From positions 5,247,001-5,311,000 of the forward strand of contig NC_092680.1 of assembly GCF_964355755.1 (NCBI RefSeq): 64,000 nucleotides of DNA. The letters are read 5' to 3'. The stretch's first letter is position 1. Every line of letters starts with the position of its first letter. The position numbers were made by a program, and so were the translations under genes. Positions 1 through 64,000 of this stretch are shown one piece after another. Origin of the DNA: Antedon mediterranea. Taxonomy: Eukaryota > Echinodermata > Crinoidea > Comatulida > Antedonidae. Below the pieces are notes generated by a model. It was not told where the DNA came from and searched no databases. It saw nothing but the letters and a program-made list of their open reading frames with translations.

Positions 1-115
1 TATGCTCTAGGCCTAGCCTAGAGCCTAGCTAGTAGGCCTAGCCTAGGCCTAGGCCCTAACTAGGCCTATATAGCCTAGGCTATAGTAGGCCTAGGCCTAG
101 GTACTTGGTAGCCTA
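1..115. repeat. CTAGGCCTAG-rich tract upstream of HM13
   Basis: Low-complexity DNA made almost entirely of overlapping CTAGG, GCCTAG and TAGGCCTA words. Similar tracts occur at 4310-4392 (HM13 intron 5), 52040-52330 (upstream of ARFRP1) and 56215-56515 (start of XKR intron 1). The tract may continue to the left of the window. Its function is unknown. Confidence 0.85.
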
Positions 116-239
116 ACTTTTAAATAATAGATTCGCTTTATATTAACGAGTAAAATTTACCTAAAAAGAACAATTATTGTTTAGAAACCTATTTCTGTTT
201 CCACCCACGGCGGGTTGCTTGTTTGTTTTTTTATAATTT

Positions 240-395
240 TAGATCTCCTCCTCGGTCCCTTTTTTTGTCATCGTTATTTTAGAGAGGGCGACATGTTATA
301 TCTAAGGAAAAAAAACATTTATGTTGTTGTTATAGAGGGGGTACTTTTTGCACGTCAGCATTAGTATTTTTTTCAGCAGAGGATCTGAAGCAACA
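240..395 (+). promoter_or_regulatory. Presumed HM13 promoter-proximal region and 5'UTR
   Basis: This is the DNA just before the HM13 start codon. No clear TATA box is seen. The word AGAGGGCG at 283-290 also occurs upstream of ARFRP1 (51873-51880) and, inverted, upstream of XKR (55995-56002). The reading frame is open back to a TAG at 333-335 with no earlier ATG, so 396 is the first possible start. The transcription start is not determined. Confidence 0.4.
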
Positions 396-3300
396 ATGGC
401 GAATTCGGAAGCAGATGTTAGCATGGAAAACGCTACTTTAAATGAAACTTTGGCAAATGCCACCGGTAGAATCCCATCTACTCCCGAAGGAATGGCTGTG
501 GCATACAGCAGCCTTTTAATAATGGCTTTACTACCTATATTTGTTGGATCTTTTCGTTCTGTTAAGTTTTTAAAAGACCGCAAGGTAAGCCGATTTCACC
601 ACGCACCATACGGACGGGACGGGAACGAATGGGTGCAGGGTGCAGCAGCCTGTTCGAATCCACCGGACTGATAGGCCTACTAGGCTAGGTCCTGCCTGGG
701 GCTGAGTGCGAACAGCTGTATTTCTAAGCACATATAATAATGTGGTTATTGGTGTAAATTATTATTATTTTCTATCGTCACTGTTTACCGTGCGTGTATA
801 TGTAACTAAGTAAAAGTTTTAAATATTTTTAGATTTGAAATAACAATAACATCGAAATTGATTTGATTGATTGATGTGAATCTGATAAATAATAATGATA
901 TTATGATGGTCTTTAATTTATAAATAAAACGGTTATATATAAAATAATTATACAATAATACACTGATGATAAGTAAAAAGTGTTTTGTTTTTTTGTAGCT
1001 AAATGGAGAAGCAGTTGAAACGATGTCAAGTAAAGATGCGGCAATGTTCCCTGTATATGCCAGTGCTGCTCTGTTTGGTATTTACTTGGTATTTAAGGTA
1101 AACACCACCATAACATTCAGAACTTTTGGTAGTAGGGGAAAGACCACTAACAATTGGGAACCTTGCGATGATAGGGTCAACAACAACATAGTATGTATGC
1201 TTTGTGTTAACTAAACCAATTCAATCTTTCGAGCTTCTTAAATCTTAATCCTTGCTTAGAAACTTGCTTCTCTTCGACCAACTGTTGACCTGTCCTATTG
1301 TCCTCCATCTCTTTTTAAACTTAATTCTTTTGATAATAGTCAATATTTTTTCTTTCATATTTTTTCCACAATTTCAAGAATATTAAAATAATATTTTTAA
1401 CATTGTTTTCATTTGTTGTTGTTTGATTTCACCATTATATCAATGCACTATCAATACATTTATGATATTATTTTCACAATAACATATTGCAGGAATTAAT
1501 TTTCTAATACTCTGAAGATTAGTTATTAGATTATCTCATGACTTAGTTATCTAATGTCACATGTTTTATTGTACAGTGTAGCCTACAATGATGTAAGTAT
1601 CAATTAACATGTATAAATGTCTACCACATATTCTACCACGTAGTAAAAATGAAATTTTTTTTAAATTTATTAAAATATTTTCTCCATTGAAGTATATTCA
1701 CTACCATAATATATTAATTGAAGTACCGTAAATGTTTTGTTTGATTTTTTTATCAGAAGAGTCTTTAAACTTGCTGTATATCATAGTAGTTCAATATATT
1801 TGTCCAAAAAGAAATTCATTTGAAGATTAACTAAAGCCTATTTTGCACTAGTCAAATTTGTTAGCGCCAATCAAAAGCTTGTCAGCTTTAAATTATACGC
1901 ATACATATTCATGTTTCCATCTTTCTACAAAATATGCTTGCGTATAAGCTGGCACTTTGTTCCGCACGAACAGAAGTGGAAACAGACGTACAGTAACAAA
2001 GAAAGTTAAAACAGAGCTACAAAAATATTCAAAACAATTAATGGTGATTTTACTGAATTGATTAAACAACTTGAATAGAATAGAAAATACAATAAAGAAT
2101 TAAGGAAGTGTTTTGTTCTAAATGAACAGACCTTATCTTTGTAAATCTTATCTTTGCAGTAGACATTGTCTTTTTTGTATAAGCATAGAGAAATAAGATA
2201 ATAAAGACCTAATTAAATAATAGTTGTTTTATTTTTATTTTTTAGTTTTTTTCCAAGGAATACATAAACCTTTTACTGACGTTTTATTTCTTCTGTCTTG
2301 GAGTACTTGCTATTGCCCACATTCTTAGGTGAGTAATATCAAAATAATTACCTGGCCTGACTGTATTTTTAGTTTCTTTCAAATTGCGAAAATCACAATT
2401 TTTCTTTATATTTATTCCCTAACCATTTATGATACAAGGCTTTCTAGCAAGTTTGCTTATTGCTAAGCATTTGTTTTAATTTTGCCCACGGTACATTGAT
2501 GCTTGTAAAGGCGCTATATAATTTGAATTGTTAATGTTAATACAGTTTTACAAACATCTTACTTACAGACCTTTTGTTAATTTGTAACCATTGTTTTTCT
2601 TTTGATAGGTACAGTACATAGTCTTCACATTTTTCTTAAGCTCTGTCTACACTATCAAACTTTATGTGACAAAAAAGTGTGATGTATCCAAATATGGTAG
2701 TGATATGTTCATATATGGGCACATCACATTTTGTTGTTACCTAAAGTTTAATAGTGTAGACAGAGATTTACAGACTTTTTATTCATCAACGGTTTTGTTT
2801 TTCTTTTCATAGCCCTATTGTACACAAACTTCCAGACATTTTCACAAATGTTCCATACCACATGATATTCACACAAGGAGAGGGGGAACAAAAGGAAGGT
2901 AAAGTACAGATTGATTTGTTTTCTCTACAAAAATATGCAAATTAATTGCATGGATGAGCGCTTTTCTGTAAGCACTCATTAAATATGATTTATTTTTTAG
3001 GTTAATTTACACCTTTCTGTGATACTAATAGTAACTAATTTCATTGTTTCATTGATATGTTAATGTTTTTATTTATTATATTAATTACACAGTCGTGATG
3101 AATAATTGAATAATTTCATTCCATTAAACATTATTGCACTAAAAGACAATCATTAAAATATACTTTATATATTATTTTTACAGAAATAGTAAATCAAGAA
3201 TTTGATCGCAAAGACCTCTTGGCGTTGGTGGTATCAGCTGGATTTGGTATTTGGTACCTTGTTCAAAAAGTATGATTGCTTTCGTTTGTATACATTACAA

Positions 3301-6300
3301 TGTATCCTCAACTCCTGTTGATCTTTCTATAGTTTAACTACAATCTAAATCAAAACAATTTTGTGATTTTTTTCCTTCCAACACACACAATTACATTGTG
3401 GGTACTCCTAGAGAGTAAATAAACAAAAAACGTTATTAGTTATTGAGTAACCACATCCGGACCAAAACTTGTTCTTTTGACTGAGAAAGACCTGCCCAGA
3501 AAAGTCATGCACAAGAAAACCAAACATGGACACATAACCTTCTTGGCACATATAATAGGGACCTTTCTTTTTATGATGCGCCCCTAGACTGCTTGCCTGT
3601 GGTGTCAAAAATACATTTAATTCTGCATATGTTAGGAAATACATATTTGCATGCACAATATATGACTGTTGGGTTGCTTGCCACATTTTTGTGAAAACGA
3701 AAGGTCGACGTAATAGTGTCAACTTTCAGAGCAACTCTTCTTGTCCACATCTATGCTAACTTGTTTTTTATCCATAATGTTATAACATAGTCCTAAATCT
3801 TCAAGATCTAGATAGTGGTAGATTTATTGCTTTCCCTTCTCAACAAGTAGTTGATATTATATAACACCTAAATAAATTCCTGTCATTTGATTGGACGATT
3901 GTGGGTCACATGGCGTGCAATAGTACGCACTATTAAACGATCGTTTAATAGTACTTTTTGAAACATTTTTGTGTACGAAAAAAAAACGTCTCGCGGATGA
4001 AAAAAAATCTAGTACACAAATTATCCTATGATATGGCTATGTACTGTGAAATACAACAGCGCCACCTGTCGTCTGGTCTCAGTTTCATTTGTAAACACCA
4101 CCGTGAGATATGCAACAGCAGCAGATATTTGTATACGATTTGGACATTATGTACTAATTTCATTCAAAAAGGCATTTAAATTAGATCGTTTTTAGGATTT
4201 TGATTAATTAATGGGGACATCCCTACAAGACGTGGAATTGTTGGAAAAACCATAATTAGCTTAGATAAGTTCCAATTGTCTGTCGAAGTTTTGCCTTTCA
4301 GCCAAGCTAGTACTAGGCTACTAGGTCTAGCCTAGGCCATGCTAGTATTAGGCTAAGCCTAGCCTAGGCGTTTTAGCCTTGCTAGGCCTAGGATTGTTTG
4401 TTCGTTTGTTGACATAATTAACACAAAAGTAGGTGTGTTTACTAAATCCATATAAATATAACATTTAATATAACATTATTAAAAACCAAATGTTACTGTT
4501 TTTAATCAAATGTGTGTGAATGAAATGTAGTAAGCTTTGGCTAGGGCTACCTTTTATTTGATTCAAATAACTAGAATTTATTTAGATGTTATATAAAACA
4601 AATAATGAATGTTTTGTATTCGTGTAATGGTACAAATAATGGCACTTGGTGAATGATGAAAGGTTATATCAACTCGGCTTTGCCTCGTTGATATAACCTT
4701 TCATCATTCACCTCGTGCCATTATTTGTACCATTACACTCATAAACATTCATTATTTGTATACTACTGTATTTATTTACTATACTATGATTTACTAATTA
4801 CAATACATTTCTTGTCTATAGCACTGGATTGCAAACAATGTGTTTGGTCTTGCATTCTCAGTGAATGCTGTTGAATTCCTTCAACTCAACACTGTCATCA
4901 CTGGTTGCATTTTACTGGGTGGTCTATTTTTCTATGATATCTTTTGGGTCTTTGGGACCGACGTTATGGTTACTGTTGCTAAGTCTTTCGAGGCACCAAT
5001 CAAATGTAAGAGTTTTGTTTTCATTACATTTTTGTTTAAATTTAGAATCATTTAAATGAAACTGTATAATCAATTGAATTGATTGTTGGGTTAGAATCCC
5101 ATTAGAACGAATGATATTATTATTCAATGCAATACTTCATCCTTGTATATTTTATTTCCTTCCAGTGGTATTCCCGCAGGATCTGTTAGAAAATGGTCTT
5201 GCTGCCAATAACTTTGCAATGCTTGGTCTAGGAGACATTGTTATTCCTGGAATCTTTATTGCTCTACTTCTTCGATTTGATGTTAGGTAATTATGTTTCC
5301 ATTTTAAATTATGTCTTATTTACTTTCTCTTATAAATAAATTTGATTTGTGTACAACATTCTATTGGACTATTATTTTGGTGATAGGAGTAATTGTACAG
5401 GAGTAAGAGTGACGGATCAATTTATAAAGAGCCGTTATATTGATATTATTGACAGAGCTACCCAACTCTAAATGAAATAAATATAATAATTGTAATTTGG
5501 TTAACCGTCATGTTTCTAGCTTTTTGTATTAGGTGGTCTATCCTCTATCACTGTAGAACACCTATTGTTATTTTGTTTTTATAATATTTGTCTTTATATT
5601 TTATTTACTATAGTAAGAAGACAAACAGTCATTTGTATTTTTATTGTGGATTTTTTGCGTACATATCTGGACTTGTAACCACCATCGGCGTAATGCATTT
5701 CTACAAACATGCTCAGCCAGCTTTGCTATACCTTGTTCCCATGTGCATTGGATTCCCTTTGTTTGTGGCTCTTATCCGTGGTGAAATTAAAGATATTTTA
5801 AAGTAAGTGTCTTTTTTATTTCAATAAAATTTAGAAGCATTAATATTGGTGACTAAACTCACTTATGAATGTGTTTGGTAATCTTCTGTATATGCTTGTG
5901 TAATCCCACTTTTGGTCTAAATTCACAAACACGCATATCCCAGGATATAGTCCCAGTATTGACTTTTAGTCTGGTTGTAGGCCTCTCTCTAGCCAGTTCA
6001 GATGAGCTTTTACAAGAAATGCTCACCAATCGTTCCAGAGATTCCCCAGGTATAGTCCCACCCCTCAAAGTCGGTTCAATTTCGTGTTCTAGGGGGAGGG
6101 AGAAGGGGATTTTACCAGAGGATGTATGGTAATAGTAATAATAATAGTATATTGAGCAATGCTCTGTAACTGACAACATTCCAAATTTAGCTAAACTGTT
6201 TCTATTATCACTATAAATACAGAATATGTAGTATTTTACTTTCAATTAATTACTTATGTTATTGTATTATCAATAAACAATAGAAAATATTCAAGCGAGC

Positions 6301-6476
6301 TGTTGTTAGTGTGGCCGTGCATAATTCATAACAGAAAACACCGTATGTACGAGTTACAGTACATTAACGGTAAAATTGTTTTTTTTAGATATGAAGATAG
6401 CCCAGAAGGGACTAAACATGAAGCAGACAATGAAGAAAGTATAAAAGAAGAAAGTGATGAGAAGAAATCAAAATAG
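396..6476 (+). CDS. HM13: Signal peptide peptidase (HM13 / SPP), 9 coding exons
   Basis: Intramembrane aspartyl protease of the endoplasmic reticulum that cuts signal-peptide remnants and some membrane proteins within the bilayer. Exons: 396-584, 999-1097, 2246-2328, 2813-2898, 3184-3269, 4822-5005, 5166-5286, 5614-5802, 6389-6476. All junctions are GT-AG and in frame, giving 374 aa (human HM13 is 377). Catalytic motifs are present: YD at residues 219-220, GLGD ending at D266, and QPALLYLVP at 317-325. The short luminal N-terminus has three NxT sequons (N12, N16, N21), where vertebrate SPP is also glycosylated. The protein ends KKSK, a dilysine KKxx ER-retrieval signal. The start CAACAATGGC has A at -3 and G at +4. 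Introns hold a foldback element (2639-2766), a large hairpin (4598-4759) and a CTAGG-rich tract. Nothing looks broken, and the identification is very secure. Confidence 0.97.
660..998. other. HM13 intron 1, 3' part
   Basis: The start of this stretch (about 673-700) has a few CTAGG words. The rest is AT-rich with no recognisable feature before the TTTTTTTGTAG acceptor ending at 998. Confidence 0.6.
2639..2766. mobile_element. Foldback MITE copy A (HM13 intron 3)
   Basis: Terminal inverted repeats AGCTCTGTCTACACTATCAA and its complement surround an inner inverted repeat around GTGATGT...GGGCACATCAC. Both arms carry the 'TTTATGTGAC' sequence, so this copy is close to a full hairpin. Fourteen copies of the family are recognised in the window. 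Confidence 0.85.
3270..4597. other. HM13 intron 5, left part
   Basis: Non-coding DNA without coding similarity that I recognise. It contains a perfect 24-bp palindrome at 3929-3952 (centre CGATCG) and a CTAGGCCTAG-rich tract at about 4310-4392. Confidence 0.6.
4598..4759. repeat. 162-bp near-perfect inverted repeat (hairpin) in HM13 intron 5
   Basis: The left arm begins ACAAATAATGAATGTTT and the right arm ends with its complement. The arms are about 75 bp and differ at only a few positions, separated by about 13 nt (TCGGCTTTGCCTC). Each arm carries ACAAATAATG twice. This is likely a non-autonomous foldback element unrelated in sequence to the 14-copy family. An RNA of this intron would form a long double-stranded stem. 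Confidence 0.9.
5803..6388. other. HM13 intron 8
   Basis: About 590 bp. The part 5930-6130 is less AT-rich and contains the word TATAGTCCCA twice (5946 and 6052), suggesting a repeat fragment of unknown family. No exon is recognised here. Confidence 0.4.
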
Positions 6477-9400
6477 ACTCACACTATTGGATGCTATTAC
6501 AATGTTAAGTATGCTATTGTACAACCAACTCCATACTGTATATGGGTAAAATGAGGCAGAAAACGAAATTATCGCCAATCACGGTAACCTTAAGGAAAAT
6601 AGATTTCGTTGCATTCATTGTACTGTACTTAATATTCTTCTGTCCGTGTCGTTTGTATTGCGCAAAATGGCTTGCTGGTACACGTTGTTGTCGTTAATTT
6701 GTGCATATATCTTCCTTTATTTTAGTAGATTACAAGTTACTGACAACTATCACAATATATGCTGTTACAGTAGTAGTTATCAAATAATAACAGCCAATCA
6801 AAGAATAGTTTTATTGGAATATTTTTTATCATAATGATGATAATGAAAAAACACCACACTGAAACCGCAACATAGAATAAGCGCCATGGCACTTTTTAAA
6901 TCATAGTTTATTACATATTCTTCAAGGTCATAAATTTTAAGATAAATCCTTCGTTTTAATTTTTTATGTACCATAAATTTCATCTACCTGTTGGGGTGAC
7001 TTCGTCAGGATTTGCACCTTTCATACGACAATATTTTGATGAAAAAAATATGACACTGGAACATAAGTTTTAACTTGTCACTTAATCTTATTGTATTACA
7101 TGTCATCGAAACTGTTATCTAAAGAGAATAACTTATTTGTAATTTATGTCTAAAGATTTTCATCTCCCTATCAGGGAATGACGACGCCAGATTGTATGTG
7201 TGACGTCTGAGATTTGGTGTTTTCGGTTTCCCCGGTTGAATGTCCACGTCTCGGCATGTTATTAAACAACCTGGAAACACAAATTACAAATAATTTGTTA
7301 TCGTTTTAAACAAAATCCCATGATTCTTTTCCACAAATAATGATTACATGTATCAGTTTGTAGAGCTTCTCCATATTTAATTATTATTTTAATATTCCTG
7401 TATTGTTGTTTTTTTCCTTTATTACAAAAAAATATTCATTAAAATTTTGTTATTTGTATACACACACTTTCTTAAAGCTTTTTATTACTTTTTATTTATT
7501 TATGTAAAAAAAGTAAATGAATAATTAAAACTTGTGCATTTAAAATTATTATTTATTTACATTAATAATACTACTGTTGGAACAATCTGAATTTACAATT
7601 TGAAACTTGTCATCTTTGGTCAGTTTTAAGTCATTTTTTAAAAATCACTTGTTTTGATTTCCTTTTCGACAGCGCCATGAGCAATGATCGTAGGAATGGC
7701 GCTTTAAAAAAAAACACGATTTATTGAATAAGAATAAATAAGAATATATCACAAAGAATAATAATGTTTTACCAAATGAATTCAATTTTATTGTATTATT
7801 GATGTTGATCTTAATGTGATGTCCCCATATATGGACATAATGATGTCATATCGCTACCATATTTGAGCATATCACCCTTTTTTTTGTCAAGCTAGTTTGA
7901 TAGTGTAGACAGAGCTTACATAAAGAATACTGTAATAACATATTGTCATTGGATTCCATTTAAAATGTTATGTTGATATAAACATCAAGAAGTTTTGGCC
8001 AGTGTTTTCCATTTTATACTATTTGTATAAAATGTTATGCTAAAGTATAAATAGGTTTTGTTAAATGCTTATTGCATTTAGAGGTGACAGAATAATCACA
8101 TTAAGCACCACTCTAGTCACACACTCCATCTCATATGTCATTAAGTAAACATTTAAATGCATTTTAATATTAGCATATCATTATCTATAGGCCTATAAAA
8201 TATAGTAACTTGCGGCTAAAATATTTGAAAAGAGGTTTGTAACCGTGTACTGTATTCTTCATATGGTTTATATTTTAATCTAAAATTCTATTTATTTACA
8301 ATTTTGTTCTTACCTTTTTTTTACTGAAGACTAAAAATGTTCCAATGGATAAAAATATTGTTGGTACCTCAATAAATACAAATTTAATTAAAATAGTTAA
8401 ATTTCTATTCATGATTGAAGCTAAACATTATTTATTTTCATCTGTTGAAACATTTTTCATCTTTTTATTAAGTGCTATTAAAAAGTATATTCTTATTTAA
8501 GCATGACCATTTACATTAACTAACAAATGTCAGCTTTTTATTTGTTCCTTTTAATTTGAAATATTTTGCACATTAATATTTGTATTTGGAAAATAAATTC
8601 ATCATTTCAAATTTCTGGAGTTGGATTAATTTACTGAAAATGTTCCTCGTCAAAAGACGACACGTCAAAATACGAAATGTGTTTCTAAAATCATGTATAC
8701 TGCCCTCTATACATTTGAACAAGCGTAACTCTGTATATCCATTATACTACACTATCTTTGATATCCGTGGACAGATGAATATTATTTTATCCATAGTATA
8801 TCCTTTAGATATTAATAAACTGTATTTATAAACAATTAACATAAAACTACGTTAACACTTGTGTCATCATCGGTTAAGTATATTTAATGCATCCGCACCG
8901 AATCTGTGGCGCGAAATTCAGTTTCGGTCTCAGTCAAAAAACGCCTCAAATCTCGCATTCGAGGCAATTTTAACCACTTGTTGCTATAGTAACCCCCTTA
9001 CGTCTTGCCTACACGCATGAATCAGCGAAACTTTCACTTGTCATCCCCCTCACACAAGCATGGCGACCCCCTCGTGTCCATTTTGTGTTAGATTGAGACA
9101 TGATCAATCCGGGTGTCTTGCACCTTTCAAAGACAGTCACCTGGTGGTCGGGAGAGGGGATAAAAGACAGTCGACTCTGGTGATTGTTATCATAATGACT
9201 GCTTATTTTAGGTGTAAAATCAATCCCAGAAATGGTCAACTTGTATCCATCAATGTAGGAAATTACATTACAAAATGTCATATTAACTTACCTTATAGCT
9301 GCTTTAGCCCTATTGAAAAACTCATTATCCTTCTATCCCAGACGCACCCGGACTCCCGTGAGCTTCACCAAACGTCAGGGGTCACTTTTATCTTGTCAAT

Positions 9401-10387
9401 TTAACGTATCTGGCAAACATCAATGTATGATGTAACGTATTAATTTATTTTAAGCATTAATATCCTTGACACTACGGCGTACGTGTGTGTGACACGTTGT
9501 CCCCTTGGCCTTTTGGCTACAAAATTGTATAATTTTATGTTCAGCGCAGTGTACGATAAAAAAAATAATGACCTTAAATTTGTATTTATTAAAAAGAACA
9601 CGCTGTAAGGAATCTCCGAAAATTATGCACCAACATTAATGAGAACAATAATATGTAGATATACATTGTACACTGTTAACGCAAGAAGCAGAAAACAGAA
9701 AAAAAAAAGGAAAGGAAAAACAACAGCAGTCGTAGTAGGCCTACGAATTTTAATTTTGTAAACCTCATACTGAAACATTTTCCCACGTTCTCCCCTTTTG
9801 TTACATATAAGCTCTTCTTTAGGCCTACTACTATGCAGTTTCATTGAAGCCAACCCCTTCAATGAATTTGGAACTGAACAAGCGGGACTACAATAAACAA
9901 AACAAAAATCAAGCTTTCTGTTTATAAAAAAAATCGTCAATGGGTTTGTCAAATTACAGACAATCAATACCAATTAAAGCTACCATATATCACTTGAGAG
10001 GGTAACATACCACCCACTGGATGGACTGCCGCCTTGTTTTGTAGTGAGTGTGAATGGACCACAGCACCTGTTGTGAACACCCTGACATCTTTATTGAACA
10101 ACAAAAGGCAGATTAGAGTACTGAGTAATAATCTGAGCCCAATTAGTAAGTTATCCTAGTGATAGATATCAACGAAGAATAGGCAATCATTACGATAGGG
10201 CCTTCACTGCGGAGGTCCTTCTTAAAGCGTGTTTTTAATTGACTCATTAGTTTACCTACCACACAGATGAATAGATCATGGTGACAAATAGAAATGCATC
10301 GTATTTAAGAGCATGATGATGGAATGACAACATTACTATACACAACAAACAAGTTTAGGTTTAAGAAATTTCAATATCATATAATTA
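6477..10387. other. HM13 3' flank and start of gene desert
   Basis: Contains the HM13 3'UTR, whose end is not clear: the AATAAA at 7733-7738 is a possible but weak polyadenylation signal, and others follow at 8371 and 8814. One foldback element copy is at 7813-7917. The stretch 8880-9400 is richer in G+C, but open frames there resemble no family I know. No gene is supported. Confidence 0.5.
7813..7917 (+). mobile_element. Foldback MITE copy B, left end missing
   Basis: The inner GTGATGT...CATATCAC palindrome and a right arm of the 'GCTAGTTTGATAG' type ending in GTGTAGACAGAGCTT are present. The left terminal repeat is absent. Confidence 0.8.
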
Positions 10388-10475
10388 TATGGTAATGATA
10401 TGACATCATCATGTCCATATACATTGGACACATCACATTTGATGTCATATAAAGTTTGATAGTGTAGACAGAGAT
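10388..10475 (-). mobile_element. Foldback MITE copy C, left end missing
   Basis: The centre (GGTAATGATATGACATCATC) and a right arm of the 'CATATAAAGTTTGATAG' type ending GTGTAGACAGAGATT remain. The left half is lost. Confidence 0.8.
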
Positions 10476-10548
10476 TTAATCATTAAATCAATACTCTAAT
10501 GTTGGGGATATAATTCACGTGTATTAAGATAATCAACAGGATTTCTCA

Positions 10549-11480
10549 CCATTACCAGGTTATCGTGACGTCACGAAGAGGATAATCCACATAATTATGA
10601 GGATAATTCTTGTCAACAGACGTGGACTGATCACTAAATAATTTCAGAAAAAAACTCCAAAAAAAGCAACATAATCTTTGCCGTACGGTGCTCCAATAAA
10701 AAGAGTGGTCTCGTCATCCGTGTCATCCTTGGCCATTACCAGGTTATCGTGACGTCACGAAGAGGATAATCCACATAATTATGAGGATAATTCTAGTCAA
10801 CAGACGTGGACTGATCACTAAATAATTTCAGAAAAAAACTCCAAAAAAAGCAATATAATCTTTGCCGTATACGGTGCTCCAATAAAAAGAGTGGTCTCCT
10901 CGTCATCCGTGTCATCCTTGTCCATTACCAGGTTATCGTGACGTCACGAAGAGGATAATCCACATAATTATGAGGATAATTCTTGTCAACAGACGTGGAC
11001 TGATCACTAAATAATTTCAGAAAAAAACTAAAACAAGAATATTTCTTACAAAAAACGCTGCTCGCTTATTGTTATTGCTAAGGTCAAGTCTGGGGGTCAC
11101 TTCATCACGCCTAGATACTTCAAGTATCCTATTACAAACAAAAACTTCAATGGACTGTTTTGATAATAATTCAATGATTATCTGACAGCGAATTATATCA
11201 TGGGACTCATTTAAATACCAGAATGCTTTGGGATTTGTCGTTAGACTCTTTTCTCAGCCGTTTTTGGATTCAACAGGTGGTACCAATAAATTATAGTGGA
11301 GTTTCCATTTTAACAAAAATGTCAAAGTGTAGTACTATAAAGCTGCTTGATTTCATCTAATGAATGAGTCATCTCGTGTGACGTAGCGGGCTAGAGCAGC
11401 AGCGTGAAAAAAGCAACATAATCTTTGCCGTACGGTGCTCCAATAAAAAGAGTGGTCTCGCCATCCGTGTCATCATTGGT
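10549..11480. repeat. Tandem array of a 184-189 bp unit, third unit interrupted
   Basis: Units begin CCATTACCAGGTTATCGTGA at 10549, 10733 and 10922. Units 1 and 2 are complete; the spacing is 184 then 189 bp, the extra 5 bp coming from small insertions in unit 2 (GCCGTATACGG and CTCCTCG). Unit 3 breaks off near 11026-11030 and its second half resumes at about 11408 (AAAAAAGCAACATAATC) and runs to about 11480. Each unit carries the perfect 12-bp palindrome CGTGACGTCACG (CRE core at 10566, 10750, 10939) followed by GAGGATAATCC and ATAATTAT. The units are nearly identical, indicating recent duplication. Confidence 0.9.
11028..11407. mobile_element. About 380-bp insertion inside the third tandem unit
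   Basis: The sequence splits a unit that is intact twice just upstream. Its left end holds ACGCTGCT (11054-11061), and AGCAGCGT lies at 11397-11404 next to its right end, an 8-bp inverted match. The left end (AAAACAAGAATATTTCTT...ACGCTGCTCGCTT) recurs at 28395-28430 as ACAAGATATATTTCTT...ACGCCGCTCGCTT, so it belongs to a dispersed family. No coding capacity is seen. Confidence 0.6.
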
Positions 11481-12001
11481 TCTGCCCACCTCCAACCCCC
11501 GACACCCCTATTCCTATTATTATTTTCGTCCCACTTACCGCTATATCAAATTTCTAGTCCGACAAGTACCACCATCATTGTATATAACCTCTTACCTTCC
11601 AAACTGGGAACATCACCATTTTTCAGATGTTTTTTTTTATCTTGCATGAGGAATCATACCCCTGTGTATCATTTGTCACAACTGTTTTACGGTTCTTACA
11701 ATTTTGTGAGTATTTATTAACGACTTCTTCGAACGTCTGAAAGTGCATTTCGTCGATGGTGGTGCATGTGTGGTTGATCATCGTTGTATGAAGTTCACGT
11801 CCTGATTATAAAGATTTGAGCAACTGTTTATTTACATGGTACAAATCATCTCTCTCAAAAAATTGTTATTTAAAAAATATCGTATTGATAAGGAATATTC
11901 ATACAAATACAATTAGGCCTATACATTCAGTTAAATCTTTCCAGGGACCTCTGCAAGAACTTTATTTACGTAGGCTCGATCACAAGTTCGTCATTAAAGT
12001 T

Positions 12002-12150
12002 AAGGTCTGTCTACACTATCAAACTAGGTTGACCAAAAATGTGATGTGCCCAAATATGGTAGTGTTATACCATATACCACATCATCGTGTCCATAATATG
12101 GGCACATCACATTTTTTATCACATAAAGTTTGATAGTGTAGATAGAGCTT
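12002..12150 (-). mobile_element. Foldback MITE copy D
   Basis: A complete copy. The left arm is of the 'CTAGGTTGAC' type, the centre is CCCAAATATGGTAGTG...ATGGGCACATCAC, and the right arm is of the 'TCACATAAAGTTTG' type ending GTGTAGATAGAGCTT. Confidence 0.88.
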
Positions 12151-12754
12151 TGGCTCTTGTAAAATAAAAAGGTATAGGCCTAGGCCTATTTCACTCCCTA
12201 ATACTAAGTACAGATTACTAGAATACGCCCTATAGTTTATATAAATTTAAAAACTAAAAGTTCAAGAGTACTTTTCTTAGCCCCATTCGTTGCTGTCGAG
12301 ACCAGAGCACTGTTTTGTAAGAGTTACAGCAATCCTGTACGCCACGAGGCAAGGTCATCACACTTCATTTATCTAGAAGTGAGCACTTCAAAAACTCTTA
12401 GCATATACTCACTCCTACTCACTGGAATCCCTTAAATACAATACGTCCCATTTGTATTGACATTTTTTTTAATTGTTTAACTGATAATTTGTTATTAATT
12501 GTATAAATATTTATTTGAACTGTTAGACGTGACTTGAAGAAGTCCTTCCAAGAAATAAACCTATATTCACATCTGTCAATTGAAAGTTGAAACATCGGTT
12601 GATTTTACGGCACATCTTTTTTTCTTCATATTCTGCACGTGGACATAATATTCGGGTCCCTAACTGATCAGATACTCCTAATTTTCCTCTTTTTTCGTCT
12701 TCGAAGGCAATGAGTCTCTTAGTGGCGTAATGGCTATGAGCACTCACTGGCTAA

Positions 12755-12890
12755 ACCCGAGGCCCCGGAACCTTGGGGCCCCAGAGCAGTACCCAGAGGT
12801 TAAAACAGGTATTGAAATAAGTCGAAAAGACTAAGGGATTTAGGGTTCCTAAACCAAGGGCCTCTCGTCACGCCGCTGAATCTCTCGATA
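12755..12890. repeat. GC-rich hairpin-containing fragment, possible transposon relic
   Basis: GAGGCCCCGGAACCTTGGGGCCCC forms a short GGCCCC/GGGGCC stem. It stands out from its AT-rich surroundings, and the following sequence lacks a reading frame. Its style recalls DNA-transposon remnants, but I cannot assign a family. Confidence 0.3.
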
Positions 12891-12992
12891 ATATTCCATT
12901 CATAATAATGAGAAGAAAGATACAGAGGTGCAAGTTCAATATCTATATTTTACTTTTGAGTATTTCTATATAAAGATAGACTAGCCATAGTA

Positions 12993-13150
12993 TGTCTGTC
13001 TACACTCTATCAAACAAGTTTGAAAAAAAGTGTGATGTACCCTAATATGGTAGTGATATGTTTAAATATGGTAGTGATATGACATCATCATGTTCATTAT
13101 AGGCACATCACATTTTTTGTCACATAAAGTTTGATAGTATAGACAAGGCT
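12993..13150 (-). mobile_element. Foldback MITE copy E with internal duplication
   Basis: A complete copy with the left arm of the 'AAGTTTG' type and the right arm of the 'TCACATAAAGTTTG' type. The central words AATATGGTAGTGATATG occur twice in tandem, making this copy longer than the others. Confidence 0.85.
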
Positions 13151-13848
13151 TTTTAGGCATAGTCATGAATAGCAGGTTAATACATTTTTTCATCTCCCTG
13201 GTTGAAGGAAGGGGAACGAGAATATGAATGTTGCATTATACAACGCCTCGAACAATCAATTTTATTGAAGATATTCCTTTTAGAAATGCGACTAATGATA
13301 TTGTTTTGACATGTATGATTTAAAAACTACAATACCGCGTTTCTGTGTTAATTGTTGCCGAGAAACACACTAATTGCCATAACAACGTAACAAAGAGATG
13401 CCGATCTCTTATCAGTTGCTGTGAGAACAGATGTAGAAAGTGTGATTTACAACATGGATCAATTTGATGCAAAACAAGATAAATGTTGATACACGTTTTG
13501 ATAAATGTTACGTTTGTGTGTTTTACATGTGTAAACAGAGATCATGGTTTTAGATATCCAAAAGAATTTTAATAGGATGGATATTTTTTATAAGCAAGAA
13601 GATGTCGTCAAAGCGGGGAGATCAAATATCGTAATTAAATGTGGTCCGCAACTGTAATCGAATGTCACTTATAAATTACAGCCTTTTTGCAATTCTAAGA
13701 TTATTCCATATATTTATACTAAAATACATGTATGAAAAAGCGTATTCAACAGTATAATAAAAGGAAGTAAACCAATATAAAAAAATTCCCACTAGCCATA
13801 ACTCAATGTAAGCGCAACGTAATTCGACAATAATTGATATAATAATAC

Positions 13849-14157
13849 CACATTTATATAGCGCCCTTTTCATGAGTAATCATGCTCAAAGGCGCTTTAC
13901 AAGCATTATTACCCCAGTATTTTTTTGGGATCAAACACGTATGGAAACATACTCCCATAATGCAGCCGGTAACCAGCGCAAAGTTGTGTCTAGATCTAAC
14001 TGGGTACCCATTTATACACCTGGGTGGAGAGAGGCAACGTAAGTAAAGTATCTTGCCTGCGGATACAAGCAATGCGGCGAGAGTTGGATTCGAACCTAGG
14101 TCTGACGATCGGTAGTCCAACGTCCAACAGCACACACTGCGTCACATTCGAGCTGCC
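13849..14157 (-). mobile_element. tRNA-derived SINE (minus strand)
   Basis: Read on the minus strand, a tRNA-like head holds a B box (GGTTCGAATCC) near 14090-14100. It is followed by a conserved-looking middle (GGCAAGATACTTTACTTACG, CACCCAGGTGTATAAATGGG) and an end CTTGTAAAGCGCCTTTGAGC...GCGCTATATAAATG. This architecture is common in marine invertebrate SINEs. Confidence 0.75.
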
Positions 14158-17100
14158 GCTTGTCATCAGTTAAATCGCTGCGCCCCGGCCCTAGGTGTGA
14201 ACCAGGCTTTAACAGCATCTGGGTATAGATTAAGATACCATAAACTGGTGGTCAATAGTTGTGGAAAGCAAAATGTAATGTTTTGGCGAAAATACATATT
14301 TTTATATAGGCCTAAACTATTTGCCCCAAGTCTTTATTTTTTGTCTTTTTTATTTCGATAAAACGCCATATGTGCCAAAATATTATGTACCAATATTAAG
14401 TCAAAACTCCGTCTGGAATCCAGACTAATTTTAATATTATTTCAGACTAAACATTGATATTTGTTTGCATACTCATTGGGGTAGAGTATAGATAGTAAAG
14501 TACAGACCAATGCTAAGGCCCAGAAGGACATCCGAAAACATTGGAATCGTTTATTAAGCCAGTGACGTCATGATGAATCTCCGCGCGCTTAATTAATCTA
14601 TACAGATCAGTAAGAACAATATTGCATCATTAGGAATTACTTCATTGGGATTACGTAACAGATTCTATCTTTGCTCTTGATTATGATTATTCCGTTGAGA
14701 AAAAAAAGCATGAGAAAATGTCTTTGTGATTTGAAATCTTATGTCCCTTCTTCTTCTACGCAAAGTGGGCCTGTGTGCTTTTGATAAAAAGGGTTTAGCG
14801 GATCTGAAGGAAGAGTATTGGGCGTATCTCTTTTTATTCTTTGCGTATTATCCGTATTTTATAAGATGTAGATATAAATGTATTAAAAGACACCTACAGC
14901 ACTACAAACAATAGCACTTAAAATTTTGTCCTTTTGATGAAATTGAATAGCGCCACCTTTCATTCGCTTTACATTAGGCTTTCAACAATTTTTACCGTCC
15001 GAATTTTGTCTACCATGTTGTTTGTTGTGTTGTTGAAAAAAATAACTTTTTACCACATAATTAGTCTATACTGTAGTAGGCCTATATAGGAAATACAAAT
15101 AGGCCTAAACTTCGATTCTCCATGATTTGTATCACGAACAACGGCCTATGTGATTGAATCGACATTAATTAGTTAAAAATAATGATTCTGATGATTTATT
15201 TGTAGTTTGACCTTCTCTGAAAGTTGAACACGCTTCTCTAATTAGCAAATTTTTTCTGTCAAATTAAAGGAATATTGACAAGACGAAAAAGATTATACCT
15301 CATGGGCCGAGTGAGACACTTTTAGGCGCCAGGTGCAACCCGTGCGCTTCGTAATACTAATAATTAGTGGTTATCACTTCTTAAAAATGTTTAGAGATCG
15401 TCTGCAAACGCACGTGTTCCCAGCGTCCAGTTGCACACTTCACGCGTCATTGCACATATTGGCGCTAGCTCAAGGATCATAATAGCTCCACATTCCAGAA
15501 CCTGTGGTTTCTAATAAGGCGCTAATCTACCACACGTGGGTAATCAAACCTAAATAATATTTGATTGATTTGACACTGTCACTGTATATGGTAACAGTTA
15601 TTTTACTACTGTAGGTCTAGTGATATGACGCTTACAAGGCTTGTTTGGGGTTTTCTGCATATTGATGTCCTAAATAGCCAACTGGACAAAACATGTGCTG
15701 TGTGGTAGGCCTACAGAATTCCGAATGTGTTTTTAATAAAAAAAAAAAAGAATTTAGGACCTTTCTAATGAATCACCACATTCCTCTTCCGTACCTGGGG
15801 TAACAATATACAAAACAATTTGGATATGAGTTATTATGTTTCTTTACTGTGTTTTCTGAACATTCTTTTGTTAGCCATGTAACTTGATGTAAAAATATGT
15901 AGAATGAGTCATGCTTCTCACGAGAACATTAAATCATAACATGAAAATGGAAAGTTTAAATAAAGTTATAAAAGATCAAGTCTCATGTTAGAGGTCCTTT
16001 ATTTGTCTCGATAGACCTACGGTATTAAATTAGGTATTAAGTATTAGGCCTAGGCTTGGATTGTTCAGTTGATAGGTCTGTAAGTTTTGCCTTGATAGAA
16101 TGGGTATTAAGCCGTTGGATTTTGTGGACAGGTATATCGAAAAGGTAAAATTACTAGGCCTAAGTTACATTTTGTTTGATATCAACAGAGGTAAATTATT
16201 CCAACACTTGAATTTAGGCTCCCAGCATTCATTAGGCCTTATTGAAATGTAAATAATACACGAGTTTCTGTTCATCAAAGAAAAAGATGACTGTAAACAA
16301 ATGATCAAAGAAATTGACCGACAACAGGTGAACTTGGCAGCCAAGTAAGTCAACACACCTATAGAACGTAAGTTGTTGATGTACAACACTTAAAAACCCG
16401 AACAATGATAAAAGAACCGGATCGAAACACCTGCAGTTGTGACTTAAGGTTTGCTGTGCTAATAACATTATTTAGACCCTTTACTTTGGGATATGACGAA
16501 TCGAATAGGCCTGTCTTTCCACATTGTTAGTAATTTCATGCTCTTTTTTCATTGCCTGACAAGTGACAGTGATCCATGAATTATACGCACATTCTACAAA
16601 ACCAAAAATACACAAATCAATTTTTTAATTAAATTCTCATGACATTAATTAAATACTGGCTCCCCACTAAAAATGGGTGCAGTTTTGGAGGAAAAAAAAT
16701 TCTGAGAATTTCAAATACTTCTGGTTACTGGTTACTGACCGTTGGGCTTACGGACGAACGGAGCCAGTGCCCCGAGACCTACGGGTGAGTCTCGAAAAGT
16801 GAGTCGCCAACGGCAACTAAACGATAATTATCAACTTTTATGCTATACCTGTCTATCGAAGCGATCAAATACATACAGAGAATTGCATTGTTGTGGGTTT
16901 ATTTGTAAACACATCACCAGCCTGAACACCTGTGTGTAGATATAAGCCAGTAAATGTCAATGAACTGGGTCGAGGTTTTAATACCTTACTCACGTTCCAA
17001 ATTATTGATATGCTTATTAATGTTATATATAATAAATATAAAACTATGCTATGTATGTCTTTAGGTACCATTTATTATTTTAATTTAATCCACGGTACAG

Positions 17101-20100
17101 CATTCATCCATAGGGCCTAATAAGAAATAAATAAAAATGTTATAAATTAAATATTAATTGCAGAAAAACACGAGCAAGAGATTATAGCCTAATATAAAGT
17201 TTATATTTTAATATAGTATTATACAGTATTGAAATGTTTATAAAATTTCTAAAGAAAGAATTACTTTAAAATTGGAATATATCCGTACAATATATACAGT
17301 ACCGGTAACATATTTTTTAATTAGAAAAAAAGACTTCTAAAGGAACAAAACCATATCATTGTAAAAGATTCAAAATATCAGAAACAAACTCGAAGATGGT
17401 CTTAAGATAATAATAGTAAGGTTTATGTAAATAACTGTTGAATTTTATGATATTTAATTAAAATTAATTAATAAACAGACACATATATATATACCTTGTC
17501 GTAGGCCCAATATTTAATGCTAGTTAGGTACCGTAACTTAGGATAAAATAAGTTAAAGATATTTTAACGTCTATTAAGTTTGTCAAAAATCTGCAACATA
17601 AACATGTTTTTAGTTAAGAATTTTGAAACATCTTCACTAAATGGGAGAAAATTCTATTTAGTATGATTTTCCGTTTTTGTATTTGTTTTTTATTCTGAAA
17701 TAAAGTTATCAATCAATACAGTATACCAACAAATGCTTCTTTTGAAAGCAGACAAAATAACTACATCAAAATGACTGCAATGACAGGGTGAATTTTAGAA
17801 TAAAATATTCTTTTTGTCAAGAATCGAATGCCAATCTTTCAAAATGTTCTTTTGCAGAAGTTTCAGTCAAATCAAACTACCGGTGGCTAGGCTATAGGCA
17901 TATCTTAACGTAACCTGACAAAAAGGTAGGCCTTTGCAGTAGTTAGTTTTTCCAACATTTTTAATATTAAAAAAATAAAATTGGGTCATACAGTAAATTC
18001 AACAATACAATATGTTCCCAAGAGAAAAACTGTTACGGAATGTCAAAAGGTTTAATGAACTTCCCCATTTTTTATAAGCCATAATGTTAACACTGAATTT
18101 TAAAACTTGCACCTGCCGGAGAAAAATTCGATTAAATAGCATTACACTATTTTCTTAATTTTCCCAGGATAGTTTAACTGCAGTCTATTATATAGTGAGT
18201 ATATTTGTAAAATATAACAAAAGATTGTAGTGTTAGCGAATACCAGAAGTGTAGTGATTTAGCTAACTCGTTCATTGTATACCACTAGTTTGCAGTTATC
18301 CCGTACAGGTCGCTGGTCGTACGGTATGCGATAACAGGTTTAAGACACAAGACTCGTTTCCTATATTCTTTTCATAAATGTGTTTATGTTTTTGCATAAT
18401 TAAACAACAGGTATCTCAACGGTTCTTAACGGTTCTTTGTACTCGAAACAATTCAAAAATTTGAAATCAAATTTGATATCACCGTAAAGAACGAAAATGA
18501 ACCGTTTCATTACAATATAAGCTGAAGTGAGTTTTCTTCAAAACCACAGTTGAGTTTTATTAAAAAATTAAAAACCATCACAATCTTTTCAAGAATAAAT
18601 TTGATTTACAAAATACGTTTATAAATTGTAGGTTAGAATATCTATTTCAAGTGTAATATTAATAGTTAGGCTTGTTTAATTCCATAAATGTAGTGCTTGA
18701 CGCTTTTATTTCGTTCCTTTCCATCACTTCTAAAGAGAAAACCAAACTCTCTCCTCTACTGAGGATTTTTCACTGATTATTTTTAAGTTCCTTCAGTGTT
18801 TATTGCAGTTTCGTCCATTATATTATTATCGTTGCGCCATAGTTTAGCCAAATTTAAGCCAGAAACAGTGGTGCTTCTCCTTCTTCTTCCCTTTTTATTA
18901 GAATATATCCTATTTTGTTTCTTTTTCTTCCCAACTTTGTTGTTACTTTTTTCTGGGAGCCTAGCCTTAAAATGTTAGGGCCTATACTTATATAGGTTTC
19001 CCTCCACATAATATTATCATGAATAATACCACCAAACATTAAGATGACTATTATAGCGAGGCATTTAATAAAAAGGCAAACTGCCTTAAAATGTAAATGT
19101 GACATGTTTCGAGAAACTATTCTCATCATCAGAACAGTAAACAACGCCTAGAGTGCTTATATACCAATAGGACATAACATTATGTTTTCATTAATTATTG
19201 TCTAACGTGTTTATATAGTGGAGAATATTTATTGAATATTGAATAAACGAATTGAACTGAATTGAATAGATAGCCTACCATTTTGATTTTTACAATTTTT
19301 AGCGCTTGGATTCTGAAGCTGACGGCGGTTTTTTTTTTAAAGAACAAAATAGTATATACTCCAAATCATAATTATCTTTTTAAAGGCGGATGCCTTCGGT
19401 ATTCCCTTTGAAATTGGATTGAATCGTAGTCAATTAAAAGTTAACCACTTTTGTGAGGGCGCTTTTTTATCTCATTATACTTAATAAAACAAATTGAAAA
19501 CACAAGTAATTAAATTCTCAGTAGCTTAGTACCAATAACCTTCATATTGCGGTATCGATTGTATATATAGATAGGGTATTTTTTCAAAGTTGATATTCAG
19601 GGCTATTCTTAATGGGGGCGTTTAATCACCTTCCTCGAGGTATTGTGTAACCACAATCTTCGCTGATCTCCATTGTTTGTTTATAACGACACCGGAGCGA
19701 AACGTATTGTTATCCAGTTACTTGGTCTGAACACGTGTATGTACTCTCTTTACTCAAGAATCCACAGGTATTGTAAACTCCACTCGACGGCGCCAGTTGT
19801 CTGGCCCAACATACGGGGGAACAATGGACTAACATAGCGATACCCAACTAAGATAAACCCAATTGGCATTCTTTACTGGTAGGAGTGACAGAATTTGTCT
19901 ACATGTTTCTACAACACGTCTGTATGGTTTCTTCAACACCTGGGACGTCTGAAGAAATGACCAAATTCCTAGAAGATTCTTCAAAAAGCAATTGTTTTAG
20001 TGACGTATTGTTAACACTTGTTAATAAAATCGTATGGTAATGGTGACACATTTTTGGCACCAATATTATCCAATAGATGTTATTACATACTTACTTTTGA

Positions 20101-23100
20101 CCTGTCGGTTTTAAATCCAATTGTTCTTTTCTTTCTTAAATTATTTAAATATAAAAATTTAAAATTTGGCCAAAGCATCTAACTTTAGCTATTGCGATGT
20201 ACGAAACATAATGATTAGTAGGCCTATGTCTTGTTGACAAACACAGCTTGTAATAGGCCTACGATCACGTTCATGCATTTTCGATGTAAAAAGTGAAAGA
20301 TTCTTTCAACAACTTTCTTAATAAATATAGGCCTACGACCGTTTATAAAATAATAATAAAATAAATATTAAAATATAAAATAGCTGTTTATTGTTGAGTT
20401 TATAAAAAAGTGGCTTCACCGTTTAATTATCGGAAGGTGAACAAAATTGATTATTGACCTTATGCCCAGTTTGTGAATTTAATTTTAGAAATACAATGCC
20501 ATGCAGATCAACAGCCTACCACCATATAACACACAAGCAGCGCTTGCATTAACGCTATAAAAGTACGGAAGACAAAAAAAACAGCATACAAAATGAGCAT
20601 ACAGAAAAAAATGTTATTCTTGGAGACTGAAGGCGGGACTGGCTTCTAAGTCTGGACCTATTGATAAAAGTAGACATTTTATCATATACGGTAACATACA
20701 TAATGCTATACTCTAATATATTGGATCCCTACATGCCCATCATGTGTCTTAGCATACCCCAGTTAGAAAACGTATATGTACTTGTCAAAAAATATATTGA
20801 GCAATCGGTAACACATCGACAGATGTTGATAAGGTTATTCCGGTCATATTTTAAATGAAATATAATTAACTTGAGGATATGTTTTACAATTTAGTTTCAA
20901 CAATATCCATAACTAACGAAGCAAACTCTACCCCAGGCCCCATCAGTGAAGATGTATTGTTCGTGGACGATTAAACTAGACCTGTGATTTGTTTCACAGT
21001 TTATGGCTAATTGTAAGTATAAGAACGCTAACTCTTTTCCCTAAAGGCGGACTACAGATTTACTTTTATTATTAATTCTTTATTTCAAGGACTTTTAACA
21101 ATAATTGTAAGAAATATTTAATTTTCTCACAGTCGTTGCAATGTACTTATTATCTAATGAGGAACAACATTAAAATATGTACTGTATATAATAATTAATA
21201 TAATTCGACAGATTTAAAATGCGCATTTATATTCCCGAATTAGTTCAAGATATTTATCATTATACAAATTAAGCATAGGCCTATGCATGGTAGTGTTCAA
21301 ATAGGTATTATTTATTAATAATATTTAATAAATTATATTACTTAATATATTATTTAGTGAATTTTCGTTTCAAGATGAAAGACGAATGTTTGTTATCGCA
21401 CTTTAATCGTCCTACCTGTCGGAATTTGTAAAAACTGTATAAATAAATAAATATAAATAACTGAGCTGTTGAATTTATAATAATCACTATAGCTATGTAT
21501 TTTACAATTAGCTTGTTGTTTTACAAACACCAAATGTATGTGACCATCCTCGACAGCAGTTACAATTTCAACGGGTTTGAAAGAAGTGCGCCAACGTTAT
21601 TACAAAGTGCGATTATCAAACGTTAAAAAATCTACCAAAATATACATTGTTATACGCATACACAGGTTCATATTTAATAAATTAACGTCCCGAAACAATA
21701 TATTTCTATTGAGATCATGTACATGGCGATGTCCTTTGAACAAATAAAAACAATATGGTTGGGCTTTAGAACTTCTTTAATATCTCACTCGACGACTTCA
21801 ATTACAAATAGCGTGAGAGCATGTTTCCCGTATCACAAACATGACATTTGTAATTATTTTAATATGCGTAGTTATCATAAATAGGTCTAGTAAGTGCAAT
21901 TTTTTTATAAATGGAAAATAGCTATTTAATCACTACACAATACCAAGAATGCTTCTATTGTGACAGATAAGTTGTTAGAGTTACCATGGCAACATATATG
22001 ACTCTTATACGGACAAGGAACCTCCTAAGATATAGGAGGGTGGTAGATGACGTCATAAACATCTAAAAATAAGCATACATCTGTGATTTTGACGTCACAA
22101 AAAATATTTAAGAGTACTTAAAAAAACCATAAATAATCATATGGCGATTACTTCAGGTATTCAATTAATAATAGATCGCGTGTTGCATGATGGTACTTAT
22201 TTCGACTGAAGCTGAAAGTCAAGAGAAAACGACGCCAAGTCTGATTTGAGTGAATACATCTTGAAAGCAATATAAACCCCTTTAAGCTGACTGATTTACT
22301 TGAATCTATATCCACATGCGTGGGTTATATTTTTAAAATATGATGTATCATGATAATTTATATAACCAATTCTCAAGGCTGTACTAACTATCGTTATGAT
22401 TACGTCATCAATTAACCTTATACTTTTATATATTACAACGAACATACGAAATAGCCTTCCAAAATACCGTTATATATAATCAATGTATTATTATAATAAT
22501 ATTATTTGGCCTGAAATATGTGCAGACCTATTTTCCTGGGACTCAGATGCTCTCCTCACTTAGTCAAGTGATCACGTGAGCCTGTGAGTATTTGATTATA
22601 CATCTATTCTATAATCTTATGTATAGACTGTTTGATTAGTATTGAAAATCATTATTTAAATCAATGGCCTAAAGTGAAAACATAATAGGCCTATTTGACA
22701 TTACAGTAGGCCTACATTTATAAACGTTTTTCCAGTAGGCCTATAGCCAAGCTTAGTAATAAAAAAAAAAGACGGTCCATAACTTTTCTAAACTAAAGTT
22801 CTCACCATCATCTTTTTGAGTGTCACGGATTATTAAAAAAGATCTGTATTTTATTTGTACACTAACATGTTTATATCACAGAAGAAAAAAAACATGTTTC
22901 CTTACTTAACCACCTGTTTTACTTTCTTCAAACTTTCTATTAAAATAGAATGAAGAAGTTTTAAAATTATTGAAGGCGAGGTAAACTGGGAAATCTCCTT
23001 CTAAAATATTATCAATTTTAAACACAGTGTGTTTCTCTCGATTATGTTGTCAGTTGCCCGGATGTGGGACTATATATTATTAAAACTGTTTTTATGATTT

Positions 23101-23344
23101 TCTTGGCACTTGCATCTAAACATGTTGTTTTGTTTGATATAGACTCACGCCTTTCGCTTTATAAAATATCTTAACCGTTTATTTTTAACAATCAATTTAA
23201 GAATGGAAAAGATCATCAAATAGAACCCCTCATTTGGGACACCATGTTCAGGGGACACACTTATAAAGTGAACTTGAAGTATAGTACTATAATTATGTTT
23301 AGCACTACGGTCAATCTTTCATAGGGCACTTGCGTGTTAGTTTG

Positions 23345-23357
23345 CCCCCCCCCCCCC
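23345..23357. repeat. C13 homopolymer
   Basis: Thirteen consecutive C residues, followed by AACCCCC. The length is prone to sequencing or assembly error. Confidence 0.9.
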
Positions 23358-26300
23358 AACCCCCACGAAGGTGTTCCTTAATTGGCATTCTAATGTCCAC
23401 GATTCTACCCCATTAAACAGAGGCCATGTAAGCCAAATAATGCAATTAGGACTACAACATTTAAACCGCATTTATTTCAAGTTAAATTCAAATCATTATG
23501 TTGAGGAAAAGTACCTGTTTGTGTACACTACTAGCTACACTTGTCTATGCCTAAACGAAACTAAATTACAAACTTCATAATTATTTATTTCATAATTTGA
23601 TATATCATTCATATCACTTATTGACATTATATAAATGCCACGAAGTGAAAGTTATCCGTTAAAGAACAAGTTTTAGTTTCAAGCATTTTGTTTTTGGATT
23701 ACCGCGTGTACGTGGCTACTTTTGATTTTATATGTTCAAAACAAGAGATCAATATTATAACGTATACCATATATGCCTAGTAACAAAAGTAAGGAAAGAA
23801 AGTGAACAATTTGAACCCCTAAATAAACAAGAACTTTAGGTTCACTTCACGCTTCGGTTAGCAGCACAAATCGTGGGGATCTGTGATTGGTCTAATTCTA
23901 ACTTTATCTGAAATGTCGCGTGCCGTAATTGTCATGGATGAACCGGAACAATAGATTATTTGTAAGCTGCCTACCACTTTCAATACAACAGGCACGCGAC
24001 AAGATTAATGTACCACAAACGGCACGCGAATGGGCTCATCCACATCGTAAGCCCAAACCTCAGTTGCCGTCAGTAATTTTCTTGGATTTTTATACATTCG
24101 TTGGATTTTGATCAACTTTATAATGGAATATATTCAAGTATTGTTTTGTGAAATTTCCTCTTATACGCGAGGACATACTAATTCAAGTTTCAAGCAATTC
24201 CGCATGTACAACAGCTGTTTGAGGCGATCACAGTTTTGTAATATTCCCGTCTTTGTTCAGGGAATTCTTACTTAGGATTTTATATAAAATCTCGGGCACC
24301 TGTTTGAGAATGGCAGTAACCAACAGTGAAGATGAGCACATCTTCGAGAACCGTAATATGCCCGCGTGGGAATCAGACAACAGGAACCTATCCTACCATG
24401 TTATCATCTGCCGGAAAGCATTTTTAATTTCGTCAAGCGGAGTCCATGATTGGGAGTCCTTTCAATTCTGTCATTAATCACGTTCCTAATATTTTAACAT
24501 ATATTGTTTATATCAAGGCTTAAATAAAAATGCGACCTAATTATTTGTAAACATTTATTAAGACGGTCTGAAACGTTTAAGAACTGGCCGACTTCCTCGT
24601 CCGGCCCCGGAATTGAGATAGGTGTAGCTTAATAATTTAATTAATTTTATTTTCTTAATGTCATAACGAAGTCTCATTAGTTAAAGATCTTGGTCTGCGT
24701 GTGACGTCATCAAAAATATGATCACGCTTCTTCTGTGATGTGAATGATGCATTACCTTCGTTCAACAAATCAGTAGCAATTGCATATATTTTAAGAAATA
24801 GGCAGTCAGATAATTATGACCATGAGTTACGTTTGATTAGAGGAGGAAGGATGTTGGATTTTTCCCGTATCCGGGAAACTTTCAAGGACCCCGTATCTAG
24901 ACCATTTGAACTAACGATATTAATTACTTCATTCCATAGATACAAACTAATAATTAAGCAGGGAGGTTATACAAGTTGTACAAGTTTTTAGCAAGTTATG
25001 CCCAAATATTTTAGTCATTATGCCGCACTAAAATGTCAATATAACACTACGCATAGTACTTAAGAAAGTGAAATTAAAACAAATGTTTAGGCCTACTAAA
25101 ATGGGAATTAATTAACAAAATCCTTATAGGCTTGTTAATCAACAAAGCGGCAAATCAGTAAGATATTAACAGTAATAAAGAGACCTGAATTTCAAAGTGT
25201 GAAATAAATTTCGTATATACAGTAGTTAAATGCGTATTGCAGTAACAGGTCATGTCGTTATGCTAATTTGGATATCTGACTGTCATATTAATTCCTGGTG
25301 AAATAAAGAACGAAATAATGAACCAAAATGGCTTTAAATAGTATTATTTGATTTTTATCATTCTTAATATAACTTATACAAAACTTTAAAATAGTGTACA
25401 AAGAAGCTGGGATTTCTGAAAGAAGATTCTTACATTTCAAAACTTGTTCTAACCTTTATTTTCTCTATGTAAAACCGGAACTAGAGGTTTTTTCAGTTCA
25501 TAAGTACTTTTTAGGCGTACAGGTGTTTCTAGATTATGATTTTCCATTGTATGTAGTCATGGGTTTAGGGAAGTCGTTTGGGTAGAACCAAGGTTAATTT
25601 TGTATCCGACCGAATGATTTAAGTTCAATTCAAGTATCTTTTATTGTTTTCACCGTTCGATTCCGCTTGGTTTGTATTTTGTTTTCTAGTATTCACTGAG
25701 TAAACATTTCCACAACAAAGCAAGGTATGTGTCTCTCGATGAACTTCATCACGTCCACAAATAAACCCAAATAAAAGATAGTTCAGAATAAATGTGAATA
25801 TTATAATTATTTTTAGACTTTCATTCAGTCAGGATGCATTCGGCTTCAATTAAGCGGAAACTGCTGAGTACCGATTACATTGAAAACGGATCTTGAATTC
25901 TATCCTTTTTTTTCTGTTTTTCGCTAATTATGATTTCATTATTCATATGTAGCTAACAGTTTCTTAGATAAAACATCAGCTAATTTTAATTTTCGTGAAG
26001 GCCCCTAAATTTCTAAAAATAAAAAATACGTTTAAACTCTTGGTTTGTATAGAACAAGTGTAACCTACTTACTACAATGTCGATGATTGACGTCGGACCA
26101 TCAATCACAACTTTTATAAAATGCATGGAGAAAATAAAATCATTTGCCATTAAGTGGTTTTCAATTCAATGGAAAATATTGACTCTGTTTTATCTTTATA
26201 TTATTCCACTGAACATGTTTTAGAACATGTCTTAAATCGCATAGGCCTATTCGAATAATATACCGTACTGGATTATACCATATTCTTTAGGGGCCTATAT

Positions 26301-29300
26301 ATCTGATGAAATAGGAGTTGGAACAAGAACAAGAACTTACCAAAAAAAGTTTCGACGAACAAAATCTTTATTTTGTTATCAAATGTATAGAGAAAACTAA
26401 AAAAAAACATTTAAAAAAATGTTGGTGTAGGCCTATTGCTATAGCCTAATATACAATAATGAGGACTGTTGTTGTTAGACCAAAGCATGTTTCATATTTA
26501 TAAGCGTGTTCAATACACCCCAATTGTAACAACAACTAAATAAACAAGTTTCAGACTGACTTCAAAATAATATAACACAAGTTTGGTATATTAGTTTCTT
26601 CGTCAATTCTTCAACCAAGGTTTCGTTTTTGTGGCTACGAACGTGACTACTGTCGACATTCTTTTAACACCTCATTTCATATTTCATTAGGCGCGTTCAT
26701 ACATACACACTTTTAAATGAGTAAATTACTTTAATTTGATTTTACTTGTACTTTTGATCTATTGATTGTTGGACATCTGTTAGTTTGATACAAAAAGAAA
26801 GGATTCAGATATTTTACACCTAATTGTTTCAACTGATCTTCATTCTTGACATTCCAACCTATTGTTTTGGGCGTAACGTGTTCCCACCTTACAAGTTACC
26901 GTATTCATCAATTCCGTGAACTGGATGTATATGATTCATCAGCAGCATTCGTATCATTTCAGCATATATCATTTTAATCTCAATTTTTTTGAATAATTAT
27001 CAACATCTTTACCGTTCATTAGTAATTCTTCACCGGTGAATTCTTCCATCAATGCAATATTGACGAAGTTGGCGATATAGGCTTTGTCTTCCTCTACATC
27101 ATTTTTTACATTTAATTAATTCTTTTAAAAAATAGGCCTACATATTTCTTTTACATACCCGTATAACACCTCATTTAAGACCATTATTTTTTTTACAATT
27201 AGGCCTACTGTAATCCGTCACGATAAATAACTCATGTTTGACTATTAGGCCTACATCTCATTTTTTTTTCTCCTCACTAAACTAAACATTTTTCCCCTGA
27301 TTTTTTTTTTTATTCAAGACAGGACCATAATACAAAACATGTTTTATTTTACCTGACTGTGTAATTCTGTATAAAGATGTTTTTACCAATAAAAAAATAA
27401 ATAAAAATACATTCGCTCCTTTTTGTCAAAACAATAATATAAATTAAACTAAATGTTTAAAATTATTACATAAATAGTAGGCTAAGAAAAGAAATAATAA
27501 TTTAGCAACTTATGTTCGTTTCAAGTACTTTGTTTTCAAACTATTACAATCCACAAATTCTGACCTTTTATCGTTATATTATCGTTTGCAATGTTTTGAT
27601 TAGAGAATTAGTAATGTATGCACACATCAAACTAGATCCTAGATTAAGGTATCGGTTCTTGTTATAACACACCTGAGCTAAAAACGATTATCTTTTTGTT
27701 TGTTCATGGACCTCTATGGTTGGTTTATAACACCATTTTCACTGCAGCTGTTAATCAGTGGCCTATATCTATTGGAGATACACTTTTTTAGAAGCCTTAA
27801 AGAGTATGAAAATATATGAAAAATATGCATTTTGTGACTCCATAGGCCTAATGTTTTAATCATTCTTTTTACTCACAATACAGTCCTATGTAATGTTCTA
27901 CCAGTTGGAAAATGTCTTAGTAGGACCGTTTTGTTAACTTCATGAAACTAATTACTTTGGAATTATAATAAGTTGTTTTTTAGGTAAAAAGAGATTAAAT
28001 GTGTTTCCTGATAAAAGCCTAATATAAAGGCTCCTACCTATATAGGCCATTACTGATGCATACACAAAAATGTCAAACAGTATTAATTTGCTCTGCACGG
28101 CGTTTAACCGTCCCACCCAGGTGTGCTTCTACACCCATCACAGTTCTGTATATAATCTGTATTGTGACAAATATGGAGTGTGAACAAGAGTGAATGAAAC
28201 AAATAAGGGAGGGTTATTGGTTACATACCTCGTTAGAGTATTCATTTTTTAGATAAAATAATAGGCAATTTACATCTCAAACAAATCCATGTTTCATATA
28301 GGCATATCAATAAATAAGAGTAAGGAATCAGCCAGGAAGAAAGTGTCAAACTTTTGGAAACAGTATTCCCTCGCCTATTGTTGTTAAGAATAAGACAAGA
28401 TATATTTCTTTTAAAAAACGCCGCTCGCTTGTTGACGTAACAACAACGTATTGTTCATTTCAGATGTTTAAATATTGTTCTTTTATTTTGAGTAAGATTT
28501 AAAATATAAAAACACGAATTTAGTAGTTTACCATCTGGAGTTTTAGAAATACCAATACAATTGTATTGCTAGCATTTTGTTGCATTCTAGGCAACCACAA
28601 AACCGTAAAATATTGTAAATCAACAAATATGAAGAAGGCAAACCACGTGTACATTTGTGTTGAATAGTTTGACGCTATGACTAAAAGAAAGCATAGCTTC
28701 TTAATTGCATTTTGAATGATTGTGTTTAACATGCTAAATTAATATCAGGAATTCAGTTCACACGCTTCTACGCATACTCTGTAAAGAGACATTGTAGGCT
28801 CAAAGTTTGAAGATTGTTTTAAAGTGTCAAGGAATGTTTCGAACATGTGTCGTAGGTATGGACGCTACGACTAACCACTTCTGAGGCGTAAAAAATCGAA
28901 ATATAATCACAACAGTTTTGTCAATTTATTTGCTTCATTTGTTATCAATAAATATGATATTAAAAGTCTTTATTTCTAATATTTTGAGGAATTTCAAAAG
29001 CACAACATGCACACCTGACGATTTTGATGACCGATAACGAATCAAACTTTCTTCAACTTTGGAAATTTTATTTATAATCTTAAGCCTACATCACGTCTAG
29101 GTCTTCTATTCATGTCATGAATTAATTAACTTTTATAGCTTATCGATTTGTCTCAACCTTCGTTTTGCTCTATTGCTAAAGATACAAGTGAGATTAAATT
29201 CTATACAATGTCCCTACTTTAATCAATTTAGTTGCAACTTTTAATCAGAACTTTTTATACAGAACTGTTTACAATAGAGGACCTATATGAGGACCATTGA

Positions 29301-32011
29301 TGTCATTATTTAATACTGTTCTACATAGAACCAATACACATAAACCTGTTGTTTACGTGCTGATGCAAATTAGTTATCTATGAAAATGCAGTACTAATAA
29401 CAGGGTTCTGGTAAATTAGGCCTATTTTTTTTTCTTTTGCAAATCGTCCCTGCATCACTCATGAGACAGAATTGTTGGGTTTTAGGTGTTAAGGTAATCT
29501 TTTCCCACGTCTTGTCTGGCTTAGACAGATTTCAATTAAAACAATCAATAACCTACATAATGGTATTATTGCGTCATTACTATAGCTATCTAGTAGGATT
29601 AACAACATGCTATTCAACATAATGTAAACAAACCTATGTAATTCTATCACCGATTTGACGTGTAATGTATTTTCGTATTTGATTGTAAAGTATTAATTGA
29701 ATATTTATTATCTGCATTCCGATAGATTTGAAGTTTTGAGTATCATGTCAATCTATCTTTACCTTCTAAAGTTTGTTTGCCTACTTGGGCCAGCACAGCT
29801 GTGTTTAGGCCTAACTGCAAACCCCCTACTCAACACCATAGACCTTTTGTGATAAATTCCAGGAGTTTATCTCTATCGGCGCCAGGCTGGCGCCGGGCGT
29901 TCGGATTGTGTATACATAGACAAAAGGTGTTGCAATCACACGTGTTTTGCCTTTTCTCTATTGACCCTCCAAAACCATCCTTAATCTGAATCAGCCGTGC
30001 TACTTATAGCTAAAGTACCAATTCTATCGTGTTGTCAAAAATCCCATTTTGCGACTGTTCTAATTTCTAGATCTGCTGACGAATCTATTAAATGACTTGA
30101 ACGTTATATTTACCGTAACTAAAAATAACAAGTTTAATCAGAGCGTATAGAGGAATTCCTCCAGTGATCATAACAAGCAAATACTTTCAGTAGTGTTAAT
30201 TCTAGGACTTTTCTGGTATAAAGATTGTAAAGTATTTCATATCGTAGTAATCTTTCTATATATTAGTGCGATACTTCTGCATATTATTATTATAAACTTG
30301 AAAAACTATAATTTTAGTAGAAAGTATAAAAACGTCGAAAAAAATCATACAGAAAAGAAAAATTGACGGAAGAGCAACTATGAATTACGGTATACTAATA
30401 ACATTTGGAATTTGACTGAGCACCCGGGTGAGCACCCCAAAAACAGGGATATCATCCATTATCAGGGACTGATGTGGCCTAATATTAGTGTAAATCAGAA
30501 ATAATGTTTTCGAGGTTTATGAGCATTTGTCAATAGATCTGAACCCTCAAGCGTGTAGATCGCAGCTTGCACTCATGTGCTCGACCATTATCATGACTTT
30601 ACTGAAAAAGAAAAACATAAATAATTGTTCTATCCTCCTACGTCAGGAACTTAAAAAAGGGTACATCTTGCTTTCTACTTTCCATTTACTTTATCTATTT
30701 ACCATACGTGCATCATTTCATATTATAGCATTTTAAAACTAATCAAATATAAAATGTAGTAATTTTAATGTTAAAAATGAAAGGTTACGGCAAGCTTCAA
30801 TTAAGACAAATCTTTACGCATTGAGTAAAACCTAAACTTTTTACCGAAGAAATAAGTAGGCCTATGACAAAAAGGGGATGGGGGTGCTGAAATACATATT
30901 AAGAAAATAAGTAGGTCTATATATATAATAGTTATAATATTTGAGGCACATCTGGACAATGGCGTCTCAGTATCTCTAATTATCCATAGACCTAATATAA
31001 TTGATTACAACTATCTGGTCCAATAAAATTCTTTGTTAATGTTAGTTCCAATTATTGTTTATTATTTAATTTAATTGGTTTAAATGTAATTAGTTGATTA
31101 TCTACATAAATTCGTTGAAATAAGCCTACGCTTAATTATTATGATCTCATCTGTTATTAATTAGATGTGTTAACCTACGTAATGTTACTCAACAGACTGA
31201 TAATTATCCTTAATTAGTGTCGCTGTGAAACCAATATAGGCCTACTGATTATTTCTATCTTTTTATATAGTTTACTTTTGTTATTAAAAACGGCTCATTA
31301 AAACAAAAATACTATAATAGTATCGAATTTTTTTCGATACACGAACTTTTTTTAAAGCTCAACTTCAATGACTTTTTCAGTTAAAATTATGTATATTACA
31401 ATAATATTAATCAACTTCTTCTGAATTGTTGTTGATATTAAAACGTCTTGATGCACTCGAAAGCTTGTGTCAGTAAACGACTCTCCTATTATTATTTATT
31501 TTATACAAAATCGAACAAAAAAAATTTGCCACTGTATTAATTATTAATTACAAAAAACTTTTAGTAAACCTTTTTAATACAATCAAATTACTGTTTGAAT
31601 ATTATTGTAAAGAGAAAAAAAAACAATTCTATATATTATAATATATACGAAAAAATTCATATCTTTTAATTAAAATTATAGGTGAATATGATGTAATAAG
31701 TTGTTAAAAGTCTATCAGCATGTATGGGACTGTGAAGAGTCGTAAGGTCAACAAGGTAAGTTGTCGGTCAAATAGTGTAATTAGCGCTACAGGAACTGAG
31801 TTAACACCAACAAGCATGCAGGTGCGTTAAGATGCAAGCGATACCGATGCAAAGGTGATGATTTCAAAAAGGTATTTTATCAGTTTTGAATAGCTAACTT
31901 GTAATTGATTCAAAGCGGTCCCCTTCAACCAGATCCTGATTGGCATAGTTGTTCCCATGACGACCGCCAGTCCGTCGCCTATCTGACAGCACTCAATGGG
32001 CAATGAATGGA

Positions 32012-32040
32012 TGACGTCATAAATCCGGCGCCAGACTGTC
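32012..32040 (+). promoter_or_regulatory. Candidate CRE plus SMAD-type site 1.5 kb upstream of ID
   Basis: A perfect TGACGTCA (32012-32019) lies 7 bp before GGCGCC (32027-32032), which is followed five bases later by GTCG (32038-32041). Vertebrate Id genes are driven by BMP through GGCGCC-N5-GTCT type elements. Here the spacing fits but the last base differs. Binding is not shown. Confidence 0.3.
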
Positions 32041-33299
32041 GAGAACGGACTTGTTGATTGTGACAATCTCTATACGATTAATCACAAGTCTATACTATAC
32101 CAGTACTTTAAAGTAAATACATAGCCAAAGTGCTCACAGATGTTCATTGGCTATTTTAACCCGCTTGAGAAATACTTTTGAATGTTTTGGGCTCACCATT
32201 TATTTAGCTCCATGGTATCTCACCACAAAAATGTTTTTGAATTTGTATGACAAACCACGAAGCTATTATAAACGTACATGCTGCTAGAAAACAATAACTA
32301 AAATGATAAAACGTTTCATTTATATTTTGTACATACTTCCTCCAAAATTCCATCACATCAAAAAGTAAACAACATCGGTGTTATAGTTTGTTTGGGGTAG
32401 GCCTACTGTTTGCCGTGTTTTTTTTAATTACCACCCTGAAAAACCCAAATCCCAGGGGTATATTACTGACTGAATCTCAATTAGGAAACTAATATTAGGC
32501 CTAGAAAAACTGGCCTAAAAGTTTTAGTAAATTCAATCTTATTCTTTTATGTATTAATTACACACTTGAAATTACATATCTAATTGAAAAAATAATAAAC
32601 ATGACGGTCCTAAGGTGGGCAGGGAAACAAAAGTGACTGAATCATTCAAACTAATTTAATTGTATGCAATAATGGACAGTATCATATCATATTTTAATCT
32701 TTTGTTAAAAATGTATATCTTTCTGACTATCGTTTTTATTTGATTTAGTTTTTTGCTTATTGTTTTTTATCTTCAGCCATTTTTTGAAGGAATTTGCTTT
32801 TGGGTTTAAACATTTTTTTGTTATAATTAATACAAAGATAACAGTTGGTTAAATATTTCCAAACAAAGTTGGAAAATAAAGCTATTGTAATGCTAAAGTG
32901 TTCTTATCTTTATAAAACATATTTATAGCGTTGCATAAATCTTCATTAAATTAAAATGTTCTTAGGACCGGTTCATAAAATATGTATACACTTTTTAATA
33001 ACTTTGCCTGGTATTGAACATGTAAAATTGTTACAAAAACAAACTATGGAGGTACCTCCATGATTTAACTATCTCCCCGCAACAATGCAGTTGTGGTTAT
33101 ATATTAAATCAAACAATAGTATTAATATTTGTTAAAGGAAATACTTTCCATAAAAAGGAACTGAATATTTTAAATTATGTTAATTGCGGTTTCATGAAAG
33201 GATTTAGGAGTTGTATATGGAATGATTAGAAAGAACAGAACTATCAAGTATTATGTTGATAAGTTGCCTGTAGGCGAAAGCGATTGACGGGTCGTATTG

Positions 33300-33580
33300 A
33301 CAACGCTGAACGCTGATTGGTCGACAGATGTGTGATGTATGTCAATCGAGTAATACAGTTCTCAATGTGTTTATTCTTAATTAATCATGTGACTTACCGA
33401 TCTGTGATTGGTCACCTTGATGCGATCAGATACTACAAGTTGTGTTCACAGCTGTAGAACGATCATTTTCAGCTTAGATCTTGCTAACTCAACACGATTA
33501 GCTTAAAATTACTAGAAGGCACAATTCGATCGTTTTGCTGACATATTATTAATTTCGACAGGTTAGAATCATTTTGAAAG
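33300..33580 (+). promoter_or_regulatory. Presumed ID promoter and 5'UTR
   Basis: Two CCAAT boxes in reverse form occur in a similar setting (TGATTGGTCG at 33313-33322, TGATTGGTCA at 33404-33413). E-boxes lie at 33386-33391 (CATGTG) and 33449-33454 (CAGCTG). No TATA box was found. An in-frame TGA at 33575-33577 directly precedes the start codon and fixes it. Confidence 0.5.
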
Positions 33581-34994
33581 ATGACGAAAACTCACGTAGC
33601 TCAGCTGGAGACCCACAACCATGTCTGCGCACACAGATTGCAACAGAATTCTGGAATTCATAAAAAACGCAGTAAACACAGCAATACAGATTCACTTGGC
33701 AACTTCAGCATGCAGGACTGTTTTGAAAAATTGAGGGAAATCGTACCTACGATACCCAAAGATAGAAAACTTTCTCAGGTGGAGATATTACAACATGTCA
33801 TTGACTATATTCAAGATCTTCAAAGTGAACTTGAAAAACAAAATATTAGTTTTTGTGGCATTCGATCAGGATCAACGAATAACAGGAATCCACTGACGTC
33901 ACTTTCATTACAAAACACCCCAGATAGGACAGCAGAATTAAAAGTAAGTAATTTTACATTTTAACATATTTGTTGTTATTGTTTATATTATGATACTCTC
34001 TACAGTGTAGTTTCTTTAGTACATTTTAACTTAAATTGGTATTTTGCAATAATAGTCTACAAAAACACAGATTTATACTAACATACATTGCTGCTGAGAG
34101 GAGTAGAAATTCCCTCCTTTATTTACGTTATACTATATTTATGTATTATTAAGATAAAAATTCAGATTATTTTCACTTTTGCATTAGGTTTATTTTTTAT
34201 TTATGTAAATTAGTAAATTTGATAAAATGCATTTTTGACGGAAGTATTTTAGAGGCCTGTCTCTGCCATATCCCATGTTGCCTTTGGCCATGGGCATAGA
34301 TTTAAAAACAAGGAAGTATGAGATTCATGATACGGTTACTTGGTAATGTGTATATACCTAATGAAGTTGATACGGATTCTAATTAACAAATTTCCTGCGA
34401 TTAATACTCGAGTATGTAGTGAGAGCCTAGATAAAAATGTCAGTGAATTTAACTAATACTGTTCCAAAACGATCTCTTCGTTCGTGGTGTTGTAAACGGA
34501 TAAAGAGCGAGGAAGTTTGGTCAAATTATAATTACTGGTGGAAATAGATAACACAATTATAAGTTAATAAATTTGTAAATTAATTGGACTTAATAATATT
34601 CATTGATTGATACTCTTCTCAGTTACACTAGTAGTAGTGTGACCTTTATTATAATTGTAATATGTTGACTTTAATATTAAATTGAATATAATTATTATGT
34701 AGTTATTTAGTAGTGTGTAGCATTTGCATCAACATATTAAATGATGTATTATTTATGGCTCATTTTTTGTGAAATTTGTGAATTTAATCAAAGTATTATG
34801 CCATTTTAATGAGATTTAATATGCTTCCTATAGAATTACCACGAAGTACAGTTATATCAACATAGTATCGATTGTTCATCATGACTAAATGTTTTCTTAA
34901 TTCTTTTATCTTGCAGGAAAAACTAGCTAAAGCACTAGAAGCATACGAAACCCCAGAATCATCTCCTTTGTCTAGCCCCTGTGGCAGCTGTTGA
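33581..34994 (+). CDS. ID: ID-type helix-loop-helix inhibitor (Id / emc family), 2 coding exons
   Basis: Dominant-negative HLH regulator: it dimerises with E-proteins and other bHLH factors and keeps them off E-box DNA, so delaying differentiation. Exons: 33581-33943 and 34917-34994 (donor AAA|GTAAGT, acceptor TTGCAG), giving 146 aa. The HLH lies at about residues 42-83: NFSMQDCFEKLREIVPTIPK in helix 1 and loop, then KLSQVEILQHVIDYIQDLQS in helix 2, the ID signature. No basic DNA-binding stretch precedes helix 1. NPLTSLSLQ near residue 105 corresponds to the region before the intron in vertebrate Id2, so the intron position looks conserved. A third, untranslated exon follows (35531 onward), also as in vertebrate Id genes. 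The tail ends SPLSSPCGSC. Which vertebrate paralogue is closest cannot be said; it is probably the single pre-duplication gene. Confidence 0.96.
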
Positions 34995-36065
34995 ATACCG
35001 TCTTAAATTATTGAGGTAAGCATGCTAACCCAATGTAATTCAAAACATACAGATCACATAATATTCATGGCACCAGAACGAGTTTCGGTTTTGATAGTTT
35101 ATAATGTGAACCAGTTCCACTAGATATTGAGTCAAATTTAGCGCTCTGTCCAGTGCTTTCCAAATATGTGTGTGAAACTACAATTAATAATAGAGATCGC
35201 TTGGGATTTGTTTCTATCATTCTAATCTTAGCAAACATTCCCAATTTTGTTCCGGTTCCCATGCGGACTAAAGACAGGACCATGCTGATTATATTATAAC
35301 CAGCTGGTGCCTCACATTTTTGAGAATTCCTTTCAACAATCGTATTATAATATTCAGCTATGAAATACTTATAAGATTGATAGCTTACGATTGTGCTAAT
35401 CCGTGCAGCCAGTTCCCATGGCAGGGGTTTCTCACCGAACCATATTGTAATACTTAGCCTAATATCTTTTCATCAGTTAAATTATTATTACTCGTATTTT
35501 ATTAAATTTCTAATTTCTTCTATTTTCTAGGTGAATTAATTTATGGATAACTCCTTGGTGGTGTCACCTTCGATGCGGATGACATTCTCACTACGAGAAG
35601 AACGAAGAATTTCATATGATACCAAACGTAGAAGAACAAAAACTTGATATATGCACAGACGCTTTCAATGACTACATTTCTAAATAATATCCGATCAAAA
35701 TGAAACAAGAACTAAATTTACTGAACAAAGGGAAGTGAAATCCGTGGAAACGTGAACACTGGCAGTTACTATTTGTATTAGAACAATTTTTGTTTTTGAA
35801 ACACCCTAACACCTATATTATACTTGATCGATAGTTAAATATCCTATTCAATTTGTCGGATGTCCGTACACGGTTGTTGAGTGACGTCTATCCCGGAACT
35901 CTTCTTAACCTTGTATACGGCAATATCCGACAAATCATGAATGATTTTTATATTGTCAATTGTGTAAGTTAGGCCTACAGTAACGTACAATAGCAATGGG
36001 TTGACTCTCTTGTGTTCAACTGTCTCTTGGGTTTTAGTAATGTTGAATAAACGGATTCCAATCGA
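34995..36065 (+). other. ID 3'UTR with a spliced UTR intron and polyadenylation signal
   Basis: A donor GAG|GTAAGC at 35015/35016, only 21 nt after the stop, and an acceptor TATTTTCTAG ending at 35530 define a 3'UTR intron of about 515 bp. The last exon starts at 35531. AATAAA at 36046-36051 is a good polyadenylation signal. Vertebrate Id genes carry an intron at the same place. The stop lies less than 50 nt before the junction, so nonsense-mediated decay would not be expected. Confidence 0.7.
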
Positions 36066-38880
36066 TAATATTCATAATGACATTTCTAATAACCACTTAT
36101 TTTAGAAGCAGGTGGTGGGGGGCTATGCCCCAGTGAAACAGGTGTCGAAAGAGAATTTGCACGCCGGTTGACTTGCCACTCCACAGGAATGTCGGTTTGA
36201 CAGATCTCACGCCGGGCTTTAATGATTTGGGGCATTCCTTTAATAACACTCGGCTCGTAAAATCCATGACGGCTGTTTTGCAAATTCTTTTTCGACTAAA
36301 CAATAGTTTAAAACTGTGTTTGATAAAATGTTCAGTTTCTACTATTTTTTGTTGTGTTTTAAGAATGTTGTTTAAGTGTTATGGCCACTTACAGGGCGTT
36401 AGTCGTCTTGTAATGGCGACACAATTCTTTAGTTTATTTTGTTATAAACGTACGGTAAATTAGGGTAGCTCATAATACGATGCCTAGCCCTAGTATGTTG
36501 TAATTGTATACAAAAACATAGCCAAAGGGGACTACAACATAATTAACCTGATCTTGAGTTACATCCTCTGTTTCTTCTGCTTCTAAAATATCAACCAAAT
36601 GGGACCAAGCTTAATATAGCCACGTGACCAACATTTACTTCATTTACTCGCTAGAACAAATATAAAATTAAGATTTGTAAAATTAAAAAGCCTTGCATTA
36701 TTATTTTGCAGCGTCGACGACCTAAGGTCGAGAAAAGGATCATTTGGGAAAATGGTTTGAAAATGAAGTTAAATTAATTGTTTATAAGACTAAGAATGGT
36801 CGATTTTATTTGTTACCGTTTGTATATTTGTATAGAGAAATTTTGTATAGCTATAAATGAATGAAAACTTGAAAACGTCTTTTGCCTTTTTATTTTGATC
36901 TTACGACATTTTGATTGCCGCAGTCTTTACGAAAAGGGAAAAGTAACAGGGGGCGCTGTGTCAAAGTAGCTCATAAGTTGAATACGAAAGTCTTCAGGCT
37001 ACAGTAATTGGATTTTCAACAATGACCCCGTATGAAATATGAGCGATTTATGTTTATTTTATTGCAGTAAATGTATATTGCCTGCACAAATCTGAAATCC
37101 AATTTACAATGTATACATTACACTTAATGGAATGAAACCTACGGGTTTTAATCATACGAGCTTATTATAATTTCTTTAATACGTCTTACTGTAGTATCAA
37201 ATATAATAGTAGCCTACGACTAAACCGATAAAACATACATTTTATTAAAATATGCCTCGTACATGCGTAAAATCAACGCCAAAATCATGCATTTTAGAGG
37301 GAAGACGAAAAAGAAACCTAACAAACGTGGATACTCTCCGTGTAGGCTACCGTACCATTAACGTTTGATATTTGACATGACAGACTATAAAAAATACAGC
37401 TACTGACAATAAAATCTTTGAATATACTACATATATTATATGTTTAGGACATCTTATTTTCTGTTTTATATATCTTATCCAGCCTAATTATTGATTTACA
37501 CTTTTCATCGAAGGCTCTTTCAATAAAAGAGAGTGATTAGAGAGCCTAGGCCTACGTTTAAATATATTCTAAGCCAAATCACTATATATAACATTACGAT
37601 ACGATAGTACAGTATATTATGAATTCGCCACCAAAATAACATAATATCATTTTTATATAGTACTGCACATAATAAAACATTCCCTATTGGAATCGATGGA
37701 CGAGTAAGGTATGTTGTTGTCGTCCTCCTCCTGTGTTTACCATTGTTGACACAGTTGTCCCTTATGTTTCTACTTGTGTTGCTGATTCGTGGAGACGCGT
37801 GCTGTTGTGTTGACAACACGCAACCACGACGACCTACCCCCGCCCAATCATAGCGGAGCACAGTCAAGTTTTGACACAGGTGGTAGTTGGGCCTAGTTAG
37901 AATTCTTAGAATCAATTTCCATCGAATAATACAACCACAATTCCTCTATTTTTTTTTAAAGCACGGCTTTTATCATTGAACATGAGTATTACAATTGTAT
38001 TGGAAATTTGCCCGGTTCACTATATTAATATTAATGTTTGTTGAGCTCTTCTACTTCTTAGCCGGTTATCAATTATAATTTTCTATCGTTAATTATGTTT
38101 TGTACTTATGATGTTGTAAATTTATTGTCACTGGTTGAAATAAAATCTGATTTTAAATAACAATAGAGAAACAGTAGGCCTAAAAAATGTTTTTTTATAC
38201 AAAAAATTGCACAAAAAAGAAAAAATTCCCACAACATATTATATACTACAGTACATTTGTACTTATAAATATTAATCCACAATATGTGGAGATAAAATTC
38301 ACATTATTTTTGTTATACTTTGTTGTTTCTAACTCAAATCTTGAACCGTATGTTAACGGTAATCCTATATCTTAATTATGATGAGTACCGTATACCGTAA
38401 AACATGGACTCATTGACTACATACAATACGAATGCAACATTCATAATAACTACACACCGGGTGTGCATTCACTAAAAGGTGACCACCTTTTTTTAAAGTA
38501 ATTTAATGTGATTAACTTTATTTAAAAGCTCATTGTAACAAAGAGAAACAGTTTCAAGTATTAGATGATGGCGGAGAGAATGATTGCAAATCCATTAGTC
38601 AAGTCGTTGTCATGGCAATTTTGCATTTTCTTGCTTTCTTATTTTGAAAAGGCAAGAACGGTTGAGAGCGATGCTTTATTCTAATTATCATTTATCATCA
38701 TTATTATCCTTCTTCAAGAAAGAAGACAGTTGACGCCATATTAGATTACCTTGTTGCTTTTCCGAGAGCTGCGAGGAAAATTAATGAAAGAAAAACGTTG
38801 TTCGTTGATAATAACCTAATGCATTGAGTATGAAAACAGTAGAAAAAGATTTTCGAAACAAATATTCTTACGTTTATCAG
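36066..38880. other. Downstream flank of ID, gene desert
   Basis: No gene is recognised. The part 36100-36300 is GC-richer with open frames on both strands, but their products resemble nothing I know. The rest is AT-rich unique-looking DNA with scattered TAGGCCTA words. Confidence 0.5.
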
Positions 38881-38888
38881 ATTCATTA

Positions 38889-39175
38889 ATCATCGTCATC
38901 ATAATCATAATCAACATCATCATCATCATCCTCATCTTCTTCATCATCATCCTCATCTTCCTCATCATCATCCTACTCATCATTATCATCATCATTATCA
39001 TCATCATCAGTATCATCATTATCAGTATCATCGTCATCTTTCTCATCATCATCCTCATCCTCATCATTAATGTTATCATCATCATCAGTATCATCATCAT
39101 CATTATCATCATCATCATCAGTATCATCATCATCGTCATTATCATCATCATCATCATCATTGAGTTTGTCATCGT
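38889..39175. repeat. CAT/ATC trinucleotide microsatellite 1
   Basis: An imperfect (ATC)n tract with frequent CTC, CTT and GTC variants. Long methionine- or aspartate-rich open frames in it are by-products of the repeat and are not genes. Related scattered ATC words continue to about 39320. Confidence 0.95.
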
Positions 39176-39319
39176 TATCTCAATCGTCTCTATGCGTATG
39201 ATGATCGGCCATATTAATGCATGATTATCATCTTCATTATCATCATATTATGATCATCTTGATTTGATTCTCACCCGATCATCGTCATCAACATCGTCAT
39301 CATCATATTCATCATCAAC

Positions 39320-41695
39320 ATAAGGTTTTCCACAGTTCTTATAACTCCGTATCAATCTAGGCCTACTTATCTTTTTTTTTTTACAATATCTGCTTTTTTT
39401 CCCAAGCACCATTCATGATTCACATAATATATCTTTGTCATTATTATTACAATGTAATACTAATAACCGTAAAAATAGTTATTGAGCATTGAGTATCGCG
39501 CAGAAATATTACAGGGGGCGCTATGACCGTATTGTTGTCTATTATAGGCCTACACTCAATATTAGACCTTTCAATTGAAAATTATGAATGATTATTTAGT
39601 ATAACAATGTATGTACCAGCATTACTGTTAATACAGCTACAACTTGTATTTCACACTTTTGAAATTGCAAAACTAGACTCGACTCATTCCGCACCTATTT
39701 TTTTAACTTGTCTGGAATGCAGCCGATATTTGAGTAAAGTACTTTTCTTATTTATTAGTGTCTTTATTGAAAGTAAATGAATCTATAAATAGTAAGTTAT
39801 TTAACAATACATCATTTCAATGCGAAATTTATTACCTGTATGCATAATCCACGTTTTAATAAAATAATTTACCGACGAGACAGAAATATCGCCCACTATA
39901 CGATATCAGTCAATGCATTTCTGTTGTTCAATGTTTTGCAATTGTAAATTTGACTTTGACTAAGTCATTAAATTTCGAAAGAATGATACAAATAGGCGAA
40001 AAGAACAAGAACTGAGTGTTTAACGTTACTCATGTTCATAATTCTCTACACGTTTTTAATATTTAGCCAAATCTCAGTAGACGGGTGTAAGATCGTAAAT
40101 CGTATGAAAAAGCAAACACGTTCACTTGTTTGCCGTTAAAAATCCGAATGTCATTTATCATCAATGTTATACGCACGCACGACTAGATGACGGAAGCAAA
40201 TGTAGAATCTTTAATCATGATTTAGCATGCGTTCTTTATGCATACAAATAAGGAGTAATTATACTCCGACCTTTGACCTATGTAAATAAATACCGAGCAG
40301 ATTTTTAAATTATGGAATAAGCAATCTTGTAATCGAATTGAAAGGCACGTTTACGTATACATAATCTAATTGGACATTCACATAAAGTTCGTCTCAACTC
40401 GTACGCTGCATATAGTCTACACATACATTTTCTTTATTTAATTATTTTGTTGAGATTGTGGATGGAATTAAATAATTTTAGGCCTACTATTATTCACATT
40501 TTAAAGCTGCTATAGGCCTACAGTTAGGCATGAATTAATGCAGTCGTTCTTCGATGCCCTGTGTCTATTTGATAGGCCTATACTAATAGCACTGATGGTT
40601 CAGTTTAGTTTTTCCCACACATCATATTAGCGTTTATTTTCATTTAATTATTTATTAATTTTCTTGCAACATGGAGTATAAATTGTAGGTTATTCACAAA
40701 TACAATAAATATTCCATTCCACCCATTCCTTCGTTTGTTGGTTGTCCGTTTCTCTGCTAAGCCACGGCCAGACGTTGGAGAATAACTTACCAATTTCCAA
40801 TCCTTTTTTAATGAAATTCAACTGCGATTTTCTAATGTATTTTCATAACGTTTGTATATTTCAATATAGAAAGTTGAGTTGAGATTTAATTGTCCATTTT
40901 TACTTTCGAAGACATCTTTACAGAGTTGCTATCAATTTGCTGTGATAGATACCTATGGAACGCCGTTGCGTAAACGGCGTTCCATAGATACCGGCATTTT
41001 CAACAATTTATTCATTTCTTGGGTTTATAATAAACTTAATACTTTTGTATAATTTAGAGAAATTTACCGTGACGACTGACCACAAAGTTGCGTGTAGAAA
41101 GCTTGTTTGAGGTTGGAGAACCATTGTTCTGGGCCTTGGCGGACACCTGGTGAATTTTTTGTTTAAAACAATATTCCTCTACCCCTTTTGTATAAAAAGA
41201 TTACAATTTATACAAACACACTATACATATTTATATAGTTTATTATACTTTTCGAATGCTGATTTATTATATTTAATAGTCTAACCACAATCATTTTGTT
41301 TAGACACCAAATAGAATTTGCAGATAAATGAATAAAAAAAGACAAAAACGCCCGAGGAATTAAACTGAAACTAACTAATGAAATAGTATCTGTGAGATGG
41401 TACGATGTTTTAACATTATCTTACAATAACAATAACATAATTTTCTTTCGATTCCAATTCCCATAATGTCATAACTTTTATCCATAATGTCTGTCATATG
41501 ATGCATGAAAGATAAAAGATATTATATATTATTTATGTCACAATGTTAACAGAAGAGAAACCACCGATAAGAAATAATAGGCCCTACAGTAGGCGTGAAA
41601 AAAAAGTATAATCGCCCCAAACAAGATTTGAACTTCGAATCTTCTAGGCCTATATGCAGACAGACTTCGGATGATTAGATGATATCATGGATATG
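39320..41695. other. Non-coding stretch between microsatellite 1 and SINE
   Basis: No gene is seen. The one clear structure is a perfect 15-bp stem, 5-nt loop hairpin at 40953-40987. TAGGCCTA words recur (39359, 39547, 40489, 40514, 40574). Confidence 0.5.
40953..40987. repeat. Perfect hairpin, 15-bp stem
   Basis: CTATGGAACGCCGTT and its exact complement are separated by GCGTA. The stem is unusually GC-rich for the locality. It may be a transposon end relic or a structured element. Confidence 0.85.
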
Positions 41696-41697
41696 GA

Positions 41698-41952
41698 GTG
41701 GAGCTGTGGATTGGTGGTTATGATGCTTGGCTACCAATCTAAGGGTCCTGGGTTCAAGTCCTGTCATATGTCAGGGTTTTTTTCTCATGACAATTTACAA
41801 CTCCACTCCCAAAGACTTAATAATAAGTCTTTGTTTATGTAGAGAATCTTGTGTATATGTTTGTCTTGTGAAATTATTAAATAGTTTATCCATCCTGTAA
41901 TTGGCGGGTTACTCGCTGTTGGATGAGTATGAAATAAATAAATAAATAAATA
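41698..41952 (+). mobile_element. tRNA-derived SINE with AAATAAATAAAT tail (copy 1)
   Basis: The tRNA-like head has an A-box region GTGGATTGGTGGTTATG and a B box GGGTTCAAGTCC (41750-41761). It is followed by a shared body (TTTACAACTCCACTCCCAAA) and a tail of AAAT repeats. A second copy lies on the minus strand at 57045-57219. Confidence 0.8.
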
Positions 41953-42672
41953 GGCCTACGGTACCGTATGTTATTATAATAATAAATAAATTATTATTAT
42001 GATAATTATTTCTTATTATTGGTAGGTAATTAATAATGAAGATGACATTCAGGATTGATGCCTAATATGATACGTATGACGTCACTGGTAACTAAAACAA
42101 TAATTATTTGTTAGAGTGTTAAAATACAAAGTACTGTATTCTTTTCAATGAACTTCTGCACTTTCTCTTTTGCTTTTTGTCTGTGCACTTTTAATGAAAA
42201 CACATTTTTAAAGAGGCATGTATCACTTTGTAAACTATAAAGTGAGTCATTTTGATATGTTATAAATGGTACAGTATCTGTACCGTCCCTTTAAGACAAA
42301 AATGTAATATTAATATTAACATACACAGTAGGTCTATACAAATGAAGTATTTTATAATCATAGGCCAATATATTATTGCAAAACATGTAGGCCTACAGCT
42401 GTACTGAGGTGTTTCTTATTTATATTCATATTTCGTAGTCTTAATTAATAATAAATAAATAGGCCTACTACAGCTGAGGAGTTCGTGTTTTAAATGCTCC
42501 GTTCATAAGTGATTTACGCACGTGTGGCGTTTACAGGCGCCGATATAATAATTGTTGCACGTGGTTGGTTTGATCACTTAGAAATCAGTAAACAAAAGGT
42601 ACCGTAATACTACTCCATTTATATTAATTATTATTTAAGATTAATGTTAACAACAGGAACAGTCATAGTCTA

Positions 42673-42716
42673 AAGCTCTGTCTACACTAGTTTGAAAAAA
42701 GTGTGATGTGCCCAAA
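42673..42716 (-). mobile_element. Foldback MITE copy F, left end only
   Basis: AAGCTCTGTCTACACTAGTT, then GAAAAAAGTGTGATGTGCCC, after which the similarity stops. Confidence 0.75.
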
Positions 42717-43756
42717 AAAGACAAAAACTACAGACTAGTTATACTTTAGGCCTATACCATGCTTTTATACTAGACATAATTAGTCTGGTATAAAAGACCA
42801 CAATGTAAAACAGGTTTTTTTGTCTGATGTTGAAATCCTGGATATGTTACTAAATATGTTAAAATAATAAAAATGGTATAAAGTAAATTGATTGATTGAT
42901 TGTATAGCTGCCCAATTTATGCTTATAGGCCTACCTGTATCTCAATTTCTGCATCTAAGTTAATTATGACGTCATTTAATCAGGACAATTTAATATAACA
43001 CGTGCAAAATTAAGACAATAACGCGTTTTGATTCAGAATCGATGTTGATTACATCACGCCCCCAATTCCATATTCATTGCTCGTGCACCTGTGTAAATAC
43101 ATAGAAAATTGAATTCGATTAATTGCCGTATCAGTCTAATAAATTTCATTCAACGTGTCGTGCGGTACCTCATTGATGGAACTGTTATTAGAAACACGCA
43201 TCAACCATTATTCCTGTATGCATCCACATCAAAAGTGTGTTGTAAACAATTGTATTGAAAATTACAATTAAAATATCAACGTTCCTTTATGAAGTGGACC
43301 AATGCCACAGAATGAATACACCCCATCTTATTCTTGAACCTCCGCCGCCAATTAAAGATGCACTTTGTATTTTTCTTTTTTCTGTAGGCCTACAGACAAA
43401 TTAAAAAAAAAAACCCGAAGAACAGAAAAAGTAAGATAGTTCGGTGACAGCATCACATTCAAACGAAAGGGGATGTTTTGTTTTCATCTGTTTTTTTACT
43501 GGAAATTGATCATGCATGTTGTTCTTTGATGAACATTGAATAATGCTATCATTATTTTTGTCGATTTGTTGAACTGTGCGTAATTCGCACGAGTTTGCGA
43601 ACTGTACCGGTAAATCACAAACTCTGTTACCAAGCCTCTCACCAACCAATATGTTTATATTTATTTATTGATAATGTCATTTTGGAAGTGTTTTTTTTTA
43701 ATTGTTAAAAATGTTTTTACTCGCACTAGTTAAGCTGTGCTCGAGTTATTGGTAAT

Positions 43757-43980
43757 CCGATGTTCCTCTTCGATATAACTCCGATAAATGGCAGGGCTAT
43801 ATCGGATGTAACGTTTAGTTCATATCCATTTGAACGCACGACGGGTTAAATCATATTAGATTTAATTAACTCTCGTATTCCTCCATATTGTTAACTCCGA
43901 TGTTCCTCTCCGATAACTCCGATAGCCCTCAGGGCTATATCTGATGTAACGTATAGTTCATATCCATTTAAAAGCACGAT
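43757..43980. repeat. Two diverged direct repeats, about 150 bp apart
   Basis: CCGATGTTCCTC, AACTCCGATA, CAGGGCTATATC, GATGTAACGT and TAGTTCATATCCATTT occur in the same order near 43757-43840 and 43907-43980. This may be two units of an old satellite or part of a mobile element. Confidence 0.75.
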
Positions 43981-46196
43981 ATAGGCCTATTTAACTCCGA
44001 AAGAGAAGAGTGTGTAAGAATGATTTTTTCCCGCATGAATGGCACCATTTTTACCCACGTGCGCGTGACCCGTGTCCCTTCCTATGTTTTAGTGCACCAT
44101 ACTTAGTCTTTTGTTTGTGCTTATTTTGTTTTTCGTTGATGAAAATAATACCATTTCCATCATTGAAAATGTACACCAATAGGATAGCTATGAACAATAC
44201 GAAGAACAATATGCAGTTGACTCGCTGGAGTTATTAGTTTCATGGCAAAATGTATGTGGTTTCAGTATTACAATTGAATCGATAATACTGTTTCCAAGTC
44301 TTTAAACACCTTACAATGATATCGGATGAGCCGCAAAATAAATGACAACAACTTCATCAATATTTAATTAAGGTGAAGACACCGGAACACGTTTGGATAT
44401 TAACAATTGATAACTTAACAGTTTCAAATGTCAAAAATTGCGATTTATTTAAGATTCAATAGTCTATAATATTATGCTGTACCTGTACCATCACAAAAAA
44501 AGTAATTTCAGTCTATAGTAAGTAATACATTTGAGACAATGGGTAGTTTAAACGGGTAAACTCTTCCACGTGCTGACGATATTGCGATTGAGAGTATCGA
44601 TATCAAATTTAAAGTTCTATCTCAATTGTACTGTATTCCTTGCAACTTTCATCAGTGATTACATTTGTAATGCAGATTACTGTTAGTGTTACAACATTCT
44701 CGTTGGCCACATTTGTATGTAACGGACTTATGTTTATATGTTTATACTTTATTTTAATATTTTATCGAAAATAATTAGATTCTCTTCAGAGTAAACAAAA
44801 GATGAACAACAAGTGGCTTCATATCGATATTAATATAAATATTACTTTGACTTTTATTATAGATATAGTTTGAGTAGTAAAGTAGCCTAGTAAAGCCACT
44901 CATCATATAGGTATTAATGCCAGGATCGATATGAGGAATGCATTATACGCACGAATCTTAGACAACAATATCAAGCCAATAAAAAAAAATAAAGACTATA
45001 AAGTAAACATTATGATTTAAAATAATTGCCTACGTTTTGTCTTTGAATCAAGTTTAGGTAGGCATATTGTCAAGCATGTAGCCTATTTTTACACCCATCC
45101 CTTCCCGCGGAAGCCCTAACTTTATTTATATTTTGAGGCTGTTGAGGCTTGGAACTAAAGAGTTACGGTGCGGATGAAAAAAAAGATAGGAAGGTGGTGT
45201 TTTGGATTATTCCCACACAGGATTATAAAATGCCTAGCGCTCAGTCACACTCATGTGGATGACCATCTCTATACCACAGCTGCTTGGCTTTTGTTTACAG
45301 CATTTTACATAATCCTTCAACACTTGTAACCATATTATATTTGCTTTAAACTTGCTAATCCGAAATAAGTGCGACTGGGAAAACTATGAATTTGATCTTG
45401 TATGTAATATCAATTGATGATGTTTGATTTTCGCATTAGAAACAAGTAAATCGATGCCAATCAAAAGAGATTTGTGTCACAGACACCTGGTAAAGTACCA
45501 AGAGGTTTATTAGGGAATTATCAGGGACCATGTCGAAATTATTCTATTACTGCAGTAACTGCATCTACTCACTGATTTTTTTTTTAAATGTAGAACTGTC
45601 ACTGCAGTAAACAAATTGTATCTTTTAAATAGTGGTACTGACACAGGTTAAAGAAAACGAGATGAAGTTTGAAGATTTGACATGACAAATTTTCATATAA
45701 TTTTGTATAAAAGAAAAAGAAGTATTGAAAAACGAAATTCGTGTAGGCCTAGGCCCATGTGAATATAAATATGAATGATAAGGAAGACATGATATTATGA
45801 TGGTCGTATATCAGATTTTGACTACTTCTGTTTCACACATACAAATAATTTTTTTTTTTTTTATTAATATTCCATGATAAGTAACTGGATATCTTGGGTA
45901 TGTTTCCGGCGCACCTGTACGGTTTCCAAGCCTGTTATCCGCTTTAACAATCGCAATATCCTGTCACTGAGAAGTATAGATTTCAATTGAGAAACAAGCA
46001 GGAGTCATAGATTAAATGAGAGTTAATTAACTTGAACCAATCAGTGGAATTAACATGCTTGACGTAACGCTGCACGACTACAAACAAGTGTTTGTGAAAC
46101 AAAGGACACCACTTAGGTTGAGATCGACTGATGTTTATTGTTATTAATTATTTGTATTAAATATTTATTGTTTTATTCTTATTCCGTATTATTATG

Positions 46197-46290
46197 CATT
46201 GCCATCATATTGATACTCTTGTAAGTCTATACTATAGGTTATACATTGCCATCATATTGATACTCTTGTAAGCCTATACTATAGGCTATA
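46197..46290. repeat. 47-bp tandem duplication (2 units)
   Basis: Units at 46197-46243 and 46244-46290 begin CATTGCCATCATATTGATAC and differ at two positions only. A C12 run follows at 46309-46320. Confidence 0.92.
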
Positions 46291-46377
46291 CATTAAATCA
46301 TGAAGCAACCCCCCCCCCCCACCCTTTTTCCTGGAGTGCCCTTTTCAAACAGAGTAAAATCAAACATGCCTATGTCT

Positions 46378-46645
46378 CATCAACATCGACTTCATCATCA
46401 TTCTCATCATCATCATCATCGTCATTCTCATGATAATGATCATCATCGTCATCGTCATCATCAGCATCGTCATTCTCATCAACATCATCGTCATTCTCAT
46501 CAACATCATCGTCATTCTAATCATTCTCATCATCGTCATTCTCATCAACATCATCGTCATTCTCTTCATCATCATCATCATCATTCTCATCATCATCATC
46601 ATCATCATCGTCGTCGTCGTCATTTTCATCATCATCATCATTCTT
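46378..46645. repeat. CAT/ATC microsatellite 2
   Basis: Imperfect CAT repeat with a secondary period, CATCGTCATTCTCATCAACA, seen several times. Histidine-, isoleucine- or methionine-rich open frames here are repeat artefacts. Confidence 0.95.
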
Positions 46646-47276
46646 TTTTTTGTCTTGTGTGAGTTCTTCTCACGTTTATTTAAATTCTCATTGATGAATA
46701 TAATATATACATATAAGTACATTTGTGACAACTAAAAGTAAGTGTTTAGAGTAGTTAAAATACAGGTATATTTACATAATAAGATGCCAGAATTCAGTAT
46801 TAACCATATATTTTCTCATTTAAAATTTTAGATACGATGTTAATTAAAATGTAGAAATGAAAAATGGCGGTAAAATACATGATTAAAATTTTCTTGTTAA
46901 ACTATCTTATTTGTGTTCTTATTTGTGTTCGAGTAGAGAGGCTATAAACTCAGGGGACGAAAATGTAGTATCCTCCCTGTTCACCAAGATAAGATGGATG
47001 GAATGAAAAAAAGAGGAATGCAATAGGTTGAAAGTTAGTTATTTAGAATGATAGCATGAAATGGTATATTTAATGAAAACCGTAAGGTTAGAGTCCATAC
47101 ACTGTGCAAGTCCAAGATGCAATTTTGGCTCTGTGTGTATGTGAGACGCTTCATACCCGATGTCATCTTAGTACAACTACTACTTACAATTTGTATTTAC
47201 GGTATAACATATTGCAAATATATAAAAATATAATAGAAGTATATATATTGAACAAATACACATACCTATAGATTAA

Positions 47277-48312
47277 ATTCTCATCAACATCAACATCATC
47301 GTCATTTTCATCAACATTATCATCATCGTTATTCTCATCATCGTCATTCTCATCAACATCAACATCATCGTTCTCATCATCATCATCATAATCATCATCA
47401 TCGTCATTCTCATCATCATCGTCATCATCGTCATTCTCATCATCGTCATTCTCATCAACATCAACATCATCGTCATTCTCATCATCATCGTCGTCATTCT
47501 CATCATTATCATCATCGTCAGTCTCATCATCATCGTCATTCTCATCATCATCATCATCGTCGTCGTCATTCTCATCATTTTCATCATCATCATTCTCATC
47601 AACATCATCGTCATTCTCATCAACATCATCATCATCGTTATTCTCATCATCGTCATTCTCATCAACATCAACATCATCGTTCTCATCATCATCATCGTCA
47701 TCATCATAATCATCATCATCGTCATTCTCATCATCGTCATTCTCATCAACATCATCGTCATTCTCATCATCATCGTCGTCATTCTCATCATTATCATCAT
47801 CGTCATTCTCATAATCATCATCATCATCATCGTCATTAATCAACATCATCATCGTCATTCTCATCATCATCGTCATCATCGTCATTCTCATCATCGTCAT
47901 TCTCATCAACATCAACATCATCGTCATTCTCATCATCATCGTCGTCATTCTCATCATTATCATCATCGTCAGTCTCATCATCATCGTTATTCTCATCATC
48001 ATCATCATCGTCGTCGTCATTCTCATCATTTTCATCATCATCATTCTCATCAACATCATCGTCATTCTCATCAACATCATCATCATCGTTATTCTCATCA
48101 TCGTCATTCTCATCAACATCAACATCATCGTTCTCATCATCATCATCGTCATCATCATAATCATCATCATCGTCATTCTCATCATCGTCATTCTCATCAA
48201 CATCATCGTCATTCTCATCATCATCGTCGTCATTCTCATCATTATCATCATCGTCATTCTCATAATCATCATCATCATCATCGTCATTAATCAACATCAT
48301 CATCGTCATTCT
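47277..48312. repeat. 1-kb CAT/ATC microsatellite 3 with 451-bp higher-order duplication
   Basis: About 1,035 bp of CATCATCGTCATTCTCATCA-type variants. The pattern from 47401 recurs 451 bp later (47401-47861 against 47852-48312), with only about one difference noticed (GTCATT against GTTATT at 47992). This shows a recent duplication of a whole block rather than simple slippage. Long Asp/Asn/Glu-rich or Met-rich minus-strand open frames follow from the repeat; they have no flanking gene structure. Confidence 0.93.
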
Positions 48313-48319
48313 TATCAGT

Positions 48320-51300
48320 CGCACTCTTTATCCTTGATCATCACCATCGCCATTGTTGTTGTCATTATCAGCACCACCATTATTTTGTTTTCATATCTTA
48401 TTTTGAAAAGATAAATTGTGATTGTTTTGAATGAAATGATACCAAATAGTTTCAGTTTGATGTGATAGCTTCAATTCTGGCTGTTTTATTTGTTATTTTT
48501 TTTCATTCTTTCTGGTATGTATTATGACATTTCAGTACCAAAATAATTTAATGTAAAACATGTTATCAGAACAGTGAAATGAATCTGTATAATTTTTAGT
48601 TATGAAAACTCCACAAGGACTTAGCATACACAATTTTTGCAGAGCTATTTTAGAAAAAAGTGCAGATAATCGAGTAAATTCCATGTTATAGCAATTTCTA
48701 AAAATTTATTTTCTTTGTTAGCTTAAATTTATTCATAGAAAAGTAGTGGCCATGATATTCTCCTTCAAATCAGTACTTGGGACAGAAAAGCATCGAATTT
48801 AACATCACGCCCTTCGCTCTTCATTAGACATTCAAATACAACGCATGCTTAATAATCACTTAAAACACGCGAAGACTAAGTGCGTTTCCATAGCGATCGA
48901 TCGAGCTCTTCGAATCCACTGATTGGATTTTATTAGCGGTAAATGAGTTTCGACTCGCAATAACGGAAATGAATGATCATACAGATTGCTGCACGTGTTC
49001 AAGATATAGTTTGAAACGATCTTTTATGCCTAGGCTAAAATAGTTATCAAAGCAATTCGGCATTCATCCTTTGTCTGGGAACAATGCACTATAGTATCCA
49101 GCATTGTCCGCGTTAATCAAGAAATGGGTCATAATTGTAATATGTCGTTTATCCATATTGTTAAAAATTCCCGCAATGTTTTTGTATTGTTGATGTTATT
49201 ATTAATGAATTGGCCTTGCGCACGATCTCATATTATTTTGTCTTACCGAAGCATGATCAACTAAGATGCATTACTTTAATTTGAATTTAGATGAATTAGA
49301 AGTAGTAGCATGAAAACATTAAAATGTAGAGTTTTAATAGTTGGATGTGAAGGTCTTGAGACCAATTTAACTACCCTTATATTATATTATTATTTTTCCA
49401 TATACAATGTTTCGCTTAATAAAAACACAGATTCATGTAACATTAATGTTTATAGACTGTGAAAGCATATGCTTAACATAACTGTTTATCGACGTTTCTG
49501 TGAAATCATATAACCATCTTAAAAATGTTAACATTGTATGGAATTGTTATTCTTAAAAATCAATGCCCTTTGAAATTGTTTTCAAAATAGATTATCACAG
49601 TATTTGAAACTATTTATTATTATTAATCTGTTGATGTTTAGTTTTTGTTTTCATAAGTCTAGATTGTGTTATTACCTACGGCAATAAGAGATGTTGAGTT
49701 TTGCTTTGTCTCTGAGACTACAGCTAAGCCAAAACCTAATTTCAGTTTTTCCTAATAATTCCAGTTTTCTTTGCATAATGCAAGTTGCACTTGTACGGTA
49801 GACGTATTGTAGAGTTCTGTTATTCAATTCAATACAACTTAATTATCCCAAACTGGGTAATCCATTTGGTGGTGATACAAAAAACCATAAAATACGTTAA
49901 CAAAACAAGCACAATCATCATCATAAACATCTAAAATATGTTACAATAAACTAGAAACAAATAGCACACCAATAAAATTCATAAAGAAGCCTTAAAATGC
50001 CATTAAAAAATTACAGAGGTTTTTATTATTAGAAAGCAATATCTTCTTGAGTGCCATTGTATAGGTAATGTTTCACAATGGTACGATTATTTTGAAATCA
50101 CAGGCAACATAATTCGATTTACACACAATGTTTTTAATAAATAAAACCTTTGGCAGAGAGAGAAATGAGAGTATAGAAAAGTGAGCTTTTTTGTGAAGAA
50201 ATATTTTACATTGTAAGTGTAATGCGTTCATTAATTTCAATTCAATCTCAGTATGTGTCTATTATAAACATGGAAGAGTAAATGTTTTCTATGGAAACAA
50301 AAACTTGTTGAACATCTCTTTCTTGATAAACAACCTTATTTTCTTGTGGGTTCCTTACAAGAGAATGTCCCATAATGGATTTTATTTCACAGTTTCCGTC
50401 TCATTAAACTCCGTCTACTCTTCAAACTTTATGTGACAAAAACATGTGATGTGCACATAAAACATCATATCACTACCATATTTAAGCATTACCGTACTTA
50501 TTATACCATTTGGGCATCACATCATATTTTCTTTGTCAAACTAGTTTGATAGTGTAGACATAGCTTTAAGGTTGTGAATCAATGGGCACAGATTTTGCTA
50601 CAAATGATTACAAACTAAGACAGTAGATAGAGACAAAGGTCGGATACATTACATGCTTTACTACGAAGTATACCAGCCTATGTTTTAAAAAATGGTGAGA
50701 ACACGAGTAAGGTTGTATTATTAAAACCAGCAAAACACAGTATAAATTAAAATTTAATTATAGACGGTATGCCTGAAATAATACTACACACTAAAATGAT
50801 ATAGTGGTGCTTATTTTACTTATTTAATTACATTATGATATGGTAATACGTGAAATATGCTGGTACATGAACAATTCATGTTTATTGTTAAAAGAAAGTA
50901 CGGGCATGTAAAACAAATAAATTTTAATATTAATTTATTGTAATTTACTTAGTTTAAACATAGGGTACTGCTAACGGAATAATAGTCTTCATAATTATGC
51001 TTTTAATTATGTCAAAACAGCTCAATAAAAGTGGGGGCTAATCCCTGTTACACAGCTCTCTGTTGTTCAACGTAATAATCCATGGTAGGAATATAAATAC
51101 CGCCACCTAGCGGTGGTAGAGGAGGATTGTGAAAGTGCACGAAACGTAGATATAGGCGCGGCCCAATCGAAATATTAAATAAATATTTACAATTAATAAT
51201 TAAACCTAATTCAACACTATATGATGTAGGGTTATTATAACCCTACATAATATTAATGTATACCACTGAGATAAAAGTTGACTGTGCCGGAGCAGAATTT

Positions 51301-51860
51301 AGGTCTATCTAATTGCAGAGAAAACCATTATTTCTGTAGGCCTATTTATTATGACATTATTTAGGGGATCTAAAAGTAAATTTGATATTAAAAAAATAAT
51401 ACAAACGGTTTCGTAGGCGCGCGCCCGAGTCTCTGATTTCTTCATACTCGATAAATAATGGTAACATTTTCTAGGCCACAATGAACAATATTGTTTTCAC
51501 CGATTCCATCCCTGACAAAAATAATTTGTTTTGCACAACCAAGCAGCATGCGCTAGCAAGCAATATATATATATATATAATAATAAATCAATGCTTTATT
51601 TTAATTTATATTTTTATTTTGTAACAGAGTGCCGCTGAATTGATTAAAAGGGAATACTTTTTGCCATCTTAGAGAATTTTCAATTAGTACCTAATTGATA
51701 TTAATAATTATTATTATTATCATATGAATAGTAAACATAATTAAGTTGATACTAATAAAAATAGAAACTAAAAAAAATATCATTTTTATTGTTTAAAATG
51801 ATTGTAACTTGTAGTGAATATAGTATTTAATAGACAATAAGTGACCAATCAATTTATGAT
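48320..51860. other. Non-coding stretch upstream of ARFRP1
   Basis: AT-rich DNA with no recognised exon. The segment around 49820-49985 starts ATTCAATTCAATACAACTT and may be a retroelement end. One foldback element copy lies at 50404-50567. Confidence 0.5.
50404..50567 (+). mobile_element. Foldback MITE copy G
   Basis: A complete but diverged copy. The left arm CTTTATGTGACAAAAACATG and the right arm TTTGTCAAACTAGTTTGATA surround a centre longer than usual. Confidence 0.85.
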
Positions 51861-51864
51861 AAAT

Positions 51865-52035
51865 AATGCAAAAGAGGGCGATCGACCATGATCTATAATG
51901 GATTTTTTTTATAAACGCGATGAGAAATATGACGCGTTTAGCTACACGACACGACGCGACGCGACGTGAATTGCTTCATTTGAACACGTTGAATTGAATG
52001 AATGATGTGGTGGTGTGGACGTGGATCAAGTTGAA
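51865..52035 (+). promoter_or_regulatory. Presumed ARFRP1 promoter region
   Basis: A local rise in CpG. AGAGGGCG lies at 51873-51880, GACGCG at 51931, and a 5-bp tandem of ACGAC/GCGAC at 51946-51965. A CTAGGCCTAG tract follows, and then an acceptor-like TTTTTTTAAAG just before the coding exon, so a 5'UTR intron is possible. The transcription start is not resolved. Confidence 0.35.
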
Positions 52036-52039
52036 TAAA

Positions 52040-52330
52040 ATACGCCTAGCCTAGGCCTAGCATTAGCGTTTGCTGCCTTGTATGTAGCCTAGTAACATAC
52101 TTAGCAGTTAGTGGAAGTGCCCTCTCTAGACTACTAATAGGCCTAGGCCTAGTGCCAATTCCATCTAGCTAACCCTAGCTAGTAGTAGCCTAGGCCTAGT
52201 AGGTTAAGTGAGGATCCAAGTGAGGCTAGTTAGGCCCTGGTGGGCCTAGGCTAGGCCCTAGCTAGGCATAATAACATAGGCCTAGAGGAATTACTATTAG
52301 TATTGTATTGGCATTTAGGCCTAAAAATTA
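52040..52330. repeat. CTAGGCCTAG-rich tract upstream of ARFRP1
   Basis: Dense overlapping CTAGG/GCCTAG words, the same low-complexity class as 1-115 and 56215-56515. Confidence 0.85.
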
Positions 52331-52421
52331 TATTAAAATTATTACTACTAATGAATAACAAAAATGTGTTTTCATGTTATCGTTAATTAAGTTATTATTT
52401 TTTTAAAGATACGAAAACAAA

Positions 52422-55201
52422 ATGTTTGCTCTTCTATCTGGCCTTTGGAAGTTTATGTTTAGGAAAGATGAATATTACATCTTGATTCTTGGTTTGGACA
52501 ATGCAGGCAAAACAGTAAGTGAACATCAAGCTATCTGTGTAATACCCAGCATTCCAAGTACCACCGAACATTTATAATTACTATACGAATTCGCGGAGTA
52601 TGGAAAGAAAGGGCATCCGAAAGAAATATGTTACTTACAGTACACAACAAATATAAACCCCTTACTCATGAAACATTGAATGGAGTTGTATTTGAATGTG
52701 TGCTTCTTTTTGTTTTAATACAGACATACTTGGAACAATCACAAATGCAGTTTGATAAACATTACAAAGGTGGACAACTTGACAAAATAACAACAACAGT
52801 TGGATTAAACAGTAAGAAGTAAAATCATTTTTTGTGATATGTGGTAAAATTTGCACACAGGTGGCTGAACCCACTGTCACCCAGGTGACTGAACCATGTA
52901 ATAGATATCCCACGTTCTTACAATGTCTTTGACTTTTATTGCAGTTGGTAAAATTGATAGGGGTCATGTCAGATTGAATTTCTGGGATCTGGGAGGTCAA
53001 GAAGAACTACAGGCTCTATGGGATAAGGTAACATTTACAATTTACATTATTTTATATTACATATACCTTAAGCAGGGAGATGTAACTCCCTGTCTTATGC
53101 AAGGACAGTAGAATGATAGGGCCTAGAAAAAACCCTGTTTTCGATTTTCACATCTTAATTTTAAGCTCTGTCTACACTATTGAATTACATCGACAAAAAA
53201 GAGTGATGTGCCTAATATGGTAGTAATATGACATCATCGTGTCCATATATGAACACATCACATTTTGTTTTCACATGAAGTTTGAAAGTGTGGACAGAGC
53301 TTTAAGCTCACTCTACACTATTATCAAACTTTACGTGACAAAAAATACATGTACGATATATGTACATAATGATGTCATATCACTACCATATTTGGGCACA
53401 TCACACCTTTTTTGTCAAACTAGTTTGATAGTGTATAGACAGAGTTTTAGACATTACAGTTTTTTGGCTTAAACTAACTCTAGTCTTACCTCATTGTATA
53501 GTACTATGCAGAGTCACATGGTGTGATCTATGTCATTGATTCATCGGATAGTAGCAGATTAGACGAATCAAGAGAGGCATTTGGTGAGTGGCTTGTGTTT
53601 GTGAGCTATAGACGCATGTGCTAGATGCATGAGCTAGACACCTGAGCTAGACACCTGAGCTAGACACCTGAGCTAGACACCTGAGCTAGACACCTGAGCT
53701 AGACACCTGAGCTAGACACCTGAGCTAGACACCTGAGCTAGACACCTGAGCTAGACACCTGAGCTAGACACCTGAGCTAGACACCTGAGCTAGACACCTG
53801 AGCTAGACACCTGAGCTAGACACCTGAGCTAGACACCTGAGCTAGACACCTGAGCTAGACACCTGAGCTAGACACCTGAGCTAGACACCTGAGCTAGACA
53901 CCTGAGCTAGACACCTGAGCTAGACACCTGAGCTAGACACCTGAGCTAGACACCTGAGCTAGACACCTGTTCTATATTTGTGAGCTAGATGCAATGCATG
54001 TTTAAATTTTCACAGTATTTGTAAACTATTATTTTCAGATGAGATGCTTACTCATGAAACATTGAATGGAGTTCCGCTACTGGTGCTTGCAAATAAACAA
54101 GATGTTGATGTAAGAATAAACAAGAATTGATTCAGCATTTACAAATTCTAATCAAACTTTATGTGACAAAAAATATATATATATATGGACACGATTATGT
54201 CATATCACTACCATATTTAAGTACAATATCACTACCATATTTGGCACATCAAACTAGTTTGATAGTGTAGACAGAGCTTTTTAACTGTTGGGAGTGTCCT
54301 GTCTTGGATCTATTAATGTGTACCTTTTATATATTATGTTTTTGTCCCACTTTTTAGGGTTGTTTATCAGTTGATATCATCAAGGAAACTTTTAATCAGA
54401 GTTCTTCAAAGATTGGCAGACGAGATTGCCATGTACAAGCAATTTCAGCAAAAACTGGGTAAGTTGTACAGAACTACTACTTAGTTCTTTTACTACTATA
54501 GTATACGATACTACCACGGAAGAGTGAAATTACATTTTAGATGTATCCTCATATGTACCTTATGCACTTGTAAATTATGACCCACTATAGACCCCTGAGA
54601 GAGGTGCGTCATGGATGCATCATTTACAAATAATTATTGACGTCAAAAAACCTAGATGGTACATCACATAACGAACAATGGTGTGTCAATGTCACTTTAC
54701 CACCCACCATATCATAACATGGTCACAGTGCATCAAAATGGGTGCATCATTGTCAGGTAAAGGTAAGTCATATTTTTGGTGCACAGGTGCGTCATGATAT
54801 TCATTTGTCCGATACGCACGCCTTGTATAATAGTGGGTCATACAATTGACAAGTGAATTAGGAGTTTTTAGTACATTAGAAACCCTATTAAGGGGACAAG
54901 TTCAGGACCAAAGTGATTTGTGAGTTTTAATTTACACTTAAAGCTCTGTCTACACTATCAAACTTTATGTGGCAAAAAAAATGTGATGTGCCCATAACAT
55001 ATGGACATGACGATGTCATATCACTACCATATATGAGCACATCACACTTTTTTTTGTCAAACTAGTTTAATAGTATAGACAGAGCTTAAGACTTATACTT
55101 CTTTTTCTAGGGATGGTATTCATGAATGCATTGATTGGATGAAGAACATGGTTGTTAGAAATACAATACGGAGACCCCCAACTGAGAAGGACATTACCTG
55201 A
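52422..55201 (+). CDS. ARFRP1: ADP-ribosylation factor-related protein 1, 7 coding exons
   Basis: ARF-like small GTPase of the trans-Golgi that acts upstream of ARL1 and golgin recruitment. Exons: 52422-52514, 52724-52811, 52945-53027, 53502-53583, 54039-54109, 54358-54458, 55111-55201. All are in frame with GT-AG ends, giving 202 aa (human 201). GTP-binding motifs: GLDNAGKT (24-31), WDLGGQE (74-80, catalytic Q79), NKQD (134-137), SAK (169-171). The N-terminus MFALLSG has no Gly2, so it is not myristoylated. Met-Phe suits N-acetylation, as for this family. The C-terminus [10 protein letters not shown] matches the family. Introns are loaded with repeats: foldback elements in introns 3, 5 and 6, a 13-bp minisatellite in intron 4 and a copied piece of exon 5 in intron 1. 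AATAAA at 55265-55270 is the likely polyadenylation signal. Confidence 0.97.
52661..52687 (+). repeat. 27-nt exact copy of ARFRP1 exon 5 within intron 1
   Basis: Identical to 54047-54073, the exon 5 stretch encoding LTHETLNGV. The flanks differ on both sides. It sits 36 nt before exon 2, and its frame runs open into exon 2. Confidence 0.95.
53163..53302 (-). mobile_element. Foldback MITE copy H (ARFRP1 intron 3)
   Basis: A complete copy beginning AAGCTCTGTCTACACTATTG and ending TGTGGACAGAGCTT. The right arm is of the CACATGAAGTTTG type. It is immediately followed by copy I in the opposite orientation. Confidence 0.88.
53304..53448 (+). mobile_element. Foldback MITE copy I (ARFRP1 intron 3)
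   Basis: A complete copy. The left arm is AAACTTTACGTGAC and the right arm TTGTCAAACTAGTTTGATAG. It is back to back with copy H, about one base between them. Confidence 0.88.
53631..53968 (+). repeat. 13-bp minisatellite, 26 apparently perfect units (ARFRP1 intron 4)
   Basis: The unit GAGCTAGACACCT is repeated 26 times (338 bp) with no visible change. Single diverged units flank it (GAGCTATAGACGCATG, GAGCTAGATGCAATG), showing where it grew from. The homogeneity means recent expansion, so length variation between individuals is likely. Confidence 0.97.
54149..54279 (+). mobile_element. Foldback MITE copy J (ARFRP1 intron 5)
   Basis: The left terminus is missing before ATCAAACTTTATGTGAC. The right arm AAACTAGTTTGATAGTGTAG is intact. 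The centre carries a second CACTACCATATTT word. Confidence 0.85.
54941..55087 (+). mobile_element. Foldback MITE copy K (ARFRP1 intron 6)
   Basis: One of the most complete copies. AAGCTCTGTCTACACTATCA lies at the left, with a TTTATGTGGCA arm, a central palindrome ACATATGGACATGACGATGT, and a right arm CAAACTAGTTTAATAG ending AGACAGAGCTT. It ends 23 bp before the exon 7 acceptor. Confidence 0.9.
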
Positions 55202-55264
55202 TATCGATTCTCCACTATGTTAATACAATTTGAGAGTACCATTTATAGTGGAATATACTGTATA

Positions 55265-55270
55265 AATAAA
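55265..55270 (+). promoter_or_regulatory. ARFRP1 polyadenylation signal
   Basis: AATAAA, 64 bp after the stop codon. Confidence 0.7.
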
Positions 55271-56037
55271 TATATTTTAGTCAATTTGTTTATTATATAA
55301 AATATGTAGCATTTTAAATCTGCTCCAAAATATTTCTATTATGAGTTGAGTCATCCCCCATTCTTAACCCCACTTCCTACTCAATACTTCTTTGTATCAT
55401 TGCAATGGCTATGTACATATTGTGATGGAGAGAAGCCTTTGAAATGAACCAAAGCAACACCCTTATTCAAAATACAGTCCCAGTTTGCCAAAAATGTCAA
55501 GGTATTGGTTGAGGAACGTCCTCATTAAAGGCCTCTTTCCCGCTCACTTTCTGAAGTTTGCATTCTGGAAAAAAATTGTTTTTCTTAATTTTTGTTCTGC
55601 TAGTCTATTTTAAATTGTTGGCAGAAAAGGAATTAATATATTAATTGAAATACCTGTTTGAAAATGTATAGTGGGGTGGTGAATGCTTCTCCTTATTCAA
55701 ACCTATAACTTGCCAACTTTTGACTGTAATAATAATATTAGAAAATATTATTAAAATAAGATATGTGTACAGCCTTCAAAATTGTTTGAACTACTTATAA
55801 TTCACTATTACTTTTTATATGGTATGAAACCGGTCATAAATTATAATATGTGTATATTGATAAATAATTGTAAACAATTTTTATTTATAGAATAAAGTTG
55901 TCGAATGTAATTTGCTTACTGTATTATTTATGAGTGTTAGTACTGTAGATAAGAATGTAAATTTTTATTCTGATGCGAAGTTTTTTCTACAGCGCGCCCT
56001 CTATACTTTGATATAGTTTGTTTAGAAAAAATTCAAA
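55271..56037 (+). promoter_or_regulatory. ARFRP1-XKR spacer with XKR promoter-proximal region
   Basis: About 770 bp of AT-rich DNA with no gene. A weak second AATAAA is at 55891. Near its end, GCGCGCCCTCT at 55992-56002 contains the inverted form of AGAGGGCG seen upstream of HM13 and ARFRP1. The XKR start follows 36 bp later. Confidence 0.4.
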
Positions 56038-59000
56038 ATGTCACCGCGAAAAAAACAAGGCGATGTTCCTTCCTTTCTTGATGAGACAGTTCCACCATGT
56101 GAACACTGTGAAAAGTATTTCTTTTATCAAAATTCAACGTTCAATTTATTTGATGCTACATTCCTTGGCATTTCTGTGGCCACATATTTAATGGATATTG
56201 TTACAGGTAGGACTAAAGGCTAGGCCTAGCACTCGCGCAGTACAAACATCGCACTGCGCCGTCTGCGGCCATGCATGATGTGTGCACTGGCCCGGTGTAC
56301 AAAACTAGACTTGGGCTAGCCTAGCTAGGACATTGCCTATTATATTACTGTGAGCATACACAACCGCTTTTAGCGGGCTGGCGGTTTAAGGTCCAAATTA
56401 TAAGCCTAGGCTATGCCAACCAAGTGAGTTTTAAAATAAAATTACATAGCCTAGCCTAGGCCTCCTACCTACCTAGGGCTAGGCTAGGAGTCGGACTAGG
56501 CCTAGCCTAGGCTACATGTATTCATTTTTAATTTTTTTTTTCTGCTGTGTGTGAAACAAAAAAATACAATAATTTGTTTATGAATCATTTTAATTTTGAA
56601 ATAGATATGATCGTATGTGTGCAATACTTCAGCGCGCCCGAGTACTTCTGGGGATTTCTTACATTGTTTTTCACACTCGTTCCATCTGTCATTGTACATG
56701 TGTTCAGCGCTCGCTGGTATTTGTTAGATGATGATGACATGACCACATCTGATTGGCTGCTACACATATTTCAACTCGGTACCCTCAAAAGGTGAGACAG
56801 TTTTGCGGTAATGACAATGTACTTGTTAGACTAAATATTAGTAAATGTATTTTTATATTTTGCGAGCTTTGCCTTTTTGGTCCTTGTATTCATATTTGTC
56901 ATAAAATAATTGTTATTTAATGATGATGAATAAACAACTAGTCTAGTAGTAATAATGTAAGGTTGTTTTGTTTTTATATATTTAGGCAAATTGTCAAGGA
57001 TAACCATACATAAGCGAATTCATTATGATTCACTATCCTTCTTAAATCCCGTTCACAAGAGAAACATATAAACAAGATGCTCTACATAAACAAAGTCTTA
57101 TTACAAGTCATTTTGGGAGTGGAGTTATAATTTGTCAGAAAAATTCACAACATATGACAAGACTTGAACCCAGGACACTTAAATTGGTAGCCAAGCATCT
57201 TAACCACCAAGCCACAAGGTTTGTGGTATTTCTCCTTTCTCATCAATATTTGTTTTCCTTTTTCTGTTCAGATATGTATGTGTGTTCCAGACCGGTATGG
57301 ACGCAAGGCATTCTCATGACTCTAGTGATTTTGAACTTTTATATCATCAGCAAAGCGACGTTTCAATGCTACGTTTATTTGAGTCGTTCATGGAATCTGC
57401 TCCGCAACTTGTTCTTCAACTCTACATAATGGTTGCCACAAATGATGAGAATTACTTTACAGGTACATTTTAATAAGACATCATAGTCGGGGTTACCTAG
57501 GTGTACTGGTCCATTCAGCCCCTGTCGTTATGGACAGACGAACGGGCACTGTTTGGTGACAGCACTCGACATGAAGGGACCCTAGTGGAGAAAAGAGTTA
57601 TTGTATGTGCCATCCACACCTATTCAGCCCAATTAGGCTGCAAGTCATAGGTTATTACCCCACATTTAAAATGTTGATTTAAATTTACATTTGTTTAAGT
57701 TTAAATGTTAGATGCTGATGTTCTTATTGTCTAGTTAGTAGTTATTCTTTAGTGTTATTGTTCCAAGGTATTATTTTACAAAGTTATTCACATTTCTAGA
57801 TATACCTTGTTTGATTCAATCTGTAATAAATATAGAATCTCTAACATATTGGAAAAAAAATAAAACTGTGCACAAACATTATATGGTTGAATAATTACTT
57901 AATTTAAGAACACAATTTATTTTTGGAAATTGAAGAATAAAATACCCTTTATAAATGCAATTTTTGTTTTCTAACTAATTATTTTTCTATAATTTATAAA
58001 TTTTATTTTTTAGGTGTATCAGCTGCTGTGTCACTCATATCCCTATGCTGGGCAATTGCAGCTTACAGTAAAGCACAACGCAAGATGCGCATTGACAAGG
58101 CTCACATCTCATGGCCAGGCCTCGTCTTCCAGACGATATGGCGGATTGGAATGGTGTCATCACGTGTAATGTCACTAGTACTGTTTGCTTCCATATTTAA
58201 AGCTTACATCTTTCCTGTTGTTGGTAATTATTATTGTTTTACAATTTAAAAAAAAATATATTTATTCTTGGAAAATTATTACAAGTTTTGGTACATGTGT
58301 AAAAAAAAGGCAAAGTTGGACTACAGTACTAAACTAGGTAAACAGAGATTCAACATAAAGTATTGGTCAAAAAAATTTTGGCACACATGGCGTTTCATAT
58401 GTATACTTGAGCTGGATTCTAGTCACAGACAAAAATCTATACTAACAACATAAAAAAGACATTGATTAGAGACTAAGAAAGAGAGTTTTATCCAAAGAAT
58501 CCAAAGATTTATTTATTTACTCTTGAATTCCATAATTGAAGAATGATAATTGCTCACCTTGTAATATGTTCTAATTTAATAATTTTGTTGCCTTCTTAGC
58601 TGCCCATTGGTTAGTTATGTTCTTGTGGGTTTATCAACAAGACACTGACTTCTGCGCAACATGGCCGGAGGAGCGTCTCTTCAACATCACCATCAGCATC
58701 ATCTACATCTTCTGTTTCTTCAACTTGAAGGAGGGTAGCTCTAGATTCCGTATAGTTGCCTTTTATTCCATCATATTCATAGAAGACATGATTCTTGTGA
58801 TTCTTTGGAGTATTTACAGTGAACCAAATAATCAATATAATGTGGCCGGCTATTCAATTGTTTTTGGTGGATTTTTTGTAGGTTAGTCAATGCTTTTTCT
58901 TGTTTATCATGGTACAAATGATTTGTAAAATTAATATTTTAAACCATTTCAACAAAGAAATGTTCTATGGTTTATTTGTACTTGTTTCATCTATATTTAA

Positions 59001-61155
59001 AATATATTATAGGTTATATATTTCCTTTATGGCTATGCGGTGTATGTGTAAGCCCTACCCCTGTACAGTCAACTCTCCCAAAGCCAGACTTTTCTTGAGG
59101 CCACAAATTCATTTTTACTATTAGAAATACATTCCAAATACCAGACTTTCTGGAACTCCAGATATATTAGGGCAGTCCAACAGTATCTGGGATTTGGAGA
59201 GTTGACTGTATAACCTTCCTTGCTCAGCCGATATTTAATGTCTGTTCCATAAAAGCTTTTTGAAGTTCATTTTACATACATAGAAACTGTACACCTGCGC
59301 AACATGGCCGGCACAGCACAGGCCCATTTTTTTCTCCAAATTTACCAAATGATGGAATGTTTACTGTTTTCTTGCAGGAATTTTAAGCATGGTATTATAC
59401 TACAGGTGTTTCCATCCAAGTGGACAAATTTCACTCTCAACCACTATTCTCAAAGACATTGAAAAGCACTGCCCTCATGATCATGTGTACTCTGAATCAA
59501 CACCTGGATCTTGTGGCCTAGATGCTGAGATCTCGTTCAGATCGAGGTCAGTCTCTCCGCACAAATCCCCCAGAGACTTCAGCTTCAACAGTGGCAGTAT
59601 TTACCAGTTAAACTACAGCGTTACATCAGAGAAATCAACCCACATGCAGCATTCATACGACTCTTGTAAGCCAGCCATCCAGAGAAGTGTTAGTGATAGT
59701 TGTCTGCTTGATCTCACCACCAGAATGGAAACCCAGAACGAGCTGGAGATGTCACATGTAAATTGCCTTGTTCAAGAAGAGATAACTTATGAACTTGGGC
59801 TCACTTTCACAGACTATCGATTAAATTGTACTGGTTTTGCAAGTATACTAGCTGAGCATTATGATGCAGCAAAAGAGAACGTTTTAATGGATAGTAGTCT
59901 TCAGGAGGGAAGTTTAGAAAACCACCAAGAATGTATTCATGCAAGAAGTAATCAAGATTTAGAGGATTCTATTGATATGACACAAGGGTCGTCCTTGAAG
60001 GATATGCCAAACATGTCTTTACAGTCACCAGGTTTGATGACCAGGTATGAAGCAGAGAAGATTTATCTGGATATTCTTGAACAAGGACGTCCGCCAGTGC
60101 CATCTCAAAGAAAATTAGTTTTCAAATCGGGAGAAGATATGTCAAGAAAGATAGAAGATTCTAAGAAAATGAGGAAGAAACATGTTGTGGAGCCAACTAC
60201 AGAAAGGATAAAAAAGAAACAGAAGCCTTACATTCTATGGAAGCTGGATAAACAAAGAAAAGGTGTGGCAGCTGAGAAAGAAATGAAGGTGACAGAAGGA
60301 CAACATGAAAACATTCCTAACACAAAGAAAAACAGTTCAACTGAGCTGAATAAGGAAGAGAACATGGTTAATCATAACGGAGAATGTAAAAATGAATGTT
60401 TTCCATCAAAGAGTGAAAGGAATTCAGTAAATGTAGATTTTCCAACTTCTATTTTGAAAGAAGTCAACCCACCAAATTATCAATCTGAACAAGTGGAGCC
60501 AATATTGGCACCAAATGAGGATTATCACAAGACATTCCAAACAAAGGAGAAAACAGCTATTATGCTTAGTCTTGGACATGGAAGACCTCAAGAATTTGAG
60601 ACTATTCCAGGGCTTAAAAACAGACCAATGCGTAAACATAGTTTTAAATCTTCAGTTTTAAATGAGGCTACTCCAAGTCGTAAACACAGTTTCAAATCTT
60701 CAGTTACCAGTGAAAATATTCCAAGCCGTAAACAAAGCTTTAAATCGTCAGTTTTGAGTGAGGCTACTCCAAGCCGTAAACACAGTTTCAAATCTTCAGT
60801 CATAAGTGCAAGACGTACAAACAGCTTTAAATCATCATCTATGAAGCCAAGCATTGATAACAAAGAAAATAGTCCCTGTAAATCAAACAGCAAGAAAGAT
60901 CCTAAAACCTTCCATACTGTTCTCCGTGAAGTAACGCCTGTCAATGCTCATGCATCAAAACCCACCAATGTCACTTCTACATTTGATAGCAAACAAGCAT
61001 ATTCCTCTCCATCTGTAAGAAGTTTACAACTCTCACTCTTCAGTCCTCCTGATAATACAAAATCTCCGGGAACTGCGGAGAAAAAAGGCAGACGATCGCT
61101 TGGGAAGATTCCACTTAATACTGTTGCTCACAAGATTAGTATGTTTACAAATTAG
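56038..61155 (+). CDS. XK-related multipass membrane protein (XKR4/6/7 type) with very long C-terminal tail, 6 exons
   Basis: Member of the XK-related family; several relatives (Xkr8, Xkr4, Xkr9, CED-8) scramble plasma-membrane phospholipids when cut by caspases. Exons: 56038-56206, 56605-56791, 57272-57462, 58014-58223, 58600-58881, 59378-61155; all joins are GT-AG and in frame, giving 938 aa. An in-frame TAG at 56023-56025 precedes the start. Family marks: a DATFLGISVATYLMDIVTD first membrane segment, FSARWY after the second, FESFMESAPQLVLQLYI in exon 3, WRIGMVSSRVMSLVLFASIF in exon 4, and ALLxxY-like repeated membrane segments through exon 5. The membrane core ends near residue 360. The remaining roughly 570 residues, all in one exon, are polar and probably disordered, whereas human XKRs total about 370-650 aa. 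The tail carries a 16-residue tandem repeat (residues 765-824) and possible caspase sites. Scrambling activity is an inference. Confidence 0.93.
56215..56515. repeat. CTAGGCCTAG-rich tract at start of XKR intron 1
   Basis: Overlapping CTAGG/GCCTAG words mixed with a CpG-rich piece (56233-56275, ACTCGCGCAG...GCACTGCGCCGTC). It lies directly downstream of the first exon and is the same class of tract as those at HM13 and ARFRP1. Confidence 0.8.
57045..57219 (-). mobile_element. tRNA-derived SINE copy 2 (XKR intron 2)
   Basis: On the minus strand, GGCTTGGTGGTTAAGATGCT and the B box GGGTTCAAGTC match the SINE at 41698-41952. The body TAACTCCACTCCCAAA also matches. The AAAT tail is not seen, so the copy is 3'-truncated. 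It ends about 50 bp before the exon 3 acceptor. Confidence 0.8.
59064..59210. mobile_element. 147-bp TA-flanked MITE (XKR intron 5), mariner/Tigger-like
   Basis: Inverted ends TACAGTCAACTCTCC and GGAGAGTTGACTGTA, with TA at both borders as expected for Tc1/mariner insertion. CCAGACTT words inside each half form a weaker inner inverted repeat. The CAGTCAACTC start recalls Tigger/pogo ends. Confidence 0.75.
60631..60840 (+). repeat. 48-bp coding tandem repeat in XKR tail
   Basis: Units start at 60631, 60679, 60727 and 60775, each encoding a version of RKHSFKSSVLSEATPS. A degenerate fifth unit (RTNSFKSSS) starts at 60814. Each core is R-x-x-S, and the R-K-x-S form fits a PKA-type kinase site (Ser768, 784, 800, 816, 829). 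Confidence 0.93.
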
Positions 61156-61407
61156 ATGATTCTGCATACAATTACTAGAATTACCAAATAGTAACACTGA
61201 AATTAGTTGCATATTATTTTTGTACTTATGATACTTACTTTTATACACAGTTTTATAATGTATATATATTAAATGAAAAATAGTAAAGCGTAGGGGCACA
61301 GATCTAAGGATTCCGTTGTTCGAAAAACAATCAGGAGGGTGATGCATGGCAGTTTGTAGCGCAGCTGGTGATTGCCTTACTTCACTTGAATATGACATTG
61401 CACGTTT

Positions 61408-61522
61408 GTGTGTGCCCATATATGGACATGTTGATGTCATCACTACCATATTTTAGTATATTACTTCCATATTTGGGCACATCACACTTTTTTGTCTAGT
61501 TTGATAGTGTAGACAGAGCTTT
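61408..61522 (+). mobile_element. Foldback MITE copy L, left end missing
   Basis: The centre TGTGCCCATATATGGACATG and a right arm TTTTTGTCTAGTTTGATAG ending GTAGACAGAGCTT remain. It lies in the XKR 3' flank, possibly in the 3'UTR. Confidence 0.82.
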
Positions 61523-61585
61523 AGGGATCATGTCAACATTTTTCTACTGAAGTGACTACATTATCCCGTTTATACAATTATTTGT

Positions 61586-61863
61586 GATAGACATGGGTTT
61601 GAGCCTATCTGTACCATACTGATTGCATCCTTAGGCAAGATGCTTTTCTCTCATTGCCTTGTCCTTTGGATGGGATTTAAAGCCGTTTGTCCCACTTACA
61701 TGTAAATGTGCATGTTAAAGAACTTGGTACACTATTCGAAAAGAGTAAGGGATCGTCTCTGGTATGCTGATCCGATAGGTGCTGCACTGCTGGAGGGCCC
61801 AGTAAGAATTTCTTCATAGTTTCCAGTTAAGCTTGAGAACCAGAATAAATACATTAAAAAAAA
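61586..61863 (+). mobile_element. 5'-truncated SINE of the same family as 62985-63324
   Basis: From GTGATAGACATGGGTTTGAG onward it matches the minus-strand element at 62985-63324 (ATCTGTACCATACTGATTGC, ATCCTTAGGCAAGATGCTTT, GGTGCTGCACTGCTGG). It ends CCAGAATAAATACATTAAAA. The 5S-like head is absent. Confidence 0.75.
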
Positions 61864-62810
61864 TTATTTAGCATTGTTATGGGTAATCATGCACACTGTT
61901 TATTGCAGTTAACAAAGACTGTAGTTACTGCAGTCATTTTTACATGGTCCCTAATGAGTAATATTAACCTGCAAAAAATTGCAGAAAGCATCTCATCATG
62001 ATGTATATTTATTTTTTATACAAACTTTTATAAACTGTAATTTAAGTAATTTTATACTGTAATTAATAAATTGGGATAAACACTGTAATATTATATTTAT
62101 ATTTTTGTAAATTTTTAGAAAATAATATAGATTTTTAAAAATAAATCACTGCGAATTATTGTCGATTTCATATGATGATGCTAACATAATAATTTAAAAA
62201 TATACAAAATGTTTGCTAATCCAGAAGTATCTTTTGTTTCATGATTATATAGTAGATAATGCAACTAATAGTTAGAAACTAAATCCATGTTTTAAAATTA
62301 CATTTTTAAGATAAGTTTAATCATAAACCATAATATTAAAAGTATGTTATAGAATGATGAGTATGATATACTATGACTTTATTTAAAAAATATATTAGAA
62401 TGAAATTTATTGTACAGTAATATTTAATGAATGAACAACTCTATAGGTACTGTTGTATATTTTTTTACAATTAATTTTAAGTTTTTTTAATAATCCAGAT
62501 AAAATGCAAATTACTAATAGAAATGATGTTGTACAGATATCCTTATTAGCAAGGATAGCCAAACATGAAAATGGTTATTACTATAATAATTATTTAAAAT
62601 TATGTGTTTAGATGATTGTCTTTAAAAGAGCCTTTGAAATCTCTGTTGTTTTATTTGATGCTGCGCATCTTAAGCTTTTTTTAATATGGTTATGGGATTT
62701 GTTTGTACTGTAATTGGTTCTGTTAGCTCATTAAATAAATGGCTATAGCAGGCTATAAATCTGGCAAAACAATGTCTTGTGGATATGTTCTTTTCTGTTT
62801 GTAGAACTTG

Positions 62811-62943
62811 AGCTCTGTCTACACTATCAAACTATATGTGACAACCAAATGTGGTGTTCCCATACATGGACATGTCATATCACTACCATATTTGTGTACA
62901 TCACTTTTTTGGTCAAACTATTTTGATAGCGAAGACAGAGCTT
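62811..62943 (+). mobile_element. Foldback MITE copy M
   Basis: A complete copy. AGCTCTGTCTACACTATCAA lies at the left with a CTATATGTGACA arm, and the right arm GGTCAAACTATTTTGATAG ends AAGACAGAGCTT. Confidence 0.88.
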
Positions 62944-62984
62944 TATTTTCGGTGGGGAGCGTCAGTGACAGGTACATCTTATAA

Positions 62985-63324
62985 ATTTTTGTATTTTTTG
63001 TATTTTGTATTAATATTTGTCCTCAGTGAGGAAATTAGGATTAGGCCCTCCACGGACCCACGGCAGCCAGCAGTGCAGCGCCTACCAGATTAGGCAATGA
63101 GAGTAAAGCATCTTGCCTAAGGATGCAATTAGTATGGTACAGATAACCTCGAACCCATGCCTATCACATGCTAGTCCGATATTACCATTACACCATCACT
63201 CTCCAGTATATACAGCACCCGCCACGATTTCTAGACGGTCTCCCATCCAGAACGCAACCGGGCCCAACGTTGCTTAACTTCGGTGATCTGACGAGAACCG
63301 GTGTTTCAACGCAGTATGGCCGTA
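62985..63324 (-). mobile_element. 5S rRNA-headed SINE (DeuSINE-like)
   Basis: On the minus strand the element starts with about 113 nt resembling 5S rRNA (63324 down to 63212): TACGGCCATAC, CACCGGTTCTCGTC, GATCACCGAAGTTAAGCAAC, GGATGGGAGACCG, GGGTGCTGT. The second part looks tRNA-like (A box TGGTGTAATGGTA, B box GGGTTCGAGGTT). A shared middle (GCATCCTTAGGCAAGATGC) and an A-rich tail near 62985 follow. The chimaeric 5S-tRNA head with a conserved core is the plan of AmnSINE1/SINE3-type DeuSINEs. Confidence 0.82.
63212..63324 (-). pseudogene. 5S rRNA-derived sequence inside a SINE
   Basis: The internal 5S promoter blocks are recognisable, but several substitutions exist and the 3' end runs straight into SINE sequence (GGTGCTGTATATAC). 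It is not a working 5S gene. Confidence 0.8.
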
Positions 63325-64000
63325 CTTAAAGATTGAATTCAAGTTTAGAAAATGGCAACAGACAAGTTTTTACCGGATAAGTGTAGAGGCAGAAACCAAG
63401 CCCTTTTTTTCTTTGTTTTTGAAACCAGAAATTGGGGATTTTTGTTGGACTTGCTAGGGTAGGCACTCTTTTTCTTATGGTGTAGCTACACTGCAGCTGG
63501 TGGAAGGAGTCTCCCTGAGCTCTTCCATGTTCCCTTATTTGCTAGACTACATTTAGTTGAAAAAAAGAAATGAGATGTTTTTGAATAATTATATTTTTAA
63601 TTAAACTCTTTTTATCTAGATCTAAACACTACTACAAGTTGTACAAGTGTAAACAAATTACTTGTTCTAATATTTACATGTTATGTGACTTTTCCATCAA
63701 ATTCTTTGAACCCATTCTAGCACACTCACCGGCTACTAACTACACTTATGTTTATCATTCAACATTTTATTTGTTACCACAGGCAAACTAAAGCTCTGTC
63801 TACACTATCGAAATAGTTTGACAAAAAAAGTGTGCTGTGCCCAAATATGGTAGTGATATGACATCAACATGTCCATATATGGGCACATCACATTTTTTTG
63901 ACACATAAAGTTTGAGGTTAAGGTTTATCATTTAATTTGCTTGTCGATTAATACCTTTGATTAGTTAAACCATATTAATTACATGTTAATTACAGAGATT
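63325..64000. other. Right end of window
   Basis: No gene is recognised. It contains one foldback element copy (63792-63915) and otherwise unique-looking AT-rich DNA. Confidence 0.5.
63792..63915 (-). mobile_element. Foldback MITE copy N, right end truncated
   Basis: AAGCTCTGTCTACACTATCG lies at the left with an AATAGTTTGACAAAA arm. The centre CCCAAATATGGTAGTGATAT and an ACACATAAAGTTTGAG arm follow, and the terminal repeat is lost. Confidence 0.85.

What the first reader, a model, noticed from the sequence alone, without database searches (positions are those of the whole stretch)
396..61155. Four neighbouring genes whose human counterparts are all on chromosome 20q
The sequence shows HM13, ID, ARFRP1 and an XKR4/6/7-type gene in a row on one strand. 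In human, HM13 and ID1 are adjacent at 20q11.21, XKR7 lies in the same band, and ARFRP1 is at 20q13.33. If this is an echinoderm or other invertebrate deuterostome, the HM13-ID adjacency would predate vertebrates. This is a clear case of retained linkage, possibly held by shared regulatory DNA.
Basis: partly seen in the sequence, partly recalled or inferred. Interest (0 to 1): 0.72.

Follow-up and report, generated by a model that had tools for sequence, protein, structure and literature searches.

The report
Old gene neighbourhood in a feather star

Summary
The four genes are there, in the stated order and strand: HM13 (396 to about 5.8 kb), a single-copy ID gene (33,581-33,943), ARFRP1 (about 52.4-55.2 kb) and an XKR gene (56,038-61,155). 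The genome is very probably a feather star: 12-gene Hox cluster with Hox4, Hox6 and two face-to-face posterior genes, GC near 33%, 11 chromosomes. HM13, ID and ARFRP1, plus RTF2 found 12 kb outside the window, have human counterparts on 20q, and HM13-ID keeps human order and orientation (human positions mostly recalled). The XKR leg is weak: the best XKR4/6/7-type gene lies on another chromosome (C6), and a topology test rejects the window gene as XKR4's closest relative (AU p=0.016), though a lineage-specific duplication is not excluded. Of nine further 20q families placed genome-wide, one (CSE1L) is clearly on this chromosome, one is ambiguous, and seven have their best match on C1, C6 or C8. 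The retained linkage is local, not the whole arm. Best reading: passive retention of ancestral linkage with scrambled order, plus a probably ancestral HM13-ID adjacency. No evidence for shared regulation was found or could be obtained. A second likely ancestral pair, NTRK-AGTPBP1, lies just upstream.

The parts
396..5806 (+). HM13 (signal peptide peptidase) gene, at least 7 coding exon pieces; catalytic motifs YD, GLGD and PAL visible
   Evidence: recalled human HM13 as tblastn query; SPPL2A the one solved chain matched, 67 bits
5900..33500 (.). 27.6 kb HM13-ID interval with no detected protein domain
   Evidence: (17 of the 22 best-scoring ORFs listed scanned, 0 Pfam hits at E 0.1)
33581..33943 (+). 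ID (inhibitor of DNA binding) exon 1, HLH without basic region, GTAAGT donor after it
   Evidence: PF00010 profile positions 15-53 only; single copy
34000..52400 (.). 18.4 kb ID-ARFRP1 interval with no detected protein domain; holds TCATCA-type arrays
   Evidence: (14 of the 22 best-scoring ORFs listed scanned, 0 Pfam hits at E 0.1)
52422..55198 (+). ARFRP1, seven exon pieces
   Evidence: recalled human ARFRP1 as query; ARF/ARL family among solved chains
56038..61155 (+). XKR-family gene, six exons, 938 residues with a tail of about 570 residues; probably not the XKR4/6/7 orthologue

Best explanation
This is a piece of an old linkage group that an echinoderm and human both inherited. HM13, ID, ARFRP1 and (just outside the window) RTF2 stayed on one chromosome in both lineages while inversions scrambled their order; in human they are spread along 20q, in this genome they lie within about 78 kb. 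HM13 followed by ID in the same orientation is most simply an ancestral adjacency. The XKR gene is a second XKR gene of this genome that lies here; it is probably not the counterpart of XKR7. Shown here: gene identities, order, strand, single-copy ID, location of the other XKR gene and of the further 20q families. Inferred: common ancestry of the linkage, since no other animal genome could be examined and human positions are recalled or taken from one paper.
For: Gene models. RTF2 by Pfam in the right flank (PF04641, 155.8 bits; ORFs). CSE1L, recalled as 20q13, on the same chromosome but 14.3 Mb away, as expected if linkage outlives order. A peroxidasin-like gene about 100 kb from ID; human PXDN and ID2 are both at 2p25 (PXDN recalled, ID2 listed in PMC6585022, passages seen). 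The same passages place ID and XKR families on the Hsa 1/2/8/20 paralogon. PMC7269912 (passages seen) reports that amphioxus and vertebrates keep linkage while gene order is scrambled, and that vertebrate chromosomes include mixtures of two or three ancestral groups.
Against: Only one of nine further 20q families is clearly on C11; C11 is 6.3% of the genome, and one or more of the eight unambiguous families would land on it with probability 0.40 by chance, so chromosome-wide enrichment is not shown, only local clustering. Genes of other human regions are mixed in: NTRK, AGTPBP1, ESCO, DDX24, ELP1. No outgroup genome was examined.
Confidence: 0.7

Rival explanations
1. HM13-ID is held together by selection: enhancers of ID lie in or beyond HM13 and in the 28 kb interval, so HM13 is a bystander of an ID regulatory block.
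For: Same order and orientation as recalled for human; large flanking intervals without detected genes on both sides of ID (partial scan); ID is a developmental regulator, the usual kind of target gene.
Against: No conserved non-coding element, chromatin or expression data available; BMP-response motif scan found 0 (uninformative). Intervals of this size also arise from repeats, which are frequent here.
Confidence: 0.2
2. The co-location is a chance meeting of genes in a genome whose ancestral groups have fused into 11 chromosomes, noticed after the fact.
For: 11 chromosomes hold 99.7% of the assembly; the wider 20q families are scattered; genes of unrelated human regions are interleaved.
Against: Three of five single-orthologue genes in 284 kb on one human arm has P about 1.2e-4 (recalled 2.33%), and HM13-ID adjacency with the same orientation is unlikely on a chromosome of roughly a thousand genes (my estimate from about 12 genes in 284 kb).
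Confidence: 0.1
3. One reading: all four genes are counterparts of 20q genes, XKR being an XKR7 orthologue or co-orthologue, and the block is retained as a whole.
For: XKR7 is listed at 20q11.21 (PMC6585022). The window gene scores better to XKR4 (220 bits) than to XKR8 or XKR9 (154.5, 127.8). The two XKR genes of this genome are as alike (41.6%) as the C6 gene and XKR4 (41.3%), and a topology joining them, which would make both co-orthologues of XKR4/6/7, is not rejected (AU 0.165).
Against: The C6 gene scores 275.3 bits to XKR4 against 107.6 and 77.3 to XKR8 and XKR9 and groups with XKR4 in the best trees, though with support of only 61-74%. The window gene as XKR4's closest relative is rejected by AU (p=0.016), not by KH (0.075) or SH (0.094). 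The other 20q families are scattered.
Confidence: 0.07

Closest known systems
Hsa 1/2/8/20 paralogon (PMC6585022, passages seen)
   Same: Holds the ID and XKR families, as does this locus; YTHDF, STMN and MYT families are also named there.
   Different: In this genome the member families are split: ID on C11, the best XKR4/6/7-type gene and stathmin on C6, YTHDF on C1.
Chordate and bilaterian ancestral linkage groups (PMC7269912, PMC11310086, PMC11175523; passages seen)
   Same: Linkage kept, gene order scrambled over more than 500 million years.
Ancient microsynteny held by regulatory constraint (genomic regulatory blocks; search listing only)
   Same: Developmental regulator (ID) beside an unrelated housekeeping gene (HM13) with long intervals.
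   Different: No regulatory evidence; HM13-ID was not found as a reported pair in the two searches made.

Membership tests
HM13 / signal peptide peptidase | A22B domain with YD, GxGD and PAL motifs (motifs recalled) | tested here: met
   FFYDIFWVFGT, LGLGDIVIPG and HAQPALLYLVP readable in the aligned exons
ID family | HLH without the basic DNA-binding region | tested here: met
   PF00010 matched at profile positions 15-53 of 53; 44.8% to recalled human ID2
ID family | single pre-duplication copy | tested here: met
   1 strong match, 2 weak matches, of 19 candidates scored
ARFRP1 | ARFRP1-like rather than ARF/ARL sequence along the whole protein | tested here: met
   44-74% identity in seven pieces covering residues 1-201 of a recalled human ARFRP1; no ARFRP1 among the 60 of 176 solved sequences shown (ARF/ARL at most 124.8 bits)
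XKR4/6/7 subfamily | closest relative of XKR4 in a tree | tested here: not met
   C6 gene groups with XKR4 (support 61-74%); window gene as sister of XKR4 rejected by AU p=0.016, not by KH or SH; joining both genes of this genome not rejected (AU 0.165)
XKR8/9 subfamily | groups with XKR8 and XKR9 | tested here: inconclusive
   topology not rejected (AU p=0.186) but not best
Whole human-20q block | other 20q families on the same chromosome | tested here: not met
   1 clear of 9 (CSE1L); POFUT1-like ambiguous, on C4 and twice on C11; EIF6, TPD52, YTHDF, PRPF6, STMN, NELFCD and XKR4/6/7-type best elsewhere, with weak extra hits on C11 for YTH and stathmin
Crinoid genome | ordered Hox1-Hox11/13a including Hox4 and Hox6, with Hox11/13b and c face to face; GC about 33% | tested here: met
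   order as stated, last two genes + then - (convergent); PMC7351957 passages report this for Anneissia japonica and say hemichordates differ in that orientation; GC 33.22% there. Hox labels assigned by eye. In A. japonica the pair lies more than 360 kb from the other ten, here about 47 kb
Crinoid genome | echinoderm-specific Hox11/13d and e present (PMC6307216, passages) | tested here: inconclusive
   none recognised among the 31 homeodomains read by motif out of 104 listed hits; 7 of the 20 further pieces did not show the motif and were not classified
Genomic regulatory block | conserved non-coding elements or shared chromatin domain between HM13 and ID | not testable with these tools
   no second animal genome, Hi-C or expression data held
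Ancestral linkage | same linkage in several other invertebrates | not testable with these tools
   The genome search and genome contigs hold prokaryotes besides G000 (tool descriptions)

The most novel reading that the evidence does not exclude
HM13-ID is a pre-vertebrate regulatory block: the adjacency has been kept for over 500 million years because ID control elements lie in or across HM13, and the neighbouring NTRK-AGTPBP1 pair is a second such block in the same 110 kb.
Probability: 0.17. Interest if true: 0.55.

Novelty: new member of a known kind. Interest (0 to 1): 0.3.

Why it matters
It gives a concrete, checkable case of an adjacency (HM13-ID, and NTRK-AGTPBP1 beside it) that probably predates vertebrates. 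It also shows that genes of human 20q lie on at least four chromosomes of this genome (C1, C6, C8, C11); either human 20q was assembled from several older pieces or this lineage broke them up, and outgroups would tell. It corrects the XKR assignment that would otherwise overstate the case.

Tried and rejected
Considered an assembly artefact: the locus lies inside a 22.3 Mb contig with no N in the 284 kb read. Considered lophotrochozoan origin (Trk receptor, AT-rich): set aside on my reading of the Hox set. Considered hemichordate: two published hemichordates have 23 chromosomes (PMC11175523 passages) and differ in orientation of the last two Hox genes (PMC7351957 passages), so less likely; against crinoid, the echinoderm-specific Hox11/13d and e were not recognised. 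Considered genes hidden between HM13 and ID: 44 ORFs were listed for the two intervals and 31 of them (17 and 14) scanned without a Pfam hit. BMP/SMAD motif (recalled) gave 0 hits against 0.1 expected, uninformative. POFUT1 as a further 20q test was ambiguous (C4 and two C11 loci read by eye as POFUT1-like, C2 as POFUT2-like). Literature (listings): no paper on HM13 microsynteny (10 listed, 1 hit, an accession-number match as one search shows). For NTRK with AGTPBP1/AGBL1, one search gave one paper (PMC10445033), whose passage lists NTRK3, AGBL1 in a row in echidna; one search gave two papers, by title not on synteny. No chromosome-scale crinoid with 11 chromosomes was seen among the 7 papers or the 20 listed of 252. 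A table of human chromosomes against linkage groups was not in the passages of PMC7269912 seen.

Dropped before counts: multi-copy families (NTRK, CCP, ID, XKR, ESCO, PXDN, TRIM-like) were left out of the 3-of-5 count; POFUT1 was left out of the eight-family chance figure. Weak extra hits on C11 for YTH (30.4 bits) and stathmin (34.0 bits) were not counted as the family's location.
Full report
Observation. The window is G000:C11:5,247,001-5,311,000, inside a 22.27 Mb contig. On the + strand it holds HM13 from the ATG at 396 to about 5.8 kb, an ID exon at 33,581-33,943 followed by a GTAAGT donor, ARFRP1 in seven pieces at 52,422-55,198 and an XKR gene in six exons at 56,038-61,155 whose joined exons give one open frame of 938 residues. 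Between them no further gene was detected, with the limits that the ORF score puts HM13 and ARFRP1 exons in the range of noise and that the Pfam scan took 31 of the 44 ORFs listed.

What animal. The homeobox search listed 104 hits, 12 of them within 380 kb on C2. Cut out and read by eye these 12 run Hox1 to Hox8, Hox9/10 and three Hox11/13 genes; the middle one of the last three is reversed, so the end pair is face to face. Gene labels are my reading. PMC7351957 (passages) reports for the feather star Anneissia japonica the ordered genes hox1 to hox11/13a with hox4 and hox6, Hox11/13b and c face to face, unlike hemichordates, and 33.22% GC; there the pair lies more than 360 kb away, here about 47 kb. 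Window GC is 31-36%. Eleven contigs hold 353.5 of 354.4 Mb (lengths; sum), so the haploid number is probably 11; two hemichordates have 23 (PMC11175523 passage), and PMC3308324 says most echinoderms have 36-46 diploid (passage), so this would be a strongly fused karyotype. That feather stars have 11 is my recollection. Against: Hox11/13d and e, said to be shared by all echinoderm classes (PMC6307216 passage), were not recognised among the homeodomains read, which were a part of the list. I conclude a crinoid with about 0.85 confidence.

Orthology. ID is single copy: one match at 275.9 bits, then two at 29.7 and 27.6, so it is the pre-duplication counterpart of human ID1-ID4, which PMC6585022 lists at 20q11, 2p25, 1p36 and 6p22.3 (passage). 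HM13 shows the three catalytic motifs and 45-84% identity per piece to recalled human HM13; the only solved chain matched is SPPL2A at 67 bits. ARFRP1 aligns from residue 1 to 201 of the recalled human protein.

The XKR gene. The genome has two XKR loci. The C6 gene scores 275.3 bits to XKR4, 107.6 to XKR8, 77.3 to XKR9; the window gene 220, 154.5 and 127.8. In a six-sequence tree C6 pairs with XKR4 (SH-aLRT 69, bootstrap 61), without XK 74 and 68. AU rejects the window gene as XKR4's sister (p=0.016), KH (0.075) and SH (0.094) do not. Not rejected are a duplication within this lineage (AU 0.165), XKR8/9 affinity (0.186) and the window gene as sister of C6 plus XKR4 (0.429). The two genes of this genome are 41.6% identical, the C6 gene and XKR4 41.3%. 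With so few sequences the fair claim is: probably not the XKR4/6/7 orthologue, and C6 is the better candidate. The C6 gene lies 0.4 Mb from the stathmin gene (C6:24.05 Mb).

Neighbourhood. In 110 kb on each side (ORFs read) I find, in window-relative coordinates: an NTRK receptor (about -43 to -33 kb, +, perhaps with a leucine-rich exon at -52 kb read by eye; kinase exons best to NTRK3 at 378.9 bits, first non-Trk hit MuSK at 275), an AGTPBP1-type carboxypeptidase (exons read at about -27 to -23 kb, probably on to -16 kb, -; 70% to a recalled AGTPBP1 segment; CCP5 110.6 bits), the four window genes, ESCO (64.2-69 kb, -), RTF2 (76.4-78.1 kb, -), a DEAD-box gene read by eye as DDX24 (78.9-84.4 kb, +, family by Pfam), a peroxidasin-like gene (133-143 kb, +; peroxidase domain, Ig domains by eye), ELP1 (152-165 kb, +) and a TRIM-like gene (166-174 kb, -, by eye). 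Human positions are recalled except those cited to PMC6585022: HM13 20q11, ARFRP1 20q13.33, RTF2 20q13.31, CSE1L 20q13.13, EIF6 and POFUT1 20q11, NELFCD, PRPF6, STMN3 and TPD52L2 20q13, NTRK2-AGTPBP1 9q21, NTRK3-AGBL1 15q25, DDX24 14q32, ELP1 9q31, PXDN 2p25.

20q is not retained as a unit. Nine further 20q families were placed genome-wide: CSE1L on C11:19.65 Mb; EIF6 and NELFCD on C8; TPD52 on C1; YTHDF on C1 (assigned by eye; weaker YTH hits on C6 and C11); PRPF6 on C1; stathmin on C6 (with a weaker stathmin-like hit on C11:21.3 Mb); the best XKR4/6/7-type gene on C6; POFUT1 ambiguous, C4 and two C11 loci. One clear of nine on C11, which is 6.3% of the genome, is no enrichment. The retained linkage is therefore local: HM13, ID, ARFRP1, RTF2, perhaps with CSE1L far away. 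Genes of human 20q lie on at least C1, C6, C8 and C11. Mixing of ancestral groups in vertebrate chromosomes (PMC7269912 passages) would explain this; breakage in this lineage would too.

Mechanism. The simplest account is passive: linkage survives because translocations are rare, order is lost because inversions are common. HM13-ID keeps order and orientation (human recalled) and is unlikely as a chance meeting on a chromosome of roughly a thousand genes (my estimate from about 12 genes in 284 kb). Whether selection on ID regulation holds it cannot be said from one genome. The NTRK-AGTPBP1 pair upstream, recalled as neighbours in two human paralogous regions and with NTRK3, AGBL1 listed in a row in echidna (PMC10445033 passage), is an equally good candidate for an ancestral adjacency and suggests that this stretch simply rearranged little.

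Verdict. Observation largely right, interpretation half right, one leg probably wrong. An ordinary kind of finding with a modestly interesting local adjacency.

Noticed in passing
left flank, G000:C11 about 5,204,000-5,231,000 (window -43 kb to -16 kb; loci L001-L004): NTRK receptor gene beside an AGTPBP1-type cytosolic carboxypeptidase, convergent; recalled as neighbours in human at 9q21 and 15q25, and NTRK3, AGBL1 are in a row in echidna (PMC10445033 passage), so probably an ancestral pair.
   Followed up: partly
G000:C2:7,827,700-8,206,240 (loci L012-L023): Ordered 12-gene Hox cluster including Hox4, Hox6 and three Hox11/13 genes, the middle one of the three reversed, so that the end pair is face to face.
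   Followed up: partly
G000, contigs C1-C11: Eleven chromosomes carry 99.7% of the assembly. [quoted passage not shown] PMC11175523 (passage) since infers it to be ambulacrarian from hemichordates, without mention of crinoids. This assembly could add the crinoid test.
   Followed up: no
window 53630-53969: Perfect 26-copy tandem array of a 13-base unit between two ARFRP1 exons.
   Followed up: no
window 38889-39160, 46377-46641, 47281-48317: TCATCA-type arrays between ID and ARFRP1, one with a 451-base higher-order unit; they give spurious long ORFs.
   Followed up: no
window 60631-60808: 48-base coding repeat in the long XKR tail encoding RKHSFKSSV-type units; function of the roughly 570-residue tail unknown.
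   Followed up: no
window 2624-2781, 11993-12169, 12986-13155, 54920-55105 and others: Short interspersed repeats with up to 47 self-matches within the 284 kb read, not identified.
   Followed up: no
G000:C11:21,300,221-21,300,397 (L049): A second, divergent stathmin-domain gene on C11 (31.4 bits), possibly a STMND1 relative (recalled).
   Followed up: no
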